This document shows positions 1 to 64,000 of a stretch of 64,000 nt of DNA, piece after piece (the first letter of the stretch is position 1; every line of letters begins with the position of its first letter). The stretch comes from Streptomyces turgidiscabies Car8 (lineage in GTDB: Bacteria; Actinomycetota; Actinomycetes; Streptomycetales; Streptomycetaceae). The stretch covers positions 1 to 64,000 of the forward strand of contig NZ_AEJB01000272.1 in assembly GCF_000331005.1 (NCBI RefSeq). The letters are read 5' to 3'. A model generated the notes under the pieces. That model did not search any database. It saw nothing but the letters and a program-made list of their open reading frames with translations, and was not told where the DNA came from. The position numbers and the translations under genes are program-made.

Positions 1-42
1 GAGGGCGTCCCGCTCACCCCGGGACCGGGACGGTGACGACTC

Positions 43-270
43 TCAGTCCTCCTCAAGGCCCCAGCTGTGGATGCGCCTCGGGTGGACCCGGATCACCTCG
101 TCGCTGAAGTGCGGGCCCAACTCGTTTGGTCCCGTGAGGAGTTCGGCCTCACCCCGGATGTCGACGCCGCGCACCTTCCAGGGACGCACGCTCACCACGT
201 CGTCGACGACCAGCGCGACCTTCGGGTTCTTCTCCAGGTTGCGCCACTTCTTGGTGCCGCCGAATAGCTG
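43..270 (-). pseudogene. 3' fragment of host PPOX-class F420-dependent oxidoreductase gene
   Basis: Reading leftward, an open frame ends with TGA at 43-45 and encodes FGGTKKWRNLEKNPKVALV, then VRPWKVRGVDIRGEAELL and a tail VIRVHPRRIHSWGLEED. This is the C-terminal half of small split-barrel (pyridoxamine-phosphate-oxidase-like) flavin or F420 enzymes, which are common in Actinobacteria. The frame is not preserved upstream: an in-frame TAG appears near position 277, so the 5' half is missing from this side. The integrase gene begins only about 30 bases further on. The simplest reading is a host gene split by phage integration, with its 5' half beyond the other prophage end. The enzyme's substrate cannot be told. 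Confidence 0.75.
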
Positions 271-292
271 CGGAAGACACCTCTAGAGTGAC
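250..292. other. Probable attachment-site junction (attL or attR)
   Basis: Similarity to the PPOX oxidoreductase stops between about 262 and 280, and an in-frame stop follows at once, just before the serine integrase gene. Large serine integrases recombine short attP/attB sites with a 2-bp core, usually close to int. The exact crossover dinucleotide cannot be fixed without the uninterrupted host locus or the other prophage end, which is not in this window. Confidence 0.6.
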
Positions 293-303
293 AGACTCGC
301 CCC

Positions 304-1938
304 GTGCCACTCGAACCCGCAATCACCGTCGTCCGCAGGGTCATCCGCTGCTTCGTCTACGCCAGGATCAGCGAGGACCGTGAAGGCGCACACCTCGCCA
401 CCGAGCGACAGGTCGCCGACTGCCGCGCCATCGCCGGCCAACTCTCCACTCCGCAGGCCGAGTACCAGATCGTCCGGGTCTTCGAGGACAACGACCTCTC
501 CGCCTACTCGGGCAAGCGCCGCCCCGACTATCAGGCGATGCTCGCAGCCCTCCGCGACGAAGAAGCGGACTGCGTCATCGCCTGGCACACCGACCGGCTC
601 CACCGCTCGCCCGTAGAGCTGGAGGAGTACATCGACATCTGCGGCCCCAAGGGCATCGACACTCGCACAGTGAAGGCCGGCCAGCTCGACCTGTCCACCG
701 CCACCGGCCGGATGATCGCCCGGCAGCTCGGCGTCCAGGCGCGCTACGAGGTCGAGCGGATGATCGAGCGGGCCAGGCGTGCGCGCGATCAGAAGGTCGA
801 GCACGGTGAATACACGGGCGGCCCGCGGCCCTTCGGATATGAGGCCGACGGCGTCACCCCCCGCACCCTGCTATGCCCGGACTGCGGTCGAACCGGCCCG
901 GACGGATTCACCGTTCGCCGCCAGTGCGACGGCTGCGGCGCGGTCGACCAGTTCACCCGGAACCTCTCATGCCGGGGATGCGAAGCCAAGGACACGCTGA
1001 CGGTGACCCACGTATGCGCGAACTGCGGCATCGAGGCCAGGTTCGAGAAAGGGTCGGAGGCCGCGACGCTGCGCGACGCCGCGGACGCCATCCTTGCCGG
1101 AACGTCCCTGAACTCCCTGGCCCACGAGATGGCAAATGCGGGCCTGGTCACCAGCCACGGCAAGCAGCAGCGTGCACCCAACCTGCGGGCCGTTCTGTTG
1201 CGGCCACGGAACGCGGGGCTGATGAAGCACCGCGGGGACGTCGTGGGCCGGGCGGACTGGATGCCGCTCCTGGATGAGGCGACGTGGCGGAGCATGGCGG
1301 CAGTCCTTGAAGACCCGTCCCGCAAGCCGTCGGCCGCGAACGTCCGCAGGCATCTCGGGTCGAACATCTATCTGTGCGGGGTGTGCGGTGCGACGTTGAA
1401 GGCGTCGTCGAAGCCGAATCGGCGCGGCGGCGGTACGCGCCCGGTGTACCGGTGCCGGGTTAAGGACTGCGTGACCCGGGATCTCCCCGACCTGGACTCC
1501 TACGTGATCATGCAGCTGATGGACCGCCTGACCCGGCCGGACGCTCATGACCTGTTGAGCCCGCGCGAGGACCCGGTCGACGTGCGCGCCTTGCAGGGGG
1601 AGATGCGGGCTGCACGCCGACGGGTCGACGAGCTGGCCGCCTCGTTCGGTGCAGGCGAGATGGACCGGCAGGAGTGGCGGGCCGCGTCCGGGCCGGCGCG
1701 GGCCCGGCTTCAGGCCGCGGAGGACAAGATGAAGGCGGCGGTGAAGCGGAACCCGGCGGCCGAGCTGGTCAGCGCCGAAGATCCTGTGGCGTTGTGGAAC
1801 AGTCCGGGCTTCGACCTGTCACGGAAGCGGGCGAACATCGACTACCTGATGTCGGTGACGGTGCATCCGGCGAGGCGGGGGCGGTTGCCGGGGGGCGGCT
1901 ACTTTGACGAGTCGACCGTGGAGATCGATTGGAAGTAG
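304..1938 (+). CDS. int: Large serine integrase (site-specific recombinase)
   Basis: This 544-residue protein starts at GTG. The resolvase-type catalytic domain opens with RCFVYARISEDREG, where Ser23 is the likely nucleophile, and includes HTDRLHRSP near residue 100. The recombinase domain follows (PRPFGYE, residues 175-180), then a second zinc-ribbon region with NIYLCGVCGATL and a C-terminal coiled-coil-rich tail. Unusually, four CxxC motifs (residues 191-194, 208-211, 223-226, 238-241) are inserted inside the recombinase domain, between PFGYE and AATLRDAADAILAG. Such enzymes integrate phage DNA between attP and attB and need a recombination directionality factor to excise. None was recognised here. 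A strong hairpin terminator follows the stop codon. Confidence 0.95.
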   Translation: MPLEPAITVVRRVIRCFVYARISEDREGAHLATERQVADCRAIAGQLSTPQAEYQIVRVFEDNDLSAYSGKRRPDYQAMLAALRDEEADCVIAWHTDRLHRSPVELEEYIDICGPKGIDTRTVKAGQLDLSTATGRMIARQLGVQARYEVERMIERARRARDQKVEHGEYTGGPRPFGYEADGVTPRTLLCPDCGRTGPDGFTVRRQCDGCGAVDQFTRNLSCRGCEAKDTLTVTHVCANCGIEARFEKGSEAATLRDAADAILAGTSLNSLAHEMANAGLVTSHGKQQRAPNLRAVLLRPRNAGLMKHRGDVVGRADWMPLLDEATWRSMAAVLEDPSRKPSAANVRRHLGSNIYLCGVCGATLKASSKPNRRGGGTRPVYRCRVKDCVTRDLPDLDSYVIMQLMDRLTRPDAHDLLSPREDPVDVRALQGEMRAARRRVDELAASFGAGEMDRQEWRAASGPARARLQAAEDKMKAAVKRNPAAELVSAEDPVALWNSPGFDLSRKRANIDYLMSVTVHPARRGRLPGGGYFDESTVEIDWK

Positions 1939-1942
1939 GGGT

Positions 1943-1979
1943 GCGCCCCTCGGTCCGGGGGTCCGGAACCGAGGGGCGC
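1943..1979 (+). terminator. Hairpin terminator after integrase
   Basis: A 12-bp perfect stem, GCGCCCCTCGGT paired with ACCGAGGGGCGC, lies 5 bases after the integrase stop. There is no U tract, as is usual for high-GC actinobacterial terminators. Confidence 0.75.
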
Positions 1980-2084
1980 GGCGACCGATCGCCGCTGCCT
2001 GGGGGGCGATGCGACGACCGGCCGGCTTGTGGGGGCGTGGTGCTGTTGCCCGCCTTGTTCAACGGAACGCACAGGCCAGAGGTG

Positions 2085-2114
2085 GTTCACACGATCGAGT
2101 GAACATGCGTTCGA
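2085..2114. promoter_or_regulatory. Candidate LexA (SOS) box overlapping an inverted repeat
   Basis: Positions 2099-2114 read GTGAACATGCGTTCGA. This matches 10 of the 12 conserved bases of the actinobacterial/Gram-positive SOS box TCGAAC-N4-GTTCGA. It overlaps a second dyad, GTTCAC-N8-GTGAAC, at 2085-2104. The site lies in the 300-bp gap between the integrase and the XRE gene at 2242, the only sizeable non-coding part of the immunity region. Known LexA boxes repress SOS genes until DNA damage, so this could couple induction to SOS. Apart from this site and the terminator at 1943-1979, nothing else was recognised in the gap. Confidence 0.5.
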
Positions 2115-2241
2115 TTTCTGGACGCTACCCGTAGCCCTGCGGCATATGCCAGAAGGCCGCAAGGCTGAGCGTTCCACGGGTCGAGCAAAAGCGACAGTTT
2201 AGGTACTGACACAAGATCGCTGCACTCAGAGCGTTTACCGA

Positions 2242-2484
2242 GTGCCAGCCCGCCGCAATACCCGACCCGACTGGGTCCGTGCCAGACAGATCACCCTCGG
2301 CCACCGGATCGGGGACCTCAGACGTGCCGCCGAACTCACCCAGGATCAGCTAGCCGACCGCATGGGGGTCGAGCGGAGGACCATTCAGCGGTATGAGAAT
2401 GCGGTCACCGACCCACGGTATGCAGATCTGCTCCTGCTGGCCCACGCCCTGCGCGTACACGTCACCGACCTCCTCAACGGGTAG
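2242..2484 (+). CDS. Small XRE-family helix-turn-helix regulator
   Basis: This 80-residue protein (GTG start) is almost entirely one Cro/CI-type HTH: LGHRIGDLRRAAELTQDQLADRMGVERRTIQRYENAVTDPRYADLLLLAHAL. The recognition helix is ERRTIQRYENA. There is no dimerisation or cleavage domain, so it resembles Cro-like or accessory lysogeny regulators rather than a self-cleaving CI repressor. It lies downstream of the candidate LexA box and is convergent with the minus-strand genes from 2776. Its targets are unknown. A role in lysogeny control is inferred from its place beside the integrase. Confidence 0.8.
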   Translation: MPARRNTRPDWVRARQITLGHRIGDLRRAAELTQDQLADRMGVERRTIQRYENAVTDPRYADLLLLAHALRVHVTDLLNG

Positions 2485-2736
2485 CCGTCATCCCCAGCGG
2501 CGCCCGGCTTGAATCCGAGTCAATAACAGAACCAGCGTTAACGGAAGAGTGCCGGGTGCATATATCTGCGTGGCCCCTGTGAGCCCCGTGTGAACATCTG
2601 ACCCGGCGTGCATCTGTGGCCCGAGCCGACCAACCGGTTTCACACCCCACGCTCCGGTGACCCGCCGCAGAACAGGGGAGCACTGCGACGGGCCACCACG
2701 GCCGGCCCGAACGGGGCGTCGGGGCGGCCGGCACAT

Positions 2737-2772
2737 CCCGCCACCGGCGTCGGGGTAGGCACCGGTGGCGGG
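2737..2772 (-). terminator. Terminator at end of minus-strand regulator operon
   Basis: A GC-rich hairpin (CCCGCCACCGG facing CCGGTGGCGGG) lies immediately downstream of the minus-strand stop codon at 2776. It could also stop transcription arriving from the XRE gene. The 250 bases between it and 2484 hold only partial GTGCAT...TGGCCC repeats with no clear function. Confidence 0.6.
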
Positions 2773-2775
2773 GGC

Positions 2776-3192
2776 TCAGAGCTTCGTGCCGATCGCGATG
2801 GTGTTGTTGCCCGCCATCTCCGTCATCGCACGCAGCAGGATCCCGAGACGCCGGTCGCCGACCTCCATCAGCCAGCCCAGATTCACATGATGCGGGCCCG
2901 CCACCGACAGAATCACGTCGAGGAAAATGCGCTGCTCCTCGTCCAGGCCGAGACCGAACCGCTCCTTGGCGACTCGGTCCCAGGCGCAGCCCACCGGCGT
3001 GCCCTGATCGTTCGTCACGATCAGGGCCCGGCGTACGTTCTCGCGGGCGAGGAGGGTCTCCTCCTCGATGAGGGCGCGTAGGGCGGCCTTGTCCCGTGGC
3101 TGCGTCGACTGCTTGAAGAGCAGCGCCTTGAGCGCCAGGATGACGGTGTCCTCCTGCTCCTCCTGGTCGAGGAGCGGTGTCGTCTCGGTCAT
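2776..3192 (-). CDS. Hypothetical protein
   Basis: This soluble protein of 138 residues was not matched to a family. It is predicted mostly helical and rich in Glu and Leu (LLDQEEQEDTVILALKALLF; RALIEEETLLARENVRRAL). Its start ATG overlaps the stop of the upstream gene by four bases (ATGA), so the two are probably co-translated. With that gene and the XRE-TPR regulator further upstream it forms a leftward unit in the immunity region. A terminator follows directly. A role alongside the regulator is inferred from position only. Confidence 0.7.
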   Translation of the reverse strand: MTETTPLLDQEEQEDTVILALKALLFKQSTQPRDKAALRALIEEETLLARENVRRALIVTNDQGTPVGCAWDRVAKERFGLGLDEEQRIFLDVILSVAGPHHVNLGWLMEVGDRRLGILLRAMTEMAGNNTIAIGTKL

Positions 3193-3653
3193 CGGGATGC
3201 CTCCATGGGGAGCGGGTTGCCGACCGGGCCGAGCGCGGCGGCAAGAATGGCAGGGTCAGTGAGGCGACCAGAACCGTCGGGCCGGTGCAGCCAGAAACGG
3301 CCGCACGCCTGCCGCCCCGTTGGCGGGCAGTGCAGTGGCGTACCCGCGGGCTGCACCAGGACGTGGCGGACGTGGGTCAGCGTCCCGTCGGAACCGGTCG
3401 GCAGCAGCCACCAGGCCCGCTCGAGCAACGGGTCGACGAGGACCGGGCCGCGGCGCTCCTGGCGGATGCGGCTCAGGGCCTCCATGCCGTCGGTGAGCAT
3501 CGACTCGGCGACGAGCCAGTGGGGGCCGCTCCTCAGTGGAGCGAGGGCCCCCAGTGCCCATGCCTGGCGTGCGAGGTCCGGGCGCGCCGAGCAGTCGGCG
3601 AGCCATGCGTCCCCAGCCTTGACGTGCTCCGCAGCCCCGGTGATCTGTCTCAC
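3189..3653 (-). CDS. Hypothetical protein
   Basis: This 154-residue protein is not recognised. It is rich in Trp and Arg (HWLVAES, RAWWLLPTGSDG, GRFWLHRPDGSG), with no transmembrane segment or metal motif. Its end overlaps the next gene by four bases and it begins about 57 bases downstream of the XRE-TPR regulator gene, so the three are likely one transcript. Streptomyces genomes often carry small unknown genes beside XRE-TPR regulators, but no partner function can be assigned here. Confidence 0.7.
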   Translation of the reverse strand: MRQITGAAEHVKAGDAWLADCSARPDLARQAWALGALAPLRSGPHWLVAESMLTDGMEALSRIRQERRGPVLVDPLLERAWWLLPTGSDGTLTHVRHVLVQPAGTPLHCPPTGRQACGRFWLHRPDGSGRLTDPAILAAALGPVGNPLPMEASR

Positions 3654-3710
3654 ATCAGTGACCGTAGGTGCGGCCCCAAGGCGTCGCCGACCGGAATCCG
3701 GTCGGTGCCC

Positions 3711-4961
3711 TCAAGCAGCCAGGATGCCGATCTCCGCCGCCAGCTCAGCCGCACGCCGCCGACGAGGAGCCTGCGTCGACTCCGTCTCCTCGAGGAGAAT
3801 GGCACGCGCATACCCGTTGTACTTGATCGTCTCCGGTGCCGCCTTGTACGCCTTCGCGAGGGTCGCGATCGCCACATCCGGCTGCCCGTCCAGATGGAAC
3901 GCCCGAGCCTCCTCAATCCGATGACGGGCCCGCCGCGGCTTCGACTTGATGACCGACTCATCCGCTCGAGCAACCTGCCGCACAGACTCCCCGCCCTGGT
4001 GCAGCTCAACGGCGACGGTCACCGCGTGCGCACCGATGATGGCCCGGGAGAACGACGTCACGGGATGGTAGTAGTCGGCAGGCAGCCGCTCCGCCATGGT
4101 CCGCGCCTTGTCCCAATGCCCCCACGCCGTGCCCGTCTCCCGTCGGCGGGCCGCCGTGTAGCCCAACTCGAACCGGAGCGCCCCCGCGATGGCCAGCAGA
4201 TCATCATCCGCATCGGGCAGCAGCGGCTCGAGGAAGCGGACCGCCTCCAAGTTGACGGCGTCCGCCGCGTCGAAATGGTGACGGCCGGAATCACGATGCG
4301 CTTGGGCGAGGAGCCAGGCTGCGACGCCGATCGTGTGCGGGTCGCCCGAATCCTGGGCGGCCACCATGCCCCGCTCTGCGACACGCCACAGGAGACTCGA
4401 GTCGGGCTGGTAGGCGACGAAGAACTGTGACAACGAGTACGTCTGGGCGAGCAGGCCTTGGCCGTGACGTCGGTCGTTCGCGGTGTCGGCGTGCCGTACC
4501 AGGGCGGTCGCATCGCGGATGAGGTCGGGCAGCAGCTTCCCGATCACCTCGCGGTGATTGCCTGCCTCATGCCGGGCCTTCCACGCGGCATGCAGACGCG
4601 CTTCGAGGTGGGCGACGGGCGGCGGCTCAACACTCGAAGTGAGCGGAAAGCTGTCGATGGCGGCCTTGACCGCGGCCAGGCGCGGGTGCCCGGGGCCGAT
4701 GAAGAGGTCGACGTGCATGTCGGGGTGGCCTGTCAGATCGGCGAGGTCACGGACGCGGAGAGCTTCGGCGATCCGCATCACCATCTCGAGGCCGGGCGCC
4801 TTCTGCTGCCCGTTCTCGATCTTCCGGAGGGTGTGTGGGGAGATGCCCACCAGGTCGGCCAACTGGACCTGGCTCATGCCGCGGCGTTCGCGGAGGACTT
4901 GCATTCTCTGGCCGAACTTCAATGGGTCAGCGTACGGGTCCGGGGTAGCATCAGCAGGCAC
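3711..4961 (-). CDS. XRE-family regulator with TPR-like C-terminal domain
   Basis: The N-terminal HTH is clear: GQRMQVLRERRGMSQVQLADLVGISPHTLRKIENGQQ. About 330 residues of TPR-like helices follow (VAERGMVAAQDSGDPHTIGV; HQGGESVRQVARADESVIKS; VAIATLAKAYKAAPETIKYN). I chose the GTG at 4961, preceded by an AGGGG Shine-Dalgarno about 10 bases upstream, giving 416 residues. An alternative GTG lies at 4994. This architecture is widespread in Streptomyces as signal-responsive regulators. In a prophage it is a candidate lysogeny repressor. An imperfect dyad, CTGACAG...CTGTTCAG, at about 4978-5000 overlaps the start region and could be its own operator. Confidence 0.85.
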   Translation of the reverse strand: MPADATPDPYADPLKFGQRMQVLRERRGMSQVQLADLVGISPHTLRKIENGQQKAPGLEMVMRIAEALRVRDLADLTGHPDMHVDLFIGPGHPRLAAVKAAIDSFPLTSSVEPPPVAHLEARLHAAWKARHEAGNHREVIGKLLPDLIRDATALVRHADTANDRRHGQGLLAQTYSLSQFFVAYQPDSSLLWRVAERGMVAAQDSGDPHTIGVAAWLLAQAHRDSGRHHFDAADAVNLEAVRFLEPLLPDADDDLLAIAGALRFELGYTAARRRETGTAWGHWDKARTMAERLPADYYHPVTSFSRAIIGAHAVTVAVELHQGGESVRQVARADESVIKSKPRRARHRIEEARAFHLDGQPDVAIATLAKAYKAAPETIKYNGYARAILLEETESTQAPRRRRAAELAAEIGILAA

Positions 4962-5084
4962 GGTCTCGCCCCTATCTCTGAACAGCTTCGACACTGTCAG
5001 GGTATGGGGCGGGACCTTCCTTATGTGAGGCCTCCGAGTGGCCGGCCATGAGTTTCCGGCCTGTTCGCTCGATATCCTGGCTGC

Positions 5085-5264
5085 ATGCCTCCCGACGACC
5101 TCGCCCCTGGTTCCGCGCGGTCTGCTGCCGCCATCAACGACCAGATCCGCGCGCTGTGGCTGCGGGCAGGCGGGCAGCTGACGGACGGGCAACGCCGGGA
5201 GTATGAGGCGCTGCTCGGGGAGTGGGCGGAGGCAGTGCGGACGGGGGTCGCGGAAGCGGCGTGA
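5085..5264 (+). CDS. Small hypothetical protein divergent from XRE-TPR regulator
   Basis: This 59-residue ORF starts ATG at 5085 (MPPDDLAPGS) and ends VRTGVAEAA. It is helical and charged (INDQIRALWLRAGGQL; QRREYEALLGEWAEAV). There is no Shine-Dalgarno, but a possible -10 hexamer TATCCT (5073-5078) lies seven bases before the ATG, so the mRNA may be leaderless. It is transcribed away from the XRE-TPR gene and followed by a strong hairpin. Small genes in this position are typical beside such regulators in Streptomyces. Function unknown. Confidence 0.65.
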   Translation: MPPDDLAPGSARSAAAINDQIRALWLRAGGQLTDGQRREYEALLGEWAEAVRTGVAEAA

Positions 5265-5271
5265 ACGCGCC

Positions 5272-5304
5272 GAAGCCCCACCGCCACGAAGGCGATGGGG
5301 CTTC
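5272..5304 (+). terminator. Hairpin terminator
   Basis: GAAGCCCCA pairs with TGGGGCTTC, with a further CGCC/GGCG pairing around an ACGAA loop, 7 bases after the stop of the 59-residue gene. Confidence 0.7.
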
Positions 5305-5462
5305 AGCTTCCTACGGGCGGGGCGGCAGGGTCCGCGTTCAGGCCGTACTGCGGCAGCCTCGCCGGGTTCCGCCCCGTAGGGCCGCCCCGGCATCCCATCC
5401 CTGGACGCCCCTGCTGTGTGGGTGGGAGTCCAGCGGCGCGAGCGCCTGCATAGAGTGTACGG

Positions 5463-5497
5463 CGGTGCCCCGGCTGCTTACCTCAGCCGGGGCACCG
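5463..5497 (-). terminator. Hairpin terminator
   Basis: A perfect 14-bp stem, CGGTGCCCCGGCTG with CAGCCGGGGCACCG, and a 7-base loop lie 13 bases beyond the minus-strand stop at 5511. The 160 bases between this and the previous hairpin hold no supported gene. Confidence 0.75.
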
Positions 5498-5510
5498 TTC
5501 CGTGCTCTCG

Positions 5511-5792
5511 TCACCGAGCAACCGGCATCTGGCAGGTACGGCATCCCACCGACCGGCCCGCAAAGAACAGCGGGGCGTACAGGTGGGGCCGCCACCGCGC
5601 CTCGTCGACCGGCACCTCGTCCGGACGCACCGTGAGGGACACCCGGCCGTCATCGGACACGCACTGCACGACAACGACCTGGAACTCCTGCATGTTGGAG
5701 CGCACGGCCAGGTCGTGGCCGATGTGGTGGACCAGGGCCTCGTGGTAGTCGCCCGGCGTGGTCGGGTTGGGGCGAATGACGGTGGAGAGCAT
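5511..5792 (-). CDS. Hypothetical protein
   Basis: This 93-residue protein contains HHIGHDLAVRSNMQEFQVVV, a basic middle, and a C-terminal CxxC (GCRTCQMPVAR) that may bind metal. No family was recognised. It is the last gene of a leftward three-gene unit (6549 to 5511) that starts at the operator-bearing divergent promoter at about 6.6 kb, so its expression is probably controlled by the RHH regulator. A terminator follows. Confidence 0.65.
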   Translation of the reverse strand: MLSTVIRPNPTTPGDYHEALVHHIGHDLAVRSNMQEFQVVVVQCVSDDGRVSLTVRPDEVPVDEARWRPHLYAPLFFAGRSVGCRTCQMPVAR

Positions 5793-5824
5793 GGGATTCC
5801 TCCTTGGTGAACGGTGGACGGACC

Positions 5825-6028
5825 TCAGCGGCTCTGACCCTCGGCGATCAGGCGATCGATGAGGGTGCGGGCAAGCTCGGCGTTCCCGTCGTAGTAGACG
5901 GTGAGCGCGTGCTCGATGACCGGGCGGACGCTGCGGCCGGTGTCCGAGCTCGCCGAGGCGTCACGATGGTCGGTGGCGCGGAGGACTCCGGTCAGGGCGG
6001 CCTCGCGGGAGACGGGGGTCTCGGTCAT
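5825..6028 (-). CDS. Hypothetical protein
   Basis: The 67-residue ORF starts with ATG at 6028, which overlaps the upstream stop (TGATG), so translation is probably coupled. GTG at 6034 is an alternative start. The sequence MTETPVSREAALTGVLRATD...VIEHALTVYYDGNAELARTL is helical with no recognisable motif. It is the middle gene of the RHH-controlled leftward unit. Confidence 0.65.
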   Translation of the reverse strand: MTETPVSREAALTGVLRATDHRDASASSDTGRSVRPVIEHALTVYYDGNAELARTLIDRLIAEGQSR

Positions 6029-6549
6029 CACCACTCCTGCGCGAGGAAGCCGTTGCTGTCGATGACCCAGCGGCCCATCTTCTGGCCGGAGCCCTGACAG
6101 ATGGGGCCGTGCGGGTCCTGAGGGAGGGAGCCGCTGGAACCGATGCGGCCCGCGTCCTTGGCGACACGGTGCTTGCGCATGGTGCCGTCCGTGCGGGTCT
6201 TCGCTGCGAAGCCGCAGTACACGCAGGTGCTGTAGCCGTCATCCAGATCGACCTTGGCGCCCTCGGCGTCGTTCGACTGTCGGGCAGGCTGCTCGGCGAC
6301 GGCCTTGCTCACGCAGCGGTAGGGCCAGTCGGCCCGACGTAGACGAGCACCCCTACCGAGGAGGCTGGAGTCGCAGTCGACGGTCACGGTCTTGGCGGTG
6401 ACCTTGGTGACCCTTCCGGTGCGCCACACCTGGTCACCGCCATCGAACCCGTTGTTGGCGGTGACGAACTGGAGTCGGTCGCCCTCGTGCACGTTACTGA
6501 AGTCGACGGGCTCGAACGTCTCGGGCTTGTTCTCGGTCATGACGCTCAC
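6028..6549 (-). CDS. Zinc-finger-like protein, first gene of RHH-controlled unit
   Basis: I placed the start at GTG 6549 because AGGGAG sits 5 bases upstream. The ATG at 6540 (MTENKPETFEPVDF) is an alternative. The protein has about 173 residues: an N-terminal beta-rich segment (GDRLQFVTANNGFDGGDQVW, TGRVTKVTAKTVTVDCDSSL) that may be an OB or SH3-like fold, then a putative zinc site STCVYCGFAAKTRTDGTMRKH...PICQG. The gene is divergent from the RHH regulator at 6671. The intervening 120 bases hold two operator-like palindromes and back-to-back promoters. Function unknown; it is not homologous at sight to the gene in the same position of the second module (41519-41860). Confidence 0.7.
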   Translation of the reverse strand: MSVMTENKPETFEPVDFSNVHEGDRLQFVTANNGFDGGDQVWRTGRVTKVTAKTVTVDCDSSLLGRGARLRRADWPYRCVSKAVAEQPARQSNDAEGAKVDLDDGYSTCVYCGFAAKTRTDGTMRKHRVAKDAGRIGSSGSLPQDPHGPICQGSGQKMGRWVIDSNGFLAQEW

Positions 6550-6574
6550 TACTTCTCCCTGCTTGTCACAAGTT

Positions 6575-6655
6575 TCTGTACCTACAGAATGCGCGCACAC
6601 TCCACCCCTTGTCAAGCCGTCTTCCAAGATGGATGCTAGTTTCTGTACCTACAGA
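6575..6655. promoter_or_regulatory. Divergent promoters with paired operators (RHH module 1)
   Basis: Two identical palindromes, TCTGTACCTACAGA, lie at 6575-6588 and 6642-6655, exactly 67 bp apart. Rightward promoter: TTGTCA (6609-6614), 17-bp spacer, GATGCT (6632-6637). Leftward promoter: TTGACA (complement of 6610-6615), 18-bp spacer, CATTCT (complement of 6586-6591). The two -35 boxes overlap, and each operator covers the -10/start region of one promoter. This suits autoregulation and co-repression by the adjacent RHH protein, which is inferred. The same geometry recurs at 41886-41966. Confidence 0.75.
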
Positions 6656-6670
6656 TGAGGGGGTGACCGC

Positions 6671-6853
6671 ATGGCCCGGCCGAAGACCGGAGAGACACCT
6701 ATCCGGAACGTCCGCGTACCCGACGGTGTCTGGGACGCCGTCAAGACCAAAGCGGCAGCAGAAGGCAGGACCATCACTGACGTCGTCGTCACTGCGCTCC
6801 ACCGGTACGCCTCAACGCCCGCCAAGGCAGGAGAGCCGCCCGCCGCCACCTGA
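6671..6853 (+). CDS. Ribbon-helix-helix DNA-binding regulator (module 1)
   Basis: This 60-residue protein, MARPKTGETPIRNVRVPDGV..., fits an Arc/CopG-type fold: a basic N-terminal strand (IRNVRVP), then two helices (GVWDAVKTKAAAEGRT, ITDVVVTALHRYAS). RHH dimers insert the strand pair into short palindromes. The two perfect palindromes in its own promoter region are the obvious targets. Its N-terminus MARPKTG-TP is shared with the second RHH protein at 41982, so the two are paralogues. A terminator follows at 6872. Confidence 0.8.
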   Translation: MARPKTGETPIRNVRVPDGVWDAVKTKAAAEGRTITDVVVTALHRYASTPAKAGEPPAAT

Positions 6854-6871
6854 CCCCGCGCACAGTAAAGC

Positions 6872-6901
6872 GGCCTCGCCCTCCCGGAGGAAGGCGAGGC
6901 C
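6872..6901 (+). terminator. Terminator after RHH gene
   Basis: GGCCTCGCC (6872-6880) pairs with GGCGAGGCC (6893-6901), 19 bases after the RHH stop codon. Confidence 0.7.
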
Positions 6902-7045
6902 AAGAGACGCCAGCGGCGGAGGAATCCGCCGAATCCCCCAGCCCTGGGGAGACGTACGGGACGTGGCGCCCTACCGTGGTCGTGCTGACGCTGCACCCGG
7001 TCGGTCCGCCAGCAACCCGGGGTGGTGCCCGGACGTGCGAAAGGA

Positions 7046-7071
7046 CCCCTCCCGCCCGAAGGCGGGAGGGG
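7046..7071 (-). terminator. Terminator at end of late (lysis) operon
   Basis: A perfect 11-bp stem, CCCCTCCCGCC with GGCGGGAGGGG, and a CGAA tetraloop lie about 80 bases beyond the last minus-strand lysis-region gene. It probably ends the long leftward late transcript. Between this and 6901 no gene was recognised. Confidence 0.75.
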
Positions 7072-7148
7072 CCGAACTACTACTGAGCTACTGATTCGTC
7101 CCAGACTGGTAGATCACTTCACGGGCGCGCGGCTACTGAAAACCCTTG

Positions 7149-7322
7149 TCACTCTGTGGGTAGCCGCGAGGCGATCACGGCCCGCACCTCCCGTCGCCAC
7201 TCCCGCTTCTCCCGGGACCGCTGGGTCTTCCCATCCACACCCGAGTCCGGGCAGTCCACGCCCGGGCTTCGACGGCACACCGGGCAGAAGGAGGGGTGGA
7301 CGCGGGCGAGCATGCGGGGCAC
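7149..7322 (-). CDS. Small zinc-binding-like protein
   Basis: This 57-residue ORF starts at GTG 7322, two bases after the upstream stop: MPRMLARVHPSFCPVCRRSP, then GVDCPDSG, then a basic helix KTQRSREKREWRREVRAVIA. CPVC plus a third Cys hints at a metal site. It is the last gene before the late terminator. Typical of small coupled actinophage genes of unknown function. Confidence 0.55.
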   Translation of the reverse strand: MPRMLARVHPSFCPVCRRSPGVDCPDSGVDGKTQRSREKREWRREVRAVIASRLPTE

Positions 7323-7324
7323 GG

Positions 7325-7477
7325 CTACTCCTCAGGCTCCGGCAGCGGGGGCGGTTCGAGGAACAAGCCCGACCACTGCGGGGAGGGCTGCTCGGGGAGA
7401 CGGCCCATCAGTTCGAGGCTGGCGGCGTCGGCGGCGGTGTCGTCGCGGCGGGGCTCGCGCGGGGCAGGTTCAGGCAT
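7325..7477 (-). CDS. Small hypothetical protein
   Basis: This 50-residue acidic, Pro-rich ORF runs MPEPAPREPRRDDTAADAAS...LFLEPPPLPEPEE. An AGGGG Shine-Dalgarno overlaps the stop of the collagen-like gene just upstream, and the next gene starts two bases after its stop, so it sits in a tightly coupled series. No domain recognised. Confidence 0.55.
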   Translation of the reverse strand: MPEPAPREPRRDDTAADAASLELMGRLPEQPSPQWSGLFLEPPPLPEPEE

Positions 7478-7485
7478 AACGACCC

Positions 7486-8148
7486 CTAGGCGTACTGCAA
7501 GCGGCGAGGATCCAACCCCGCAGCAACCTTCGACGACGGGGACTCCGACGGATCCGGGGCACCATCACGACGACACACCCGCGCATCCGGATCGTACGAC
7601 GGGGTCTGCCACGAGTAGCCGTCCTCGCACGACTGGCCAGCCGGACCAGTCGCTCCGGCGTCGCCCTTCTCGCCGCGCTCACCCTGCGGGCCCGGCACCG
7701 TGGAAACCGGACCAGGGACACCCTGTGGACCCTGGGGTCCCGGCACCGTCGAGTTAGCACCAGGCACACCAGCCGCACCCGGGCTACCAGGCGCACCCGA
7801 AGCGCCGACCGCGCCAGGGCTGCCCGCCTTACCAGTGGCGCCCGGCGGACCAGACGGGCCGACCGCCCCCGTCGGACCCGTCGCCCCTAGCGCACCCGGA
7901 GGCCCCGTCACCGAAACACCCGGCACACCCGGACTCCCCGACGGACCCGCCACCGGCGTGCCACCCAACCGCTCCACCTGCCGGGCCAGCGCATCCCGAT
8001 CCTCCACCGCCGACCGCAGATCGCGCGTCACACCCTGCACCCACAACGCCAGCACCGCCAACCCCGCCAGCGCAGCCAGCAGCCCGAGAGCGAACAGCAG
8101 GTCCTTGCGGCGCCGCTGCTGCCGCCAGCTCGCATGCGCCGCCGTCAC
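7486..8148 (-). CDS. Membrane-anchored collagen-like protein
   Basis: The 220-residue protein has a short basic N-terminus, one transmembrane helix (DLLFALGLLAALAGLAVLAL, about residues 16-35), a coiled segment, then about 110 residues of Gly-X-Y repeats (for example GPQGPQGVPGPVSTVPGPQG, GERGEKGDAGATG), and a C-terminal domain with two Cys (SCEDGYSWQTPSYDPDARVC). Collagen-like phage proteins are often structural fibres, but the membrane helix and its place behind the lysis genes argue for an envelope protein, perhaps a spanin-like or lysis accessory factor (inference). It overlaps the upstream gene by 4 bases. Confidence 0.75.
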   Translation of the reverse strand: MTAAHASWRQQRRRKDLLFALGLLAALAGLAVLALWVQGVTRDLRSAVEDRDALARQVERLGGTPVAGPSGSPGVPGVSVTGPPGALGATGPTGAVGPSGPPGATGKAGSPGAVGASGAPGSPGAAGVPGANSTVPGPQGPQGVPGPVSTVPGPQGERGEKGDAGATGPAGQSCEDGYSWQTPSYDPDARVCRRDGAPDPSESPSSKVAAGLDPRRLQYA

Positions 8149-8492
8149 GTCCCCGCCCCCTGGCTCGTCAGATACAGCGTGAGGAGCAGCATCAACACCG
8201 GGGCGATCAGCGCGGAGAAGAGCAGCCGACGGTCAGCCGCACGCCGGTCGGCCGCCTTCTGCTCCGCCTCCTGCCTCTCCCGTGCCTCCTGTGCCCGCGC
8301 CGTCTCGATCGCCTTGATCCGCTCGTTCGACAGGCGCTCGCGCTCCAACTGGGCATCCTTCTCGAACTGGAACCGCTCGATGGACACCTTGCCGTCGAGC
8401 CGCCCGGCGACGTCGCGGAAGTCCTCCTTGAGGCTCTGGTGCACGGCCTCAAGGCGGCGTACGACCTCGCCGAGTGTCGGCTCGTCCGGCAT
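8145..8492 (-). CDS. Coiled-coil protein with C-terminal membrane helix
   Basis: Of its 115 residues, 20-90 form a highly charged coiled coil (FQFEKDAQLERERLSNERIK; EARERQEAEQKAADRRAADR), ending in a single transmembrane helix (LLFSALIAPVLMLLLTLYLT). Tail-anchored coiled-coil proteins next to holins are common in actinophages and may act as lysis or membrane accessory proteins. It is co-transcribed with the holin and endolysin and overlaps the collagen-like gene. Confidence 0.7.
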   Translation of the reverse strand: MPDEPTLGEVVRRLEAVHQSLKEDFRDVAGRLDGKVSIERFQFEKDAQLERERLSNERIKAIETARAQEARERQEAEQKAADRRAADRRLLFSALIAPVLMLLLTLYLTSQGAGT

Positions 8493-8506
8493 GTAGTGCT
8501 CCTTGC

Positions 8507-8773
8507 TCAGACGCCCTTGGCAGTGGACGCGCTGTTCGTCGCACCCCGCCAGCGCGCGGCGAGGCCCTTCACCAGAGAGATGACGGCCGCAACACCGCCC
8601 GTCCCGGCGGCCTGCCAGAACGAGGCGTGGAACATGTCGGCCGGGCCGGACGCGACGACGACGGCGGTGGTGCCGCCGAGGAACGTCCAGATGATCCGCT
8701 CGGCGAGGTCTCTGCCGTAGGTGGCCGCCGTCTTCACGACGGTGTCGACGGCGGGGAGGTTGAGGTCAGACAT
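8507..8773 (-). CDS. Holin
   Basis: Small membrane protein of 88 residues with two hydrophobic helices (IIWTFLGGTTAVVVASGPA and FWQAAGTGGVAAVISLVKGL) and a basic C-terminus (AARWRGATNS). Size, topology and position directly after the endolysin gene fit the short actinophage (r1t-like) holins, which open the membrane for endolysin at a set time. The assignment rests on topology and context rather than on a diagnostic motif. Confidence 0.75.
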   Translation of the reverse strand: MSDLNLPAVDTVVKTAATYGRDLAERIIWTFLGGTTAVVVASGPADMFHASFWQAAGTGGVAAVISLVKGLAARWRGATNSASTAKGV

Positions 8774-8775
8774 GA

Positions 8776-9675
8776 TCAGTGCTCCTTCGTGAGTGCTTCA
8801 CCGAGTTCGGCGAGAGCCGCATCAGCCCCGGCCTTCGCCGCCGCCTCCACCTGCGCGGCCGTGATCCCGCCCGCGCTGCCCACCACAGCGGAGAGCGCGG
8901 TCACCGCGCCCTGCAACGCGCCGATCTGCGCGGTGGTCGCGGCGTACTTGGCGTCGCCGTAGCGCAGGAACGTCCCTGCCGTCCGCGCCGGGTTCGTGCC
9001 CTCGGCTGCGGTCGGCGAGTCGAGCAGGTACGCCCAGTTCTCTTTCGCCGACGCCTTGGCGATCTTGCTGATTTCCGCATCGGTCAGCGGCACGTCGTCC
9101 TCCTCGTTCGGGATGGTGGTGAACAAGCTGGGCATCGGGCCCGGGTCGACATGCGAGTTGCCGGGGACCTGGTTGTGGCCGTAATGGCCACCGCTACCCA
9201 TCCAGGTGTCAATGGAGACGGTGTCGCGGGCGAACGCCACAGGCGCACCACCCGGCCACCCATCGGCGATACCGAGAGACCGAAGCCAAGCCACAATGCC
9301 GGACAGACCCTTGCAAGGGGTGTCCCGCACGGTGGCGTACGTCCTACCGCCGACCGTCTCGCCCGCAGTGAAGACGGTCTCGATCTGGATGCAGTACTTC
9401 CCCGTCCGGTTCGTGCGCACCGAGCCGGCGTTCTGCAAGCTGAGACTTCGGGAGTCCGCGGGGAAGAACTGTGCGATCTCTCCGGTGAACGGGTCCCACA
9501 GCAGGTGCGGCGCCACATCGGCGCCGCCCCCGGTGAACCAGCCCAGTTCGTTGGTGAACGTCCAGTCGTGCTCGTTGCTGGTGATGTGCCAGACGGCGCG
9601 GGCGGGACCGCCGTCCATGGCGCCGGTGTTGCCGAGGGAGTGCCGGGCCGCGCCGGGCATCCACAGTTCGGGCAT
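8776..9675 (-). CDS. Endolysin (N-acetylmuramoyl-L-alanine amidase, PGRP/amidase-2 type)
   Basis: In this 299-residue protein the N-terminal half reads like a zinc amidase: RAVWHITSNEHDWTF gives the first His, and GSGGHYGHNQVPGNSHVDPG supplies the later His cluster. This family cleaves the MurNAc-L-Ala bond of peptidoglycan. After about residue 195 a linker and an Ala-rich C-terminal helical region follow (TTAQIGALQGAVTALSAVVG), which may serve in wall binding or oligomerisation. There is no signal peptide, in line with holin-dependent release. The holin gene starts 3 bases downstream. Confidence 0.88.
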   Translation of the reverse strand: MPELWMPGAARHSLGNTGAMDGGPARAVWHITSNEHDWTFTNELGWFTGGGADVAPHLLWDPFTGEIAQFFPADSRSLSLQNAGSVRTNRTGKYCIQIETVFTAGETVGGRTYATVRDTPCKGLSGIVAWLRSLGIADGWPGGAPVAFARDTVSIDTWMGSGGHYGHNQVPGNSHVDPGPMPSLFTTIPNEEDDVPLTDAEISKIAKASAKENWAYLLDSPTAAEGTNPARTAGTFLRYGDAKYAATTAQIGALQGAVTALSAVVGSAGGITAAQVEAAAKAGADAALAELGEALTKEH

Positions 9676-9772
9676 CAGCTACTCCTCGGTTCTGTCGAGG
9701 GCTCCGAGAGGGCTCCACGAGGCATGAGAAAGGCCCGCACGCCAGGCACGGGCCGAGGGGACTGCGGCAGGG

Positions 9773-10027
9773 TCAGGTGAAGACAGGCGGGTCGGTTTCG
9801 AGATGGGTCTCGAAGAACACGGACGTCGTCGAAGACTTGTTGACCTGCACGTTGGTCGTCGTACCTGCGGGCCAGGGGAAGTCCTGAAGGGCCTTGACGA
9901 AAGCCAGGGCAAGCGCGTCGGTGATGCCGAGCTGCGCAGGAAGATCAATCGCCGCGAACAGCTGGGCGCCATGGCCTGCGACGTCGAGCTGAACCTGATA
10001 GTCGGTGCTGCTCTGGCTGGTGCTCAC
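9773..10027 (-). CDS. Hypothetical phage protein
   Basis: This 84-residue protein (GTG start) reads MSTSQSSTDYQVQLDVAGHG...FVKALQDFPWPAGTTTNVQVNKSS. It is mixed alpha/beta and unrecognised. It sits between the tail-tip genes and the endolysin, within the late operon. The roughly 100 bases after it contain a small GGCCCG...CGGGCC hairpin and no gene. Confidence 0.65.
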   Translation of the reverse strand: MSTSQSSTDYQVQLDVAGHGAQLFAAIDLPAQLGITDALALAFVKALQDFPWPAGTTTNVQVNKSSTTSVFFETHLETDPPVFT

Positions 10028-10049
10028 AACGCTCCTCGTGTCGGTGCGG

Positions 10050-10598
10050 TCAGCTGCTGATCCAGCAGACCATCAGGGCGGGCCCGAAACCGAGGCTCGC
10101 CGCCGTCGACAGACTCCCGCCGGACGTCTGCCACATGGCGATCTCGATGTAGTCGCCGACCGAGCACGCCACTTCGGTGACGACGCACCCGTTCCAGCTG
10201 TTGCTGGCAATCCCCTGCTGCTGAATGGATCCGGCACGGACCGCCGTGCCATTGATGTTGATGCCCAACTTGCGGTTGCCGGTTGCGTTGGCCGCGAACC
10301 CGCCGAGTGCGACGACACGGTAGGTTCCGGCGACCTGGATCGTGTACCGGCTGGTGTTCGTCGACGTGGAGTGCCCGTTGTCCGAGTCGTAGTCCTCGGT
10401 GTCCAACGTGATCGCGACATCGGTGGTGCCGGTGGCGATGGACTGGGAGGAGGACGCCCATCCCTTGAAGCGGGGCACGCCGTTCGTGCCGGAGCCCATC
10501 AGAAAGTCCATGGTCGCCTTGACCTGGGCGCTCCATAGGGCTCCGGTCAGATAGTTGCCGGGCGCTTCACTGGCAGAGGCGGGCACCGTACGGGGCAT
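10050..10598 (-). CDS. Tail-tip / receptor-binding beta-sandwich protein (C1q-like)
   Basis: This 182-residue beta-rich protein fits the jelly-roll (C1q/TNF-like) pattern: ATGTTDVAITLDTEDYDSDN, TNTSRYTIQVAGTYRVVALG, RKLGININGTAVRAGSIQQQ, GDYIEIAMWQTSG. Such domains end many actinophage tail fibres or minor tail proteins and may bind host surface sugars. It follows the large tail protein by 15 bases and is probably part of the tail tip. Confidence 0.7.
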   Translation of the reverse strand: MPRTVPASASEAPGNYLTGALWSAQVKATMDFLMGSGTNGVPRFKGWASSSQSIATGTTDVAITLDTEDYDSDNGHSTSTNTSRYTIQVAGTYRVVALGGFAANATGNRKLGININGTAVRAGSIQQQGIASNSWNGCVVTEVACSVGDYIEIAMWQTSGGSLSTAASLGFGPALMVCWISS

Positions 10599-10613
10599 GT
10601 GCTGACTCTCCGT

Positions 10614-13600
10614 TCAGTAGGCGAAGGTAATGGAGTCGAACTTGGCGACCGTGTCCCACGTCGTCGGGTCGGTGGTCCCGGCAGGCAGCGCCTCGTTCAC
10701 CAGGTCGCCCGCCGTGTGCGCCTTCGTGGTTGCCGCCGTGAGCGTGATGACCGCCGTCGTCCAGCCGGGCGACGTCGCACCCACCGCCGATACCGTGACG
10801 GTCTCCTGGTTGGCGGTGTTCTGGCCGAGAACGATCTGCTGCCCGGCCGCCAACTGCGTGGCGAGCGGATTCGTGTTGTCCTGCGACGCGTTCACCGTGA
10901 CCGTTGTGACACCCGACCCCGGCGACGTGGCGAGCGTCGTGTGCCAGGCGGCGAAAATGCCGTACGGCGTCAAGTCCGCTGGCGAGCACTGCAAGGTGCA
11001 CCAGGCCTCGCCCGTGTCGTCAACGTCCCACTGGATGTTCTCGACGAAGCACTCGACGGTGATCGCTGGAACGTTCGGCGGCCGGCGCATCACCCGCACC
11101 CGCGTGCCGAGCTCCAGATTCAGGCAGACCGGCCACAGGGCCGGATTCGCGCTGGGGTGGAGCTTCAGGGAGGAGACGCGCTGTGCGGGCTGCCGGTAGC
11201 GAGACAGGAGATAGCTGGCCGCGTCCTGGCATTCGCCCGCGTCGGAGGCGTTGATGCTGCGGGACATGGTGCGCGGGAAGTAGTCCGCGAGGCTGGTCGC
11301 GTCCGTCGCGTAGAAGTTCTGGCCCGTTCCCTCCTGGGTGACCGTGACCTGGTTCGACAGGTGTGTCGAGTCGAAGTCGAGGGTGCAGTCCTCGTACGGG
11401 TACTCGCCCGCGTTCTCCCCGAACGTGTACATCGGGGTCAGGGAGTTGTAGCGGGCCGAGCGGGCCTTGAAGGTGATGACCCCGGCCCGGTCGACGTAGT
11501 GGGCGCCGTTCTCCGTATCCACCACACTCTGAAGCGCCGACATGGCGTCCTGGCCGTCGATCGCGGCCGGGCCCATCGAGGTGGTGAGGCCTGTACCAAT
11601 GGAGGTGAACCCCGAGTATCCGGCGTACCGGAGGATCCGCGAGTAGCGGGCGTTCGACGACTCGCCCGTGCATGCCGACTTCCACGCCGTGTAGATGTTG
11701 AACATGGCCGTGGTCGACAACTGGCTGGGGAACTCGGCGACGAAGCTGATGTCCCCCTTGAAGTTGTAGGTGGTTCCGTTGCCTACCGTCGGGTCGACGT
11801 AGGCGGCGACGTTGTCGCTGATCAGTCCGCTTGGTTCGAGGGTCGGATCGAAACTGCTGTAGGCCGCCGTCGCGCCGTCGATGTTGACGCGCAGAAGAGC
11901 GCCAGACCGACTGTAGGCGGCAAACGCCAGATGCCAGTTCCCGTCGAGAGCGGTCGTGCCCTGCTCGAAGAGGACACCCGGGCCGCCGGTCGCAGGCCCT
12001 CGCAGCACCAGCCCGATCTTCCCGTCGGAGGCGATCCGCCAGTACATCATCGAACCGCTCGGGTTGCCTCCGGAGCGCTGTCGGTCGAACCCCGACCAGA
12101 CCACCGCTGCCGATGCGGGAGTGGGCCCCGTGTACTTGAAGGCGATCATCCGCGTCCAGGCGCTCATGTCCGCAGGCCCCAGGATGCCCGCCGAGCCGAG
12201 CTTGATGAACGTGGCACCGCCCGAGGTGAGGTTGGTTCCCGGGTTGGAGTTGTTGACCGTGGAGACGGTTCCCGAGCTGCCCGTGTACGCGCCGGTGGGG
12301 TCCGTGGACGTGATCGAGTTACCGAAGACGATCGACCCGGCACCGTACTTGCTGATCCCGAGCTGGGCTGCCGGGTTGTTGCCCGTCCAGTCGGTGACCG
12401 CCACCGAGCCGCTCGGATCGTCCAGCTTGTACACGAACCGCGGGCTGTTGCTGTTGATCTCCTGGGTGAGCGGATCCGACAACTGCTGCTGCGACAGCAG
12501 GGAGAACGTGTCCACCGCCGTCGGCTGCACCGTGCCGTACGTGCCCTGCATGTCCCACTGCGGCGACCAGCGCTCCGTCCAGCCCGCGTACATGGGAAAC
12601 CAGACGCCGGGTGCCTGCCACGTCGTGGCCGTCGAACCCTTCTCCAACTGCACGCCGTCGACCTGCACATTGCACGTCGCGGCAGCCGTCGCGGCCGTCG
12701 ACACCCCGACGTTCATGCCCGTCACGTTCGCCGGAGCCGTCGCGGTGACCGTGACCGTCGTCCACGCGGCCGTCGTCGAACCCGTGAGGACGCTCGTCGC
12801 CCCGTACGTGAACGAGGTGACGCCAGCGCCCGGCGTCGTGTACCAGCCGATATGCGCCGCCACCGACAGGGACGTCGCCGCAGTGACGTTACGGACCCGC
12901 AGCTGGATCGTGTACGCCTGTCCGGGGATCGGCGACCAGCGCGGCGTGTGGAAGATCCTCGTCGGGGACGCGGTGGCGTTCGGCACCGCGAACTGCATGA
13001 CCGTTGCGCCCTGCCAGGCAGTCGCCGACGCGGTGAACGCGCCGCCGGAAGTGTCCGTGCTGGAGAAGATGTCCGACGTCGACGCAGAGATCGTCCCCGA
13101 GAACCCGCCGAGGTCACCGCCGGTCGCCATCACCTGGTCGAGCAAGTTCCGGGTGGCCGGCCACTGGGCGCGCTTACGGACCGGCTGATAGGGCTGAATG
13201 TTCCCGTACCACGGGCCCGACGCGTTCAGCGGATCCAGGGCCGCATCCGTGTTCGCCAGCGTCAGGCCGGCCTCGCCGGAACGCACTTGGTCGAGCTCGT
13301 ACTGCCGGCCGCGGCTGATCGACCCGCCGTCCCGCGTCCGATCGGTGACCTCCACATACCGGTCCAAGGGCTGTGTACCGCCGTTGGCGTTCCAGTAGGC
13401 GCCCCAGCCGTCCTCGATGAGCGGCCAGTTCAAGTTCGGCTGGCCGGGTGCGGAGTTCGTGGTGCCCACGTGGTCGACGAAGGCGGCCATGCCTGCGGCT
13501 TCGGTGCCGTAGTAGCCGCAGATCCAGATGACGGATACTGCGGCAGCGGACCAGGAGTGGGCGATCGTGGCGCGCGTCGTCCATGTCCAGCCGTCCGGGG

Positions 13601-14027
13601 CGGTCTCGAACAGGACGTTCCCGGAGGCCTCGCGGATCCGCCACCAGGCATGGTTGTAGCCGTCGTAGGCGCCGATGGTGACGTCGGTGGCGACGCCCGC
13701 GTTGAGGACGGTCGCGGAGAGGATGTTCCCGCCATCCGCGTAGAGGCTGGCCCGGTTGTTCGCGTCGAGGGCCACCCGCATGATCGTCTGGGTGGTGCCT
13801 GCGCCGATCGGGGCCGGGCTGACGCGCGCATAGATCGAGCTGGAGGTGAACTCCCACGGGCCGTTCGAGCCGAACGCCGGATAGCCGGAAGTGCAGTTGA
13901 TCTGCACCCGGTCCAGGGCCGTGTCGAGGGAGACGTTCGGGAGGCCGGAGGAGTTGTTCCACACGGTCGCGTTGAGGGCCGCGCCGCTGAACATGTCGGC
14001 GAGCGTGGCCAATTTCGGGTTCGCCAC
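10614..14027 (-). CDS. Large minor tail protein with lectin-like domains
   Basis: This 1137-residue protein lies directly downstream of the tape-measure gene, the usual place for distal-tail/tail-tip proteins. Residues 1-200 look like a beta-sandwich (ITIGAYDGYNHAWWRIREAS type strands). Residues about 210-480 resemble a tail-tip core (EDGWGAYWNANGGTQPLDRY; RSGEAGLTLANTDAALDPLN). Residues about 520-760 resemble a LamG/concanavalin-type domain (WHLAFAAYSRSGALLRVNID). The C-terminal part has baseplate-like features (YLLSRYRQPAQRVSSLKLHP). Probably a combined Dit/Tal-like protein that contacts the cell surface. Domain limits are approximate. Confidence 0.82.
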   Translation of the reverse strand: MANPKLATLADMFSGAALNATVWNNSSGLPNVSLDTALDRVQINCTSGYPAFGSNGPWEFTSSSIYARVSPAPIGAGTTQTIMRVALDANNRASLYADGGNILSATVLNAGVATDVTIGAYDGYNHAWWRIREASGNVLFETAPDGWTWTTRATIAHSWSAAAVSVIWICGYYGTEAAGMAAFVDHVGTTNSAPGQPNLNWPLIEDGWGAYWNANGGTQPLDRYVEVTDRTRDGGSISRGRQYELDQVRSGEAGLTLANTDAALDPLNASGPWYGNIQPYQPVRKRAQWPATRNLLDQVMATGGDLGGFSGTISASTSDIFSSTDTSGGAFTASATAWQGATVMQFAVPNATASPTRIFHTPRWSPIPGQAYTIQLRVRNVTAATSLSVAAHIGWYTTPGAGVTSFTYGATSVLTGSTTAAWTTVTVTATAPANVTGMNVGVSTAATAAATCNVQVDGVQLEKGSTATTWQAPGVWFPMYAGWTERWSPQWDMQGTYGTVQPTAVDTFSLLSQQQLSDPLTQEINSNSPRFVYKLDDPSGSVAVTDWTGNNPAAQLGISKYGAGSIVFGNSITSTDPTGAYTGSSGTVSTVNNSNPGTNLTSGGATFIKLGSAGILGPADMSAWTRMIAFKYTGPTPASAAVVWSGFDRQRSGGNPSGSMMYWRIASDGKIGLVLRGPATGGPGVLFEQGTTALDGNWHLAFAAYSRSGALLRVNIDGATAAYSSFDPTLEPSGLISDNVAAYVDPTVGNGTTYNFKGDISFVAEFPSQLSTTAMFNIYTAWKSACTGESSNARYSRILRYAGYSGFTSIGTGLTTSMGPAAIDGQDAMSALQSVVDTENGAHYVDRAGVITFKARSARYNSLTPMYTFGENAGEYPYEDCTLDFDSTHLSNQVTVTQEGTGQNFYATDATSLADYFPRTMSRSINASDAGECQDAASYLLSRYRQPAQRVSSLKLHPSANPALWPVCLNLELGTRVRVMRRPPNVPAITVECFVENIQWDVDDTGEAWCTLQCSPADLTPYGIFAAWHTTLATSPGSGVTTVTVNASQDNTNPLATQLAAGQQIVLGQNTANQETVTVSAVGATSPGWTTAVITLTAATTKAHTAGDLVNEALPAGTTDPTTWDTVAKFDSITFAY

Positions 14028-14075
14028 CGGGCACCCCTTCCTTCTTGGCGCCCGGCGGCGCCCCGTACGAGCAGG

Positions 14076-17000
14076 TCAGCGCTTGTACTGCTGGTAGGTG
14101 AGCGGATTGCGCATGCCGCGCCGCAGGAACGATGCCTCGACCTCTTTCGACAGCTTGTCGACGGTGGCGACGCTGCCCTCCACGTTGAACGTGAAGTGGT
14201 AGTGGTTCACCGACCCGCCACCACCCCCGCCGCCCGCGAGAGCCAGCCCCGAGCCGCCGAAGCCCGTACCCGCCACCGAGCTCGCGAGCCGGTTCATAGC
14301 CCGCGTCGCATGATGCGCACCACCCTCCACGCCGGCGGCGAGACCGCGGGGAATCCACTGCCCGATCCCGGCGAACACGGTCGACGGGCTCTTGATGCCC
14401 AGTGCCCGCTTGATGGCCTTCTGCATGGCCTTCGCGATCCGCAGCATCTGCTTCTCGATCGCCTTCTCCTGCGACTGGAGACCCTTCACGAGGCCCTGGG
14501 CGGCCCTGATTCCCGACCCGTACATGGAGTCGGCGACCGCTTTGCCCGCGCTCGTCGCCGCCGCCTTCGTCGCCTTGTTCGCCGCGTTGATCTGCTGGAT
14601 CTGGGACTTCGAAGCGGACCCCAACGCGGCGGCCGTCGCCCCGCCCTGGTCCACCCCAGCAGCGGCGATCTGTGCGATCAGGTCCGACGACAGGCCCTTC
14701 TTCTTCAACGCCTGCAACTGCGCGGCGAACTGCATGGCCTTCGCCATCTGGTCGCGCATCTTGTTGACGACGTCCTGCGCGGTCAGCGCGAACCCCTCTT
14801 GCGGGGCGTCGGTCACGATGGAGAAGCCCTGCATGACGCCGTCGGCCACGGACTTGACCTGGTCCGACCAGGCCTTCTGGAGGGAGGCGAGCCGCGACTG
14901 CGCCGACTTCAGCTTCGACGCGACGGAGTCCCGCTTCGCCGCGAGCGACCGCAGGAGCCTGTCTTCCTTGCCGACATACGCCTCCAGTCGCTTGATCGTC
15001 GCCTCGTGGGACTTCACCCACTTGTTGGAGACGCCCTTCGTGCCTTTCAGGTCGGCGACCTTGTTGTACGCCTGAATCAGCAGGCTCTCGATGCGGCGGG
15101 TCGCCGCCTTCACTCGCGCCATCGAACTGGTCAGGCCGTCGATGAGGCCCTCGTTGACGTAGATGCCGAGCTGCCGGAACACCTTCGACGGTGAGGCGAT
15201 CCCGAGAGTTTTCGACGCCTGGTCAATCATGCCTTTCGCGACGCCGTGCACCGCAGCACGCGCCTGTGCGGAACTTTCCGTTACGCCTTGCGCGATGCCC
15301 GTCGAAATGTGGGTTCCGACTTCCGCCGCAAACAGCTTGGACGGAGAATTGATGCCCAGGAATGATTTCGCGGACTTCAGTGCGCCATTGGCCAAACTCT
15401 TCAGCGAGTCGAACAGGGCGCCGCCGGCGTTCTTCACGCCATTGACGATGCCCATCACGATGTCCTTGCCGACCCACAAGAACTTCGAGCCCCAGTCCTT
15501 CGCCGCATTCCAGGCCGCAGTTAGCTTGCTCCCGATCACCGACTTGACCAGCCCCATCGTGGAGCTGATGACGCTCCAGGCCGCCTTCACCGGCCCGGTC
15601 ATAGCGGACTTGATCGACCCCCACAGAGACGAGGCGACGCCCCGGATCGCGCCCCACGCCGAGCGCAGCCAGCCCGAAATGGTGTGCCAGATCGATTGCA
15701 GGAAGTGCCATAGTCCGACCATGGGCGCCACGATCACGGCCTTGATTACAGCCCAGGCGACAGATGCGACAGCCTTAATCGCGTTCCAGGTGCCGCGCAG
15801 AAATGCAAGGATCCCGTTCCATACTGCCTGCGCAACAGCCGTGATCTGTGTGTGAAAGTGGTTCCAGATCGAGATCAGTACGGCGATTGGGAACGCGAAG
15901 ACCACAATCAGCAGCGGCCACCACTTCTTGAAGAACCCGGCAATCGCGTTCCAGACGGTGCTGGTGGCGCTTGAGATGCGGTTCCAGATGCCCACGAGGG
16001 CATGCCATAGCCAGGTAACGCCAGCGACGATGCCGTTCCACACCGCGCCCAGCGCATGCCACACGGCGAGCGCGGCGGTCTTCACCCCGGCGAAAGCGGC
16101 CTGCACGATGGCGCGGAAGCGCTCCGAATGCTTGTACGCGTAGATCAGTGCGGCGACCAGGGCGACGACCGCAATGACGATCAGAATGATCGGGTTTGCC
16201 GACATCACCGCGTTCACCATCGCCTGGCCGGCCGCCCAGATCTTCGAGGCGACAGCAGCAACCCTTTCGGACAACGCGAAGGCCTTCACTGCTTTCGCGG
16301 CGGCGATGAGGCCCTTCGTTATGTCACTGACACCCTTCACTGCGCCGACTACAGCCCCTGCGGCGAACGAGATCACGGCAGCCGTCAGGACGCCAGCGAT
16401 CACGGCGGCGAGCGCGATGGCCGCCGCCTTGTGCTTCTCGAAGTAGGTGACGACCTTGAGGATGACCGGGATGAGTTTCGCGCCCACGGTGATCGCTGCG
16501 GTAGTGACGGCTTCCTTCAGGCGCCCCATCTGGACATTGAAGGACTTCTGCGTGAGCGCCCAGCCCTCGACGTCCTTGCTTGCATGGTTGAAGGATTTGG
16601 ATACCTTGTCGACGCGGTCCTTGAAGCCTTCGGTGTTCTCCCCGGTCAGCTGGAGTGTCGTGTTCAACCCGATGGCGCCGCCGGTCATCTTCTTGATGGC
16701 CTCGGTGTACGTCTGGGCGGCCGGCCCGCCCCTCTTCAGCTCGGCCGAGAACCCGTTCGATTTGTTGATCAGGGTCGCGTACTGAGTGAGCAGGTTCCGC
16801 TGGCTGTTGGGAATCCCCTTCAGCGCCTTCGTCCAGTCGGACTTGCTCATCGAGCTGTAGGACTTGGCCAGCCCCTGGACGCTCTGCGGCATCGACTTGA
16901 TCATCACGTCGGCGTCGTGCGCGGCCTGCTTCGTCTTGTTGAACGACGACAGCAGGAGCGTCCCGGACGAGCCCATCTTGCTGAGGACGGTCTCCGACAG

Positions 17001-17816
17001 CAGGTCGAGGGTACCGGTCAGGCCGCGCTTGCCGAGCTTCGTGGACACGTCGACGGAGGACAGACCGAGGCGCTGCATCTCCTGCACCGCCACATTGTTC
17101 GGGGCGGCCAGGTTCCGGATCGTCGACGCCAGCTCCTGCGTGGCCTCTCGGGCGGAGGTGCCGTGCTGGGACAGGGTGGCGATCGCGCCACCCACCTCGC
17201 CGAAGGAGACCTTGTTCGCGGAGGCGATGGGGATGACCGTGGCCAGCGATGCGGAGAACTCCTGCATCGTCATCTTGCCTTCGCCCGCAGCGGTCTTGAG
17301 GGCGTTCATGACGCGGACGCTGTCCGTCGCCTTGAGGTGGTACGACGCCATCACCGAGGTCATGGCGTTGGTGACGTCCTTGAGGTCCGCGCCCTCCTCG
17401 CGGGCGCCCTGTGCGGCTGCGCGCAGGACCTTCAGGCCGTCCCCGGCCCGATATCCGGCTTTCTCTACCTGGTACATGCCCTCGGCGAGCTGGCCGGTGG
17501 AAGTGCCGGTTTCCCGGGCCAGGGCCATGACGCCGTTCGAGACCATCTTCAGGTTCTTCGACGACTCCCCGCAGGCGGTGACTAGCAGGTTCATCTGCTG
17601 CTGGAAGTCGCCTGCCGCCTTCACGCCGTACGCCACGAACCCGATGCCGACCAGGGTGGTGGCGGCCCCGAGCTTGCGGAGCATGGCCGTCGCCCCGCCC
17701 ATACGGGACGTGAGCGCCTCGCCCTCCTCGGACGCTCGCCGCATCCCGGCCGCGAACGGGGCGGTCTCGGCACGGAGCCGGACGAAGAGATCGGCGATTT
17801 CCGCCACGCCTGCCAC
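14076..17816 (-). CDS. Tape measure protein
   Basis: At 1246 residues this is the longest tail gene, and it starts at GTG. The N-terminal region (VRLRAETAPFAAGMRRASEE; NLLVTACGESSKNLKMVSNG; AREEGADLKDVTNAMTSVMA) matches the TP901-type phage tail tape-measure domain. Central hydrophobic stretches (KAAAIALAAVIAGVLTAAVI; IILIVIAVVALVAALIYAY) are typical of the part that enters the host membrane. Trp-rich repeats and repeated LGIxSPSxxF motifs follow. Tape measures set tail length, about 0.15 nm per residue in known phages, so a tail near 185 nm is expected (inference). Confidence 0.95.
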   Translation of the reverse strand: MAGVAEIADLFVRLRAETAPFAAGMRRASEEGEALTSRMGGATAMLRKLGAATTLVGIGFVAYGVKAAGDFQQQMNLLVTACGESSKNLKMVSNGVMALARETGTSTGQLAEGMYQVEKAGYRAGDGLKVLRAAAQGAREEGADLKDVTNAMTSVMASYHLKATDSVRVMNALKTAAGEGKMTMQEFSASLATVIPIASANKVSFGEVGGAIATLSQHGTSAREATQELASTIRNLAAPNNVAVQEMQRLGLSSVDVSTKLGKRGLTGTLDLLSETVLSKMGSSGTLLLSSFNKTKQAAHDADVMIKSMPQSVQGLAKSYSSMSKSDWTKALKGIPNSQRNLLTQYATLINKSNGFSAELKRGGPAAQTYTEAIKKMTGGAIGLNTTLQLTGENTEGFKDRVDKVSKSFNHASKDVEGWALTQKSFNVQMGRLKEAVTTAAITVGAKLIPVILKVVTYFEKHKAAAIALAAVIAGVLTAAVISFAAGAVVGAVKGVSDITKGLIAAAKAVKAFALSERVAAVASKIWAAGQAMVNAVMSANPIILIVIAVVALVAALIYAYKHSERFRAIVQAAFAGVKTAALAVWHALGAVWNGIVAGVTWLWHALVGIWNRISSATSTVWNAIAGFFKKWWPLLIVVFAFPIAVLISIWNHFHTQITAVAQAVWNGILAFLRGTWNAIKAVASVAWAVIKAVIVAPMVGLWHFLQSIWHTISGWLRSAWGAIRGVASSLWGSIKSAMTGPVKAAWSVISSTMGLVKSVIGSKLTAAWNAAKDWGSKFLWVGKDIVMGIVNGVKNAGGALFDSLKSLANGALKSAKSFLGINSPSKLFAAEVGTHISTGIAQGVTESSAQARAAVHGVAKGMIDQASKTLGIASPSKVFRQLGIYVNEGLIDGLTSSMARVKAATRRIESLLIQAYNKVADLKGTKGVSNKWVKSHEATIKRLEAYVGKEDRLLRSLAAKRDSVASKLKSAQSRLASLQKAWSDQVKSVADGVMQGFSIVTDAPQEGFALTAQDVVNKMRDQMAKAMQFAAQLQALKKKGLSSDLIAQIAAAGVDQGGATAAALGSASKSQIQQINAANKATKAAATSAGKAVADSMYGSGIRAAQGLVKGLQSQEKAIEKQMLRIAKAMQKAIKRALGIKSPSTVFAGIGQWIPRGLAAGVEGGAHHATRAMNRLASSVAGTGFGGSGLALAGGGGGGGSVNHYHFTFNVEGSVATVDKLSKEVEASFLRRGMRNPLTYQQYKR

Positions 17817-17857
17817 CGCCTCTCGAACTCAGGGGTGGACGAACGGTGTTGAGCGGG

Positions 17858-18319
17858 TCAGATGCGCGGCCAGCCGGGCCGGAACACGGCCTGGTACAGC
17901 TGGGGGGCGACGACGCGCGCGCCGAAGTCGAAGGCGGGCTTCAGGAACGGGTACGTGGCCCCGTTCTTCAGCCCCTCCTTCTCCAGGTAGTAGCCGTACT
18001 TGTTCGCCGGCGTGCGCCCGTGCGGCGGGGTGAACCCGACGGCGGTTCCGACTTTCGTCTCCCAGCCGCCGCCGACGTAGATGACCGGGCTGTGGGTGAT
18101 GGAGCGGCGCAGCGTGCCGGAGACGACCGCCGGCCCGGCGCCCGGTCTCGCAGGGGTCGGGGTGCCCCGCCTGTGCGCGCCGACCGATGTGTTGATCTTC
18201 GCCTGGCGTTCGACGGCCAGCGCGAGCTGAGTGATCACGCGGTGGGCCTTCATCTGGCCGGCGTGCTGGATCTCGGCGAAGAGCCGGGTGAACACGCCCG
18301 GCCGGAGTTCACCCATCAC
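17858..18319 (-). CDS. HK97 gp10-like tail/neck protein
   Basis: This 153-residue protein contains AVERQAKINTSVGAHRRG, AVVSGTLRRSITHSPVIYVG and GYYLEKEGLKNGATYPFLKP, which resembles the HK97-gp10 family of neck or tail-completion proteins (the SGTLRRSI element and a terminal aromatic-Pro motif). The start is GTG 18319 or ATG 18316, just after the stop of the frameshifted chaperone. Its place between the chaperone and tape measure is unusual for this family, so the role is tentative. Confidence 0.6.
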   Translation of the reverse strand: MMGELRPGVFTRLFAEIQHAGQMKAHRVITQLALAVERQAKINTSVGAHRRGTPTPARPGAGPAVVSGTLRRSITHSPVIYVGGGWETKVGTAVGFTPPHGRTPANKYGYYLEKEGLKNGATYPFLKPAFDFGARVVAPQLYQAVFRPGWPRI

Positions 18320-18987
18320 TCACCCCCGGGATTCGCGTTCCGCCTTGCGCCGGTCCCGCTCCATCTGGCGTTCCTCGTTCTCGTTGACCATGCTGAGGAA
18401 GTCGACGCAGTACCGGCGCACGTACATGGGGGTCCGCTGGAGCTCATCCCACGACCAGCGCATCTGGCGCATCAGGGCGAAGTCGAGCCACTCCGCCGGC
18501 TGCGGCCCGCTCCCGCCCCAGGTGCCTTCGATGATGGACTCGACGGGCAGGAGGACGTCCTCGTAGTACGGGGAGCCCGGGCCTAGTGAGGGTCCGCGAC
18601 GCGGCCGATCTCCTCACCGATGCGGTTGATGATGGCCAGCGGCAGTTTCGCCACGTTCTCTGGGGTGATCTTCCCGAGGCGGGTCTGTTCCCCTCCTCCG
18701 AGGGAGGCGAGGACGTCGGCGGGGTCCGCGTCCGGGTCGATGTCGAGGGTGTCGCCTGGGGTGAAGGCCTCGTACACCTTCCAGGAGACGATCAGCTTGG
18801 CCATGACCTTGTACATGGACTCGTTGGCGGCCTGCGGGTCGACGGGCTGGCCGTTCGCGTCGAGGGCCACGTCCTCCGGCGTCATTTCGGCCGGGGGCAG
18901 CAGTTGGGGGTTCTTCATCAGCACGCTGACGTCGTCGCCGAGGTCGGGGAACGGTACGAGGATGTAGGGGGTGGTGTAGCCGGACAT
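18320..18987 (-). CDS. Tail assembly chaperone G-T fusion by -1 frameshift
   Basis: An open frame continues from the end of the 134-residue G protein to TGA at 18322-18320 but has no ATG, GTG or TTG near its beginning. It reads GPGSPYYEDVLLPVESIIEG...WLDFALMRQMRWSWDELQRT...EERQMERDRRKAERESRG. It lies in the -1 frame relative to G. The upstream limit is an in-frame TGA, so the shift must fall within roughly the last 30 bases of G. C-CCU just before the G stop is the best slip site: Pro tRNA can re-pair CCU to CCC. Siphophages make a G and a G-T chaperone in this way between the tail-tube and tape-measure genes. Confidence 0.75.
18583..18987 (-). CDS. Tail assembly chaperone G (unshifted product)
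   Basis: This 134-residue acidic, helical protein (MSGYTTPYILVPFPDLGDDV; YKVMAKLIVSWKVYEAFTPG; NVAKLPLAIINRIGEEIGRV) ends ADPH. AAGGAG precedes the ATG. Position between major tail protein and tape measure, size, and the overlapping -1 frame extension identify it as the G component that, with G-T, coats the tape measure during tail assembly. It is the major product if frameshifting is rare, as in lambda-like phages. Confidence 0.75.
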   Translation of the reverse strand: MSGYTTPYILVPFPDLGDDVSVLMKNPQLLPPAEMTPEDVALDANGQPVDPQAANESMYKVMAKLIVSWKVYEAFTPGDTLDIDPDADPADVLASLGGGEQTRLGKITPENVAKLPLAIINRIGEEIGRVADPH

Positions 18988-19025
18988 GGTTCTCCTTGCG
19001 GGGTGAGGGCGTTGAGGGCGTGAGG

Positions 19026-19069
19026 CCCCGGCCGTACCGCGACGCCCTCACGCGCGGGCACGGCCGGGG
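19026..19069 (-). terminator. Intercistronic hairpin downstream of tail tube gene
   Basis: CCCCGGCCGT (19026-19035) pairs perfectly with ACGGCCGGGG (19060-19069), directly after the tail-tube stop and upstream of the chaperone Shine-Dalgarno. It could act as an attenuator or RNA stabiliser that raises tail-tube output over chaperone. This is inference. Confidence 0.5.
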
Positions 19070-19075
19070 AGATCG

Positions 19076-20239
19076 TCAGTACGCGCTGGCGGTGAAATTC
19101 TTCAGCACTACCTGCACGGAGCCGGAGTCGGTGGCGTTGTAGATGCCGTTGATGTCGAAGTCGGCGGTCACGTAGGTGCCGCTAATGTCGGGCTTGCCCT
19201 TGCTCCAGCCGCCCTGTGTCGTGGTGATCGTCAGCGACGAGCCGTTCGCGTCGACCCCGGCCCCGACCGGGGCGACGAGCGCCATGGTCGTCGGGTTGCC
19301 CTGGAGGGCCTGGAGGTACAGGTTGTAGTCGGTGTCGTTCTCGTAGATCGCCTTGTACGAGATGTCTGCGTCGAGGACACCGGAGAACACCTCGCGGGGC
19401 TGCTGCACCCCGTTGGAGGCGTGGATGGCCTCGACCGGGCGCTTCAGCGTCAGGTCGTACGACAGACCGCGCGTCGAGGTGGCGCCCGCGTTCGTCATGG
19501 CGAACTGCCAGCCCAGCATCGGCGCGGGCTGCGAGAACGCCGGGGTGAACGGGCCCGCCTGGACGCTGGGGATCCAGCCGGTGTACTTGGCGCCGACCGT
19601 GACGATGCCCTTCGGGTCGACCTTCAGCGACACGTCGGAGAGCATGCAGCCCATGTATCCCCACGCCTCGAAGACGTTCGACTGGGTCAGCGAGTAGGTG
19701 GGCTTCGCGACGGTCGACGACTGTTTGAAGGTGTGCGTCGTCTGGGAGAGCACGGCCACTGCGGAGTTGTGCGCGTACGTCAGGCCCGTCGTCGGGGTGG
19801 CGATGGGGATCGTGTACGGGCCGGAGCCGGTGGGGGTGCCAGTGGTGGCATATTCGATCTTCGCGCCGGTGTCGATCATGATGGTGGAGCCGACCGGAAT
19901 GGTCGCCGCCGTACTGATCGACGTGGCACCTGCGGTGGTGGATGCGGACAGGGTCGTCGACACGCCGGCCGACACGGTGTCTGGGCCGATGATCCGCAGC
20001 GCGTAGCCGAGCGCGTCGGGGTAGCCGTTGAACTCCAGGTCCACCGAGGAGTCCCCAGCGCCTTGGTAGAGGCCTTGCAGGTTGGAGTCGTTGTTGCGGT
20101 ACGACTCGTCGCGCAGCTGGTCGTAGTTGATTTCGAAGTCGATTTTCGTGCAGGCCAGGTAGTAGGAGGGCGTCACCCAGGTGCCCTGCACGGTCTCCTT
20201 GGCGAGCCCGACGTATCCGAGCCGTCCGAGCAAGGTCAC
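19076..20239 (-). CDS. Major tail protein (tail tube)
   Basis: This 387-residue protein begins MTLLGRLGYVGLAKETVQGT. It has a beta-barrel core typical of tail-tube proteins (CTKIDFEINYDQLRDESYRN; NPTTMALVAPVGAGVDANGS; ITTTQGGWSKGKPDISGTYV). A Thr/Ser/Ala-rich middle (TTLSASTTAGATSISTAATI) looks like an inserted surface domain. Position upstream of the chaperone and tape measure is standard. Many copies polymerise into the tail tube. Confidence 0.88.
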   Translation of the reverse strand: MTLLGRLGYVGLAKETVQGTWVTPSYYLACTKIDFEINYDQLRDESYRNNDSNLQGLYQGAGDSSVDLEFNGYPDALGYALRIIGPDTVSAGVSTTLSASTTAGATSISTAATIPVGSTIMIDTGAKIEYATTGTPTGSGPYTIPIATPTTGLTYAHNSAVAVLSQTTHTFKQSSTVAKPTYSLTQSNVFEAWGYMGCMLSDVSLKVDPKGIVTVGAKYTGWIPSVQAGPFTPAFSQPAPMLGWQFAMTNAGATSTRGLSYDLTLKRPVEAIHASNGVQQPREVFSGVLDADISYKAIYENDTDYNLYLQALQGNPTTMALVAPVGAGVDANGSSLTITTTQGGWSKGKPDISGTYVTADFDINGIYNATDSGSVQVVLKNFTASAY

Positions 20240-20496
20240 TGCGGCTCACCTCCATCACTGGTCTCGGTGTCCGCCGTGGCGGCGCGCTTCCTGCTGGGCT
20301 TCGGTGTGGGCTCGGCGGCCTGCTTCTCGGGCTCGTCGTCGAGGGCGGTCCAGCCGTCGAGGAGCGCCGGGTGTTCTGCGGTCTCGCCGGGGAGCACCGT
20401 GTAGGCCGGGCCGCTCTCGGTCTCGGCGAAGGTGTACGGGTAGGGGGTGGTGTTGCGTTGCCGGACGGGCGGCGGGGTGTCGGGCTCCTGGCTCAC
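20236..20496 (-). CDS. Hypothetical protein
   Basis: This 86-residue, low-complexity, charged protein runs MSQEPDTPPPVRQRNTTPYP ... EPEKQAAEPTPKPSRKRAAT. Its stop overlaps the ATG of the tail-tube gene (ATGA), so the two are translationally coupled. Intrinsically disordered proteins of this type often lie between the tail terminator and tail-tube genes in actinophages. No function is assigned. Confidence 0.65.
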   Translation of the reverse strand: MSQEPDTPPPVRQRNTTPYPYTFAETESGPAYTVLPGETAEHPALLDGWTALDDEPEKQAAEPTPKPSRKRAATADTETSDGGEPQ

Positions 20497-20575
20497 GGTG
20501 GGCTCCTGAGGCGGGCAGGGAATGTGAAGAAGGCCCCCGCCGCGCGAGAGCCTGAAGGGTGAGGGTGCAGTCGGG

Positions 20576-21067
20576 TCAGGAGGTGTAGTCCTGGTCGTCC
20601 GCCTGATAGGTGATCAGCGCCGTGAGTTCGGCCTTGGCCTGGATGGAGGCCTCCGGGTCGCCGAATTGGACGTCGATGTCGTTGGGGTTCTCGGCGACGG
20701 ACAGGAAGCGGGCGCCGTGCGTTTTGTCCATGAACAGGCCGGAGATGCGCTGTACGACGAGGTCGACGGCCGTGTCGAAGTCCTGCTGCACGGACTCGGC
20801 CTGTCCGGTCGGAGAGGACTGCGGCCAGTACAGGCGCAGCATGAACGTGTGGTGGTTGATCTTCCGGTTGAAGCCGAACCTCTCCACGCGCAACTGCGAC
20901 CGCGTCACATACAGGCGGGCCTGGCGTTGCGCCCCGGTGCGGGGCACGTACGCCTGCACCACGTCGAACGGGCCGCCGTACGCCTTGAGGAGCCCCGGCA
21001 GCCCGTCGCCTGCGTCGTACCCGGCCAGCCACGCTGTCTCGCGTGCGACGGCGTCCGCTGAACTCAC
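20576..21067 (-). CDS. Tail terminator / connector-type protein
   Basis: This 163-residue protein (GTG start) reads AWLAGYDAGDGLPGLLKAYG, QRQARLYVTRSQLRVERFGF, FDTAVDLVVQRISGLFMDKT and AKAELTALITYQADDQDYTS. Size, alpha/beta pattern and position between the head-tail adaptor and tail tube match the tail-terminator slot of HK97-like morphogenesis modules. No diagnostic motif was seen, so the name rests on gene order. Confidence 0.6.
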   Translation of the reverse strand: MSSADAVARETAWLAGYDAGDGLPGLLKAYGGPFDVVQAYVPRTGAQRQARLYVTRSQLRVERFGFNRKINHHTFMLRLYWPQSSPTGQAESVQQDFDTAVDLVVQRISGLFMDKTHGARFLSVAENPNDIDVQFGDPEASIQAKAELTALITYQADDQDYTS

Positions 21068-21081
21068 CAGGACACCTCCGA

Positions 21082-21750
21082 TCAGGTGGGCTGGTAGCGG
21101 CAGAGGATCTTTTCGGCCTGCTCACTGAGGGCGCCGGGATCGTGCCCGAACTGGGTGCCGCCCGGGTCGATTTCACCGAGCGCCAGCACAGCAGCCTGGA
21201 GCTTGGCCGCCCGCACCAGGTCCGCGGGGACGGTGGTGTAGCCGCCGTCGTACGTGACCCGGATCAGGGAGCCGAGCGGGAGGAACGTGCCGAGCGTGAA
21301 CCAGATGTGACCGGAGTCCGGCTCGGCGCCGATGATGCTCGTCGGCCCCAGCGCCTGCGACCCGCCGTACGAACGCACCAGCGTGACCTGCACGTTGGAG
21401 TACGTCCACATTTCCGGGTAGCGGGCCGCGAACTCGTTCAGCCAGCAGTGCCGCACCTGATCCCCGGAGCCCAGCGCGTTCGCGTACGACGTGCCGAGCG
21501 TGCTCACGACGTCCATGGGGAGCGTCGTTGCATCTGTGTACTCGTCCGGGTCGATGCCCGTCGCCCGGTGGGTTTCCGGGACGCCTGTGAACGGGGCGAG
21601 CCGTCGTCCGGCGATTCCCTCACACATGCGGGTGGCTTCGATCATCATCTGGTCGAGGTCGGGGGCGCTGTAGTCGCGCACCAGGTCCGCGAACTGCCCG
21701 TCCAGCATGTCCGCGCTGGTGGCGAGCGGGACGGGTGAGTCCGCGGCCAT
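21082..21750 (-). CDS. Head-tail adaptor (connector) protein
   Basis: This 222-residue protein is mainly helical, with DLDQMMIEATRMCEGIAGRR at the start, a beta segment YSNVQVTLVRSYGGSQALGP, and the closing ADLVRAAKLQAAVLALGEID. This resembles the HK97 gp6-like adaptor family: early helices, a beta insertion, late helices. It lies directly downstream of the capsid and a small Lys/Ala-rich gene, as expected for the ring that attaches to the portal. Confidence 0.7.
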   Translation of the reverse strand: MAADSPVPLATSADMLDGQFADLVRDYSAPDLDQMMIEATRMCEGIAGRRLAPFTGVPETHRATGIDPDEYTDATTLPMDVVSTLGTSYANALGSGDQVRHCWLNEFAARYPEMWTYSNVQVTLVRSYGGSQALGPTSIIGAEPDSGHIWFTLGTFLPLGSLIRVTYDGGYTTVPADLVRAAKLQAAVLALGEIDPGGTQFGHDPGALSEQAEKILCRYQPT

Positions 21751-21753
21751 GGG

Positions 21754-22074
21754 CTACTCCTCGACGGGCTTGCTGGCGGCCGTCTTGCGGGCCGCTGTCT
21801 TCTTCGCGGGGGACTTGGCCGCCGGCTCGCCTTCGGGCGCCTCGGGGTCGACCTCGAAGATCTCCTTCTCCCCCTCGGGTGCCTCAGGGGTGGCCGGAGG
21901 GGTATCGGGGTCCGGGTCTTCCGCGGCGGGCGGGGCGACCTCGCTGAAGCCGCCGTCACCAATGGCCAGCAGCGCCTGAGCGTGATCGGGGGCAACCTCG
22001 ACGACCGCCCCGTCCTCCGGCCAGGAGTTCCCGAACGAGTCGTTCCCGGCATGTTCCTTACGGATGAGCGGCAT
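21754..22074 (-). CDS. Small acidic head protein with Lys/Ala-rich tail
   Basis: The 106-residue ORF starts at ATG 22074, preceded by GAAGGGAG at 9 bases. It begins MPLIRKEHAGNDSFGNSWPE, has an acidic Pro-rich middle (EDPDPDTPPATPEAPEGEKE), and ends KSPAKKTAARKTAASKPVEE, a histone-H1-like basic tail. The gene sits between capsid and adaptor and stops 3 bases before the adaptor start. It may bind capsid or DNA (inference); no family recognised. Confidence 0.7.
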   Translation of the reverse strand: MPLIRKEHAGNDSFGNSWPEDGAVVEVAPDHAQALLAIGDGGFSEVAPPAAEDPDPDTPPATPEAPEGEKEIFEVDPEAPEGEPAAKSPAKKTAARKTAASKPVEE

Positions 22075-22151
22075 GCGCGCGCTCCCTTCGATGTCGGAGC
22101 CCGGCGGCGCACGGAAGGCCTGTGTCCCGCGCGCCGCCGGAGTCTCGTCGG

Positions 22152-23525
22152 TCAGCTGGACAGGGCGGTGGAGACGCGGCTGATCCGGCCCAGGTACTTC
22201 GGCGCCCGCACGGCGAGGCAGGTGTCCGAAGCGATGGCGAACGGCAGCGAGTCGGGGCTCGACGTGGTCGGGTACACATCGAGCGGGGTCAGCTCGCGGA
22301 CGTACGGACGGACGATGAAGTTCGGGTCGCGGGCCATCAGGTAGATGTTCTCCGACCCGGCCGCCTGCGGCTTCATCGACGTGTTCGTGCCCTGGTAGGT
22401 CGACGGCACGACGGCCGGGACGGTCGCACCGTTCTTCGGGGTGAGGGTGACACCGTCGTCGAGGATGCTCGTGGTGAGGACCGGCGTCACACCGTCCGCG
22501 GCGACACCGACGGTGGCGTCGACGTAGCCGAGGAACGTCTCCGTGCCCGTCGCCGTCGACCGGAACACCTTGTACAGGTTCGGCTGCGAGCCGTCGAGGC
22601 CGGACGGGGTGGAGAACGACAGGGTGACCGTCGACGTTGCGCCGGTCGTGGCCTGGGAGACCTCGGTCGAGGGCAGGATCTCGCCCTGGCGGGCGATGAC
22701 CGGGACGATCTGGTAGTAGTACGTGGCCGCCGCGAGGCTGCCGCCCGTCGTCGCGGTCGCGGTCGTCACCGTGCCCATCGAGAACGCGCGCGCCGACAGG
22801 AACGACGTCTTGATGATCGGGATGTCGCGGTAGGTCAGCACGTTCAGGCCGGCCGCGACCTCGACCTTGTCGACGAACCGCTGGTTCGCGACGACGAGCT
22901 GCTGGACCTTCGATGCGGCGGTCGGGGACATGGTGAGCATCCACGACTGGTCCTGTACGGCCATGGCGGCCTGCTGCTCGACCATGTCGATGAGCTTGTC
23001 GAGCCAGCCCAGCGAGAACGAGGCGCCCGCGGCGTCGATGGCGTTCTGGCTGGTGCCGGAGAACGTCGAGGCGATCGTGTCGAGGCCGTCGAACTGCGGG
23101 TAGGCGCCGAACTGGGTGGAGCCCTGGTTGCCCCACAGGATGGCGTTCTCGATGTCCCAGTACAGGCCCTGGATGCCGCCTTCGATTTCCTGCTGGCGCA
23201 GGTCGCCGACGAGCTGGCGGGTGACGGCCTGGGAGTAGCCGGTGACCGCGCCCACGGACTGCATGTTGCGGATCGTGAACTGGTTCTGCGCGTAGGTGCT
23301 GTTGGAGACGGGGCGGGCGCCGCCGTCGGTGACGAAGCCGCCGGACGCGCGGGCGGTGCGCTGGTTGAAGTAGTAGACCGTGGAGTCCCACTTGCGGGTC
23401 TGGATGGCCCGGGTGAGCGGGGAGTAGCGCCGCTGGTACTCCAGCAGCATCGGGTCGATGATCTTGTTGATGAGGGGGGCTGCACCGGCTGCGGTCAGCG
23501 CCTCGCGGAGGTCACCAGCGGTCAT
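22152..23525 (-). CDS. Major capsid protein (HK97-type) with inserted Ig/FN3-like domain
   Basis: The 457-residue product starts at ATG 23525 (MTAGDLREALTAAGAAPLIN). The N-terminal part (DPMLLEYQRRYSPLTRAIQT; VYYFNQRTARASGGFVTDGG) and core (WDIENAILWGNQGSTQFGAY; GWLDKLIDMVEQQAAMAVQD) fit actinophage HK97-fold capsids. Residues about 250-365 (ATYYYQIVPVIARQGEILPS ... SQPNLYKVFRSTATGTETFL) resemble a fibronectin-III/Ig-like domain, followed by return to capsid sequence near the C-terminus (VYPTTSSPDSLPFAIASDTC). Such insertions are expected on the outer shell surface. The upstream gene supplies protease and scaffold. Confidence 0.88.
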   Translation of the reverse strand: MTAGDLREALTAAGAAPLINKIIDPMLLEYQRRYSPLTRAIQTRKWDSTVYYFNQRTARASGGFVTDGGARPVSNSTYAQNQFTIRNMQSVGAVTGYSQAVTRQLVGDLRQQEIEGGIQGLYWDIENAILWGNQGSTQFGAYPQFDGLDTIASTFSGTSQNAIDAAGASFSLGWLDKLIDMVEQQAAMAVQDQSWMLTMSPTAASKVQQLVVANQRFVDKVEVAAGLNVLTYRDIPIIKTSFLSARAFSMGTVTTATATTGGSLAAATYYYQIVPVIARQGEILPSTEVSQATTGATSTVTLSFSTPSGLDGSQPNLYKVFRSTATGTETFLGYVDATVGVAADGVTPVLTTSILDDGVTLTPKNGATVPAVVPSTYQGTNTSMKPQAAGSENIYLMARDPNFIVRPYVRELTPLDVYPTTSSPDSLPFAIASDTCLAVRAPKYLGRISRVSTALSS

Positions 23526-23562
23526 GGCGAGCTTGCCTTTCTCGGCAGTTGGGAATGGAGAA

Positions 23563-23594
23563 GCCCCGCGCCACGAGGAGGGTGTGGGCGGGGC
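23563..23594 (-). terminator. Weak intercistronic hairpin before or after capsid region
   Basis: GCCCCGC and GGCGGGGC arms flank a further imperfect stem in the 150-base gap between the protease-scaffold gene and the capsid start. It may be a partial terminator or processing site. Pairing is imperfect. Confidence 0.4.
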
Positions 23595-23679
23595 CGGGTG
23601 ACCATCTCTGCCGAGTGGCACCAGCCGTAGAGCTGGCGGTCAGGAAGCGTGATCGGCCGCGCGGGCGGCCTGGGGTGGG

Positions 23680-25518
23680 TTACTCGGCGGGGGCTGCGCC
23701 GCGGGCGCCGAGGATCGCGCCGACGGTGCCCGGCGCGACGTGGGCGCGCCACTCCTCGTCGGTGTACTGGTGCAGCGGCTTCTGCGGCCAGCCCTCGGGA
23801 AGGCCGGAGGCGGCCGTCGCGCTCTCGGTGACGGGCTGGACGAGGCCCTTGCGGGCGGGGCCGCCGGTGGACTCCACGTGCTCCTGGATCGCGCCGGGGA
23901 GCGCCGCCTTGACGCCTTCGGCGACGAGCCGGGCGATGCGCTGGTCCTCGGTCTCCGTCACCTCGGCAGCCGGGGTCGCAGGCGCCGTGGTCTCGGCGAC
24001 GGCCTCTGCCGGGGCTGACTCCGCTGCGGCTGCGGCCGGGACGGCGGGAATGGGAGCGAGGCGACCGAGGAGCTGCTGGAACTGGTCGTCGGTCAGGGTG
24101 ACCCCACCGACGGCGGGGGCGGCAGCGGTCTCCGCTGCGGTGGTGGGCTCCGCCATGGCGGGGCCTCCTTCCGGGGTGGGGTTCTCGGCGGCCGGTTTCT
24201 CCGGCGCCGGGGTCTGTGTGACGCCGTCAGCCAGCCCAGGGGCGGCCGTTGGGGCGGTCTCGGCGAGTTGGGTGGCGGGCGAGACGATGGCGGTTTCCGT
24301 CGTGTCGTCGTCTTCGCCCATGCAGTGCACGCACTGGCCCTCGGAGCACTCGCACGGGCAGGCGCCGGGAGCCTCGGGGACAGCACAGCCACAGCCGCAC
24401 GGGCACGCCGCGCCGGCAGCTGTGGCGGTCGCCGTGTCGTTGCCCAGCTCGCCAGGAACGTCGACGTCGCCGTCCATGTCGGGGTCGATGGTGAGCAGCG
24501 TCTGACAGGCGCCGGCCATCGCGGCCCGGCCGACGGCATCGAGGTCGTGGGGATCGAGGCTGTACGAGGAGACGGTGACGGTCGTGGGGCCGTTCGTCAG
24601 CGAGACGTACAGGTTCCCGGCGTCCTTCGAGTCCATACCCCAGCACTCGGCGAGCGCCTCGGTGACCGAGAGGGCAGGTTCGATCAGCCACCCTTCCTGG
24701 GTGGCCACCGTCACGCCGAAGCCCTTGAGGGCCTTGGTGATGCGCTGCTTGATCCGCTTGAGCTGTGCGGCCGTGTAGGCGCGGGCGTTGTCCGCCTGGT
24801 TCACGTAGCTCCAGGCCGACTTGGCCCGAGCCTTGGTGTCGATGGGGTACCGCTTCTTCTTGTCGGCCTGGTACCCGGGATCCGCGTACGGGCCATCGCC
24901 CGGTACGGGCGTCTCCGCCTTCGGGGTGTCGGCCTCGGTCGTGGTGGTCACCAGCGCCTCCTGTACTGACTCGTGGATCAGCACCCGTCCCTCGGGGGCT
25001 GTCTCCGCCGGGGCGCTGGCGGCCTCCGCGGGGATGAACGTGTCGACGTCCGCGCCGAGGACGCCCGGCTTGCGGGTGAAGTCGAGGCCGTCGAGCTCCA
25101 GATCGTCGGCGGTCTCCACCGTGTCGCCGTCGGGGCCGGCCTGGCGGCGCACCTTGCCCACCCAGGCGCCCCGGATGGAAACTCCGCGCAGGAAGGGCTG
25201 TCCGTCGCGGTTGTCGACCAGGGCGGCGATCGTCTGGCCGGCCTCGGTGCTCACGAGGTCGGCTGTGTACTTGGCGGAGCCGTCCTCGGCGAGCGTGACG
25301 GAGGTGAGGCGTCCGGCGATCTGCGTGGAGTCGTCGTCGGCCGCGTGGTGGGTCAGCATCGTCATGGGCATCGAGCCGTCGTCGATGCGTTCCTGTGCGC
25401 GCCGTACGGCATTGCTGATGGCTTCCGTCGTGTAGAGGCGGCGGTTGCGGCTGATGCCGGGCCTGAGTGCGGTGCCGGAGATCGTGGCGATCGTGCGGCC
25501 TTTGACCCGTGCGGCCAT
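23680..25518 (-). CDS. Capsid maturation protease fused to scaffold-like C-terminus
   Basis: The 612-residue product starts at ATG 25518 after GGGAGGT. Residues about 1-170 look like a prohead protease: ISGTALRPGISRNRRLYTTE, PMTMLTHHAADDDSTQIAGR (candidate His), LRGVSIRGAW (candidate Ser). Residues about 210-270 (DPGYQADKKKRYPIDTKARA; RIKQRITKALKGFGV) match a KRYPIDT domain often seen in phage proteases. A Cys cluster follows (CPCGCGC and CPCECSEGQCVHC, near residue 365), then a long Ala/Pro/Glu-rich scaffold-like tail. It presumably processes itself and the capsid. One polypeptide for protease and scaffold is known in other phages. Confidence 0.78.
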   Translation of the reverse strand: MAARVKGRTIATISGTALRPGISRNRRLYTTEAISNAVRRAQERIDDGSMPMTMLTHHAADDDSTQIAGRLTSVTLAEDGSAKYTADLVSTEAGQTIAALVDNRDGQPFLRGVSIRGAWVGKVRRQAGPDGDTVETADDLELDGLDFTRKPGVLGADVDTFIPAEAASAPAETAPEGRVLIHESVQEALVTTTTEADTPKAETPVPGDGPYADPGYQADKKKRYPIDTKARAKSAWSYVNQADNARAYTAAQLKRIKQRITKALKGFGVTVATQEGWLIEPALSVTEALAECWGMDSKDAGNLYVSLTNGPTTVTVSSYSLDPHDLDAVGRAAMAGACQTLLTIDPDMDGDVDVPGELGNDTATATAAGAACPCGCGCAVPEAPGACPCECSEGQCVHCMGEDDDTTETAIVSPATQLAETAPTAAPGLADGVTQTPAPEKPAAENPTPEGGPAMAEPTTAAETAAAPAVGGVTLTDDQFQQLLGRLAPIPAVPAAAAAESAPAEAVAETTAPATPAAEVTETEDQRIARLVAEGVKAALPGAIQEHVESTGGPARKGLVQPVTESATAASGLPEGWPQKPLHQYTDEEWRAHVAPGTVGAILGARGAAPAE

Positions 25519-25523
25519 GCCAT

Positions 25524-25931
25524 TCACCTCCCGACCAGCGCGATTGATGTCTGCGGGTACACGGGGTTGGTGCCGCTGATCGTCCAGGTGACGCGCCCGT
25601 ACGAAGGCAGCACCAGGGCCGCGCTGACGGTGCCCGAGATCGGCATGTGCAGTCCGGCATACGCGGATCCGCGCCCTGCGGCCGTGGTCAGTTGGGCGAT
25701 CTTCGCGATGGTCGGGTACCAGTTTCCGTCCGGGTCCTGGACGTCGAGGCCGACGTCGAGAGTCGGCGTGGTCCCGGTGGGTGTGCCGACCACGGTGACG
25801 GCGAGCCATACATCGCTGATGTCGATCAGGTTGATCGGGGCCGCGCCGCTGTTTCCCGATACGGACAGGGTCTTCGGTGTCCCGGAGTCGCTCAGGTTCC
25901 ACAGGACCCGGGCCGGGCGGTAAATGCTCAT
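25524..25931 (-). CDS. Capsid-associated (decoration-like) protein
   Basis: This 135-residue beta-rich protein reads NLIDISDVWLAVTVVGTPTG, TLDVGLDVQDPDGNWYPTIA, SAALVLPSYGRVTWTISGTN. The fold pattern and position upstream of the protease and capsid genes suit a head decoration or minor structural protein, but no specific family was recognised. The stop overlaps the Shine-Dalgarno of the protease gene. Confidence 0.6.
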   Translation of the reverse strand: MSIYRPARVLWNLSDSGTPKTLSVSGNSGAAPINLIDISDVWLAVTVVGTPTGTTPTLDVGLDVQDPDGNWYPTIAKIAQLTTAAGRGSAYAGLHMPISGTVSAALVLPSYGRVTWTISGTNPVYPQTSIALVGR

Positions 25932-25943
25932 CAGGTCTCCAGG

Positions 25944-26981
25944 TCAGGCGAACCAGTCGGCGAAGTGGGAGAGGGACACGGCTGCGGCATAGCAGCAGCG
26001 GCAGCGTGGATGCGTGGGCAGCCTGGGGACGTCCAGCGATGCCCAGGGACTCCCCACCTCGTAGTCACCGCACGTCTGGCAGACGTGGCCGTCTCCGGCG
26101 GTGATGACGTCGACCTGCTGCACGCCTTCGGACTGGTATAGGCGCAGGGCGCCGTCGTCGGCTGCGGTCGTCATGGCCCAGTCGACGGTGAACGCGACCG
26201 CCTCGACGTCGTCGGAGACGAGGACGTCCATGGCCGCGTCGACCATCTCGTCCCGCGAGGCGCCGTCTTCTGCCGCCTGGGCGAGGACGCGGCCGAGGTC
26301 TCCGGCCGCACGGTCGACCATGCGGCCGAGCCAGCCGTCCGCGTCGCCCCACAGTTCATCGAGGCGTTCCAGCGACCGGTAGGCATCACCGAAGGCGATG
26401 TTCCATTCCAGCCCGACAACGCTGGCTCGTTCGGCGGCGATCGCGACGGCGTTGACCATTCCTTCGGCGCGGCCGGCGGCGATGGCGTTGCGGATGGCGG
26501 TGCGCAGGGCGGTCCAGCCGGTGAGGTCGGCGAGGGCTCGGAGCATGGCGCGGGCTGCGGCGAGTGCTTCGGCTCCGAAGTCGCTGAGGGACTCGCCGAG
26601 TCCGATGCGGGCCCGGTAGGCGTCGACCGTTGCGGCGACGGTGTCGCGGTCGATGAGGGTCCGCCAGGCGTCGGCGACGAGTCGGGTGTGTTCGGCCTGC
26701 TTCTCTTCGCGGCGGCCGAACAGCTTGGCCCACATGCCTTCGAGCTTGCCGAGGTCGATGGTGACTTCGAAGATGTTCGGGTCATCTAGGCGTTCGATCG
26801 CCGTCTCGACCGCGACGGCGCAGGCCGTTCGCACTCGGTCCGTCATTGGACCCCCAGAGAGAGCCCAACCGGCGGCGAACGCCTCGCGGAGATATGGCTT
26901 AGCCGCTTCGGCGCCGCGCCCGTCGTCTCCTGTCTGACTCTCGGCGGCAAGTGAGGCACCTACGTGATCCATCTGCTTCAT
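25944..26981 (-). CDS. MuF-like phage head morphogenesis protein
   Basis: The 345-residue protein is long and helical, ending in a zinc-like module HVCQTCGDYEVGSPWASLDV ... PTHPRCRCCYAAAV, the typical C-terminus of SPP1 gp7/MuF minor head proteins. The start is uncertain. ATG 26846 follows GGGGG at 5 bases, but the segment YLREAFAAGWALSGGPMTDR, which spans that ATG, looks like part of the domain, so ATG 26981 is listed. That longer form overlaps the 3' end of the HNH gene by 83 bases. The natural N-terminus may have been displaced when the HNH gene inserted. Confidence 0.75.
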   Translation of the reverse strand: MKQMDHVGASLAAESQTGDDGRGAEAAKPYLREAFAAGWALSGGPMTDRVRTACAVAVETAIERLDDPNIFEVTIDLGKLEGMWAKLFGRREEKQAEHTRLVADAWRTLIDRDTVAATVDAYRARIGLGESLSDFGAEALAAARAMLRALADLTGWTALRTAIRNAIAAGRAEGMVNAVAIAAERASVVGLEWNIAFGDAYRSLERLDELWGDADGWLGRMVDRAAGDLGRVLAQAAEDGASRDEMVDAAMDVLVSDDVEAVAFTVDWAMTTAADDGALRLYQSEGVQQVDVITAGDGHVCQTCGDYEVGSPWASLDVPRLPTHPRCRCCYAAAVSLSHFADWFA

Positions 26982-27798
26982 ACAGGGTGTTCACCTCTTC
27001 ATAGGGGTGGCCCTGCGGGCAGTGGGTCTTGTTGGCGTTTCGCACCGCACCCGGCTTCCGCCTACGACCCGCGCGCTTCTTGTCGTATTCACGCAGGTAT
27101 TCGCGGCGGCATTCGCGGCATTTTCGAGAGCCATCTGGCTGGACGAGCGTGTTGGCTTCGTCGTAGCGGTGGCCTTGCGGGCAATGTGTACGAGCGGCTG
27201 GAGCGGCTCCTGCGCCTCGCCTATGCCTAAGGTCCCGAAGGTGAGCAGCCGAGCACTCCCGGCACTTCCGGGCCCCGCTGCGGCCTACGTAGGTGTTCGC
27301 CTCGTCGTACGCATGTCCTTGCGGGCAGTGCGTTTTGCGGGCGTTCTCGGCCCAGAGGCTGATTCCGCGAAGGTAGTTCTCGCGGGGTGTCACCGGTTCG
27401 GTGTGCGAGGGATTCACGCACTGGGTCACTCGGCACAGATGATCAAGTTGAAGCCCTGCTTCGATCCTGCCGACGAGCAACTCATAGGCGAATCGATGGG
27501 CCTGATGCGTTCGCCCCTCAGCCGCAAACCTGCCGTACCCCGGCCTGCCTCCTTGGCGTGAGCTGCGAGTTCCATTCCAGATCCAGCAAGGTCCCAGTTC
27601 TGGACGGTAGTCGGGGATCGGTCCGCTCTTGTCAACCTTCGCCCAAAAACGCTGTGATGCAGTCATCGAACGCGAGGTGATAGGTGCGCCTGCGGTCGGA
27701 GACCCGTGAGTGCGCCACCGGTAATGATGATGCCGACAGAAGCCTCGGCCGAAGTGGTGACGTTCGCAGCCTTCGACTGTGCAAGTACGCTGTGACAT
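26899..27798 (-). CDS. HNH homing endonuclease with repeated zinc ribbons
   Basis: This 299-residue protein has an N-terminal Cys/His zinc module (CTVEGCERHHFGRGFCRHHH). An HNH nuclease domain follows (ELGPCWIWNGTRSSRQGGRP; RFAYELLVGRIEAGLQLDHL; CRVTQCVNPSHTEPVTPREN). Three repeats of THCPQGHxYDEANT...RKCREC, about 45-50 residues apart, complete it; these are probably DNA-binding zinc ribbons. AGGA precedes the ATG. Free-standing HNH genes between structural genes are common mobile elements in actinophages. It sits between portal and MuF genes, overlaps the latter, and has a terminator upstream. Confidence 0.88.
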   Translation of the reverse strand: MSQRTCTVEGCERHHFGRGFCRHHHYRWRTHGSPTAGAPITSRSMTASQRFWAKVDKSGPIPDYRPELGPCWIWNGTRSSRQGGRPGYGRFAAEGRTHQAHRFAYELLVGRIEAGLQLDHLCRVTQCVNPSHTEPVTPRENYLRGISLWAENARKTHCPQGHAYDEANTYVGRSGARKCRECSAAHLRDLRHRRGAGAAPAARTHCPQGHRYDEANTLVQPDGSRKCRECRREYLREYDKKRAGRRRKPGAVRNANKTHCPQGHPYEEVNTLYEADGSRRCLTCRRESDRRRRARRRSG

Positions 27799-27827
27799 GT
27801 CGATCCTGGTCTCTCAGGTCGTCCACG

Positions 27828-27856
27828 CCCCGGGAGTGTTAGCGCACTCGCCGGGG
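27828..27856 (-). terminator. Terminator between small post-portal ORF and HNH gene
   Basis: CCCCGGGAGTG pairs with CACTCGCCGGGG (one bulged base) about 30 bases upstream of the HNH start. It would stop readthrough from the portal region into the HNH gene. It may have arrived with the HNH element. Confidence 0.6.
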
Positions 27857-27911
27857 TCTTCAATGTGACAATTCTACCTGTTCAGGCGGCATATGGGCGT
27901 GAAACCGCTCA

Positions 27912-28022
27912 TCATCCGATCCTCTTCTTGATCAGCGCCCCGACGTCCTTGGCCCGCAGTGGATGGTTCGGCGGGTCCGGCGGCAGTACCACCACCGGTC
28001 CCGGGTCAGGCGGCACGCTCAT
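27912..28022 (-). CDS. Short ORF after portal; possible fragment of the MuF gene start
   Basis: The 36-residue ORF MSVPPDPGPVVVLPPDPPNH... ends VGALIKKRIG. Its ATG at 28022 lies inside the end of the portal gene, so it would be translated by coupling. It has the Pro-rich leader and basic helix expected at the start of a head protein. The MuF gene 1 kb downstream appears to lack its natural start, and the HNH gene lies between. It may be the severed N-terminus of MuF or an independent small gene. Confidence 0.5.
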   Translation of the reverse strand: MSVPPDPGPVVVLPPDPPNHPLRAKDVGALIKKRIG

Positions 28023-29577
28023 CGACGCCTCCAGGCAGTGATGCGAGGGCCTCCCGAAGTCGGCGCCGGTACGCGGCCCGGGCGCTCTCCTGCGGCAGAG
28101 CATCGCCGGGCTCCTCGCCTGGTACGGGAGGTTCACCCGGCGGCTGCCCTGTGTGCGGGACCAGTTGGGGCGGCACCGGTTTGGGCTCCGGCTTCTCCAC
28201 CGTGACCGGCTTCCCGTCCTCCGGTGTCGCAGGCTCCAGTGCTGTCCCGCGGAGCTTGTTCGCGATGGTCGCCTTACTGGCGGCGTCCATGTCGTGCCAG
28301 CGCACCAGGTTCTGGCGGTCCACGAGGATCGGCTGGTCGCCGCCGTCCACCGTGGGTTCGCCGATGTCTGTCCGGTAGCGGTCGAGCGTCCAGGAGCCGT
28401 TGCGGAGCCGCATGTCGCGGATTTCCTCGACGGTCTTGGAGTCCCGCATGTCGATGTCGCGGAACTTCAGCTTCCAGCCGTCGATTCCGAAGCCCAGCTT
28501 GGCGAGGGCGAAGTTCAGGGCTTCCAGGACGATTTCGGCGATCGGCTGGCACGTGTTGACCATGAAGGTGCGGTCCTGTGCCTCACCGGTGCCGCCGCCG
28601 ATGTTCCCCGACTCGATGACACCGGCCTTCGCCGGGGGCACCCCGTACGAGGCGATGATCTCGTCGCGCTTCTGGTCGAGGAACTTGAGGTAGTCCATCG
28701 TCCGGGACTGCGCCAGCTCCTGGATCTGCGCGCCGCCCTTGGTGGAGATCGGGTTGCCGATGTTGCGGGGGCCGATGTTGCGCTGCTGGTACTGCGCGTT
28801 CCACCGGTTGATGTCGCCCGTGGAGTTGGAGGCGGGGAAGTCGACGTGGATCTGTGCGGGCGCGCCCTTCCGGAAGATCTCCTTGCTGGTCGCCGCGGCG
28901 AACAGCCACGCCGTGATCGGCAGGAGCGCGGCCTGCGTCGGCGATACGCCGAACACGCTGGAGCGCGGCGAGTCCATGCTGATGTGGATGACCTCGCGCG
29001 GCTCGAACACCGCCCGCTGCCCCAGCTCCGTCATCTGCACATACGAGGTGACTGTGCCGTGCTCGTCCGCGATCGGCAGCATGCTCGGGCAGTCCAGCGA
29101 GTACAGCGCCACCGGCTGCTTCCCGACCCACACCACCTCGATGTACGCGTCGCCGAACACCAGGAGGTCGACGATCACCGAGCGGAGGATCTGCCGGATG
29201 TTCTCCCGCGGATTGCAGTAGCCGATCATCCGCTCCAGCAGGAGCACCTCGGCCGGCTTGTCGGGGGTCTCCTCGTCGGCCTCGCCGTTGTCGTTGTCCC
29301 AGTCGGTGACGAGGCCGCCTGCGGTGATGGTGCGGGCGATGGCGTTCACGCTGGCCCAGGCCCACGGGCATGCCATGTAGGCCTGGAAGAGCTGGTCGAG
29401 CATGGTGCGGCGGTCGGTCTGTGTGGCGGCGCCGATGCCCTGGTTGCTTTCGCTGAGGCCGCCGGGCCCGATGCCGTACTCGTAGCCGGTGCGCCCGGGG
29501 AGCTTCCGTTCGGCGGAGGCGGTCTCCAGCACTTCAGGTTCGGCCCGAAGGCCTTTCCACCAAGTCTTCAAGCTCAC
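28006..29577 (-). CDS. Portal protein
   Basis: This 523-residue protein starts at GTG 29577, overlapping the terminase stop (GTGA). The sequence runs LDQLFQAYMACPWAWASVNA, IVDLLVFGDAYIEVVWVGKQ, VFEPREVIHISMDSPRSSVF, GVSPTQAALLPITAWLFAAA, KRDEIIASYGVPPAKAGVIE. This is the standard pattern of HK97/SPP1-type phage portals. Twelve copies form the DNA entry ring. The C-terminal 100 residues are Pro-rich and disordered. It lies directly after the large terminase and before head genes. Confidence 0.93.
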   Translation of the reverse strand: MSLKTWWKGLRAEPEVLETASAERKLPGRTGYEYGIGPGGLSESNQGIGAATQTDRRTMLDQLFQAYMACPWAWASVNAIARTITAGGLVTDWDNDNGEADEETPDKPAEVLLLERMIGYCNPRENIRQILRSVIVDLLVFGDAYIEVVWVGKQPVALYSLDCPSMLPIADEHGTVTSYVQMTELGQRAVFEPREVIHISMDSPRSSVFGVSPTQAALLPITAWLFAAATSKEIFRKGAPAQIHVDFPASNSTGDINRWNAQYQQRNIGPRNIGNPISTKGGAQIQELAQSRTMDYLKFLDQKRDEIIASYGVPPAKAGVIESGNIGGGTGEAQDRTFMVNTCQPIAEIVLEALNFALAKLGFGIDGWKLKFRDIDMRDSKTVEEIRDMRLRNGSWTLDRYRTDIGEPTVDGGDQPILVDRQNLVRWHDMDAASKATIANKLRGTALEPATPEDGKPVTVEKPEPKPVPPQLVPHTGQPPGEPPVPGEEPGDALPQESARAAYRRRLREALASLPGGVDERAA

Positions 29578-32282
29578 GGGGCCTGCACCGTCCTCCCCGC
29601 TCGCGGCGTCTCGTCGTCCTCGTACCACCAGGCGTCGTCCGCGAGGGCGGGTTCGGCCGGCCGGTACGCCATGGTCGGGCCGAGAGGCTGGAGCAATTCG
29701 ACGGCCGGTTCGGCCGGCGGGGCGTCGAGGATGACCATTTCGGGGCCGGTGCCCAGATTGGTGAGGAGATACCGGACAGCGTCCGACGCGTGATCGTCGG
29801 CGGTCGTGTCAGCGTCCTCGGGGTTGCCCTTGGTGGCGTGCGGCAGGTCGGACAGCTCTCGGTACAGCTCGGTCACGGTCGAGAACAGGTGCAGCATCGG
29901 GCAGGAGTTCCAGCCCTGCGCACGGTGCTGTGGGCAGGCGGGCCCCTCTTTGAGGTAGGAGCGGACGCGCTGCCAGCCAGTGACCCGGGATCCGGCGCCT
30001 TTCCCGGCCTGGGTGAGGTGGACGCCGTTCTCGCTGTAGACATCGGCGATGGCCTTGGCATCTCCGCGGGTGGCCCACATGGCGTCGTCGGCGAACCGTA
30101 CGGCGATGTGCTCGCCAGCAGCCTCTGCTTCGAGGATCTGCTTCGCCTGGTCGGCCTCACCGACGCCGCGCCGGTAGATCTCCCTGTACACCCATACGCG
30201 GCCGTCTTCGTCGACCGCCGCCCACAGGACGGCCCACGGGGCGGTGAATCCCCAGTCGAGCCCGTTGTACCGCCTCCACGAGGCGGGCAGCGTGATCGGC
30301 TCCACGACGTGCCGGTCGCGCTTTAGTTCGGGGAACATCTGGCCCTGGAACACGTCCCAGTCACCATCCAGGAAGGCGGAGCGGAGTTTACCGTCGAGGG
30401 CTTGGAGGTCTTGGGCGTACTCCGGGTTGACGTGTGGGTTGTCGGACAGCTTCGACGGAATGAAGCGGACCGTACGGTTACGGGCGTCGGTGATGACCTT
30501 CTCGCCATAGTTCGTCGGCTTGATGTAACGGGTCTTCACCGCACCATGGCCGGCGCCGCCCGGGTTTGTGCCGGAGCGGATACCGAGCACCGGGATGTCG
30601 CGGCGGCCGGACCGGAGGCGACTCTCCAGGAACGACACCACGTCGGGCGGCGTCAGGGTCCGCTCGTCGAACAGCAGCTTCTGATACTGCCCGCCCTGCC
30701 GTCGGGTGGCGTCCTGCACGGTCTCCGCGTACCGGAACATGATCAGTGAACCGTTCGGGAATCGGAGCTCGTACTCGGTGCCGTTCCAGCGGGCGCCGAT
30801 CGCCTTGGCGTACTCCATTTGCGCCAGCTCTGCGATCAGCGATTCCTTGAGTTCCGGGTAGGAACGCCTGAAGGCGCCCACACGCAGCCCGGGGTGCGTA
30901 TCGCAGTCCCTGATGGCGTCCATGAGCAGTGCCCTGGTGTTGTGCGTGACGATGTAGTCGTCCGTCACGTACAGGTGGTTGAGGTTGTCCACCTGGATGC
31001 ACCGGCTGTTGTCGATCCCGGTCGGCTCGACGGAAACGATGCGATGCCAGGGCTCGACGTCGCCGCCGTTGAACTGGGACACGCGCTCCCGCTTGCGGGG
31101 CATGTGGAACAGTCGATCCATGTGGCGGCCCTGGACGTACAGCCGGTACGCGAGGCGTCCGTCGCGCTTCTCGCCGTTGTGGGTATAAGTCGGGGTCTTC
31201 GTAGTCAGCGTGGCCCGGTAGCCAAGGGAGCGCAGTACCTCCTGCGCATCCTTGGCCAGCTGCTCGGAAACGGTGACGAACTCGACGTGGCCACGGGCGT
31301 CCATGTGACCGTCGGTGTCCATCAGGCCCTGGATGAACGCGAAGCGGTCGGCGGCCGGGGCGAGTTTGATGCGCCTCGGGACAAACTTCTCCCAAGAGTG
31401 CAGCTTGTCCAAGCCGTCGCGCTTGATCAGGGTTGTGGCGGAGTCGCCTTCGCCGTTGCGTCGGGTGATCGCGTAGCTCGGGCAACGACCGGACTTCTGA
31501 CTTCCGGCGACCAGCTGAAGGTGGTCAGGCAGCTCGTCGGCGATCCGCTCGAACACCTCCGCATCGATGCCCGTGATGGCAACAGAACGGTTCTGGGTGC
31601 TCCCATCGCCGATCAGCGCACCGAGTACATACGGGCTGAAGACCGGCCACCGGCCCTTGGCTGCGGTGAGGTTGACCGGATTGGTCAGCGGCAGCTGCAC
31701 ATAGCGGGGGCGCAGGCCGCGCGCCTTCTCGTCGGCCGCGCGCAGCACCAGCTCGCGCAGTTCCATGGTGTTGACGATGCGGCAGCGGGACTGCACTCGC
31801 AGGTTCCACTCGTCCTCAGGCCGCAGACCGGCGGGGATGACGGGTGCAGCCTCCTTGCGGCGCTTGCGAGTGCCAGCGATGGAGATGGCCCAGAGGTGGT
31901 CTTCGTCGGCTTCCACCGTCGAACCGTCGGCAAGGGTGATCCGGTAGAACTGCTTCGGGCCGTTGTCGAAGATGCCGATGACCTTCGCCGTGGTGCCGTC
32001 CGGGTTGCAGACGGCGTCGCCGGTGCGGATGTCGCCGATGAGCTTGAACCCCTTGGGGGTCAGTACTTTGGTCTCCACCTCTGAATTATACGAGGGTGCC
32101 GCACGGTCCGGACAGCGTCCACCTTTCCCTCCGCCCGCGGCGCCGCCGTAGAGGACGTCGAACTCGGTCGCGGCGTGGAACTCGCACTGCTTCGGCGTCG
32201 GAACGTAGTCGAGCAATCCGAAGACGTTCCGCGGCTCGAACGCTTGGGCTGCGAACTCGGCCCAGTCGACGGTGGCGGTCAT
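29574..32282 (-). CDS. terL: Terminase large subunit interrupted by an intein
   Basis: The reading frame encodes 902 residues, of which about 390 are intein. Host-protein parts: the Walker A region LYGGAAGGGK (residues 44-53) resumes after the intein as TRALLMDAIRDC. The adenine/Walker B region is QYQKLLFDERTLTPPDVVSF. The C-terminal nuclease has GLDWGFTAPWAVLWAAVDED, AVRFADDAMWATRG and ADDHASDAVRYLL with acidic metal ligands. The spliced protein would be about 510 residues, normal for TerL. It packages DNA with the small subunit encoded 18 bases upstream. The gene overlaps the portal start. Confidence 0.93.
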   Translation of the reverse strand: MTATVDWAEFAAQAFEPRNVFGLLDYVPTPKQCEFHAATEFDVLYGGAAGGGKGGRCPDRAAPSYNSEVETKVLTPKGFKLIGDIRTGDAVCNPDGTTAKVIGIFDNGPKQFYRITLADGSTVEADEDHLWAISIAGTRKRRKEAAPVIPAGLRPEDEWNLRVQSRCRIVNTMELRELVLRAADEKARGLRPRYVQLPLTNPVNLTAAKGRWPVFSPYVLGALIGDGSTQNRSVAITGIDAEVFERIADELPDHLQLVAGSQKSGRCPSYAITRRNGEGDSATTLIKRDGLDKLHSWEKFVPRRIKLAPAADRFAFIQGLMDTDGHMDARGHVEFVTVSEQLAKDAQEVLRSLGYRATLTTKTPTYTHNGEKRDGRLAYRLYVQGRHMDRLFHMPRKRERVSQFNGGDVEPWHRIVSVEPTGIDNSRCIQVDNLNHLYVTDDYIVTHNTRALLMDAIRDCDTHPGLRVGAFRRSYPELKESLIAELAQMEYAKAIGARWNGTEYELRFPNGSLIMFRYAETVQDATRRQGGQYQKLLFDERTLTPPDVVSFLESRLRSGRRDIPVLGIRSGTNPGGAGHGAVKTRYIKPTNYGEKVITDARNRTVRFIPSKLSDNPHVNPEYAQDLQALDGKLRSAFLDGDWDVFQGQMFPELKRDRHVVEPITLPASWRRYNGLDWGFTAPWAVLWAAVDEDGRVWVYREIYRRGVGEADQAKQILEAEAAGEHIAVRFADDAMWATRGDAKAIADVYSENGVHLTQAGKGAGSRVTGWQRVRSYLKEGPACPQHRAQGWNSCPMLHLFSTVTELYRELSDLPHATKGNPEDADTTADDHASDAVRYLLTNLGTGPEMVILDAPPAEPAVELLQPLGPTMAYRPAEPALADDAWWYEDDETPRAGRTVQAP
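30939..32114 (-). other. Intein with LAGLIDADG homing endonuclease inside TerL Walker A
   Basis: The C-terminal splice motif is textbook: NHLYVTDDYIVTHN, then Thr as +1 residue at the codon 30936-30938. Hint block A is TKVLTPKGFKLIGDIRTGDA, and block B is ADGSTVEADEDHLWAIS. Two LAGLIDADG-like helices are VLGALIGDGS and FIQGLMDTDG. The N-terminal boundary is unclear. The nearest Cys (codon 32112-32114) follows GGR after the Walker Lys, which would leave three extra residues in the P-loop. The start could instead be the base after Lys at 32123, without a Cys, or a Ser shortly downstream. Inserting in a P-loop motif is common for inteins. Confidence 0.88.
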
Positions 32283-32300
32283 CTTGTACCGCCCCTCAGC

Positions 32301-32966
32301 TCAGGCCGACGCGAGTGCCCGCAGGTGCCGTGGCACGACCTCCGAGACGAGCTGCTGCTGCGCGCCCGTCAGGTTGAGGTCCGCGAGGATCGCCCGGATG
32401 GCCTGAGCGACCAGAGCACCTTGGGACTCCGCCAGCCGCACCCGCCGTTCTTCGATGCCGGCCTTGATGGCTTCGGCGCAGACGCGCACGAGGTGGGTGC
32501 GTTCCTGCTGGTAGAGCTTCAGCCAGATGTTCGGCGCGGCCTCTTCGGTCGTGCCGCGGTCTTCGCCGCCGGACTTCTCCCGGGTGACGCCCCAGACGAG
32601 GGGGTGTTCGCGGTCGGAGGTGGCGACGACGGCATCGGATTCGATCTCTTGGACGCGTTCGCGGAGCCAGGCGACGTGCCCGGCAGTCCACTGGACTTCG
32701 TCGAGGAGGGCTTCCGTGGCGGTGGTTTCGATCTTCCGGCCGTAGGTTGCCACGAGGGCCCGCGCTTTCTCCTCGGCGACGCGCTGCTCGCCTGCCTTGA
32801 GGCTCTGGGGGGCGTTGCCGCCGTGGAAGAAGCAGATGTTCTGCCCGGTCAGGGCCATGCCGCCGCACTGGCCGTGGGTCTTCTTGGAGCGGGCCCAGCA
32901 GCGGCGGCGGCCGTCGGTGCGGAATTCGTCGAATCCGTCGGGCAGGGCCCGCAGGCGCTTGCTCAT
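32301..32966 (-). CDS. terS: Terminase small subunit
   Basis: The 221-residue product starts at ATG 32966, overlapping the upstream stop. The N-terminus has a Cys/His zinc motif (RCWARSKKTHGQCGGMALTG, QNICFFHGG). A helical middle follows with VQWTAGHVAWLRERVQEIES and NIWLKLYQQERTHLVRVCAE, then a C-terminal helix RAILADLNLTGAQQQLVSEV. Small terminases recognise the packaging site and form rings. Position directly before terL and the helical bundle agree. The N-terminal zinc motif is typical of many Streptomyces phage versions. Confidence 0.78.
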   Translation of the reverse strand: MSKRLRALPDGFDEFRTDGRRRCWARSKKTHGQCGGMALTGQNICFFHGGNAPQSLKAGEQRVAEEKARALVATYGRKIETTATEALLDEVQWTAGHVAWLRERVQEIESDAVVATSDREHPLVWGVTREKSGGEDRGTTEEAAPNIWLKLYQQERTHLVRVCAEAIKAGIEERRVRLAESQGALVAQAIRAILADLNLTGAQQQLVSEVVPRHLRALASA

Positions 32967-33415
32967 CAGGCGCCGCCTGTCACCCAGTGGTCGGGCAGTG
33001 TCGAGGCGGGAGCTTCTTCCGGCGGGTCGGCGGGGTGGGGTTCGGGGGTGCAGTCGCAGCCAGGCAGGTCCGCCTCGTTGGGTGCGGTGCACGCGCTGGC
33101 GTGGATGAGGGCGGCGGCGTCCATGGTGATGGCGTGGGGGCCGCACGCGTACACGGTGCGGGTCATGCCGTCTGCGGTGGGCAGCGGCCCGAACTCGGGG
33201 TCCGGCAGCTGCCTGTCCCTGAGGTCGAAGAGCGCGGCCCGGCGCGCCTCCTCGGCGGCGACGACCTCGGCGAGTTCGTCGTCCGTGGGGCGGCGGCGCC
33301 AGTTCACGACGGCACGGTCCGGGCAGGTCGCGCAGAAGGGGCCGGCGGCGGGTACGGGCGGTGCGGTCGGCGCGGCGGGGGCCGGTTCGATGATGGGTGG
33401 TTCGGGTGTGGGCAT
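32966..33415 (-). CDS. Hypothetical cysteine-containing protein
   Basis: This 149-residue protein reads FCATCPDRAVVNWRRRPTDD, ELAEVVAAEEARRAALFDLR, TVYACGPHAITMDAAALIHA, LPGCDCTPEPHPADPPEEAP. The CATC and CGPH ... CDC motifs suggest a metal-binding fold. It is translationally coupled to the small terminase (ATGA overlap). Function unknown. Similar Cys-rich small proteins with a HA-type centre are frequent in actinoph ages near the packaging genes. Confidence 0.65.
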   Translation of the reverse strand: MPTPEPPIIEPAPAAPTAPPVPAAGPFCATCPDRAVVNWRRRPTDDELAEVVAAEEARRAALFDLRDRQLPDPEFGPLPTADGMTRTVYACGPHAITMDAAALIHASACTAPNEADLPGCDCTPEPHPADPPEEAPASTLPDHWVTGGA

Positions 33416-33443
33416 GAGGGTGCTCCGAGGGTCGGACGGCGGG

Positions 33444-35534
33444 TCAGACGGCGTACCAGCCCCACGAGGTGCCGTTGTAGAGCGCCTGGTAGCGGCCGGT
33501 CTGCCCGGTGGTGAGGGTGGCGGTAGCAGCTCCGGTGCCGCTGCTGCTGTAGATGAGCTGGCCGCCGGTCGTGCCCACGGTCAAGGTGTTCGTGCCGACG
33601 TTCTTGAACACGTACTCGGTGGGGCAGAAGTCGGCGGCCGGGAGGGTGCCGGTGAAGCCTGCGGTGGTGGTGTCGCAGACGAGGGTGCGGTCGATGACGC
33701 TGCACGTGAACGCGCTCGTCTTCCGCTTGATCGCCCTGGGTACCTGCCCGTTGACGACTTCGATGCCGGTCGGAGCGGAGGTGGACACGCCGGACTCGGT
33801 GAACAGGCCCGTGAGGCGGACCCGGCCGAGTGCCGCGTTCATGGCCCCTGTCGAGTTGCCCGCGATGATGGGGGCGCTGGACTCGGTGGAGATGTTGGCG
33901 TAGACCGTGGGCCCGGCGCCGCCCGAACCTGCGCCGACGATGTACAGCTCGCTGGCGCAGGCCTCGATGCTCGCCGACATGGCGTCCATGGCGTGAACGG
34001 ACCCGACGGACCCTGCGTAGTTGCCGACGGCGCACAGTCCGGCCCAGCAGTACAGGGCCATGTACCGGTCGATCACGCCGTGTTCGGTCATGAACATCGC
34101 ATACGTGTAGCCGCCGCCGATGCTGACGTTCTTCGCGATGACGTAGTCGTTGTTGCCCGGTGCGGGCAGCAAGCACCCCACGCTGAGCCCGGTGCCGAAC
34201 GTGCCTGGGCTGGTGTAGTCCGTGGACGGCGAGGCGACGGTGCCGGCCGTGCCGTATCCCAGGTTCTCGATGTGGGCGTTGGCGACGCCGTACAGGTTCA
34301 GCGCCCCGTAGGTCAGCCCGTACGCGCTGTGGGTGGTCAGGATTAGCAGGTCCCGGACGACGACCATCATGTTGCTGAAGTTGGCGCCAGCGCCGTAGCC
34401 GGATCCCTCGTTGGGGCCCGAGATGACGGCCGGGTTGCCTGCCGCGTTGATGCTGGCGATCTGCGCCCCGGTGGATGCGTACACGCCGAAGCTGATGAAC
34501 CCGGAGCCAGCCATCTGCGGCACCTGCTGGAGCCAGTGGCGCACTGCTGCGGCGCCACTGGTGACTCCTCGGAATTCGAGGATCTTCTTCCCGCCGGCGG
34601 TGCTCACGGCGTCGAAGACGATCTGCCCGTTCCCGTGCTTGCTGGTGTTGAGGGGCCCGGCGATCACGGACAGGCGGGGGTTGAAGACCTGCGCGTAGGA
34701 GTGAGTTTGCAGGTAGGTCATGGCTGCGTCGGTGGCGGCCTGGACGGCGGCGGTGTCGTCGGTGCCCCAGATGACGACCGCGCCCGTGAGTGCGCCGCCG
34801 GAAGCGTTTGCCGCGTTCAGGGTGATCTGGGTGGCGCTCTGGCGGGAGGCAATCGTGGTGACCAGCGTGGTGACCCCGAGCGCCCCGGCGCCTTTCACTG
34901 AGATCGACTTGCCGACGATGCCCGTGGCCGGCCAGTTCGCGGTCGCGCTCGTCAGGACGGCCGACCCGGAGCTCATGGCGCCGTCTGCGACGACCTGGGC
35001 GTCTCCGGCTGCTCCGTACGCCGTGGCGGTGACGTCGAACACCCACGGCTGGAGCCCCTGATACTTGCCCGCCGCGTCCGCGATGGCCGCGGCCTGAGCG
35101 GTAGACGCGGCCCCCAAGGCGTCGTAGGCGTTGTTCGCGCGGGTGACCTCGGAGGCGATCTGACTGGCGGTGTACGAGTTCGCACTGCCGAGCGCGGCAG
35201 ACGCGGCGCCGAACGCGTCGAAGGCCCCGGCGCTCTGGGTGGCTGCGGTGCCGAGTCCGAGGTTCGTGCGGGCAGCGCCAGCGTTCTGGAGGTCGGACAG
35301 GTTGTTCGCGGCGAGGAGCGCCCCGACGGCGCCGCCGCCGACGGTGACTCCGCTGCCCGGCCACGCCCCGGCCGCTTTCGGCCCGTACAGGACGACGGAC
35401 GTCGGGTAGCCCGTCTTGTCGATGTAGTAGTCGCCGTCGATACCGACCGTGGGCCCGGGTGCGCCGGTGCCGTTGAGGACGGCGTTGCCGCGCGGGCCTT
35501 GCACGCCGGTCGGGGAGATGATCACGTTCGGCAC
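33444..35534 (-). CDS. Tail fibre/tailspike with beta-helix domain
   Basis: The 696-residue product starts at GTG 35534 after GGAGG. The N-terminus has a short collagen-like element (GVQGPRGNAVLNGTGAPGPT) and the DGDYYIDKTG motif common in fibres. A linker NLSDLQNAGAARTNLGLGTA follows. Residues about 255-560 are a right-handed parallel beta-helix typical of tailspikes (YGLTYGALNLYGVANAHIEN; IAKNVSIGGGYTYAMFMTEH). The C-terminal part is a beta domain ending GRYQALYNGTSWGWYAV. It probably recognises or degrades host surface glycan. It lies upstream of the terminase genes, away from the other tail genes. Confidence 0.85.
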   Translation of the reverse strand: MPNVIISPTGVQGPRGNAVLNGTGAPGPTVGIDGDYYIDKTGYPTSVVLYGPKAAGAWPGSGVTVGGGAVGALLAANNLSDLQNAGAARTNLGLGTAATQSAGAFDAFGAASAALGSANSYTASQIASEVTRANNAYDALGAASTAQAAAIADAAGKYQGLQPWVFDVTATAYGAAGDAQVVADGAMSSGSAVLTSATANWPATGIVGKSISVKGAGALGVTTLVTTIASRQSATQITLNAANASGGALTGAVVIWGTDDTAAVQAATDAAMTYLQTHSYAQVFNPRLSVIAGPLNTSKHGNGQIVFDAVSTAGGKKILEFRGVTSGAAAVRHWLQQVPQMAGSGFISFGVYASTGAQIASINAAGNPAVISGPNEGSGYGAGANFSNMMVVVRDLLILTTHSAYGLTYGALNLYGVANAHIENLGYGTAGTVASPSTDYTSPGTFGTGLSVGCLLPAPGNNDYVIAKNVSIGGGYTYAMFMTEHGVIDRYMALYCWAGLCAVGNYAGSVGSVHAMDAMSASIEACASELYIVGAGSGGAGPTVYANISTESSAPIIAGNSTGAMNAALGRVRLTGLFTESGVSTSAPTGIEVVNGQVPRAIKRKTSAFTCSVIDRTLVCDTTTAGFTGTLPAADFCPTEYVFKNVGTNTLTVGTTGGQLIYSSSGTGAATATLTTGQTGRYQALYNGTSWGWYAV

Positions 35535-35544
35535 AGCACCTCCC

Positions 35545-35919
35545 TCAGGGCATCGCGACGGGCTGCGTATTGAAGACGCCTTCGACCCACGTGGTCTGGG
35601 TGCTGGTGTTGGGGTTCGACCACAGGTTGAACGGGCGAGCGCCCTTGCCGAGCAGGCTGGTTGCGGTTGGGCTGAGGACGACCAGCACCGTGGACGTGGC
35701 CAACGTGACGGTGATGTAGCCCTGGGCGCTCGGTGTGGGGGTGACCTTGACGAGCGGCGTGGGCGACGTGTCGGTCACCGATTGGCGGATGACGAATTCC
35801 CAGTCCAGGCCCGTAATGTCGACGAGGGCGCCGGGATCGCCCATGGTGAACGACTCGACCCATTGGGATCCTGCGGCAGCTGAGGTGTTCCACTGCATCG
35901 GGAGGCTGGACACGGTCAC
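35545..35919 (-). CDS. Small structural protein (BppU-N-like), probable fibre partner
   Basis: The 124-residue product starts at GTG 35919 (GGAG 5 bases upstream). The sequence GLDWEFVIRQSVTDTSPTPL, GYITVTLATSTVLVVLSPTA, LWSNPNTSTQTTWVEGVF resembles the N-terminal domain of baseplate upper proteins: an extended strand pattern with a terminal W-x-G-x-F. It lies directly upstream of the tailspike gene and could join the spike to the baseplate. Assignment is tentative. Confidence 0.6.
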   Translation of the reverse strand: MTVSSLPMQWNTSAAAGSQWVESFTMGDPGALVDITGLDWEFVIRQSVTDTSPTPLVKVTPTPSAQGYITVTLATSTVLVVLSPTATSLLGKGARPFNLWSNPNTSTQTTWVEGVFNTQPVAMP

Positions 35920-35939
35920 CGCCTCTCCGCGCCTCGCGG

Positions 35940-36137
35940 CTACTCGCTTGCTGGCGGTTCCTCGGCGGGCAGCGGGTTGTCGTTGGTCCAGGTGTGGTCG
36001 TCGCCCATGGCGGGCGGCGTGTGCACGAGGTGGTCGTCCTCGTGTCGCCCGTCGGGGTCTTTGCTCCAGTGGACGCAGCGGAGTTCGAGAGGCTCGCCGC
36101 CGATGTCGAGCGGGGCGGTGGCGGGGCAACGGCGCAT
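35940..36137 (-). CDS. Small acidic hypothetical protein
   Basis: This 65-residue protein reads MRRCPATAPLDIGGEPLELR, CVHWSKDPDGRHEDDHLVHT. Two Cys and three His could bind a metal. The gene starts 18 bases downstream of the RHH-like gene at 36155 and precedes the spike cassette. No family recognised. Confidence 0.6.
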   Translation of the reverse strand: MRRCPATAPLDIGGEPLELRCVHWSKDPDGRHEDDHLVHTPPAMGDDHTWTNDNPLPAEEPPASE

Positions 36138-36154
36138 GGTCCGGTCCTTCCAAG

Positions 36155-36451
36155 TCAGCGATGGAAGCGGCCGTGGGGCGTCGCAAGGGCGCGCTGGATC
36201 TCGTGCGCGATCGCCCGGCGTGCGGCCTCTTTGTCCGACAGGCCGCCGTTGATGACGACGTTCATCGTCATGTGGGAGTCCCGATTGACGGCCAGGGAGT
36301 GGAGATATGCACAGACCGTTTGGCCCGCATCCCGAGCCGCGCGCCTGACGCGCTTCGCCTCGGCGGGAGTGAAGGTGACCTCGTAGGTCGCAGCGATTCC
36401 CTCGGCAGGCGTCTCAACGTCTTCTGAGGCCTCGTCGAGGCTTTTCGTCAT
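36155..36451 (-). CDS. RHH-like DNA-binding protein
   Basis: In this 98-residue protein the segment AATYEVTFTPAEAKRVRRAA, RDAGQTVCAYLHSLAV fits a beta-strand followed by two helices, as in Arc/CopG repressors. A second helical part, LSDKEAARRAIAHEIQRAL, closes the protein. It could be a late regulator because it sits at the head of the tail-fibre cassette, but no operator was recognised here. Confidence 0.55.
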   Translation of the reverse strand: MTKSLDEASEDVETPAEGIAATYEVTFTPAEAKRVRRAARDAGQTVCAYLHSLAVNRDSHMTMNVVINGGLSDKEAARRAIAHEIQRALATPHGRFHR

Positions 36452-36471
36452 GGGGGCGCTCCGAAGGTTGT

Positions 36472-36636
36472 TCAGCGGCGGCGTATCGCGCGCCAGGCGT
36501 ACGGGAGGCTGGCGGCGAGGACGCAGGCGGCGTAGATCCCGACCGTCGGCAGCACGATCGACATCGGGACGACTTGGAACACGAGGCAGCAGGACAGGCA
36601 GGTGGCGACGAAGGCGAGGCGGGAGCGGGCGGTCAT
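36472..36636 (-). CDS. Small two-helix membrane protein
   Basis: The 54-residue product starts at ATG 36636, overlapping the stop of the cysteine-peptidase-like gene (TGATG). Sequence: basic MTARSR, then LAFVATCLSCCLVFQVVPMS and VLPTVGIYAACVLAASLPYA, then WRAIRRR. Two membrane helices with positive ends indicate an inner-membrane hairpin. The function is unknown; holin-like or superinfection roles are only guesses. Confidence 0.65.
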   Translation of the reverse strand: MTARSRLAFVATCLSCCLVFQVVPMSIVLPTVGIYAACVLAASLPYAWRAIRRR

Positions 36637-36995
36637 CAGGCGCCTCCGACCGGCTCGAACGCGATCAACTCGGTGACCCTCAACAGGCCTACACGTGACG
36701 GATGCGGATCCCAGACGATCTCGCCGTCGACCCACACGACCGCATGCCGTACGCCCCGTACGGACGGGCCCCACGCCATGCCGTACGCGACGGGCACATC
36801 CGGCATTCGCATGATCGGCCGGTAGCCGTGCTCGATGCAGAACGCGGCGAGGCGCTCCAGCCAGTCGTCGAACAGGATGAAGTGCGGGACGTCATCGAGT
36901 GGCAGGTCGAGGAGTGAGGCGACCGCGGCTTGCAGGCAGTTCCCGGGGATGCCGGACGGGTCGCCGTGCAGGATCGTCTGGGTGACCTCGCGCAT
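36636..36995 (-). CDS. Papain-like cysteine-peptidase-fold protein
   Basis: The 119-residue product starts at ATG 36995. It contains PGNCLQAAVASLLDLPLDDV (candidate catalytic Cys at the start of a helix), then VRGVRHAVVWVDGEIVWDPH (His and Asp in the order C-H-D). This matches the compact bacterial and phage C39/papain-like fold. The start ATG is about 15 bases from the tRNA-Trp 3' end, so it is read in the same leftward transcript. Substrate unknown; some phage members process or deconjugate proteins. Confidence 0.65.
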   Translation of the reverse strand: MREVTQTILHGDPSGIPGNCLQAAVASLLDLPLDDVPHFILFDDWLERLAAFCIEHGYRPIMRMPDVPVAYGMAWGPSVRGVRHAVVWVDGEIVWDPHPSRVGLLRVTELIAFEPVGGA

Positions 36996-37010
36996 GGTCA
37001 CCGCCTTGAG

Positions 37011-37083
37011 CTGGCCCGGCAGGACTCGAACCTGCAACCGGCGGCTTTGGAGACCGCTGCTCTCCCAATTGAGCTACGAACCA
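37011..37083 (-). tRNA. tRNA-Trp (CCA anticodon)
   Basis: Cloverleaf: acceptor TGGTTCG with CGGGCCA (two G-U pairs), D-arm GCTC/GAGC, anticodon stem GCGGT/GCCGC with loop CTCCAAA (anticodon CCA), T-arm GCAGG-TTCGAGT-CCTGC, discriminator G. 3' CCA is not encoded. All arms pair. TGG codons are common in the phage proteins, but a supply role is inferred. Confidence 0.9.
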
Positions 37084-37088
37084 AAGCG

Positions 37089-37169
37089 ACCGCCGGTCCG
37101 CGGGGTGAAGATCTCCGCGACCAACCAGCGATCACCCGAGGACGCTCTAGACCACTGAGCTACCAGCAG
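37089..37169 (-). pseudogene. Degenerate tRNA-Pro-like gene (CGG)
   Basis: The acceptor CTGCTGG pairs over all seven positions with CCGGCGG, and the D-arm is GCTC...GAGC. The anticodon arm GCGTC-CTCGGGT-GATCGC carries a bulged base, with loop CTCGGGT (anticodon CGG, G37 as in tRNA-Pro). The T-arm is abnormal (GCGGAG...CCCCGC, loop ATCTTCA), and three extra bases precede the acceptor 3' strand. It is probably a decaying gene. Confidence 0.6.
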
Positions 37170-37186
37170 GCCGCGTGCGGCCTTTT
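37169..37186 (+). terminator. Small hairpin plus T tract
   Basis: GGCCGC-GT-GCGGCC is followed by TTTT on the plus strand, between two tRNA remnants. It has classical intrinsic-terminator form, pointing against the late transcript. It may be a fossil of the tRNA cluster. Confidence 0.4.
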
Positions 37187-37189
37187 CTA

Positions 37190-37226
37190 TGGCTGGACGG
37201 GATTCGAACCCGCGTCTTCCCCTACG
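37190..37226 (-). pseudogene. 3' half of a lost tRNA
   Basis: Reading leftward, a variable-loop-like segment is followed by a sound T-arm (GCGGG-TTCGAAT-CCCGT) and acceptor 3' strand CCAGCCA. The matching 5' half (TGGCTGG...) is absent and the fMet-like tRNA abuts instead. A deletion between two tRNA genes would give this arrangement. Confidence 0.65.
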
Positions 37227-37299
37227 TGGCGCCGACCAGGCTCGAACTGGCGACCTCTGGGTTATGGGCCCAGCGAGCTACCAACTGCTCTACGGCGCT
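37227..37299 (-). tRNA. Initiator-like tRNA-Met (CAT)
   Basis: It is 73 bases with no encoded CCA. The acceptor AGCGCCG/CGGCGCC leaves an unpaired A1-C72, the D-stem GAGC/GCTC has A11-U24, and the anticodon stem CTGGG/CCCAG has three G-C pairs next to the loop. All are hallmarks of bacterial initiator tRNA. The core closely matches Streptomyces tRNA-fMet as I recall it. The odd base is C at position 33 (loop CCCATAA), where U is almost universal in bacteria. Confidence 0.85.
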
Positions 37300-37351
37300 C
37301 CGCTCAGACTAGCTGTCGGTCACGTCGGAGCCGATCGGGTTTCCTGCTGAT

Positions 37352-37389
37352 CCGCCGCTGACCCCGACCCTCAGCGTTGCCAGCGGCGG
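37352..37389 (-). terminator. Hairpin terminator after HTH gene
   Basis: CCGCCGCTG pairs with CAGCGGCGG across a 20-base loop, four bases beyond the stop at 37394 and upstream of the tRNA cluster. Confidence 0.55.
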
Positions 37390-37393
37390 ACGA

Positions 37394-37651
37394 CTATGCG
37401 GCGACCGGGCTGCGCTGCGGCATCGGCCGGTACGTCTTGGCCCGCTCGCGAATCTCGGGAAGGGCGTACATGGTCTTGAATTCGTGGCCGTTGCCGGTCA
37501 GTCGGCCGTCACCCGAAAACCTCTGGATCTTCCCGCGCCGGGCCCACTGACGGATCACCGGCCCCGGTACGCCGGTCCTGGCAGTCGCCTCGTGCTCGAA
37601 GACCAGATCGTCGGCGTACAACTCGCTCGGGCGCATCATCACCCCCGACAT
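37394..37651 (-). CDS. MerR/excisionase-type HTH protein
   Basis: The 85-residue product starts at ATG 37651. The core DDLVFEHEATARTGVPGPVI, RQWARRGKIQRF is a MerR-like helix-turn-helix (TGVPGPVIRQWARRG), followed by GDGRLTGNGHEFKTMYALPE, the conserved edge of excisionase-like wings. Such small proteins act as excisionases or late regulators. It is a candidate recombination directionality factor, though serine-integrase factors are very diverse. It lies immediately upstream of the tRNA cluster and late genes. Confidence 0.7.
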   Translation of the reverse strand: MSGVMMRPSELYADDLVFEHEATARTGVPGPVIRQWARRGKIQRFSGDGRLTGNGHEFKTMYALPEIRERAKTYRPMPQRSPVAA

Positions 37652-37657
37652 ACAGAA

Positions 37658-37682
37658 AGCCCCCGGCCGGAAGCTGGGGGCT
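37658..37682 (-). terminator. Hairpin just upstream of HTH gene
   Basis: AGCCCCC pairs with GGGGGCT over an 11-base loop. One arm contains the GGGGG that could serve as ribosome-binding site of the HTH gene. It could therefore be an attenuator or a translational control hairpin. Confidence 0.45.
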
Positions 37683-37729
37683 GAAGTAGATGCGGACACA
37701 CGTAGTTCCGGACGGGGGCAGTGTGACAT

Positions 37730-37745
37730 GCAGGCGATCGCCTGC
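37730..37745. promoter_or_regulatory. Perfect 16-bp palindrome
   Basis: GCAGGCGATCGCCTGC is perfectly self-complementary and lies in the short gap between the zinc protein gene (stop at 37768) and the HTH gene. A binding site for the HTH protein or another regulator is possible. Function unproven. Confidence 0.35.
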
Positions 37746-37767
37746 GCAACCAGGGCCGGAGATAGCC

Positions 37768-38412
37768 CTATGCGGCGGTCCGGGTGGCGAGCGGCAGGTC
37801 AAGTACTTCGGTACGTCCGTACTGCGTGCTGCACCCGCGACAGCGGGCGCCCGGCGTCGACACCGTGACCTTCAGTACCGTTCCGCACGGGCACGCCACA
37901 GCGATCGGCCGCTCGGCCCGCTCGCCGGTGATCTGCCGCTCGCACTGGCGGACCAGATCCGAGACCTCCCGCGCGAACTCGACGAACGCCGGATGCTCCG
38001 TGGCGGCCCATTCGAGGTTGATGCGCAGTGCCTTCACGGCCTGGTCGAGCTGCTCCTGAAGGCCGCCCTCCCAGCGGGGGTGCAGCCAGCCGAGGTGCTC
38101 ATGCCAGTCGACGAGCCACGTCTGGAGGACGGTGATGATGCCGCCGCGCGCGGTGAGGCTGAGGGGTTCGAGGCGCAGTGGGAGGGGTGCGGTGCGGGAG
38201 CTGGCGACGCGGATGGCGCCGCCTCCGGAGCCGGGGGCGAGGACGCCGGCGAGTGCGGCGTAGAGGCCGTCAGGTCCGGGGAGGGTGCGGAGTGCTTGGT
38301 CGGCGCGTTCTTGGCAGAGGTGGCAGGCGGTGCGGGCGAGTTCGTCGTGGCGGAGTTGGCGTCCGCAGGCGCAGGCGGGCCAGGTGTAGTCGTTGAGCGG
38401 GGAGTCGGGCAT
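37768..38412 (-). CDS. Two-zinc-ribbon hypothetical protein
   Basis: This 214-residue protein has an N-terminal CACGRQLRHDELARTACHLC, a central LARGGIITVLQTWLVDWHEH and LGWLHPRWEGG, a helix LEWAATEHPAFVEFAREVSD, and a C-terminal zinc ribbon (ACPCGTVLKVTVSTPGARCR, GCSTQYG). The paired CxC...CxxC modules suggest nucleic-acid binding. It resembles conserved Streptomyces phage proteins of unknown role lying ahead of late genes. A putative operator (38472-38493) lies upstream. Confidence 0.7.
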   Translation of the reverse strand: MPDSPLNDYTWPACACGRQLRHDELARTACHLCQERADQALRTLPGPDGLYAALAGVLAPGSGGGAIRVASSRTAPLPLRLEPLSLTARGGIITVLQTWLVDWHEHLGWLHPRWEGGLQEQLDQAVKALRINLEWAATEHPAFVEFAREVSDLVRQCERQITGERAERPIAVACPCGTVLKVTVSTPGARCRGCSTQYGRTEVLDLPLATRTAA

Positions 38413-38471
38413 GCGGGCCTCCCGTGGTGCTGAGGGTGTTGGGCCCAATTGTGCACTGTCCGCCGCATCGC

Positions 38472-38493
38472 CTACTGAATGGCTGGTCAGTAG
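38472..38493. promoter_or_regulatory. Inverted repeat, candidate operator upstream of zinc-ribbon gene
   Basis: CTACTGA-N8-TCAGTAG is perfect over 7 bp each arm. It sits 60 bases upstream of the ATG at 38412, with a possible -10 (CACAAT) between. It could bind a regulator or form a short RNA hairpin. Confidence 0.4.
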
Positions 38494-38500
38494 GGTGCGG

Positions 38501-38923
38501 TTACGCCCCGCTGGGATTCCTCGGCGGGCAGCACGTCGGCCACGGGCAGTCGACTGCGATGTGGTAGTCGCCACGGCACAGGCAGTCCGTACAGCCACCG
38601 AGGAGGCGGCGCCGCCCAAGTCGCCTCGCCTTCGCGAGGAACAGGTTCAGCGGAAGCGGCCCGGTCTCCTTCTCCAACTCGGCCTGGACGTCCCAGCGCA
38701 TCCGCCAGGCCTCCCCCGCCGTCGACCGCTTACCGCTCGCCCAGCCCAGCGTCCGCCGCACGGCGCCGAGGAACGCCTCGTCGGGAATGTCCTTGCACTG
38801 CATCCGGCGGTCGCCGACGATCCGGATCGTGGCGGGCAACTCCGGCTCGGGGCGCACCTCGGCGAGCGGCGGCAGCCAGAGGGCGCCCGTGCGCTCGAAG
38901 ACCGACATCGGGACCAGGTCCAT
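38501..38923 (-). CDS. Hypothetical protein with C-terminal Cys cluster
   Basis: This 140-residue protein reads VFERTGALWLPPLAEVRPEP, CKDIPDEAFLGAVRRTLGWA, WRMRWDVQAELEKETGPLPL, then CTDCLCRGDYHIAVDCPWPT, CCPP. The C-terminal Cys/His cluster is probably metal binding. It starts 31 bases downstream of the lipoprotein stop in the same direction. Unrecognised but of normal codon use. Confidence 0.65.
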   Translation of the reverse strand: MDLVPMSVFERTGALWLPPLAEVRPEPELPATIRIVGDRRMQCKDIPDEAFLGAVRRTLGWASGKRSTAGEAWRMRWDVQAELEKETGPLPLNLFLAKARRLGRRRLLGGCTDCLCRGDYHIAVDCPWPTCCPPRNPSGA

Positions 38924-38954
38924 GCCGCCAGTATGCGACCGCCCCACCCGACGC

Positions 38955-39458
38955 TCAGCCGAGTTCGGCCGCCGCCGACTCGTAGCCCGCGGCCTGCGCC
39001 GGCGTCAGATAGTGCGACACCCGGACGAGAACCGAGCCGTGCACGTAGTCGTACTCGGCGAGCGCCGGCAGTGACTTGGTGACGGCCTGGATGTACTTCG
39101 CCCGGGTCTGTGCGTCGGCCTCGCTCCCGAACACTTCGATGGCGCCCCCGCGTTCGACGTCGCCTTCCTTCGTGCCGCTGATGTCGGCCGCCTTGATCCG
39201 GCTGTCCGCGAAGGTGACCTTCGACGTGTACTGGCTGGGCCGGCCGAGAAGATGGTTCGGGTCGTTCTCTGCCGTGACGGTCCCGGACAGTTTCGCGGAC
39301 GCCACCGAGGCGGAGACCTTCGCGAAGGCGCTGCTGGCGGTGAGGGGCTGGCTCGCGGGGCCGGCCTTCGCGTCGGCGGCGGGTTTCGGGTTGCTGCTGC
39401 ATGCTGCGAGTCCGGCGAGGAAGAGGGCGGCTGTGGTGGTGGTGAGGGTTCGTCTCAT
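38955..39458 (-). CDS. Phage-encoded lipoprotein
   Basis: The 167-residue protein has a Sec signal MRRTLTTTTAALFLAGLAAC ending in lipobox LAGLAAC|S, so it should be exported and lipid-anchored at Cys20. The mature part (VSASVASAKLSGTVTAENDP; GGAIEVFGSEADAQTRAKYI; PALAEYDYVHGSVLVRVSHY) is a soluble domain. Lipoproteins of temperate phages can block superinfection or change the lysogen surface; this role is inferred. It lies in a block of small non-structural genes, with a terminator about 80 bases upstream, so it probably has its own promoter. Confidence 0.8.
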   Translation of the reverse strand: MRRTLTTTTAALFLAGLAACSSNPKPAADAKAGPASQPLTASSAFAKVSASVASAKLSGTVTAENDPNHLLGRPSQYTSKVTFADSRIKAADISGTKEGDVERGGAIEVFGSEADAQTRAKYIQAVTKSLPALAEYDYVHGSVLVRVSHYLTPAQAAGYESAAAELG

Positions 39459-39541
39459 GCGGGCGATGGTGTCGCCTGGGGTGCCGGGGTGGTGACGGTG
39501 TGTCTAAGTTGTGACGAACCGTTCGGCGACCGCGCACGCGT

Positions 39542-39570
39542 GAGGGCCCACTCACGGGGAGGGGGCCCTC
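39542..39570 (-). terminator. Terminator upstream of lipoprotein gene
   Basis: GAGGGCCC and GGGCCCTC pair across a 13-base loop, 40 bases after the minus-strand stop at 39610, separating that gene from the lipoprotein gene. Confidence 0.65.
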
Positions 39571-39609
39571 GGCTATACGGCGGGTCAGGCGTCGGGCGTC
39601 TCTGTGGCG

Positions 39610-40089
39610 TCAGTGGGGGGTGCCGAGTTCAAGGAGCTCGGCGATTACGCAGTCGTCGGCGTCGCAGGGTTCGGCGTCCTCGTCGCCCCGGTCGCAGCGG
39701 CACTCGGACTCGTAGGGCTGCGGGTCGGCCAGGAGCGGGATGTCGACGTCCGGGTCGAGCCCGGCCACGATCTTCCGGGCTCGGAGTTGGGCGTCCGTCG
39801 GCTGCTCCCAGGTGTGCAGGCCGTGCCCGGTGTGGAAGCCGCCGCAGTGCCCGTCCTTGACGTGACCGCACCAGCGACAGCCGAAGAGAGTGACGGCCCG
39901 GATGCCGCTGTGGAACATGCCGTTGGCGGCGCGCAGGTGCAGGCCCCTCCGGTGGGCGGCTTCAACGTGATGGTTCCCGGTGTGCTCGCACGGCCTTCCG
40001 GTGGCCTTACAGGCTTCCTCGATGGCGTCGGCGCGGCGGTAGGCGGCTTCGGCTGCGTCCAGTTCGGCTTGAGTCTCATATACGGGCAT
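39610..40089 (-). CDS. Cys/His-rich hypothetical protein
   Basis: It starts at ATG 40089 after AGGA (ATG 40098 is alternative), giving 159 residues. Helical start TQAELDAAEAAYRRADAIEE, then CEHTGNHHVEAAHRRGLHLR, TLFGCRWCGHVKDGHCGGFH, TGHGLHTWEQPTDAQL, and a C-terminal DDCVIAELLELGTPH. CxxC...C plus many His suggests zinc binding. The helical start is shared with many actinophage proteins. Function unknown. Confidence 0.65.
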   Translation of the reverse strand: MPVYETQAELDAAEAAYRRADAIEEACKATGRPCEHTGNHHVEAAHRRGLHLRAANGMFHSGIRAVTLFGCRWCGHVKDGHCGGFHTGHGLHTWEQPTDAQLRARKIVAGLDPDVDIPLLADPQPYESECRCDRGDEDAEPCDADDCVIAELLELGTPH

Positions 40090-40115
40090 GTGGTTCATCC
40101 TGTCGGGTCGGGCGG

Positions 40116-40655
40116 TCAGGCGGGGTCGTCCTGCTGCTCGCAGGCCTGGAGTTCGTGGATCGCATCGTCCAGAGTCAGCGGCGCCTCGTCGTCGCGGTCT
40201 TCGTCGCCGTACTCGACGATCCGGGGATTGGAGGGGTCGGAACAGTCGAGGCGGTACCAGCCGTCCGGGTCGAGTCCCACCCACGGAGGGCAGGTGCACG
40301 GGGAGGCGGGGAGCGCGTACGACTGCATCGTGATGCAGTCCACGAAGTGACTGGCCATGGCGGGTATCCGTTCAGGGTCGGGTGTTGGGTCGGAGGCCGG
40401 CGCGCCTGCTGCCGTGAGCGGGCCCCGCCAGCCGGGTGCCCGCTCGATCGTCTGCACTTTCCCGATCTCGGCCATCTGCTCGTTGGTGGCGAGGTAGGCG
40501 CGACCGCCCTCGTCGTTCTTGAAGTAGAGGATCCCGTCGATGCCCCCGATGGTGAGGACGTCGAGGACGGTTCCGGTCATGACGCCGACGGGGCCGTGGT
40601 TGCCGGGGGTGCGGGTGACGGTGATGCGGTCACCGGGGGCGGGGGTGTAGGCCAT
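40116..40655 (-). CDS. Hypothetical protein with SH3-like start
   Basis: In this 179-residue protein, MAYTPAPGDRITVTRTPGNH, GVMTGTVLDVLTIGGIDGIL is like small beta-barrel domains. The later part has CITMQSYALPASPCTCPPWV and GWYRLDCSDPSNPRIVEYGD, with acidic DEDRDDEAPLTLDDAIHELQ at the end. No family recognised. Cotranscribed leftward; a strong hairpin at 40717-40739 separates it from the gene upstream. Confidence 0.65.
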   Translation of the reverse strand: MAYTPAPGDRITVTRTPGNHGPVGVMTGTVLDVLTIGGIDGILYFKNDEGGRAYLATNEQMAEIGKVQTIERAPGWRGPLTAAGAPASDPTPDPERIPAMASHFVDCITMQSYALPASPCTCPPWVGLDPDGWYRLDCSDPSNPRIVEYGDEDRDDEAPLTLDDAIHELQACEQQDDPA

Positions 40656-40716
40656 GGCGGGCTCCTTCGGATCAAGCGGCGAGTGCGTCGGCGAGCAGCT
40701 GGACGCGGGCGGTGGC

Positions 40717-40739
40717 GGGGCCCGTGGACGGCGGGCCCC
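40717..40739 (-). terminator. Intercistronic hairpin
   Basis: GGGGCCCG and CGGGCCCC pair around TGGACGG, 10 bases after the stop at 40749. Perfect 8-bp stem. Confidence 0.55.
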
Positions 40740-40748
40740 TGGGTGTGA

Positions 40749-41459
40749 TCAGTCGGAGGACCAGCCGGCCCACTCCGGCTCGATGAAGCTGACGGTGCCG
40801 GACGTGTAGCGGATCAGCTCGCCGTGCTTGTGGAGCCGGTGCACGGCGCCCTGGTCGTCGGTGACCCGCCATGACGAGCCGAGCGGGTCCTCGACGGTGG
40901 CGATTGTGCGGTCGTCGGGCAGGGGGGCGCCGGGGGTGATGGCGTACTGGTCGTAGCCGAGCGCGCGCCCGTTCGCGGGTACGGTCTTCAGGATCTCCGG
41001 CTTCGGACCGGTGAGAGCCTGCATGAGGGGCAGGTCGTCGCGGCTGCCGTACTTCTCCAGGCCGTCGCACCAGTCGGTCGTCGCCTCGACGGGGCCGACT
41101 GCGGGTACGTCGATGGTGACGGTGATCTCCTCGGCGGTCCACTTCGTGCCGTCGCTGATGCTGCGTTCGACCTGGCGGGAGGTGACGGTGCCGCCGACGC
41201 GCTCGTACAGGTCGTTCAGCTCCAACTGGGACCACAGGATGATGCGGGTCTCGGTCTCGCCGTGCTCGGCGCTCGGCTTCCAGTACCGGAGGTCGAGCGC
41301 GTCCCGGACCTGGCGGGCGAGCTTCTCGTCGAAGACGACCGGCTCGGGCTCCGGGTCGGGGGTCGGGGTGTTGAGGTCGCGGATGGGCTGCGGGTCGATG
41401 GGGGCGAGGACGAGGGCGGTTCCGATGATGCTGACGGTGGCGAGTTCGATGGTGCTCAA
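40749..41459 (-). CDS. Hypothetical protein, TTG start, N-terminal hydrophobic helix
   Basis: I start it at TTG 41459 because AGGAG lies 6-7 bases upstream. It gives 236 residues: LSTIELATVSIIGTALVLAP (short hydrophobic N-terminus, possible anchor), then KLARQVRDALDLRYWKPSAE, VGGTVTSRQVERSISDGTKW, a beta-rich domain, and HRLHKHGELIRYTSGTVSFI near the end. Probably a membrane-tethered or soluble phage protein of unknown role. It lies downstream of the module 2 gene at 41519 and may be under the same operator. Confidence 0.65.
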   Translation of the reverse strand: MSTIELATVSIIGTALVLAPIDPQPIRDLNTPTPDPEPEPVVFDEKLARQVRDALDLRYWKPSAEHGETETRIILWSQLELNDLYERVGGTVTSRQVERSISDGTKWTAEEITVTIDVPAVGPVEATTDWCDGLEKYGSRDDLPLMQALTGPKPEILKTVPANGRALGYDQYAITPGAPLPDDRTIATVEDPLGSSWRVTDDQGAVHRLHKHGELIRYTSGTVSFIEPEWAGWSSD

Positions 41460-41518
41460 CGCGGTCTCCTGACGGTGCGTGCTGCGGGTCTGGGTGGTCT
41501 GCTTCGTCGTGGAGTGAT

Positions 41519-41860
41519 CTACGCGGCGAGGGCGAGCCTGGCGGCGGCGACCTTGTAGGCGGGCTTGCGGGGGCGGTAGATGACCGCGATGCGGGCGACC
41601 TCGGCGGGCGTGTACCTCGTGCAGGTGTGGGCCTTGATGTTCTTGGCGTAGCTGATTCCGGCCTGTCCAGTGACGTCGGCCTTGTCCGCGTTCTTGCGGA
41701 GGGACCCGGCGACTGAGCGCGCCTCCTTGGGGGCGAGTCCGGCGGCGATGCAGTGGGTGGCGAGGGTGCCGACGCCGTTGCGGCGGATCTTCGCGGCGGC
41801 GCGGTTGGTGCGGGTGCGCTGGGCGAGGATGCGGCGGGCGGTGCGGGTGCGGTCGGTCAT
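41519..41860 (-). CDS. Basic protein controlled by RHH module 2
   Basis: This 113-residue protein, ATG 41860 after AGGGGGA, is strongly basic: MTDRTRTARRILAQRTRTNR, AAAKIRRNGVGTLATHCIAA, then a helical region GLAPKEARSVAGSLRKNADK and KAHTCTRYTPAEVARIAVIY. It may bind nucleic acid. It is divergent from the second RHH gene, with the paired operators between. Unlike the gene in the same slot of module 1, it has no zinc motif. Confidence 0.7.
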   Translation of the reverse strand: MTDRTRTARRILAQRTRTNRAAAKIRRNGVGTLATHCIAAGLAPKEARSVAGSLRKNADKADVTGQAGISYAKNIKAHTCTRYTPAEVARIAVIYRPRKPAYKVAAARLALAA

Positions 41861-41885
41861 CTTGTCCCCCTGCTGCGGTGCGGTT

Positions 41886-41966
41886 TCTGTAATACGAGAA
41901 TGCACCCGGACCGGCAGGGTTGTCAAGCGACTTGCGCAGGTGGATGCTAGTTCCTGTAATACGACA
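41886..41966. promoter_or_regulatory. Divergent promoters with paired operators (RHH module 2)
   Basis: Half-sites CTGTAATACGA occur at 41887 and 41954, exactly 67 bp apart as in module 1. Rightward promoter: TTGTCA (41920-41925), 17 bp, GATGCT (41943-41948). Leftward: TTGACA (complement of 41921-41926), 18 bp, CATTCT (complement of 41897-41902). Spacers, overlap of -35 boxes and operator phase are identical to module 1; only the operator bases differ (GTA-A-TAC here, GTA-CC-TAC there). Confidence 0.75.
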
Positions 41967-41981
41967 CCTAGGGAGCATCCA

Positions 41982-42179
41982 ATGGCCCGGCCCAAGACTG
42001 GCCAGACCCCCGTCAAGACCTTCCGGCCACCGATCCCGCTATGGGACGAGGTCGTGAAGCACGCCGAGGCAGAGAAGCGTCCATATGCGGACGTGATCAT
42101 CGAAGCCCTGCATGACTGGCTGAAGAAGAAGGACCGGCAACGCTCGAGCCCGGTGGGCAGCGAGGAGCAGCACGGATGA
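41982..42179 (+). CDS. Ribbon-helix-helix regulator (module 2)
   Basis: This 65-residue protein reads MARPKTGQTPVKTFRPPIPL, WDEVVKHAEAEKRPYADVII, EALHDWLKKKDRQRSS. A basic strand and two helices give an RHH fold. It shares the MARPKTG-TP start and helix spacing with the module 1 regulator but differs through the strand and helices, as expected for a paralogue with a new DNA target. GGGAG lies 6 bases before the ATG. It overlaps the next gene by four bases. Confidence 0.8.
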   Translation: MARPKTGQTPVKTFRPPIPLWDEVVKHAEAEKRPYADVIIEALHDWLKKKDRQRSSPVGSEEQHG

Positions 42180-42439
42180 GCGGGCAGCCGGACCGGTACG
42201 AGCTGAGAGCGCGCCAGTTGCGCATCCTGGCGGGCCTGCACAGGAAGCGCGCCGCCGAGTTGGACACGGCGGCCGAAGCAGCCTTGGCCACTCGGTCCAT
42301 GCGGCGCTTCGCCGAACTGCTCACGGAGTCGGAGATGCGTGAGCTGGCCGAGCATCCGGACTTGGCGGAGCTGAACGTGCAACTGGAAGGCTTCTACGGC
42401 GCGGGCCCGGTGCGCCCGGACGAGGAGACCACCACATGA
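42176..42439 (+). CDS. Helical hypothetical protein
   Basis: This 87-residue protein reads MSGQPDRYELRARQLRILAG, LHRKRAAELDTAAEAALATR, SMRRFAELLTESEMRELAEH. It is all helical and charged, with no motif. It is coupled to the RHH gene by ATGA overlap, so probably shares its autoregulated promoter. Its end also overlaps the ATG of the next ORF. Confidence 0.65.
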   Translation: MSGQPDRYELRARQLRILAGLHRKRAAELDTAAEAALATRSMRRFAELLTESEMRELAEHPDLAELNVQLEGFYGAGPVRPDEETTT

Positions 42440-42655
42440 GCGCGCGCATCCATATCAGCGGAGGTCCCCACGATGGCCAAACGCTGACGTGGGAGACGGC
42501 GAACTCCCGACGTCATCAGCCTGCCAGTTCCCCCCGACACGCCAATAGCACCGACCAGCACGGCCCACTACTGGCGCGGTCGGAACTGGGACGGCCGCAC
42601 AATCCACGCCGATGACGGAGCGACGGTCTACGAGTTCAAGAGCGAGACCGCATGA
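42436..42655 (+). pseudogene. Frameshifted small gene
   Basis: Starting at ATG 42436 the frame reads MSARIHISGGPHDGQTLTWE, TANS. A +1 shift near 42505-42508 (a CCC run) continues as DVISLPVPPDTPIAPTSTAH, YWRGRNWDGRTIHADDGATV, YEFKSETA to TGA 42653-42655. Without the shift it stops within the region. One coherent protein of about 72 residues is visible only if one base is skipped. Either a 1-base insertion (mutation or sequencing error) or programmed shifting. Third gene of the RHH module 2 operon. Confidence 0.65.
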
Positions 42656-42660
42656 CGAAG

Positions 42661-42690
42661 GCCCCGCCCGGGACCGCATCCCGGGCGGGG
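42661..42690 (+). terminator. Terminator after RHH module 2
   Basis: CCCCGCCCGGGA pairs with TCCCGGGCGGGG around a five-base loop, directly after the frameshifted gene. Confidence 0.75.
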
Positions 42691-42740
42691 TCTCTCGCGT
42701 TTCCACCCCCACTGTCAGACCCTGCCGTCACACTGGCCGC

Positions 42741-42926
42741 ATGGACGACGAGGTGGCCTTCATGGTGCGCGGGAAAACCCGGGCGATCTGCCAGCAGTAC
42801 CTCGACCTCGTCTGCCAGCACCTCGGCGCCAAGCCCGCCGGCGGGATCACCGACACGATGCCGCCCGGCTGGATCGGGCGTGCCGTCCTCCGGCCCGTAC
42901 CCGACGAAGAGCCCGACAGGGCGTGA
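42741..42926 (+). CDS. Small hypothetical protein
   Basis: This 61-residue protein, MDDEVAFMVRGKTRAICQQY, LDLVCQHLGAKPAGGITDTM, PPGWIGRAVL, has normal codon bias but no good Shine-Dalgarno. It lies after a terminator, so it needs its own promoter or leaderless translation. No family recognised. The hairpin at 42930-42964 follows. Confidence 0.5.
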   Translation: MDDEVAFMVRGKTRAICQQYLDLVCQHLGAKPAGGITDTMPPGWIGRAVLRPVPDEEPDRA

Positions 42927-42929
42927 GGC

Positions 42930-42964
42930 GGCCCCGCGACGACGGGGGGTTGCGTCGCAGGGCC
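42930..42964. terminator. Convergent terminator
   Basis: GGCCCCGCGACG pairs with CGTCGCAGGGCC (one mismatch) between the plus-strand gene ending at 42926 and the minus-strand membrane operon ending at 42987. Confidence 0.65.
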
Positions 42965-42986
42965 GGGCTTCCAGTGTGGCAGCAGG

Positions 42987-43823
42987 CTACGGCTTCCGCA
43001 GCGAGTGATGTCGAACCATCTCGGCGAGGCGCTGAACGACCACCCCGCCCTGTCCGATGGCCACTACCCGCAACCCCTTCTCGCGCCCCTCTCCCGGCCT
43101 GTCGTCGTTGTCGTCGGTTGCAGCTTGACCTGCACCAACGACGCCCGGAGAGGGGTAGGCCTGCTCGGGGGAGGGGCAGTCGTCCCAGCGCAGCCCGGCC
43201 GACGAGGAGCGGCCCTCCATCCGCACATCCTTCACGGGCCAACCAATCCCGGCCGCAGCGGCACGCACCGCGTCGGTGGTCGTACGGAGGTGCTCGGCGA
43301 GGGGCTTGAGCTGTGCGTGCGGGGTGCCGACATCGCGGACTGCGGCGACCAGCTCGACCGGAGAGACGGGTGGCGCCTTCGGCTGCTCGACGACGGCAGG
43401 CTTCTCCTCGCCGCCGGCCTCATCCTTCGGAGGCGGCTGCTCCTGCTCCTCGTCAACAGGGGCGGGCGCGGCCGGCCGCTTCGGCTTCCAGTCGTCGGCG
43501 CCGGCCCGGTAGGCGGAGACGACCCAGCAGGCGGCGGCACCCCACAACAGCCAGGGTGCTCCCCCGTTCTCGACCCGGTGGTAGATGCCGGCCGCGAGCG
43601 CGACGGCGACCTTCCGGAGGATGGCGGCGGCACCGAGCAGCACGCCTGCCCGCAGCAGCCAGCCGATCCCTGTGCCCTCGTCGAGCCACTTGCGGGCGCC
43701 GGACCAGAGGCTGCGCGCCCGGCGTACTACCCAGGCAGCCAGGTAGGTGGCGCGCCGCCCGGAGCCGATCGCGATGCGGTGCACGGCGGTGCGCAGCCAC
43801 TGCACGGTGGTCGGGGCCCTCAC
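42987..43823 (-). CDS. Membrane protein with cytoplasmic HTH-like tail
   Basis: This 278-residue protein (GTG start overlapping the previous stop) has two hydrophobic stretches (WLLRAGVLLGAAAILRKVAV; PWLLWGAAACWVVSAYRAGA). A Pro/Glu linker follows, then SPVELVAAVRDVGTPHAQLK, PLAEHLRTTTDAVRAAAAGI, GWPVKDVRMEGR, which may be a small winged-helix domain, and a disordered C-terminus. Similar tail-domain membrane proteins occur next to DUF2637 genes in Streptomyces plasmids and integrative elements. Last gene of the operon. Confidence 0.65.
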   Translation of the reverse strand: MRAPTTVQWLRTAVHRIAIGSGRRATYLAAWVVRRARSLWSGARKWLDEGTGIGWLLRAGVLLGAAAILRKVAVALAAGIYHRVENGGAPWLLWGAAACWVVSAYRAGADDWKPKRPAAPAPVDEEQEQPPPKDEAGGEEKPAVVEQPKAPPVSPVELVAAVRDVGTPHAQLKPLAEHLRTTTDAVRAAAAGIGWPVKDVRMEGRSSSAGLRWDDCPSPEQAYPSPGVVGAGQAATDDNDDRPGEGREKGLRVVAIGQGGVVVQRLAEMVRHHSLRKP

Positions 43824-44404
43824 GTCAGCTTCCCCTTCGCGATCCCGTCGATCGCCCACGCGCCGAGGCCGTTGGCGCCCTGCACGATCTGGTCGGCGAG
43901 CATGGCGGCGGTACCAGTGGACACGCACAGCAGGACCCCGACCAGCACGCCCTTCCACCATTTGCCCTTGATGAGCTTGGCGAAGGTCTTGCGGAGCAGG
44001 AAGAGCACGGTGAACAGGGCTGCGACGACGATGGCCCCGTACCCGTCGATGCGGGGCGTGGCGGCGGTGCCCATCTGCTGACTCGGGGTGCCGGTCAGCC
44101 ACTTCATGGCGACGTCGCCCACCGAGTTGCCGCCCCAGCGGAGGAAGTCGGCGATGGTGCCGAGGAGCCCGGCGGGGCAGGCGATCATCAGGATGCCGCA
44201 GACGATGCCGAACCCGAGCGGGATGAGCGCCTTGGGGTCTTTCGCCTTGCCGCCACCGTCATCACCGATTCCCTTGCCGCCGCTTTTGCCGCCTTTGTGC
44301 CAGCGCCACAGTTCGGTGCCGAGGAGGGCGAGACCGAGGGCGAATCCGGCGGTGGAGATGGTGGTGGTCGTGTACTGGCTTACGGCCAGCGTGACGGCGC
44401 TCAT
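43820..44404 (-). CDS. Multi-pass membrane protein
   Basis: This 194-residue protein has helices TISTAGFALGLALLGTELWR, LIPLGFGIVCGILMIACPAG, YGAIVVAALFTVLFLLRKTF, KGVLVGVLLCVSTGTAAMLA. Four membrane spans with a loop GGKSGGKGIGDDGGGKAKDP rich in Gly and Lys. It is part of the leftward chain of coupled genes. Comparable proteins occur in conjugative Streptomyces elements (spread functions), but that role is only inferred. Confidence 0.7.
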   Translation of the reverse strand: MSAVTLAVSQYTTTTISTAGFALGLALLGTELWRWHKGGKSGGKGIGDDGGGKAKDPKALIPLGFGIVCGILMIACPAGLLGTIADFLRWGGNSVGDVAMKWLTGTPSQQMGTAATPRIDGYGAIVVAALFTVLFLLRKTFAKLIKGKWWKGVLVGVLLCVSTGTAAMLADQIVQGANGLGAWAIDGIAKGKLT

Positions 44405-44973
44405 GGTGTGTCGACTCCGGTGATCCAGTAGACGAGGGTGGTGATCGGGAGGGTGAGAACGGTCGCGGTGATGACCGCATACAGCAGGAGCCGCGCGACC
44501 CGGGCGCGAATCTTCGGGAGCCACGCTTCGGGGTGGGCGTGCAGGGCGCGAATGCGGGAGACGTTGTCCCAGACCGCGACCAGCGCCCACACGATGGCGG
44601 CCATCACCCACGCTGCGGGCAGGCCTTCCTGGTGGCGGACGCTGTCCAGGACTGCCGCCCACGGCCCGCTCACCGGGAACGCGAGCAGAACCATCAGGGC
44701 GTGGTAGCCCCAGCGGACCCGCCGCCACCACGGATCCGGGGGCGGATCCAGGGGTCCTTGCAGGTCAACGGTGACGGTGACGTGGACGTCGACCGGTACG
44801 GGAGGTACGGGAGGGGGCGGGTCCGGCAGTCTGGAGCGCCACCAGTCCGGAGGCTGCACGGGAGGTGGTGGAGGAGCAGGCGGTGGGGGCGGTGGGCTGG
44901 CCGGCGCGGGGAGCGACGTTCCCGCAGGGATGATCCTGGTCGGGGTGATCGGCGTGTTCTTGCTGCTGCTCAC
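44401..44973 (-). CDS. Proline-rich membrane protein
   Basis: The 190-residue product starts at GTG 44973. A Pro-rich tract PAPASPPPPPPAPPPPPVQP is followed by VPVDVHVTVTVDLQGPLDPP, then helices GYHALMVLLAFPVSGPWAAV, GLPAAWVMAAIVWALVAVWD and RLLLYAVITATVLTLPITTL. A Pro-rich exposed arm plus membrane helices suggests protein contacts at the membrane. Same operon as its neighbours. Confidence 0.68.
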   Translation of the reverse strand: MSSSKNTPITPTRIIPAGTSLPAPASPPPPPPAPPPPPVQPPDWWRSRLPDPPPPVPPVPVDVHVTVTVDLQGPLDPPPDPWWRRVRWGYHALMVLLAFPVSGPWAAVLDSVRHQEGLPAAWVMAAIVWALVAVWDNVSRIRALHAHPEAWLPKIRARVARLLLYAVITATVLTLPITTLVYWITGVDTP

Positions 44974-45260
44974 CGCGGCCACCCCGCGCACGCGCAGGCG
45001 ATCAGCATGGCGGCGGTCCAGGCGGTGCCGATCCACACCCGGCCGTCGTCGTACGCCTTCAATGCCGCGAGGGCCGCAACCGCGGCAATGGCCACACCGA
45101 GGGGCGGGAACGCGACCAGCGAGCACGCCAGCAGGAACGGCAGGCTGACCGTCACCCCGGCCCCGGCGAGGACGGCGATCAGCGTGCCGCGTTCGCGCAG
45201 CAGCCAGGCGGTGGCCGCGCCCGGGGCGAGCGCGGCGAGACAGAGGACTGCGATCAGCAT
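44970..45260 (-). CDS. Small membrane protein
   Basis: This 96-residue protein has hydrophobic segments MLIAVLCLAALAPGAATAWL, LIAVLAGAGVTVSLPFLLAC, LVAFPPLGVAIAAVAALAAL and GTAWTAAMLIACACAGW. Three or four membrane spans, few charges. Coupled to the following gene by GTGA overlap. Confidence 0.68.
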   Translation of the reverse strand: MLIAVLCLAALAPGAATAWLLRERGTLIAVLAGAGVTVSLPFLLACSLVAFPPLGVAIAAVAALAALKAYDDGRVWIGTAWTAAMLIACACAGWPR

Positions 45261-45274
45261 GACGGGCTCCGGGT

Positions 45275-46714
45275 TCAGGCGGACTTCGAGTTCTTGGCTT
45301 TCTCGTACAGCCGCTGCGCGGTGACGAGCCGGTCGTACGCGGTGGTCTGCTTCAGGTCGAAGTGCTCCTGAATCCACTTCAGGGAGACCGCTTCGGGATC
45401 ACCCGCTTCGACCATGCGGGCGAGGACCGCTTCGACTTCGGCTTGCTTCTTGGCGCGCGGGCCGGTGATGGCGGACACCGGGGTCGAAGCCGAACCTGAA
45501 GCGTTGGCGGTGTCGCTGGCCATAGTCGAAGTGGTGCCCGAAGTGGCCGCGGCTTCGGCGACGATGCGCTGGGCGCGGTCGCGCGCCTCCTGCTCCCGCC
45601 GCGCCAGAGCATCGGCGGCGGCCTTCTCCCTGGCCTGACGTGCCGCTTCGACCTGAAGGCGCTCCTGCTCGGCGACCCGGCGTTGCCGGTTCAGTTCGGC
45701 TTCGGCTTCGGCGTTCTGCTGCCCGCGGGCGATGTCGGCGAGCTTCGCTTCGGTTTCGGCGGCGAGGATCCGGCCGGCTTCAGCTTCGGCCCGCTGCTTC
45801 GATTCGACTTCGAGGCGCAGCCCTTCGGCCGCCGCTTCGGCTTCGGCCCGGGCGCGCGCTTCGGCCGCTTCGGCTTCGGCTACTTCGGCCCGGCGCTTCG
45901 CGTCGACTTCGGCCTGACGGAGTTCAGCTTCATGCCTGGCTTCCGCTTCCGCTTCGGCCTTCGACCGTGCTTCGGCTTCCCGCTTCGCTTCGGCGTCGGC
46001 CTGTTTCCGCGCTTCGATGTGCGGCCGGTCGATGGCCTCCTGGACGGACATGCCGTCGGCGGACAGTTCGAGAACCAACCGCTGTGCGGCGGTCGCCTTC
46101 CGGCGCCATCCGCGGCCGTGCTCGCGGCGGAGCTGCGCCCGGTAGATGCGGCGCTCCCGCTCCAGCTCCAGGACGGTCGCCCACTTCCGGATCTCCCACA
46201 GGCGCTGCCGTCGCCAGAGGACGAACGTGCCGACCGGGTTGAGGATCCACCGGGAGGCATTCGGGCCTTCGAGGTGCTTGTCCGCGGTGATGTCGGCGAT
46301 GCGGCCGATGGCGTGCCGGGCGGCCTCGACGGCGATGACGAACAGGACGGGGATGGTGCCGTGCATGCCGACGCCGAGCTTGTCCGGCCATGCGGTCGCC
46401 GCATTGAACGCGATCGTCGCTGCGGTCAGCGCCCACGCGGTGTAGCGCAGGAGGGGGAAGGTGATGCGGCGCCAGGTGAGGAGGAGGTCGAGGGCGAGGA
46501 ACGCGATGATGCCGGCGTCGACGGCGATGGGGAACGCGCGGGCGAACTTCCCGAATCCCTTGGCTGCGGCGAGGTCGGTGACGGCGCTGTAGGAGCCGAT
46601 GAAGCCGAGGGCGGCGATGATGAGGACCGAGCCGACGACGATGCCGGTGAGGATCTTCTGCGTGCGGGTCAGAGGCCGGAGAGGGCTACCCGCACCGACG
46701 CCGGCAGGAGGCAT
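45275..46714 (-). CDS. DUF2637 membrane protein with long coiled coil
   Basis: The 479-residue product starts at ATG 46714. Membrane region: GIVVGSVLIIAALGFIGSYS, FPIAVDAGIIAFLALDLLLT, YTAWALTAATIAFNAATAWP, GTIPVLFVIAVEAARHAIGR; this pattern with the DAG and H-A-I-G motifs fits DUF2637 (SpdB2-like). About 200 residues of very regular E/A/R coiled coil follow (AEAKREAEARSKAEAEAEAR), then a winged-helix-like C-terminus QEHFDLKQTTAYDRLVTAQR. DUF2637 proteins occur in Streptomyces conjugative elements and phages; their role is unclear, perhaps DNA-linked membrane complexes. Confidence 0.8.
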   Translation of the reverse strand: MPPAGVGAGSPLRPLTRTQKILTGIVVGSVLIIAALGFIGSYSAVTDLAAAKGFGKFARAFPIAVDAGIIAFLALDLLLTWRRITFPLLRYTAWALTAATIAFNAATAWPDKLGVGMHGTIPVLFVIAVEAARHAIGRIADITADKHLEGPNASRWILNPVGTFVLWRRQRLWEIRKWATVLELERERRIYRAQLRREHGRGWRRKATAAQRLVLELSADGMSVQEAIDRPHIEARKQADAEAKREAEARSKAEAEAEARHEAELRQAEVDAKRRAEVAEAEAAEARARAEAEAAAEGLRLEVESKQRAEAEAGRILAAETEAKLADIARGQQNAEAEAELNRQRRVAEQERLQVEAARQAREKAAADALARREQEARDRAQRIVAEAAATSGTTSTMASDTANASGSASTPVSAITGPRAKKQAEVEAVLARMVEAGDPEAVSLKWIQEHFDLKQTTAYDRLVTAQRLYEKAKNSKSA

Positions 46715-46716
46715 GG

Positions 46717-47619
46717 TCACTTCGACTTCCCCTCTTCGGCGATGAGGGCGGTGCGCTCGTGGACGAAGTCGGCAAGGTCGCCTTCGTAGGCGAACCATTC
46801 GGTGGTGCCGATGCGCTGCTCGGCGAACTGCTTGTGGAACTCGCGTTCGCGGCGCTGGTCGCCTTCGAAGAGGAGCGCGATGTTCTCGGCGCGGAGGGCG
46901 AGAGTGCGGATACGGCGCCTCAGGTCGGTCGTCGTGCCGATCTTCATGCGGTTGCCGTTGCGGATGAAGTACACGTACGGGGCGTGCTTGCCCGCGGGGA
47001 CCGTCCACTTGGCGGCCGGGACATCGGCCGGCGCGGCGGGTTGGGCCGGAGCGTCGGTCAGGGTGTAGCCGAGGCCAGCCATGACCGCAGCGAGCCGTTC
47101 GCGTCGCTGCTCCCGCTGGCTCGCGTCGAAGACGGCGGCGCGTTGCGCGGCCTCCCGGGAGAGGAGTGCGTCGATGACGGCCTGGTCCTCGTCGGGTAGG
47201 AGCCTGGTCTGCATCCACGCCGTCCACGTGATGCTCGCCGTGACCGCTACCGCGCCGATGACGATCCACAGAGCAATCCGGTACGAGCTCGCCGATGCGC
47301 CGACGACGGCAACGGCCAGGGCGCCGACATGACCGATGAGCCCCAGCTTCCGGAAGTCGCTCCGGGCTGACCGGTCATAGAAATGCCCGTACTCCAGCCA
47401 TAGGCCAGCCGCCCAGACCATCGGAAAGCAGACGGCGAACGCCCACATGCAGGCGCCGCCCGCGGGGGTCGTGTCGGCTACCTGCCGCCATGCGGACGGG
47501 CGCAGGGACATGGTCAGGTAGACGGCGGCTGCGCCGACTTGGAACGCCAGGGCGATGCCGCGGATGACGCGTTCGAGGGTGGCGTCGAGTCGTCCCAGCT
47601 GCTGGGGTGCGGTGATCAC
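46717..47619 (-). CDS. Membrane protein fused to a T5orf172 (GIY-YIG-like) domain
   Basis: In this 300-residue protein residues about 20-140 hold four hydrophobic helices (GIALAFQVGAAAVYLTMSLR; MWAFAVCFPMVWAAGLWLEY; GHVGALAVAVVGASASSYRI; ALWIVIGAVAVTASITWTAW). The C-terminal 90 residues, APYVYFIRNGNRMKIGTTTD, LRRRIRTLALRAENIALLFE, match the T5orf172 variant of GIY-YIG nucleases (the Y-F-I and K-I-G-T-T-x-L-x-x-R core). A membrane-tethered nuclease or DNA-binding domain is an unusual combination. It directly precedes the DUF2637 gene. Confidence 0.78.
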   Translation of the reverse strand: MITAPQQLGRLDATLERVIRGIALAFQVGAAAVYLTMSLRPSAWRQVADTTPAGGACMWAFAVCFPMVWAAGLWLEYGHFYDRSARSDFRKLGLIGHVGALAVAVVGASASSYRIALWIVIGAVAVTASITWTAWMQTRLLPDEDQAVIDALLSREAAQRAAVFDASQREQRRERLAAVMAGLGYTLTDAPAQPAAPADVPAAKWTVPAGKHAPYVYFIRNGNRMKIGTTTDLRRRIRTLALRAENIALLFEGDQRREREFHKQFAEQRIGTTEWFAYEGDLADFVHERTALIAEEGKSK

Positions 47620-47652
47620 GGTGGTGTGGTCCTGTTCTGGAGCGGAGGCCGA

Positions 47653-47690
47653 CCCCCTCGCGGCCGTGGGGGAACGGAGGCGCGAGGGGG
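47653..47690 (-). terminator. Hairpin between operon segments
   Basis: CCCCCTCGCG pairs perfectly with CGCGAGGGGG in the gap between the 67-residue protein gene and the T5orf172 fusion gene. It may be an attenuator within the operon. Confidence 0.6.
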
Positions 47691-47709
47691 CCGGCGGTTT
47701 ATGGGTGGG

Positions 47710-47913
47710 TCAGTCGCGCCAGTTGGTGATGCGCCAGCCGCCGTCTGTGCGATCGCGGGCGCGGTCTCGCTGCTCCCACCGTTCGGCTTCGGCTCCGGCT
47801 TGTCGTGCGCCGCTGGTCTTGGCCCGTCGGAAGCGGCTGGCATCGCCGGTGACGCTGGCTCCGGCGGCGGGATATGTGCGGGTGGACTGTTCGGTGCGGC
47901 GGAACCAGGCCAT
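47710..47913 (-). CDS. Small basic protein
   Basis: This 67-residue protein reads MAWFRRTEQSTRTYPAAGAS, VTGDASRFRRAKTSGARQAG, AEAERWEQRDRARDRTDGGW, RITNWRD. It is highly basic, likely nucleic-acid or membrane-associated. The ATG overlaps the upstream TAA (TAATG). Proteins of this style recur in Streptomyces mobile elements, with no known function. Confidence 0.65.
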   Translation of the reverse strand: MAWFRRTEQSTRTYPAAGASVTGDASRFRRAKTSGARQAGAEAERWEQRDRARDRTDGGWRITNWRD

Positions 47914-48053
47914 TAGCGGTCCGTCCAGCTGGCCCAGGTGTGGCCGATGGGCGGTTCGTAGGGCGGCTGCGGGTCTTCGCCGTCCGTAGGGGTGAGGTCT
48001 TCCGTGTCGTCGGCTTCGGGTTCGGTCTCGGTGTCGTCGTAGGTGTCGCTCAT
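47913..48053 (-). CDS. Small acidic protein
   Basis: This 46-residue protein, MSDTYDDTETEPEADDTEDL, TPTDGEDPQPPYEPPIGHTW, ASWTDR, is very acidic. Start ATG 48053; the stop overlaps the next gene. The tight coupling and shared codon bias support translation. Function unknown. Confidence 0.55.
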   Translation of the reverse strand: MSDTYDDTETEPEADDTEDLTPTDGEDPQPPYEPPIGHTWASWTDR

Positions 48054-48154
48054 CAGCGCCACCCGCAGACGACGGCCGCGAACAGGGCTCCGGTGGCGAG
48101 GATGGCGACGACGGTCATCGCGCGGGTTGCGGCGCGTCCGGGCGGGCGGCTCAC
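48053..48154 (-). CDS. Very small membrane peptide
   Basis: This 33-residue ORF (GTG 48154), VSRPPGRAATRAMTVVAILA, TGALFAAVVCGWR, has one transmembrane helix. It overlaps both neighbours (GTGA and TGATG), which favours it being translated. Function unknown. Confidence 0.5.
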   Translation of the reverse strand: MSRPPGRAATRAMTVVAILATGALFAAVVCGWR

Positions 48155-48405
48155 GTCGTCACCTGCGGTCGGGGCAGCCCGCGGCACATGGCGGCGTGTG
48201 TTTGGGCCCAGTCGCGGACGCGGCCGAGTTGGTCGTTGCCGTGTCCGTCGCCGCAGCCCGTGCATTTGGCTTGGGCGCTTTGGGCGGGGCGGCCTGCGTG
48301 GTCGTTGTAGCCGTGGAGGCGGATGTCGACGGTGGCGCCGAGGAGAGTTCCGAAGCGCAGCTGCACGCCATCCGGCCACGGCTCGGTGTTCTGCGGCTCG
48401 TTCAT
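48151..48405 (-). CDS. Small zinc-finger-like protein
   Basis: This 84-residue protein reads MNEPQNTEPWPDGVQLRFGT, LLGATVDIRLHGYNDHAGRP, then AKCTGCGDGHGNDQLGRVRD, WAQTHAAMCRGLPR. CTGCG ... H...C suggests a metal site. ATG 48405 overlaps the upstream stop. Conserved-looking but unnamed. Confidence 0.6.
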   Translation of the reverse strand: MNEPQNTEPWPDGVQLRFGTLLGATVDIRLHGYNDHAGRPAQSAQAKCTGCGDGHGNDQLGRVRDWAQTHAAMCRGLPRPQVTT

Positions 48406-48644
48406 CGGGCGACCGCCTGCCGGTACTCGGCGAGGTGCTCGCGGATCTGCTGCTCGGTGATCCCGTGGGCGCGGGCCGCGTTCTGGTAGCGGTCGAGCTC
48501 GGCGCGTTCGTCGCCGGTGAGCGGGTTGCCTTGCTGTTCGCGGGCTTCGGCGAGTCCGATGGCGACGGCCGCCCAGTGGAGTGCGGCGGCGGGGTCGTTG
48601 GCGGGGGTGCCGTCGTCGGGCGTGGTGTTCGGCTGCTCGCTCAT
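48402..48644 (-). CDS. Small helical protein
   Basis: This 80-residue protein is disordered at the N-terminus (MSEQPNTTPDDGTPANDPAA), then helices LHWAAVAIGLAEAREQQGNP, LTGDERAELDRYQNAARAHG, ITEQQIREHLAEYRQAVA. No motif. Coupled at both ends by ATGA overlaps. Confidence 0.6.
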   Translation of the reverse strand: MSEQPNTTPDDGTPANDPAAALHWAAVAIGLAEAREQQGNPLTGDERAELDRYQNAARAHGITEQQIREHLAEYRQAVAR

Positions 48645-48811
48645 GCGCTGGCCGCCTGACGCGGGAGCGGGTTGGTCTTGAGGTGCGCGGTGAGCGCGCG
48701 CCGGTTCTTCGCTTGCGCGGGGTGCCGGAGGGTGGCGCAGAGGCGGCAGTCCTTCGGGTCGTGCGCGCCGGGGCTGTGCTCAGTGGGCAAAGCGCCACTA
48801 CGATCACGCAT
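48641..48811 (-). CDS. First protein of the membrane operon, after the hairpin leader
   Basis: The best start is ATG 48811, with AGGAG six bases upstream, giving 56 residues: MRDRSGALPTEHSPGAHDPK, DCRLCATLRHPAQAKNRRAL, TAHLKTNPLPRQAAS. A GTG at 48859 in the same frame begins MTRPHGTPTPEQPGVD and is the third of a series of overlapping leader ORFs. CRLC and two His may bind zinc. Function unknown. Confidence 0.6.
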   Translation of the reverse strand: MRDRSGALPTEHSPGAHDPKDCRLCATLRHPAQAKNRRALTAHLKTNPLPRQAASA

Positions 48812-48840
48812 GTCTACTCCTGGTTGCTCAGGGGTGGGCG

Positions 48841-48961
48841 TCCCGTGCGGGCGTGTCACCGCTCGCCGGGGTCTAGCCGGGCCCGGCGTGTCACCGCCGG
48901 GCCCGGTTCTCGTGCGGCCCCGGCAGATCTGTCACCACCTGCCGGGGCTTCGTGTTGTGCA
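48841..48961 (-). promoter_or_regulatory. Leader with three tandem hairpins showing GTGACA and coupled mini-ORFs
   Basis: Reading leftward, three hairpins follow. First: 10-bp stem, 48917-48926 with 48939-48948, GTGACA in a 12-base loop. Second: perfect 12-bp stem, 48877-48888 with 48895-48906, loop GTGACA. Third: 7-bp stem with one mismatch, 48847-48853 with 48860-48866, loop GTGACA. Each GTGACA is also a GTG start: mini-ORF 1 (VTDLPGPHENRARR) ends in TGA overlapping the GTG of mini-ORF 2 (VTRRARLDPGER), which ends in TGA overlapping the GTG of the 72-codon frame. A translational or attenuation switch is inferred. Confidence 0.65.
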
Positions 48962-48967
48962 AGGACG

Positions 48968-49003
48968 ACAGTACGGGAGTAGTGGCGCATTGACAACTAC
49001 TAT
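48968..49003. promoter_or_regulatory. Divergent promoter region with inverted repeat
   Basis: Leftward promoter: TTGTCA (complement of 48991-48996), 17 bp, TACTGT (complement of 48968-48973). Rightward: TTGACA 48990-48995 and TACTAT 48998-49003 as -10 candidate. AGTAGT-N12-ACTACT (48978-48983 with 48996-49001) spans both. Overlapping -35 boxes recall the RHH modules, but the operator differs. Probably read by the HTH protein encoded at 49018. Confidence 0.6.
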
Positions 49004-49017
49004 GGGAAACTGTGGGC

Positions 49018-49290
49018 ATGTCGGCGAGCAATGAGGGGAGGTCAGAACCTCAGATGGTGACCTTCACGGACATCGCACGGCTGGCGGTCGAGCACGGCTT
49101 CACCGGCCACCTGACGCGCCAAGGCGTCCGGAAGATGGCGGATACCGATCCAGCCTGGCCGGTGCCAGAGGAGCAGTGGATGAAGATCGGGAACTCCTGG
49201 GCGATGCCATGGGCGCCGGTCAAGAAGTACTTGGCCGAGCGCACATGGGCCGGAAGGGGCCCGTCGAAACAACCACCCGCCGCCAAGTAG
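49018..49290 (+). CDS. HTH DNA-binding protein (AlpA-like)
   Basis: The 90-residue product starts at ATG 49018 (GTG 49012 alternative). VTFTDIARLAVEHGFTGHLT, RQGVRKMADTDPAWPVPEEQ is a helix-turn-helix of the AlpA/MerR-like class, followed by a wing WMKIGNSWAMPWAPVKKYLA. It faces the membrane operon across a divergent promoter with an inverted repeat. Role: likely regulator of the plus-strand unit and perhaps the leftward operon. Terminator at 49304. Confidence 0.75.
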   Translation: MSASNEGRSEPQMVTFTDIARLAVEHGFTGHLTRQGVRKMADTDPAWPVPEEQWMKIGNSWAMPWAPVKKYLAERTWAGRGPSKQPPAAK

Positions 49291-49303
49291 CCGGACAACG
49301 CAA

Positions 49304-49331
49304 CGGCCGGGGTGTCTCACCACCCCGGCCG
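49304..49331 (+). terminator. Terminator after HTH gene
   Basis: CGGCCGGGGTG pairs with CACCCCGGCCG around six bases, 14 bases beyond the stop. Confidence 0.75.
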
Positions 49332-49453
49332 GATGACCAGCGGGTTCCAGCCCGCAGATCTACAGAACCGCACCAACAGGAAAGGCGCTCTGTGCGCATG
49401 AGGGTACCCAAAGCATTCCTGCTCGGCTACGCCGCCTCGGCGGTGAGCGCCCG

Positions 49454-50752
49454 ATGAGCCTCGCTCCGATCTTGTGGGCGCTGAAGGATGCGCCGGTCGC
49501 CGACAGCATGGAGCGCCTGGTCCTCGTCGTCCTCGGCGAGCATGCGGGCGGGGCGGACGGCTGCACGGCTTTCCCGTCCCGCGACACCATCGCGGCACTG
49601 GCCCTCGCCGATCCGAAGACGGTGCAGCGGGTGATCCAGCGCCTGGTCAAGCGGAAGCTGATCGCGCCCGGTGACCAGGGTGCGGCGCAGTACATCCGGG
49701 CGGACCGGCGGCCCGTCGTGTACGACCTGATGATCCCGTACTCGTGGTTCTCCGACCCGGAGCGAGTGAACGAGGAGCGGCAGAAGCGCGGCCTCCCGCC
49801 GCTGACACCGGCGGACCGGCCGGACATCGCGGAGGCGGCGGCCAAGGTGCGGCGGAAGGATGCGGGGGTGCCGAGACCGAAGACGGCACGAGGGGACTCT
49901 CAGTCCCCTCGCTCCAAGCCGGAGGAGCCCGGCCACGGGGGGACTTCAAGTCCGGCACGGGGGGACTCTGAGTCCCGGACGGGGGGACTTCAAGACCCCC
50001 GAACCTCCTCTTTTGATCCTCCTATTTTTGAGCCGCCTACTTCTCTCTCGCCGCTCCCTGCTCAGCGGCCGGAGCCCGATCCCGTTCACGAGAGAGAGAT
50101 GCTTCCTTCCTTCGAAGACCACCACCAACCCGAGCCCGACCCCGCCGCCCAGGTGACCGCCTCATGGGTCGAGGCCTACAAGCGCAGCAGCAACGGCAGC
50201 GAGCCGTCCGCGAAGGCCGTCGCCCGGGTGCGGACATCCGCCGGCTCCCGGTTGCGCGCCGGGAAGAGCGTCGACGAACTCGCCCTGATCGCTGCCGACA
50301 TGGCGGAGACGAACCTCGCCTGGACGGACCTCGCCGAGCACGAGGCGCACTGGCTGAACAAGCAGCAGCAGTGGGGCGGCCTCACAGGTACGGATGCCAC
50401 CGTCGCGGGCTGGCTCCAGCTCGCCGACCAGCTCGGCCAGGGAGGAGACCCCGCCTCCAGGCCTTCCGTCACGGACCAGCGGGTGCACCAGGCCCTCAGT
50501 GTCGGCCGCCAGTTGCAGGCCGAAGCTGACGCCCGGCGCGGCGGCTACCGGCCCCAGAATCCCAACGACGCCTGGGACCGCATCCGGCAGCAGGCAGATG
50601 CGGGTGAACGCCCCGACGGCTGGGAGAAGTACCCGCACTGCGGTCACCCGGACTGTGACGAGATCACCCGCATGCGGGACACCGACGACGGCTCCGGCGA
50701 ACTCCGCCCGTCGTGCTGCTCGGGATGTCATCCCGCACTCCAGTGGTACTGA
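49454..50752 (+). CDS. Replication-initiator-like protein (winged helix, linker, C-terminal zinc)
   Basis: In this 432-residue protein, residues 1-110 form a winged-helix domain: SLAPILWALKDAPVADSMER, LVLVVLGEHAGGADGCTAFP, DTIAALALADPKTVQRVIQR. A long linker (about 130-240) is low in structure and is encoded by the iteron region. It then becomes helical (WVEAYKRSSNGSEPSAKAVA; WLQLADQLGQG) and ends with CGHPDCDEITRM...CCSGCHPALQWY. A 19-residue mini-ORF (49398-49457) overlaps its start and may couple translation. Similar HTH proteins are linked to replication or transcription in Streptomyces elements. The in-gene iterons favour an O-like initiator, by inference. Confidence 0.75.
   Translation: MSLAPILWALKDAPVADSMERLVLVVLGEHAGGADGCTAFPSRDTIAALALADPKTVQRVIQRLVKRKLIAPGDQGAAQYIRADRRPVVYDLMIPYSWFSDPERVNEERQKRGLPPLTPADRPDIAEAAAKVRRKDAGVPRPKTARGDSQSPRSKPEEPGHGGTSSPARGDSESRTGGLQDPRTSSFDPPIFEPPTSLSPLPAQRPEPDPVHEREMLPSFEDHHQPEPDPAAQVTASWVEAYKRSSNGSEPSAKAVARVRTSAGSRLRAGKSVDELALIAADMAETNLAWTDLAEHEAHWLNKQQQWGGLTGTDATVAGWLQLADQLGQGGDPASRPSVTDQRVHQALSVGRQLQAEADARRGGYRPQNPNDAWDRIRQQADAGERPDGWEKYPHCGHPDCDEITRMRDTDDGSGELRPSCCSGCHPALQWY
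49886..50030. other. Iteron array with adjacent A/T-rich stretch (candidate replication origin)
   Basis: Four GC-rich palindromic repeats begin with CACG at 49887, 49934, 49956 and with GACG at 49978, so the last three are 22 bp apart and the first is 47 bp from the second. Cores: GGGGACT-CTC-AGTCCCC, GGACTT-C-AAGTCC, GGGACT-CTG-AGTCCC, GGGGGACTTCAAGACCCCC. The first extends to a 10-bp inverted repeat around a 3-base centre. Immediately after lies a run with CTTTTGATCCTCCTATTTTT, unusually A/T-rich for this genome. The layout is like lambda ori inside gene O. Confidence 0.65.
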
Positions 50753-50811
50753 CCAGCGCCACCGTTCCGCGCCCGCTACCGTCGTGGGCGCCCCCCCGAA
50801 GGAGTACCGCC

Positions 50812-51087
50812 ATGACCACCACCCAGCCGTCCACCGACTCCCCACCGGACAACCCGCGTCTCGCGCTCCTGCGCGCCCTGAACACTCCGCCGTACGACAC
50901 GGCTGCGGGGAAGGTGGGTGCGTCGTTGTGTGAGGCGGAGCAGCTCATCGACGCGTTCCGGGCGGCCGTGCTCCGCGATGTCCTCTGGCGTCTGGAGCAG
51001 TCCTCCGGGCACGACGTCGCGGCGAAGCTGGTGGAGGACAACCCGGAGCTGGACGAGCTGCTGAACGCGACGGAGGCGACGACGTGA
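50812..51087 (+). CDS. Helical hypothetical protein
   Basis: This 91-residue protein (AAGGAG upstream) reads PPDNPRLALLRALNTPPYDT, AAGKVGASLCEAEQLIDAFR, AAVLRDVLWRLEQSSGHDVA. All helical with no zinc motif. It follows the initiator-like gene by 59 bases and overlaps the DUF6221 gene. Seen in Streptomyces prophages of similar layout; role unknown. Confidence 0.65.
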   Translation: MTTTQPSTDSPPDNPRLALLRALNTPPYDTAAGKVGASLCEAEQLIDAFRAAVLRDVLWRLEQSSGHDVAAKLVEDNPELDELLNATEATT

Positions 51088-51464
51088 GCGGCGTGGATCT
51101 GGCCCAGTGGCTCGGCGCCCAGTTCGCCGAGGATGAGCGGATCGCGCGGGCGGCGTGTGATGGCGGCGGCGGATGGAAGGCCGACGAGCAGGCGTCGTGC
51201 GAATGCTGCACGAACGTCCGCACTGCCACCGGTGCACTGGTCTGCACGCCTGACGACCGCGACGCGCCACACATCGCCGAGTGGTCTCCGGCCCGGGTGC
51301 TGCGGGAGATCGACGGGCGCCGACGCACGGTCATCCGCTGCCAGGAGGAGATGCTGTCCGGTATCCCGCGCCTCGTGCACTTCGCACAGCAGACGCTGCG
51401 GGAGATGGCGCTCGGGTACTCCCACCGGCCGGGCTACGCGGAGGCGGTCGCTGCCGCCGGATAG
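51084..51464 (+). CDS. DUF6221-family protein
   Basis: This 126-residue protein contains MSGVDLAQWLGAQFAEDERI, WKADEQASCECCTNVRTATG, HIAEWSPARVLREIDGRRRT, LRLVHFAQQTLREMALGYSH. This combination (ARA..., HIA-W-P-VL-E-ID-RR) is characteristic of DUF6221 proteins, abundant in Streptomyces phages and prophages. Function unknown. Coupled to the previous gene. Confidence 0.8.
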   Translation: MSGVDLAQWLGAQFAEDERIARAACDGGGGWKADEQASCECCTNVRTATGALVCTPDDRDAPHIAEWSPARVLREIDGRRRTVIRCQEEMLSGIPRLVHFAQQTLREMALGYSHRPGYAEAVAAAG

Positions 51465-51538
51465 CCGGACCGTTAGTCAGGCGTTAGAGACCCCAACGGA
51501 TCTTGCGCTGTGATGGAACCCCAACCCGAGGAGACACG

Positions 51539-51691
51539 ATGGACGAGCCACTGATCGACGAGACCGACGCCGAGGTGCAGCCCACCATGGCCACCATGGA
51601 TGAGGAGACCGCCAACGTGGTGATCGCGGAGATCAACCGGCGTGAGGCGCTCGGCCTGCCCGGTGTCCCCGGCGGCGACTGGGACGACTGA
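51539..51691 (+). CDS. Small acidic protein
   Basis: This 50-residue protein, MDEPLIDETDAEVQPTMATM, DEETANVVIAEINRREALGL, PGVPGGDWDD, starts after GAGGAGA. It is the last gene of the plus-strand unit; a strong terminator follows. No domain recognised. Confidence 0.6.
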   Translation: MDEPLIDETDAEVQPTMATMDEETANVVIAEINRREALGLPGVPGGDWDD

Positions 51692-51707
51692 GTATCCGCA
51701 CGCAGCG

Positions 51708-51740
51708 ACACCCCCGACCGAGCGTGACGGTCGGGGGTGT
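51708..51740 (+). terminator. Terminator of plus-strand unit
   Basis: ACACCCCCGACC pairs with GGTCGGGGGTGT across nine bases, 17 bases after the last stop. Confidence 0.8.
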
Positions 51741-52333
51741 CGTGCTGTAGCAGCGCGTCCAGGAGGCGAGCCAGCCGGACCGGGGACGCGCCACGATCGT
51801 ACGCCCGCCCTGTGACAACGCCCGGAGTCCCTGCCCGTAGGGGTTTCTGGCGCGCCCTCGGCGCCCGTGCTGGACTGTGCGTGCTGGACACGGGTTGGGA
51901 AACCTCGCACGGCCGGGCTCTGAGGGTGGCTCCCTCGCATGGGCCCGGCCTTCAGCGTCTCCGGGCAACGCGAGAGCCCGACCACGCGGGCCGGGCTCTC
52001 GGATGCTGGCGGTCGCGCCTACGTTGGTGAGTCGGCCACCGCCTCTGGGCTCCACGCGGGGAGCGCCAGCGGCCCGCCCGGCTGTTGAACCGGCAACATC
52101 CCGGGTGCCCCAGTTTCCTGCGAGCAGACGGACGGGCCATGCGGCGGGTTACTCCGGAGGGCGCCGGACGCCACGGAGACGAGCCCTCGCCGCAGTGGGC
52201 TCGCACGTTCAGGATGCCAGGCGCACGACCGCCCCGGCCTCAAGGAGGCGCGGGGCGGAAGGCGTTGCACTGGTTCGCGGGCCAGCGCGTCTGGCAGCCG
52301 ATCGGACGGTCCCCGGGGACCGCACTGCCACCG
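51741..52333. other. Long non-coding stretch with strong hairpins
   Basis: No ORF here has convincing codon bias or homology. Two strong hairpins are present: GAGAGCCCG/CGGGCTCTC at 51972-52000, and CCGCCCCGGCCTC/GAGGCGCGGGGCGG at 52229-52258. AGGATGCCA occurs at 52211 and 52336. The stretch separates the convergent plus-strand unit from the end of the early operon and is large for a phage. It could hold a small RNA or be decayed sequence. Confidence 0.55.
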
Positions 52334-52474
52334 TCAGGATGCCACGTCCCGACGGCGCGTCAGCCGACCGCGCAGTACGGCCCGTATGCGGGCGAGGAGT
52401 CCGGGCCGGCGCCTGGGTTCCGTACAGCAGGTGCCGGTGCACGCGTCGTCTTCGTCGATGCCCTCGATGGTCAC
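52334..52474 (-). CDS. Last small protein of early operon
   Basis: This 46-residue ORF (GTG 52474), VTIEGIDEDDACTGTCCTEP, RRRPGLLARIRAVLRGRLTR, RRDVAS, has an acidic CTGTCC start and a basic helical end. It begins two bases after the upstream TAG. Tight spacing supports it. Function unknown. Confidence 0.5.
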   Translation of the reverse strand: MTIEGIDEDDACTGTCCTEPRRRPGLLARIRAVLRGRLTRRRDVAS

Positions 52475-52476
52475 GG

Positions 52477-52785
52477 CTACTGTTCCTCGCTGGTGGGCTG
52501 GTTCTTCACGGTTGTTCGCGCGGGTTGTTCAGCGGGGCCTTGGATCGCGTCGTGGAGTTCGACGAGCCGACGGTCCCACCAGCGGGCCATCGACGTTCCG
52601 AGGGCCGGGGTCCCGGCTTTCACCCACTGCTCGTACAGGCCGATCACGCGGGTGACGGTGTCCTCGGCGCTGCGGTGGAGGGCGGCGAGGACGCGGGCCG
52701 TCGTCTCGATGTCGGTCGCTTCGGTCGCTGCCGGGTCGTTCGGTTCGGCTTCTTCGGTCCTGGGTGAACGGCTCGGGTTGTTCAC
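52477..52785 (-). CDS. Hypothetical helical protein (paralogue of 53971)
   Basis: This 102-residue protein reads TTARVLAALHRSAEDTVTRV, IGLYEQWVKAGTPALGTSMA, RWWDRRLVELHDAIQG. The WVKAG-P-LGT...RWWD-RL-EL motif also occurs in the gene at 53971, so the two are related domains. No family recognised. Overlaps the next upstream gene by four bases. Confidence 0.65.
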   Translation of the reverse strand: MNNPSRSPRTEEAEPNDPAATEATDIETTARVLAALHRSAEDTVTRVIGLYEQWVKAGTPALGTSMARWWDRRLVELHDAIQGPAEQPARTTVKNQPTSEEQ

Positions 52786-53441
52786 GGTTGTTCGCTCCGG
52801 TTCTTCGGCGTGGTGTCGAGCATCTGGACTTCCGGGTGCACGGTGGCGACATGCTCATCCATCAGCTGGCGCGGGATGAGCGTCGGGGACGACTCACAGA
52901 GCGGGCACGGGTCGCGGAGGATGGGCTCGCCCTCGACGGCGTTGCTGCTGATCCGCATGCCGACGCCGGGGAACTCGGCGGTCAGGTGGTCGCGGAGGCT
53001 GAGCGCCGACGTGTTGGCGGTGGTCGGGTCGGGGCTGGTGAAGTCGACGCGCAGCCACGGTTCGGGCTGGGCGATCGCGGGGGCCACGCTGTCGAGGGCG
53101 GCCACCGTCGGGCACGGGTAAGGCACCCACCAGCCGACGCGCTGCGGCTGGGTCCCCTCCTGGGTGCAGGTCTGGCAGTACGACGGGCCGCTGTCGTCCG
53201 CGATGGGCTGATGCAGCTGGCGGACGGAGGCGAGGACGGCTTCGAGTTCCTGAACTCGTCCCGCGTAGGAGCCGGCCGCCGCGTCCGCGGACTCGGCTTC
53301 GGTGTAGCGGCGGAGTTCGGCGGCGAGGCGTTCGGTCCGCTCGTCGTAGTCGGCGAGTTCAGCGGTCAGCCGGTCGACCTCGGCGTACAGCTGGTCGAGG
53401 CTGGCCTTGGTGTGCTGGGCGAGGGGGATGCGTTCGGTCAC
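52782..53441 (-). CDS. Coiled-coil and zinc hypothetical protein
   Basis: This 219-residue protein has an N-terminal coiled coil (HTKASLDQLYAEVDRLTAEL; RRYTEAESADAAAGSYAGRV), a CQTC pair, a domain LRVDFTSPDPTTANTSALSL, RDHLTAEFPGVGMRISSNAV, and a C-terminal CPLCESSPTLIPRQLMDEH. The MTERIPL start and CxxC sets recall other genes of this operon (53971), suggesting one modular family. Function unknown. Confidence 0.62.
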   Translation of the reverse strand: MTERIPLAQHTKASLDQLYAEVDRLTAELADYDERTERLAAELRRYTEAESADAAAGSYAGRVQELEAVLASVRQLHQPIADDSGPSYCQTCTQEGTQPQRVGWWVPYPCPTVAALDSVAPAIAQPEPWLRVDFTSPDPTTANTSALSLRDHLTAEFPGVGMRISSNAVEGEPILRDPCPLCESSPTLIPRQLMDEHVATVHPEVQMLDTTPKNRSEQP

Positions 53442-53974
53442 GGGGTGTCCTTCGTCGGCTCGGTGAGGGCGGTACGGACGGCGTCGAGGACTTCGCCTGC
53501 GGTCGGGATGTCGAGGCTGCCCCCGCCGGGGGTGATGACGCCGCGCCCGTCGAACGAGGCGAGCGCAGCCCGGACGCGGACGAGGCGCTGTTCAGCGTCC
53601 GACTCGCATTGGTGATGCCTGCCGCCCCAGACGCGGCGACAGGTCTTGCACCAGGCTTCCGCGGCGCCGATGTCGAGGTGATCGGTGAACGCACTGAGTG
53701 CCGTGTCGGCGAGGTCGAACTCGGTCGCGGCGAAGATCGATCCGACCGCTCCGCCGGGCTGGAACGGCGCGGGAACGACGGCCTGTTTGATGCGGGCGAT
53801 GAGCGCGGCGGCCAGGTGGTCGCGCAGAACGGTGGAGACGGGCCGGTGTTCTTCCGGTTGGTCGCAGCACTGGTCGAAGCCGCCGTGGCAGTCGGACTCG
53901 GTCTCGCCGCTGGCTGGGCAGTAGTAGACGGTGGAGCCGGGCTTGCAAATGTGGGCGTCGTCGGGCTTGGTCAC
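53438..53974 (-). CDS. Cys-rich hypothetical protein
   Basis: This 178-residue protein (GTG 53974) reads AHICKPGSTVYYCPASGETE, SDCHGGFDQCCDQPEEHRPV, then LIARIKQAVVPAPFQPGGAV, CKTCRRVWGGRHHQCESDAE. Two Cys clusters flank a helical core. No family recognised. Coupled with GTGA overlap. Confidence 0.62.
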   Translation of the reverse strand: MTKPDDAHICKPGSTVYYCPASGETESDCHGGFDQCCDQPEEHRPVSTVLRDHLAAALIARIKQAVVPAPFQPGGAVGSIFAATEFDLADTALSAFTDHLDIGAAEAWCKTCRRVWGGRHHQCESDAEQRLVRVRAALASFDGRGVITPGGGSLDIPTAGEVLDAVRTALTEPTKDTP

Positions 53975-54261
53975 GTCTGGTCCTTCGGGTCGTCGAGGGC
54001 GGTGTTCAGCTCGGCCAGGCGGGCGTCCCACCATCGCGATACGGGCGTGCCGAGCGGCGGGGGCCCGGCCTTCACCCACCGGGCGGTGAGGGCGCGCACG
54101 CGTCCGTTGGCGGCTTCGGCGCGCCGCCGGGGTTCGCGTTCGTGGCAGTGGGCGAGGGCGTCGCGGAGTTCGGCGTTCTCCGTCTCGGCACGGTCGAGTT
54201 CGTCGTACAACTGGTCGAGCTGGTCGCTGGTCATGTCGTCGAGCGGGATGCGGTCGTTCAC
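53971..54261 (-). CDS. Hypothetical protein (paralogue of 52477)
   Basis: This 96-residue protein (GTG 54261) reads VNDRIPLDDMTSDQLDQLYD, ELDRAETENAELRDALAHCH, RVRALTARWVKAGPPPLGTP, VSRWWDARLAELNTAL. It has an N-terminal coiled coil like the gene at 52782 and a C-terminal WVKAG...RWWD module like the gene at 52477. It is effectively a fusion of their parts. Function unknown. Confidence 0.65.
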   Translation of the reverse strand: MNDRIPLDDMTSDQLDQLYDELDRAETENAELRDALAHCHEREPRRRAEAANGRVRALTARWVKAGPPPLGTPVSRWWDARLAELNTALDDPKDQT

Positions 54262-54437
54262 AGGTACTCCCCGGAGATCGGGATGGTGACGATGCGGCAG
54301 CGGCCGGGGAGGCGTTGGCCCCACAGATCGTTTTGCATGCGGGGCAGGTAGCGGGTGCCGGCCGGGCGCTGTCGTGGTTGCCGGTCGGCCGCGGGCCAGT
54401 CGGTCATGCAGTCGTCGAAGGTGAGCTGCCCTTTCAC
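54258..54437 (-). CDS. Small hypothetical protein
   Basis: This 59-residue protein (GTG 54437), VKGQLTFDDCMTDWPAADRQ, PRQRPAGTRYLPRMQNDLWG, QRLPGRCRIVTIPISGEYL, is basic, overlapping both neighbours by four bases. Function unknown; the start KGQLTFDD is common in small actinophage proteins. Confidence 0.55.
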   Translation of the reverse strand: MKGQLTFDDCMTDWPAADRQPRQRPAGTRYLPRMQNDLWGQRLPGRCRIVTIPISGEYL

Positions 54438-54637
54438 GCCGCCTCCGTCCGACACCAGGGCCCGTCGTCGTCCCCGTCTTTGGGTTCGGGGTCGGCGACG
54501 TAGGGCGAGTCGTCGTACAGCGCGGCCTTCCGCTGGGGTCCGAGGAGGCGGGGTGTGAGGGCGGCGAGGACGGGGTGGGTGGTGCGGGTGAGCGTGGCCA
54601 GGTCGGGGAGGGGCGGGAGTGGGGTACGGGTGGTCAC
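54434..54637 (-). CDS. Small hypothetical protein
   Basis: This 67-residue protein (GTG 54637) reads VTTRTPLPPLPDLATLTRTT, HPVLAALTPRLLGPQRKAAL, YDDSPYVADPEPKDGDDDGP, WCRTEAA. It is Pro-rich with an acidic end. Coupled at both ends. No domain recognised. Confidence 0.55.
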   Translation of the reverse strand: MTTRTPLPPLPDLATLTRTTHPVLAALTPRLLGPQRKAALYDDSPYVADPEPKDGDDDGPWCRTEAA

Positions 54638-54903
54638 TGCTGCTCGCCTCCGTTGATGGTTCGGGCCAGACCGATGGCGCGCCCCATGACGTCGCAGGCG
54701 TAGTCGTCGCAGGCCGGGCGGTCGTGGTCGTGGGCCATCTCCGGGTATTCGCGGGCCCATTCGGCTGTGGCGTCGAGGAGTTCGCCGAGCGCTTCGACGA
54801 CGGCCGGGTGCAGGTGTACTGCGACGGTGTGGGCTGCGACGGTCTGCGAGGAGGGGCGCAGGGTACGTGCGGCGGCAGCGAGTTCGTCGGCGGCCGTGGT
54901 CAT
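54634..54903 (-). CDS. Helical hypothetical protein
   Basis: This 89-residue protein reads MTTAADELAAAARTLRPSSQ, TVAAHTVAVHLHPAVVEALG, ELLDATAEWAREYPEMAHDH, YACDVMGRAIGLARTINGGE. Helical throughout, a pattern common in small actinophage early genes (a DELAAAA start and LHPAVVEALGEWLD-like helix). It may be a protein partner or inhibitor; unproven. Confidence 0.62.
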   Translation of the reverse strand: MTTAADELAAAARTLRPSSQTVAAHTVAVHLHPAVVEALGELLDATAEWAREYPEMAHDHDRPACDDYACDVMGRAIGLARTINGGEQQ

Positions 54904-55883
54904 CGCTGCTCACCGCCGTCCGTCTGTACACGCCACGCCTTGGGGTCGTGCTTGTGGTCGCGGTCGGGCATGACGATCTGGTCGCCGCGCAGGCCGTGGC
55001 CGATGACCATGCCGGGCCTCAGCCATGGGTTGCCTGCGGAGGTGCCGTTGCAGTCGTCGGCTGGACCGCAGGGGTCGCCTTCGTGGCGGCCGTGGCGGCA
55101 GCGGTCGAGGTCGGTGAGGATCTTGACGAGGCCGGCGGTGTCTGCCAGAGACTGCCCCATCAGCGTGTCGGTGACGGCCTGCTCGGCGAGCGCTACGTGG
55201 GCGGCCATGAGAGCGTCGCGCGTCTCTGCCCCGCCTTGCTGCGCCTGCTGCTCGTCCTGCGCCTCGTCGGCCAGGCGGCGCAGTTCGTCGGCGACGCGGA
55301 GGATGCCGACGTTCTCCGACACCTGCGCGGGCTTCCGGGCCCCCGTCGCGGGCTCGAACTGGCGTAGGGACTGGGCGATGTCGGCGGCTTCGCGGAGTAC
55401 GGCGGCCCGGTCGGCGGCAGGCGGCAGCACGGCCGCGTTTCGTCCCGCCTCGTTCATGAGCTGGATCGCCCGGATCGCCGTCCAGGTCGCGGTGTCGGTA
55501 CCGGCGGGGATCGGGCCGAACAGGGCGGCCAGCACGGCGTCGGCCTGGGCCAGGAACGTCTCCCGGTCCATCGCCAGCGCCTGCTGCCAGATCTGCTTGT
55601 GCGGCCACTCGTGCCGGTACAGCGCCTCGGCGATCCGCTCCCGCAGTCCGGCCCGGTCAGCGGCCACCGGCGGCACAACAGGCATGGCGGCAATCTCGTC
55701 CAGGCCGAACCCCTCACGGGCGAGACTGCCCACCATCGGATCCGCCTCATCAGCCATATGCCGGAGCGCGGTCCCGATCTCCTGCACGGTGAGGCCGTCA
55801 CGGAAGTGGGCGTCGCGCAGGAAGTCGGCGGCTTCGAGGAGGTGAAGGGCGCGCAGTCGGTCGGGTGTCGGGTGGGTGGTCAT
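54900..55883 (-). CDS. Large helical hypothetical protein with zinc-like C-terminus
   Basis: This 327-residue protein (ATG 55883) reads LHLLEAADFLRDAHFRDGLT, VQEIGTALRHMADEADPMVG, EIAAMPVVPPVAADRAGLRE, RIAEALYRHEWPHKQIWQQA, HVALAEQAVTDTLMGQSLAD, RCRHGRHEGDPCGPADDCNG. Tandem helical segments resembling short repeats end in a Cys/His cluster. Related domains (RIAEALYRHEW) occur in other actinophage proteins, with no assigned role. Confidence 0.65.
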   Translation of the reverse strand: MTTHPTPDRLRALHLLEAADFLRDAHFRDGLTVQEIGTALRHMADEADPMVGSLAREGFGLDEIAAMPVVPPVAADRAGLRERIAEALYRHEWPHKQIWQQALAMDRETFLAQADAVLAALFGPIPAGTDTATWTAIRAIQLMNEAGRNAAVLPPAADRAAVLREAADIAQSLRQFEPATGARKPAQVSENVGILRVADELRRLADEAQDEQQAQQGGAETRDALMAAHVALAEQAVTDTLMGQSLADTAGLVKILTDLDRCRHGRHEGDPCGPADDCNGTSAGNPWLRPGMVIGHGLRGDQIVMPDRDHKHDPKAWRVQTDGGEQR

Positions 55884-55913
55884 CGGGTCCTCCGGGTCGG
55901 GATGATGGGTGGG

Positions 55914-55944
55914 CCGGCCGCCGTTGTAGGGCAACGGCGGCCGG
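55914..55944 (-). terminator. Intercistronic hairpin in early operon
   Basis: CCGGCCGCCGTTG pairs with CAACGGCGGCCGG around a 5-base loop, between the winged-helix gene and the helical gene. It may set relative expression within the operon. Confidence 0.6.
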
Positions 55945-55958
55945 TACTGCGTGGGTGG

Positions 55959-56486
55959 TCATGCGATGCGCTTGCGTCCGGCGTCGGTCGCGGACACCCG
56001 TTGTCCGCCGGCGAACTGTGACTTGATGTCGATCAGGCCGGCCTTCTGGAGCGCCATCCACGTGTCGATCGACGCACGCCGCCCGTCGCGGCCGAGGCTC
56101 CACACGCGTCGGCCGCCGCCGTTGTAGATCGGCGCCGGCTTCTCCTGCTTGGCGATCTCTCGCAGTAGACGCAGCGCTGTCGGCCCATCGGCGGACGGCT
56201 TCGCCCGGGCCTTCTTCGCGGCCTGCTGCTCCGCGGCCTGCGCCTCCATCTGGACGACCAGCGCGCGGCCGGCCTCGGTGACGCGCACCGGCGCGGAGTC
56301 GTCGCCGCCGTCGTCGACCAGGCCGTGCCGGTACAGCGGGCGGAACGTGCCCTGGTTGTAGGCGGCGAGGGTGTTCGGGTGCGAGAAGCGTCCGCGTCCG
56401 ACGTACTGGAATTGGACGCCGGTGCCCTTGTCGTACTTGGCGATCTCTCGCAGAAGCCTCTGCGAGGCGGGGCCGAGGTCGGTCAT
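55959..56486 (-). CDS. Tandem winged-helix DNA-binding protein
   Basis: In this 175-residue protein the first domain (residues 1-75) reads ASQRLLREIAKYDKGTGVQF, NTLAAYNQGTFRPLYRHGLV, RVTEAGRALVV. The second (100-175) repeats it: ALRLLREIAKQEKPAPIYNG, RRASIDTWMALQKAGLIDIK, RVSATDAGRKRI. Both have the helix, helix, beta-wing order of winged helices, so this looks like an internal duplication. A transcription or replication regulator of the early region is inferred. Confidence 0.7.
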   Translation of the reverse strand: MTDLGPASQRLLREIAKYDKGTGVQFQYVGRGRFSHPNTLAAYNQGTFRPLYRHGLVDDGGDDSAPVRVTEAGRALVVQMEAQAAEQQAAKKARAKPSADGPTALRLLREIAKQEKPAPIYNGGGRRVWSLGRDGRRASIDTWMALQKAGLIDIKSQFAGGQRVSATDAGRKRIA

Positions 56487-56519
56487 GTGCTGCTCCTGTG
56501 TCGTCGGTAGCCGGATGGG

Positions 56520-57230
56520 TCAGAGGTCGTCGTCGGTGTCGCCGGGTGTGACGATGTGCCGGTTGGGTGGCTGGTGTCCGGCGGGGAGGATGCAGCCGGA
56601 GCCGGGGGCGTCGTCTTCGCCGAACGTGCACCAGCCGGGGTCCGTGGCGGTGTCGGTCCCGGAGTCCCCCACGCGCCCCGCTGTCGCCCTCTCGCCGGTC
56701 TCTCCTTCCCCGGCCGCCTCCGAGGGCTGCGAGGCGGCCAGCGGGGCGACTGAGGGCGCAGGGGCGGCTGTTTCGGTCGAGGCCGGGTCGAGGGCTGCGA
56801 TGGGCGGGCACGGCCACTCGACGGCGTAGGGCTTCCAGGCGGGACCGTCGCCGTCCTCGTTCTCGCAGGAGTCGCAGATGAAGCCGAGGCGCCGCTTCAC
56901 GCAGAGGTCGTCACCTTCGTCGCTGCTCTCGCTGTGCTCGTCCTCGTAGTCGTCGGCGTTCGGGTCGCACCCGCAGCCGTCGGCGAGCTCGAACACCTCG
57001 ATCTTCTGGTGCTCGTGGCGGACGATCAGGTGGGGATACGTGGCGGCGATGTTCTGGCGCAGCCGGTCGCACAGTTGCTCGGCGGACTCCGGCTCTCCGG
57101 TGACCTGGCGTCGACCGCCGGGGGTGAGCGGTCGCATCCAGAGGGCGAGGCCGACGGCGGCTTCGGCTTGGAGGGCGCGGCGCTTCCAGTGGGCGAGCTG
57201 CTGTTCGGTGAGCGGTTCGGGCTGGCTCAT
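56520..57230 (-). CDS. Hypothetical protein with zinc motifs and disordered tail
   Basis: This 236-residue protein reads TEQQLAHWKRRALQAEAAVG, LCDRLRQNIAATYPHLIVRH, CGCDPNADDYEDEHSESSDE, FICDSCENEDGDGPAWKPYA, EWPCPPIAALDP, then a Thr/Ala-rich tail and CTFGEDDAPGSGCILPAGHQ. CxC, CDSC and CPP pairs suggest zinc binding. The last element resembles short motifs that recur in actinophage early proteins. Function unknown. Confidence 0.6.
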   Translation of the reverse strand: MSQPEPLTEQQLAHWKRRALQAEAAVGLALWMRPLTPGGRRQVTGEPESAEQLCDRLRQNIAATYPHLIVRHEHQKIEVFELADGCGCDPNADDYEDEHSESSDEGDDLCVKRRLGFICDSCENEDGDGPAWKPYAVEWPCPPIAALDPASTETAAPAPSVAPLAASQPSEAAGEGETGERATAGRVGDSGTDTATDPGWCTFGEDDAPGSGCILPAGHQPPNRHIVTPGDTDDDL

Positions 57231-57270
57231 CGGGTTTCTCCTTCGGGGTGGCGGGTTAGGGCGCGGGTGG

Positions 57271-57906
57271 TCATGCGGCCGGGTTGCCGAAGAGGCTTGG
57301 CGTTCGGCCGAGTTCGTCGAGCCAGCCAGCGAGACGGGCTAGGTTCTTCTCCGGGCCGAACGCCAGATAGGTGCCGTCCGCGCTGTCGCATCCGAACCAC
57401 TCGGCGGTCCGCAGCCGTTGGCGGGAGTTCACGCGGCCCATGTGGACGCCCTTGCCGCGTTCCTTCGCTTCTCGGGCCAGGCGTTCGGCGACGGGCCCGG
57501 TCTTCCACTCGGTGGACCCGGCGATGAACAGGACGTCGAAGTCGCCCCACGGCAGGCCGAGGAGGTCGCATCCGTCCTGCGCGGCGAACGCGGCCGGGAT
57601 ACCCAGTTCGCGGATGCGGGCCAGCCACGGCAGGGACTCGGCGAGCGTGCCCGCAGCGTCGAACGGCACGTCCGGTGCGACAGCCCACAGGCAGCGGTCG
57701 GCGCCGTAACGGTCCACCGTGCGCGTCAGCCAGTCGAACCAGGCGTCTGCGCCGGGCCAGCCCTTGCCGAACTTGCCGTTGTCGCACGCGTACTCGGCGC
57801 CGTCCGGGATGACGTTGCCTTGCGCCGGGGTCGTCATGCAGCCGATGAGCCCGGCGCTCATTGCGGCCCGCACGTCAGGCCCCGAGGGAGTGCCGAGGTA
57901 CAGCAC
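57271..57906 (-). CDS. dpdA: DpdA-like DNA guanine transglycosylase (TGT fold)
   Basis: This 211-residue protein reads MLYLGTPSGPDVRAAMSAGL, IGCMTTPAQGNVIP, CLWAVAPDVPFDAAGTLAES, GDFDVLFIAGSTEWKTGPVA, VHMGRVNSRQRLRTAEWFGC, DSADGTYLAFG. This matches the small phage DpdA family: LGT start, APDVPFD with the candidate catalytic Asp (D79/D83), the GSTEWK motif, and G-x-D-S-x-D-G-T (D174-D177). The enzymes exchange guanine in DNA for a 7-deazaguanine base. The gene start overlaps the YhhQ-type transporter gene by 32 bases, so import and incorporation are coupled. No synthesis genes for the precursor were seen in the window. Confidence 0.85.
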   Translation of the reverse strand: MLYLGTPSGPDVRAAMSAGLIGCMTTPAQGNVIPDGAEYACDNGKFGKGWPGADAWFDWLTRTVDRYGADRCLWAVAPDVPFDAAGTLAESLPWLARIRELGIPAAFAAQDGCDLLGLPWGDFDVLFIAGSTEWKTGPVAERLAREAKERGKGVHMGRVNSRQRLRTAEWFGCDSADGTYLAFGPEKNLARLAGWLDELGRTPSLFGNPAA

Positions 57907-58405
57907 GGCGCACCTGCCGGACGGTCAGGACGAGGAAGACTGGCAGGGCCGTGGCCCACAGCACCTTGCCGACCAGCTGGCCGCCGACCGACTGCACGGT
58001 GACGGGGAATCCGGCGAGGGCGAGGAACGCATACGTGTCGACGATCGCGCCGACAAGCCCCGAGAGCAGCGCCGCCCGCGCCCACCCGCGGTCTCGTAGC
58101 GGCGTGTACACGGCCATGTCGAGGAGTTCCGCGAGGAGGAACGCCACGGTGGACGCGACAGCGAGGGCGGGCGACGTGACCGCGGTGAGGGCTGCGCCGG
58201 CCGCGATTCCGGCGAGGACCCACCGCCAGCCGCACACGTCTTGCACGACGTCGCGGAGGAGGAGGGCGGCGCCGGCGGCGTAGGTGCCTGCGGTGGCGGT
58301 GAGGCCGAAGCCCATGGAGGCGAGGCCGTAGTGGGTGGTGAGCCAGTTCGCGGCGGTGATGCAGAGGATGAAGGCGGTGATCGCCGTGATGCGGCGGGTG
58401 GTCAT
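57875..58405 (-). CDS. yhhQ: VUT/YhhQ-family transporter (queuosine precursor)
   Basis: This 176-residue protein has about six membrane helices: ITAITAFILCITAANWLTTH, MGFGLTATAGTYAAGAALLL, RWVLAGIAAGAALTAVTSPA, LAVASTVAFLLAELLDMAVY, RAALLSGLVGAIVDTYAFLA, GKVLWATALPVFLVLTVRQV. AANWLTTHYG, the RDVVQD loop, and the LAELLDMAVYTPLRDR motif are typical of the VUT (YhhQ) family that imports preQ0/preQ1. It lies directly before dpdA, a pairing known in phages with 7-deazaguanine-modified DNA. Confidence 0.87.
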   Translation of the reverse strand: MTTRRITAITAFILCITAANWLTTHYGLASMGFGLTATAGTYAAGAALLLRDVVQDVCGWRWVLAGIAAGAALTAVTSPALAVASTVAFLLAELLDMAVYTPLRDRGWARAALLSGLVGAIVDTYAFLALAGFPVTVQSVGGQLVGKVLWATALPVFLVLTVRQVRRAVPRHSLGA

Positions 58406-58474
58406 GTTCCGTCCTGTCCTGTTTTGGCCTGGTTGGCCGGGCTGGCGGTTGGGGTGGGGTGCGGTCCTGTGCGG

Positions 58475-58753
58475 TCAGCTGCCGTCGACCCGATACGCGG
58501 CGGCCATGCCGCCCTCAGGTGCAGGCCAGCCCCACAGGAGTCCGTAGGGCTTCTGGCGGGAGACGAGGCCGACGGTGTCGGGGCTGTTGCAGGTGCCGCC
58601 CTTGCGGTGCTTGTCGAAGGCGGACAGGGAGCTGAATGTCCGGTGACAGCACGAGGCGTGTGAGCGTTCGTTGCCGGTCCACCACTGGCCGCAGGCGCCG
58701 TGGACGATCGCGTTCTTCGGGATGCCGTCGCATCCGGGGGTGGGGTGTGCCAT
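58475..58753 (-). CDS. FDXHR-type zinc-binding protein
   Basis: This 92-residue protein, MAHPTPGCDGIPKNAIVHGA, CGQWWTGNERSHASCCHRTF, SSLSAFDKHRKGGTCNSPDT, contains SCCHRTFSSLSAFDKHR, i.e. Cys-x..F-D-x-H-R, as in the small actinophage FDXHR zinc-binding family. It is probably a one-finger protein. Early-operon location suggests DNA or RNA binding. Confidence 0.75.
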   Translation of the reverse strand: MAHPTPGCDGIPKNAIVHGACGQWWTGNERSHASCCHRTFSSLSAFDKHRKGGTCNSPDTVGLVSRQKPYGLLWGWPAPEGGMAAAYRVDGS

Positions 58754-58864
58754 GGGATTGCCGTTTCTTGCGTGAAGGGAATTGGTCAGGAGCGATCGGG
58801 AGTGTGAGTGCGACCCGTTGCCGGGTCGGGGGGCTGTACGGCGGTCAGGTGCGGCGGGCGCGGT

Positions 58865-59080
58865 TCAGGTACCGACCGGTCCCCCTCGGGTGGCGGCCTG
58901 GTCCGTCTTCGGCGGCCACTCCCCGGCGGCGATCTGGCCGTGGCGGACATCGAGGAGTCCGCGCAGGGCACTGGCCTTGTCGGCGTAGCGGCGGCTGGTG
59001 GCGTCGGCTTCACGAATGGCCAGCTCAATGGCTTCGGGGCTGGCGTGAATTGCGAATAGGGGGTCAAAGCGGGCGTTCAC
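58865..59080 (-). CDS. Small helical protein
   Basis: This 71-residue protein (GTG 59080) reads VNARFDPLFAIHASPEAIEL, AIREADATSRRYADKASALR, GLLDVRHGQIAAGEWPPKTD. Helical; no motif. It sits in the early operon between the FDXHR gene and the Cys-rich gene at 59161. Confidence 0.6.
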   Translation of the reverse strand: MNARFDPLFAIHASPEAIELAIREADATSRRYADKASALRGLLDVRHGQIAAGEWPPKTDQAATRGGPVGT

Positions 59081-59160
59081 GGTTCGTCCTCTGTTGTCCT
59101 GGTTGGGGTGGCCCGCGTGCCGGGTGGTTGGCGGGATCCGCGCGGTGTTGATCGCCGAGG

Positions 59161-59919
59161 TCAGGCGGGGGTGTCGTCGTCGGCGAACAGGCTGGGCTGC
59201 GGTTCGGTGTTGCCGCGGGCTTCCCACTGGCGCCGGTATCGCTCGACTTCGCCGGCGCACTCCTGCCGGGCGTGGAATACGGCGGAGTTTTCGGGGAGGT
59301 CGGGCCGCCACAGGTTCGGGCCGGGGAAGCGGTGCGCGTCCTGCCTGTGGGTGACGTACTCGCCGCAGCCCAGGCAGTGCCCGGCCGGGATGTCCATGAG
59401 CGCCTCGTTGCGGGCCGCGATCCGGTCGGCTTCCCGTTCGGCTTCCTGGTGGCGGCAGGGCGGGAGTTCACCGCAGGCGACGCACACCGAGTAGTGCTCG
59501 GGCAGGACGTCCCAGGAGTGGCCGCCGGGTGCGATGAGGTGGACCGGATCGGCCTTGGGGTCGGCGACGGGTACGAGCTGGATGGCGAAGGGCCGTTCAC
59601 GCCAGGTGGCGCGCTCCGGTTTGTCGCCGCGCTTCCAGCGCTCCCACAGCGTGACCTCGTCGGCGAACCGCATCTCGTGCTTGTCGCCCCACAGGTCGTC
59701 GGGCCGTTCGTCGACGGAGACGACGCGGTGGGGTGCTCGTTCCCAGACGACGAGGACGCCGGGGGCGAGCTGGACGTAGTCGGCGAGGATCTGCTTGTCG
59801 TCGATGCGCCGTTGCTGGCGGCGCATGGCGGATGAGGCTTCGCCGGCCCAGTTGATGGTGGCGCGGGGCGGGTGGACGCCTCCGTGTTTGGTGGGCTGGC
59901 CTACGTACCAGCGGGTCAT
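59161..59919 (-). CDS. Cys-containing hypothetical protein
   Basis: This 252-residue protein reads RWYVGQPTKHGGVHPPRATI, LADYVQLAPGVLVVWERAPH, EVTLWERWKRGDKPERATWR, ERPFAIQLVPVADPKADPVH, SVCVACGELPPCRHQEAERE, GHCLGCGEYVTHRQDAHRFP. CVACG, CRH, CLGCG pairs imply zinc. No known family; it lies ahead of the zinc-ribbon gene next to the helicase genes. Confidence 0.65.
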   Translation of the reverse strand: MTRWYVGQPTKHGGVHPPRATINWAGEASSAMRRQQRRIDDKQILADYVQLAPGVLVVWERAPHRVVSVDERPDDLWGDKHEMRFADEVTLWERWKRGDKPERATWRERPFAIQLVPVADPKADPVHLIAPGGHSWDVLPEHYSVCVACGELPPCRHQEAEREADRIAARNEALMDIPAGHCLGCGEYVTHRQDAHRFPGPNLWRPDLPENSAVFHARQECAGEVERYRRQWEARGNTEPQPSLFADDDTPA

Positions 59920-59969
59920 CGGGTGGCCTTTCGTGCGTCGGGTCCGGTGGGGTGGGCGTGGGCGGTGGT

Positions 59970-60260
59970 CTAGTCCTGCGCGGGTCGGCTGAGGTGCTTG
60001 CGGGCGCGGGCGATGGCGGCTTGCTCGTGGAGCTGGGCGGTGAGGTTCCGGTCGAACAGGTTCTGGTTCGCGGTCGGCTCGGGCGGGATGGCGCGTCCGG
60101 GGACGGTCTGCCATCCGCACGTCCAGGTGGCCCGGCAGTTGGGGCAGCGGTAGGCGGCGATGAACCCTTCGGCTCCGTCGCGGAGCGCGGATTCGGGGAA
60201 GACGTCGTAGGTGGGGCAGTTCTCGCAGGCGTCTGCGTAGAGCGGGTTGTGGTCGGTCAC
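59970..60260 (-). CDS. Zinc-ribbon protein next to helicase
   Basis: This 96-residue protein (GTG 60260, overlapping the helicase stop) reads TDHNPLYADACENCPTYDVF, EGFIAAYRCPNCRATWTCGW, QTVPGRAIPPEPTANQNLFD, LHEQAAIARARKHLS. CENC...CPNC is a zinc ribbon, RATWTCGW completes it. Such ribbons often adorn phage replication proteins, possibly with primase-related roles (inference). Coupled to the helicase gene. Confidence 0.68.
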   Translation of the reverse strand: MTDHNPLYADACENCPTYDVFPESALRDGAEGFIAAYRCPNCRATWTCGWQTVPGRAIPPEPTANQNLFDRNLTAQLHEQAAIARARKHLSRPAQD

Positions 60261-61570
60261 CAGATGGCTCCTGTCTCGGAGTTGCCGGAGAGGTCGGCGT
60301 CGATGGGGCGGTAGGAGATCCACGGCCATTTCTCGCCCTGCTTGAGGAAGCGGGGCCAGTTGCGTTCGTCGCGCATTCCGCGCCAGGGCAGGAAGCGCCG
60401 GCCGCGGGCGCCGTCGCCGTCTTCGGCGGATTTCTCGTCTTCGACGGGGCGTAGGCCGAAGCCGAATTCGGGCCAGCGCATCCACAGGGAGGAGCCGACG
60501 GGGCGCAGGGTGCGGTGTTGTCCGAAGCCGTTGTGGTGGGGTGCGTGGGCTTCCATGAAGACGGCGCAGCCTGCGGTGGCGCGGGCTTCGTCGAGGACGA
60601 CGGAGACTTTGCGGGCGTGCTCTTCGCTGTTGGGGTCGCCTGCGTGGAGCCGGTAGATCGGGCCGATGATCAGCAGGTCGGGTTTGAAGTCTTCGACGCG
60701 GCGCATCACCCAAGACCGGTCTTGCGGGCGGGTGAGGTCGAGGCCTTCGGGTCGGCAGCGGATGTGGAACTGGCCGCGGCGGATGGGCTGGTCAAGGCTT
60801 TCGGCGGCGGCGAGCAGGGGCCGGTATTTGCGGCGGGAGGCAGATTCGCCGTTCTCGCAGTCGAGGGTGAGGACCTTGATCGGGTCGATGGTCTTCCAGG
60901 TTTCGAACGGGTGGATGCCTGCGGCGAGGGTGATGGCGATCTGCCGCAGCAGGACGGACTTCCCGCCGCCTTCGCCCGCAGTGAGGATGAGGCGGTCCAT
61001 GCGTTCGAGGAGGCCGGGGACGATCCAGTCGTAGGTGTCTTCGTGCTGGACGAAGTCGAGGATGTCCTCGGTGGGCATGTCGTCTTCGTCGGCGGTGCGG
61101 TCGCGGAGTTCGCGGCTCATGGCGACGGCGCGTTCGATGAGTTCGCTGGTTTCGCCGTCGGGGCTGTAGCCCATCTGGACGAGGCGGGTGCCGAGTTCGA
61201 TGAGCGCGCGGCGTAGGCCGCGGTCCTGGACGATGTCGGCGTAGTACTCGCCGTTGGCGGCGGTGGGTACGGTTTGGACGAGTTCGAACAGGTAGGGCTG
61301 GCCGCCGACCTTGGCGAGTTCGCCGCGGTCGGCGAGGTATTTGCCGAGGACGATCTGGTCGATGGGCTGGCCGGCGAGGAACATGCTGGCGATGGCCCGG
61401 TAGATCGTGCGGTGTTGGGGTTCCCAGAAGGCTTCCTCGGCGACGGCGGCGAGGACTTCGGCGCATGCCCGCTTGGACATGATGCAGGCGCCGAGGGCGG
61501 ACTGTTCGGCGGCGACGTCCTTGGGGGGCGTGCGTCCGAATGGTCCGGGTTCCTCGTACTGGTCGGTCAC
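60257..61570 (-). CDS. DnaB-like replicative helicase
   Basis: In this 437-residue protein residues 1-130 form a DnaB N-terminal domain (DVAAEQSALGACIMSKRACA; LGKYLADRGELAKVGGQPYL; AANGEYYADIVQDRGLRRAL). The motor domain has Walker A GEGGGKS (LILTAGEGGGKSVLLRQIAI), Walker B-like DLLIIGPIYRLHAGDPNSEE and GSSLWMRWPEFGFGLRPVED. The RecA-like part resembles the RepA/AAA_25 class more than Escherichia coli DnaB. It unwinds the fork in phage replication. The loader-like gene lies directly upstream. Confidence 0.9.
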   Translation of the reverse strand: MTDQYEEPGPFGRTPPKDVAAEQSALGACIMSKRACAEVLAAVAEEAFWEPQHRTIYRAIASMFLAGQPIDQIVLGKYLADRGELAKVGGQPYLFELVQTVPTAANGEYYADIVQDRGLRRALIELGTRLVQMGYSPDGETSELIERAVAMSRELRDRTADEDDMPTEDILDFVQHEDTYDWIVPGLLERMDRLILTAGEGGGKSVLLRQIAITLAAGIHPFETWKTIDPIKVLTLDCENGESASRRKYRPLLAAAESLDQPIRRGQFHIRCRPEGLDLTRPQDRSWVMRRVEDFKPDLLIIGPIYRLHAGDPNSEEHARKVSVVLDEARATAGCAVFMEAHAPHHNGFGQHRTLRPVGSSLWMRWPEFGFGLRPVEDEKSAEDGDGARGRRFLPWRGMRDERNWPRFLKQGEKWPWISYRPIDADLSGNSETGAIW

Positions 61571-61812
61571 TAGAAGATGCCTTTCTCGGCGTAGTACTCG
61601 TAGCTGGTCTTGGGCTTGGCGCGGCGGACGATGTCGGCGGGCATGACGAACTTGGTGGTCTCGCGGTAGTGGGCGCGTAGTGCGTCGCGGGCGGCCGTGA
61701 GGGGGATGTCGTCGAGGACCATCTGCCAGGCGCGGACGTCGGATTCGCCGATGGTGCGTCGGTCGATTCCGGCGGCGATGGCGAGGAGTTCGGCGGTTTC
61801 GGCGAGGGTCAC
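61570..61812 (-). CDS. Replicative helicase loader/inhibitor-like protein
   Basis: This 80-residue protein, MTLAETAELLAIAAGIDRRT, IGESDVRAWQMVLDDIPLTA, ARDALRAHYRETTKFVMPAD, IVRRAKPKTS, matches the G39P-like loader pattern: an LL-xx-A start, W-x-x-L-x-DI, A-x-x-A-L-x-x-H-Y, P-AD-I. Such proteins bind DnaB and deliver it to the origin. It is coupled to both the organiser and the helicase. Confidence 0.8.
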   Translation of the reverse strand: MTLAETAELLAIAAGIDRRTIGESDVRAWQMVLDDIPLTAARDALRAHYRETTKFVMPADIVRRAKPKTSYEYYAEKGIF

Positions 61813-63014
61813 GCGGGCTCCTGGCTGGCGTTGGGTCCGGCGTCCAGGGCCCGCCGTTCTTCCTCGCGGAACTTCGCAGCGAGGGCGAGTCCAGCCGCGA
61901 CTCGCTGGTCTGCGGTGGAGCCGCGCATCTGCACGACGTTGTCGACTGGCTGGCGGATCTCGGAGAAGGCGAACTGGAGGGTGCCGGGGCTAACGGGCTT
62001 CGAGAGGGAGCCGAGTCGTTCGAGGGCTCGCCATAGCTCGTTGGAGTCGGTGCCGTTGGCGAGGGTGTCGGCGATGACCTTGCGTACCTGGCGCCGGTTG
62101 TAGGCGTTGCCGGTGCGGTAGCGGTCGAGGAAGGCGTCGGTCATGCGGTCGGGGATGTGCCTCTCGCCCGTCTGCGTGACGGCGGGTTCGGCTGACCGAT
62201 CACCGGGGGGGTAGGGGGGGTCCTCTTCCCTTCCCTTCCCTTCCCTTCCCTTCCCTTCCGTCAGTGAATGGTTCAGTGAATAAATGTCGCCGTCGGTAGC
62301 CGTAGAGGGCCCTGAAATCCACGGAGCGTCAGATTCCTTCACTGAATCATTCAGTGAATCGTTCATCACGGATTGGTGACTGTTCACTGAACGGCTCAGT
62401 GCGTCGCTCACGGACTCGTCGATTCCGGCGAGGCTCCGGGGCGGGAAGAACTCCTCACCGTCCGGCGAGTCGCGGCGGCTCTTGTTGCATGCCTGGTGTG
62501 TGGCCCGGAGGTTGGACGGGTGGTCGGAGCCGCCGGCCGCCTGCGGCGTGATGTGGTCGATCGACAGGTTGTGCGCGTCGTTCACCACGGGCAGGCGCGG
62601 GATGTCCAGTCCGCACAGCTGGCAGACCCAGCCGTCCCGGCGGGCGTACATCTCGCGCACTCTGTAGTTCTGGAGAGAGGGCGGCGGGAGCTTGCTCTTC
62701 TGCGGCCGGTTGATCCGCTGGTGCTTGCGGAAGTTGACGACCACGGCCATCTGCTGGCGGGCGACGCCGCCGATGAACGGGAAGACGAGACCGGCCTCCG
62801 CGAGCATGCCCATGAGGGTCTCGACGTCCTTCAGGTTCAGGTCGTCGTCGTACATGAAGGTCTGAGCCTTGATGTACGCAGGTGTCCAGCGCAGCAGCCC
62901 CTCGTCGTCGGCCATGTTGAAGGTCGAGATGAAGAGGAGGCGCGCATCCCGGGGCAGGAGTCCGACGACCTCGTCTTCCCAAAACTCCGGCTTGACGGTG
63001 CGGATGCGTGGCAT
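61809..63014 (-). CDS. Replisome organiser with inserted HNH domain and in-gene repeats
   Basis: In this 401-residue protein the N-terminal winged helix (VKPEFWEDEVVGLLPRDARL; FISTFNMADDEGLLRWTPAY; IKAQTFMYDDDLNLKDVETL) resembles phage replisome organisers. An HNH module follows (YARRDGWVCQLCGLDIPRLP; SIDHITPQAAGGSDHPSNLR; CNKSRRD). A Ser/Asn-rich repeat region (RSVNSHQSVMNDSLNDSVKE; YSLNHSLTEGKGREGKGREE) precedes a C-terminal helical domain (RMTDAFLDRYRTGNAYNRRQ). First gene of the early operon. HNH domains are often linked to replication genes as mobile partners. Confidence 0.85.
   Translation of the reverse strand: MPRIRTVKPEFWEDEVVGLLPRDARLLFISTFNMADDEGLLRWTPAYIKAQTFMYDDDLNLKDVETLMGMLAEAGLVFPFIGGVARQQMAVVVNFRKHQRINRPQKSKLPPPSLQNYRVREMYARRDGWVCQLCGLDIPRLPVVNDAHNLSIDHITPQAAGGSDHPSNLRATHQACNKSRRDSPDGEEFFPPRSLAGIDESVSDALSRSVNSHQSVMNDSLNDSVKESDAPWISGPSTATDGDIYSLNHSLTEGKGREGKGREEDPPYPPGDRSAEPAVTQTGERHIPDRMTDAFLDRYRTGNAYNRRQVRKVIADTLANGTDSNELWRALERLGSLSKPVSPGTLQFAFSEIRQPVDNVVQMRGSTADQRVAAGLALAAKFREEERRALDAGPNASQEPA
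62226..62415. repeat. In-gene repeats: (TTCCC)n tract and 12-bp TTCA-[C/G]-TGAA iterons
   Basis: Six TTCCC units plus TTCCG fill 62226-62260. TTCACTGAA/TTCAGTGAA-type sites start at 62260, 62272, 62338, 62350, 62383 and 62395 (the first and last imperfect), in pairs exactly 12 bp apart, with weaker third copies at 62362 and 62407. They encode tetrapeptide repeats (SLND, SVKE, SLNH). Iterons inside the organiser gene are known in SPP1- and lactococcal-type phages as the replication origin, so this is a second origin candidate. Confidence 0.7.
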
Positions 63015-63098
63015 TCAGGTTCCTTAAGTTCGTGCTGGTCAGGGCATGTCGGGATAGCGCCCCTTTCAGGGCGGGTCGGGATCTTGCCTGACTTGACC

Positions 63099-63104
63099 AT
63101 CATA
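63099..63104 (-). promoter_or_regulatory. Candidate -10 box of the early leftward operon
   Basis: TATGAT (complement of 63099-63104) sits 85 bases upstream of the organiser start in an A/T-richer gap, with TAGC before it. No good -35 is evident, so activation may be needed. This gap (63015-63161) is the natural place for the early promoter. Confidence 0.4.
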
Positions 63105-63136
63105 GCTAAGAAAGCGAACTCGCGGTGTTGTGGGAT

Positions 63137-63152
63137 GTAGCGAATCCGCTAC
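63137..63152. promoter_or_regulatory. Palindromic operator upstream of antitoxin-like gene
   Basis: GTAGCG-AATC-CGCTAC, 10 bases before the ATG at 63162, overlaps a possible -10 TACTCT (63150-63155). Phd/YefM antitoxins bind such palindromes at their own promoters, so autorepression is likely. Confidence 0.6.
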
Positions 63153-63161
63153 TCTGTCGAT

Positions 63162-63491
63162 ATGGCGACCACCCGCACCGAGCACAGGGCGAAGATCGCC
63201 GAGGCGCGGAACGTCCTCGGCGAGGTGATCTCGCGCGCCCGCTACGCCGACGAGCCGACGATCCTGGTCAACCGGGGCAAGGAAGCGGCGGTGATCGTCA
63301 GTCACCCCTTCTACGAACAAGCCCTCGCCGACCGGGCGTTCATCGAGCGGCTGCGCGGCATGGCCTCGCTGCCCGTAGAGGTCTCGCCCGAGGAGCGGCC
63401 GGCCCTGCTGCAACGCGCGCGCATCGTCTACGAGGCGCTGGAGTCCGCAGAGCGCGACGTCAACGCCGCCCGCACCATCGCCGAGTCCTGA
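63162..63491 (+). CDS. Phd/YefM-like antitoxin
   Basis: This 109-residue protein reads EHRAKIAEARNVLGEVISRA, RYADEPTILVNRGKEAAVIV, SHPFYEQALADRAFIERLRG. Phd/YefM proteins show this A-R-x-x-L-x-x-V, then P-x-x-I-x-R-x-G-K-x-x-A-V-I-V motif. No Doc/YoeB toxin follows. The next gene is a convergent ADP-ribosyltransferase-like gene. It may be an orphan that protects against a host or rival toxin, or a regulator. Confidence 0.78.
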   Translation: MATTRTEHRAKIAEARNVLGEVISRARYADEPTILVNRGKEAAVIVSHPFYEQALADRAFIERLRGMASLPVEVSPEERPALLQRARIVYEALESAERDVNAARTIAES

Positions 63492-63553
63492 CACCCTTCT
63501 CTCCTCCCTGCCCCGCACCGTCCGTGCGGGGCGTCGTGCTGCTCGGCTGTGGT

Positions 63554-63925
63554 TCAGCGGTTCATGAGCCGCAGCCACCGCTGCGGTGTGCGGTCCCGGA
63601 ACAGGACGACCGGGTCGACGACCGTCACGACCCGCGCCGACGCGCACGACCAGGACAGGCCGGGCGTCGCACAGTCCGGATCGGGTTCCAGCTCCCCGTC
63701 GGGCTTGACCTCGTAGAGGGCGCCGTCGGGGTAGAACGCCGCGTACGAGCGGCCCACGTCGCGGCCGGCCGTCACGTACACGACGTCGCGGCGTTGCGCG
63801 TGCGGGGCGTTGTCGGCGGCGGTGACCCACTGCGACACGGTGCGGTCGGTGCCGGTGGTGTCGGGCGGCAGGATGAGGGCGCCGGGCTTGAGGCCGGGGA
63901 TGCCGCCGTGGAAGTAGCGGGCCAT
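63554..63925 (-). CDS. Arr-like ADP-ribosyltransferase
   Basis: This 123-residue protein, MARYFHGGIPGLKPGALILP, RDVVYVTAGRDVGRSYAAFY, PDGALYEVKPDGELEPDPDC, SWSCASARVVTVVDPVVLFR, matches the rifampin-ADP-ribosyltransferase (Arr) fold: the FHGG-x-L-x-PG start, the V-Y-V-T strand, and the G-x-L-Y-E-V-x-P-D-G-x-x-E-x-D-P-D signature. Arr proteins use NAD+ to modify small molecules or proteins. In actinophages their targets are unknown. The ATG overlaps the stop of an upstream gene (TGATG). Confidence 0.75.
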   Translation of the reverse strand: MARYFHGGIPGLKPGALILPPDTTGTDRTVSQWVTAADNAPHAQRRDVVYVTAGRDVGRSYAAFYPDGALYEVKPDGELEPDPDCATPGLSWSCASARVVTVVDPVVLFRDRTPQRWLRLMNR

Positions 63926-64000
63926 CAGCCGGCGCTCCTCTGCGACAGCCGGTGCAGGTCCGCCGCATCACCCAGGAGCGCGCACACCGACTCGGTGAAC
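63925..64000 (-). CDS. Partial gene at window edge
   Basis: An open frame enters from the right edge and ends with TGA at 63925-63927, just before the ADP-ribosyltransferase start. The visible C-terminus is FTESVCALLGDAADLHRLSQ, RSAG, helical. The rest lies outside the window. It is translationally coupled to the transferase gene. No family can be given from 24 residues. Confidence 0.6.
   Translation of the reverse strand, partial: FTESVCALLGDAADLHRLSQRSAG

Follow-up and report, generated by a model that had tools for sequence, protein, structure and literature searches.

The window analysed here, a 64,000-nucleotide stretch of the Streptomyces turgidiscabies Car8 contig NZ_AEJB01000272.1, carries two RHH genes of a prophage 35 kb apart, each divergent from another gene and each preceded by a pair of operator palindromes. 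This arrangement raises the question of whether the two loci are, as a sequence-only reading proposed, a switch duplicated within one phage whose repressors and operators diverged together, or members of something older and more widespread.

The two modules of the window

Direct reading confirmed that both modules, at 6575-6853 and 41883-42179, contain the proposed operators, 67-bp operator spacing and promoter hexamers, and that both RHH proteins begin MARPKTG(E/Q)TP. The sequence-only reading had placed the operators over the -35 boxes, but they lie against or across the -10 elements and start regions instead, and the two -35 boxes of each module share one central TTGTCAA. The features of the two modules are as follows.

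6028..6549, minus strand: left divergent gene of module 1, 173 aa, N-terminal MSVMTEN..., function unassigned (own gene call)
6575..6588, unstranded: left operator of module 1, TCTGTACCTACAGA, core TGTACCTACA at 6577-6586 (direct reading)
6586..6591, minus strand: leftward -10 element, CATTCT (AGAATG on the plus strand; direct reading)
6609..6615, unstranded: common -35 heptamer TTGTCAA/TTGACAA of both divergent promoters (direct reading)
6632..6637, plus strand: rightward -10 element, GATGCT, 17-bp spacer (direct reading)
6642..6655, unstranded: right operator of module 1, TCTGTACCTACAGA, 67 bp from the left operator
6671..6853, plus strand: RHH1, 60 aa, MARPKTGETPIRNVRVP..., residue 13 = N (phrog_6506, E 6.7e-17; two predicted helices after the strand region)
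6871..6902, unstranded: G+C-rich 14-pair inverted repeat (listed for the minus strand, stem symmetric)
41519..41860, minus strand: left divergent gene of module 2, 113 aa (match to phrog_10890, no function given)
41888..41896, unstranded: left operator of module 2, TGTAATACG (direct reading)
41897..41902, minus strand: leftward -10 element, CATTCT (AGAATG on the plus strand; direct reading)
41920..41926, unstranded: common -35 heptamer TTGTCAA (direct reading)
41943..41948, plus strand: rightward -10 element, GATGCT (direct reading)
41955..41963, unstranded: right operator of module 2, TGTAATACG, 67 bp from the left operator
41982..42179, plus strand: RHH2, 65 aa, MARPKTGQTPVKTFRPP..., residue 13 = T (own gene call; phrog_6506, E 1.8e-28)
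42176..42439, plus strand: small 87-aa gene overlapping the RHH2 end (ATGA; own gene call)

RHH1 is followed by the inverted repeat, a possible terminator, and RHH2 by the 87-aa gene, which is possibly co-transcribed with it and had no PHROG match at E 0.01. The location of operators at both predicted promoters, with the RHH gene on the rightward one, is consistent with the autoregulatory layout first proposed.

At up to three mismatches, the module 1 operator has two occurrences in the window where 0.01 are expected, and none of 100 shuffles had two; the module 2 motif alone is weaker (two against 0.27 expected, with 4 of 100 shuffles reaching two). Its operators are degenerate, the 9-bp palindrome TGTAWTACA being visible in relatives. 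Across the 10.8-Mb genome, the scaffold TTGTCAAG-N14-GGATGCTAG is perfect solely at modules 1 and 2, with two further places at three mismatches and three in the reversed control. The module 1 operator is found there at up to two mismatches solely at its own two sites, and a 20-mer of the module 2 left operator and -10 element once at up to three. None of the four promoters appeared in a sigma-70 scan, and their -10 hexamers match the usual consensus poorly.

Both RHH proteins belong by sequence to the family of Arc-like repressors, as matches to phrog_6506. Pfam Arc scored 16.9 bits for RHH1, under the cut-off, no Pfam RHH model matched RHH2, and no HTH family was found in Pfam for either. 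The PDB profile search gave weak matches (ORF56, E 0.029; Mnt, 0.08; Arc, 0.59). The monomer model has helices at residues 18-31 and 35-48 and no assigned strand; its best Foldseek rows are Arc but at E 0.27, with no match at E <=0.001, and its best VIA match has a weak Z of 4.9, in a set of rows that we take to be mostly RHH proteins. Residues 10..52 of the model align, with weak scores, to Arc 8..50. The likeness to the Arc-like phage repressors (phrog_6506; of the P22 Arc/Mnt kind) lies in a small phage repressor family and an Arc-like alignment register. The present proteins differ in having an (A/G)RPxTG arm at the N terminus, a pair of sites spaced by 66/67 bp on back-to-back promoters, and many specificities on one scaffold.

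Recurrence and promoter geometry in related elements

Comparison with other elements indicated that the predicted switch is a widespread cassette in related viruses and plasmids, and not a recent duplication. RHH1 and RHH2 are 40% identical, whereas RHH1 shares 84-90% identity with proteins from two other viral contigs and RHH2 77-83% with proteins of other contigs; the window therefore appears to hold two old members of a diverse family that have become co-resident, and the proposed recent duplication inside this phage was discarded.

Recurrence upstream of homologues, on which the sequence-only reading had staked its case, was found in a table of 74 distinct RHH proteins carrying the RPxTG arm, the window's two included. 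Most were found by protein search, which is blind to the scaffold (L112 and L019-L023 came to light first through the scaffold); the regions of phages GMA1, BritBrat, prophi91-1 and Babsiella and of a Prescottella equi plasmid contributed no rows. Paired operators lie 60-72 bp apart in 64 of the 74, and 61 of these pairs are spaced by 66 bp (n=43) or 67 bp (n=18), with one each at 65, 68 and 70 bp. The 67-bp value thus holds for both window modules and not as a universal one, 66 bp being commoner among relatives. Other searches gave little: megablast of window positions 1-25000 and tblastn of RHH2 and of a G13 relative returned no match among phages, a scan of genome contigs for the scaffold with an 18-bp left spacer, as in the window but not in most relatives, gave 22 hits that look chance-like by their titles, and a relaxed scan of viral sequences yielded mostly chance among the matches listed.

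The constancy of promoter geometry noted between the two modules extends to these relatives. TTGTCAA is exact in 54 of the 61 modules with 66/67-bp spacing, the rightward spacer is 17 bp in all 34 scorable modules, and AGAATG stands at the same offset in 47/47 scored modules of three operator classes. The leftward spacer is 17 bp in 35 modules and 18 bp in 12, and this one-base difference corresponds to the 66- versus 67-bp operator spacing in every one of the 47 scorable modules, which indicates that promoter geometry sets operator spacing. DNA looping was rejected as the cause of the 67 bp, since the spacing follows the promoter spacer; it amounts to some 6.3 helical turns (by hand, at 10.5 bp per turn), a value that does not favour a simple loop.

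Residue 13 and operator class

The claim that operators and repressors diverged together also held among relatives, in that operator class follows beta-strand residue 13, the position of Arc Asn11. In 84 proteins with the arm (the 74-protein table plus ten later proteins), N13 goes with TGTACYTACA (32/34), G/A13 with TGTTNAACA (18/18) and S/T13 with TGTAWTACA (22/26), and H13 is consistent with its own class (2/2), under rules written after viewing the 74-protein table and counting a row if either site fits. Four S13 rows that had been called by the word TTTCTGTAA were counted as TGTAWTACA, since they read TGTAATACG at that place. The exceptions are L206, L183 and L320 (T13), L361 (S13, one site only), L196 and L174 (N13) and L030 (R13). 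Six of eight proteins found after the rules were set fit them; these eight are also among the 84, and the count sets aside the near-copies L357 and L285, other residue-13 kinds and proteins without the arm. A wider body family extends the scheme to about ten operator classes, with Q13 accompanying TGTAGCTACA or a one-base variant (15/16), V13 TGCATATGCA (6/6) and K13 TGTGGCCACA (3/3). A strict one-residue, four-letter code was rejected, as Y13 and R13 operators are mixed and S/T is split by residue 14 and the body.

Such a match might arise from shared ancestry alone, the repressor gene and its operators being neighbours that are inherited together, without residue 13 choosing the site. Operator classes do cluster strongly on the tree. 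The association of strand with operator nevertheless survives, in sequence comparisons, control for the rest of the protein (partial Mantel r 0.161, 0/2000 shuffles), in a set of 155 proteins reduced to 147 with called operators, some of them doubtful, and to 108 after removal of near-copies, operator distance being taken over the four outer bases of each side plus length. Some wider-family rows have mislocated strand motifs (e.g. SAEL, SNIT), which a residue-12 filter was meant to drop. The body also predicts the operator after control for the strand (r 0.114, 13/2000 shuffles), as shared ancestry would have it. Among the 78 of 108 proteins compared at body identity <0.5, however, the nearest strand predicts the operator better (0.53) than the nearest body (0.29) or any protein (0.17), with residue 13 given a double weight that was chosen once the data had been seen.

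Contrasts on the body-only tree, which is weak and makes for an underpowered test, are few and not significant: three supported independent contrasts for N (on average 2.8 the same way), one for G/A, and five for S/T (on average two the same way, three showing no difference). At body identity >=0.5, near-equal operators accompany the same residue 13 in 362/395 pairs versus 260/665 with a different one. Below 0.3 the figures are 94/168 with equal residue 13 versus 812/2444 otherwise, the mean operator distances are nearly the same (2.53 versus 2.61), and the sole pair in which residues 11-14 are identical has called operators that are quite unlike each other. Two further observations speak against co-inheritance alone: the same operator occurs with much diverged bodies (for N13, L202, L244, L351 and the window type; for H13, L182 and L209), and within a single body family position 13 is variously N, T, H, Q, S, V and K, the operators varying alongside it. 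On balance, we regard shared ancestry as an improbable sole explanation.

A probable local autorepressor with interchangeable specificity

Taken together, these data make it likely that each module is a local autorepressor acting on back-to-back promoters, with an interchangeable specificity set by the strand, chiefly residue 13, and that the two window modules probably do not cross-regulate. Two promoters would stand back to back on one common -35 heptamer (TTGTCAA/TTGACAA), and the RHH repressor, made from the rightward one, would bind the two near-identical palindromes at the -10 and start regions. The bound repressor is predicted to shut both promoters and would thereby limit its own synthesis as well as expression of the divergent leftward gene or operon. 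The two promoters would fix the operator spacing, and specificity would come from the beta-strand, chiefly residue 13 and its neighbours, so that the same scaffold could work with different repressor/operator pairs, in the window N13 with TGTACCTACA and T13 with TGTAATACG. More speculatively, entry into a repressor-free cell may produce a short burst of left-gene expression until repressor builds up.

The genes beside the left promoter are diverse, falling into 47 families in 72 modules when called by a simple start-codon and ribosome-site rule, and Pfam and PADLOC scans of 65 of them named few families (WYL in three, AlpA-like in two). In other phages the module 1 left-gene family recurs on the left side of modules belonging to three operator classes, and a homologue of the module 2 left gene adjoins the left side of another module (L238).

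Insulation of the two window modules is plausible. Six elements have two comparable called modules, in a hand-made, non-exhaustive collection that excluded second RHHs without a called operator (e.g. L208/L433, L196/L327); five of these pairs differ in operators, and about 0.69 of random module pairs would differ anyway (by hand, from class counts). The sixth, plasmid CP107743, has two N13 modules that share one operator class and lie some 3 kb from each other, with a single mismatch in one of the four sites.

Three other readings of the modules were weighed. That the RHH proteins are prophage immunity repressors, with operator classes as immunity groups, would suit specificities that vary between phages in a heteroimmunity-like way, and Arc and Mnt, which take part in the immunity of phage P22, are likewise RHH regulators. 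This reading is nonetheless unlikely, given that a 397-aa XRE regulator near the integrase (phrog_5823, E 2.7e-119) is a better candidate, that no additional copy of the RHH1 operator occurs in the genome, and that left genes differ from phage to phage. Pairing an RHH antitoxin with a divergent toxin, as the presence of MazE, TacA and AtaR among the fold matches might invite, was rejected as highly improbable: the partner is divergent and not in one operon, and the left genes are unrelated across modules.

The third reading takes the 66/67-bp pair as the site of a higher-order protein-DNA complex (relaxosome or partition), with transcription control secondary. Its model is SmpO of staphylococcal pWBG749 plasmids, an RHH relaxosome factor described in PMC8136818 as having ossA/ossB sites 65-67 bp apart, central site bases that vary between subtypes, and a specificity that shifts with a single strand-region residue. 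The spacing is shared by 62/64 paired modules here, and a ParB/Srx-domain gene lies near one module (L294). However, SmpO works next to a relaxase, at an origin of transfer, and recognizes a GNNNNC core, whereas the pair here frames two promoters and has a TGT...ACA core. The one-base spacing difference that follows the promoter spacer, the fixed register of operator to -10 and the helical phasing also argue against such a complex, and neighbour annotation named no relaxase or ParA among scanned neighbours or annotated plasmid regions. We consider this reading very unlikely.

A local autorepressor also resembles the Aca repressors, which PMC9410906 describes as small autoregulators with inverted repeats in a promoter also driving acr genes. 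Aca1-10 are helix-turn-helix proteins whose genes share an operon with acr genes, whereas the family match here is to Arc-like RHH repressors and the variable gene is divergent, with no assigned function and at most a possible role in anti-defence. In archaeal viruses, shared regulatory sequences mark small early genes, as reported in PMC11065993.

RHH repressors are common; to our knowledge, examples of how a short RHH strand selects DNA bases are few. The present modules offer a natural series of about 100 non-redundant repressor/operator pairs (108, some operator calls doubtful) in about ten classes, namely TGTACYTACA, TGTAWTACA, TGTTNAACA, TGTAGCTACA, TGTACGTACA, TGCATATGCA, TGGATATCCA, TGTCATGACA, TGTGGCCACA and TGTGTACACA, the rarer ones comprising two or three proteins. 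With a promoter frame that is fixed in the phage group, strand-to-base rules become directly testable, and the series could provide Streptomyces genetics with independent repressors. Through the cassette, 47 families of mostly uncharacterised small genes are also singled out as probably under one mode of control. We suggest, tentatively, that it is a portable cassette of actinobacterial phages and phage-like plasmids with swappable cargo and specificity, in which residues 11-14 form a readable code. If so, new specificities would be favoured, since an incoming phage would otherwise have its early genes shut down by the repressor of a resident prophage of its own class, and since a single element could then operate two switches without crosstalk, and the left genes would constitute a catalogue of early, possibly anti-defence, genes.

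Two RHH cassettes in a temperate element

The two RHH loci of the window are instances of a recurrent cassette with constant anatomy and promoter geometry, in which operator class is associated with residues of the repressor's beta-strand. Direct reading recovered all the elements that the sequence-only reading had described, from the operators and their 67-bp spacing to the TTGTCAA, GATGCT and CATTCT boxes and the start of the RHH protein.

Elements of the two modules (by direct reading and script placement)
Module 1 (6575-6853): two 14-bp TCTGTACCTACAGA palindromes, 67 bp apart
Module 2 (41883-42179): two TGTAATACG sites, 67 bp apart
Both: single TTGTCAA between the operators
Both: GATGCT, 17 bp right of TTGTCAA
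Both: CATTCT, minus strand, 18 bp left of TTGTCAA
Both: RHH gene (RHH1 or RHH2) on the right, protein start MARPKTG(E/Q)TP

The module 1 operator occurs twice in the window against 0.01 expected; the module 2 motif is weaker by itself (0.27 expected, two reached in 4 of 100 shuffles). The scaffold TTGTCAAG-N14-GGATGCTAG is perfect at modules 1 and 2 only in the 10.8 Mb of the strain's genome; a 20-base stretch of module 2, its left operator with the -10, has a single occurrence there at up to three mismatches. Since the module 1 operator, at up to two mismatches, is confined there to its own two sites, RHH1 at least seems to have only local targets.

Among the genes on the contig behind the window (70,470 bp) are those for a serine integrase with Resolvase and Recombinase domains (phrog_95) and an XRE regulator (phrog_5823), together with a match to endolysin, structural and packaging genes (tape measure, major head protein, terminase) and replication genes (DnaB-like helicase, replication initiation); by gene content it is a temperate tailed-phage element. 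No close relative of window positions 1-25000 was found in INPHARED by megablast. Our own gene calls place module 1 between the lysis genes and the integrase/XRE end; a long leftward gene array has module 2 at its head.

Other features of the window
6563-6590 (+): extra promoter-like pair TTGTCA-16-CAGAAT overlapping the module 1 left operator
7486-8148 (-): collagen triplet repeats (Pfam Collagen, E 1.2e-12)
29574-32282 (-): 902-aa terminase frame, probably holding an intein; a Walker-A-like motif (GGAAGGGKG) around residue 50, then matches to LAGLIDADG homing endonucleases over residues 313-391 and to terminase mainly beyond residue 449
33444-35534 (-): start collagen-like by eye, no Pfam match
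37010-37299 (-): phage tRNA-Trp and tRNA-Met(CAT) genes inside the leftward array

Recurrence and operator spacing

A search of IMG/VR with the scaffold only returned 14 stretches, 13 with operators (two of them on a contig carrying the window's same modules) and one, L017, a chance match. Of 391 other same-genus genomes, five have the scaffold at up to one mismatch, and in all five the operators are paired. Protein searches, which made no use of the DNA scaffold, gave 10, 3, 54 and 32 loci in IMG/VR (overlapping sets) and reached 16 of 392 same-genus and 12 of 249 family genomes (own genome counted in both, a few matches being weak or broken), as well as circular and linear plasmids of Streptomyces and Kitasatospora. 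Two of these plasmids, L293 (CP107743) and L298 (CP108738), both circular, 92-94 kb and from Streptomyces tubercidicus, carry type III polyketide synthase/PhlD genes a few kb from their RHH modules.

The IMG/VR, genus and plasmid loci yielded 74 distinct proteins with the N-terminal RPxTG arm, including the window's two, for which operators were called automatically and without use of the protein. Paired operators 60-72 bp apart accompany 64 of the 74 (66 bp in 43, 67 bp in 18, and 65, 68 or 70 bp in one each); the motif pair that had been expected upstream of homologues is thus present at 66 or 67 bp for 61.

Exact matches within these 61 modules number 54 for TTGTCAA, 48 for AGAATG and 35 for GATGCT. 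All 34 modules scorable on the right have a 17-bp rightward spacer; the leftward one is 17 bp in 35 and 18 bp in 12, and in 47 of 47 scorable modules 17 goes with an operator spacing of 66 and 18 with 67. AGAATG begins nine bases after the operator's TGT start, again in 47 of 47, for 9- and 10-bp cores alike. Because operator spacing tracks the leftward spacer and the AGAATG offset is fixed, the geometry is that of two promoters that share a -35 heptamer, each with an operator at its -10/start region. The operator pair resembles the two sites, 65-67 bp apart, of staphylococcal SmpO, also an RHH protein (excerpt of PMC8136818). The tracking of the promoter spacer argues against looping as the reason for the spacing.

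Operator class and the repressor strand

What Arc and Mnt do in P22, which residues of Arc make contacts and the usual promoter consensus are standard knowledge. Residue 13, the strand position by which we classed the repressors, aligns with Arc residue 11. In keeping with the proposal that repressor and operators diverged together, it tracks operator class.

Residue 13 and operator class (84 proteins: the 74 and ten more)
N13: TGTACYTACA, 32 of 34
G13 or A13: TGTTNAACA, 18 of 18
S13 or T13: TGTAWTACA, 22 of 26
H13: TGTGNNCACA, 2 of 2
R13: TGTGNNCACA, 1 of 2
Y13: other sites, 2 of 2

Residue 13 predicted the class correctly for six of eight non-redundant proteins that came up once the rule had been set; the others are L361, which has a single site and was skipped by the automatic call, and L320, which does not fit. 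A related body family (W21 ... PGAKLPERP) has 84 IMG/VR relatives, 80 of them kept, and occurs in 35 of 392 same-genus genomes.

Strands and operators in the wider body family
[AP]RQ[IM]: mostly TGTAGCTACA
HRS[VI]: TGTACGTACA
NRV[VI]: TGCATATGCA
HRPI: TGGATATCCA
RKF: TGTGGCCACA
Some RQT/RRT: TGTCATGACA
IQHV: TGTGTACACA

More distant RHH-like genes (L408, L430, L465, L470 and L467, L469, L471) have palindrome pairs that are TGGTTAACCA-like or TGGCTTGCCA, their strand residues being placed unreliably.

Over 108 non-redundant proteins, the partial Mantel value for strand versus operator distance given the body is 0.161 (reached by 0 of 2000 shuffles), and for body given strand 0.114 (13 of 2000). 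At body identity below 0.5, the operator is shared with the nearest strand at 0.53, the nearest body at 0.29 and any protein at 0.17, these figures covering the 78 of 108 proteins that have a near strand. A body-only tree (83 proteins, 46 columns) gave 3, 1 and 5 supported independent contrasts, none significant; among far-body pairs residue 13 hardly moves the mean operator distance (2.53 vs 2.61), and the sole such pair identical at residues 11-14 has different called operators. We regard the strand-operator code as a well-supported pattern, not as proof.

The claim of a duplication fared less well, at least for a recent event inside the phage: RHH1 and RHH2 are 40% identical, and each has much closer relatives on other contigs. 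A prophage-like region of another genome, G248, keeps the two-module layout, 37 kb apart, with N13 and S13, at identities of 52% (integrase), 85% (XRE) and 27-29% (two structural proteins), and the two-class pairing therefore looks old in this lineage. Classes differ in five of the six elements with two called, comparable modules and agree in one, which does not exceed chance.

Residue-13 pairs of two-module elements
G000 (the window's genome): N/T
G248: N/S
G398: T/G
3300037743_000151: N/Q
3300005337_000004: H/Q
CP107743: N/N

Left genes and a proposed mechanism

The divergent left genes of 72 modules sort into 47 families, of which 36 have one member. Five adjoin two or more operator classes (for one of the five an unclassified operator is counted), and the largest, with 11 members including the window's 6028-6549 gene, adjoins three. 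This distribution indicates that cargo and specificity are both exchanged around a fixed promoter. Pfam matches are few (eight families over 65 proteins). WYL domains occur in 3 of 65 left genes, possibly those of L191, L205 and L237, which form one family.

Aca repressors control acr genes (excerpt of PMC9410906), and in archaeal viruses genes have early regulatory sequences in common (excerpt of PMC11065993). Both resemble the cassette, but fold and gene order differ, and an anti-defence role of the left genes is hypothetical. Searches of titles and abstracts, with subscription journals largely outside their scope, found no description of the cassette.

The predicted structure has two helices after the strand region; its best Foldseek matches are Arc-operator chains (E 0.27 to 0.47) and VIA matches reach Z 4.9, weak but consistent with an RHH fold. 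By analogy with that family, a dimer would read the palindrome through its strand and, bound at the -10/start region, would block RNA polymerase in both directions, so that it represses the left gene as well as its own. More speculatively, entry into a repressor-less cell might release a burst of left-gene expression, and competition among phages might select new specificities.
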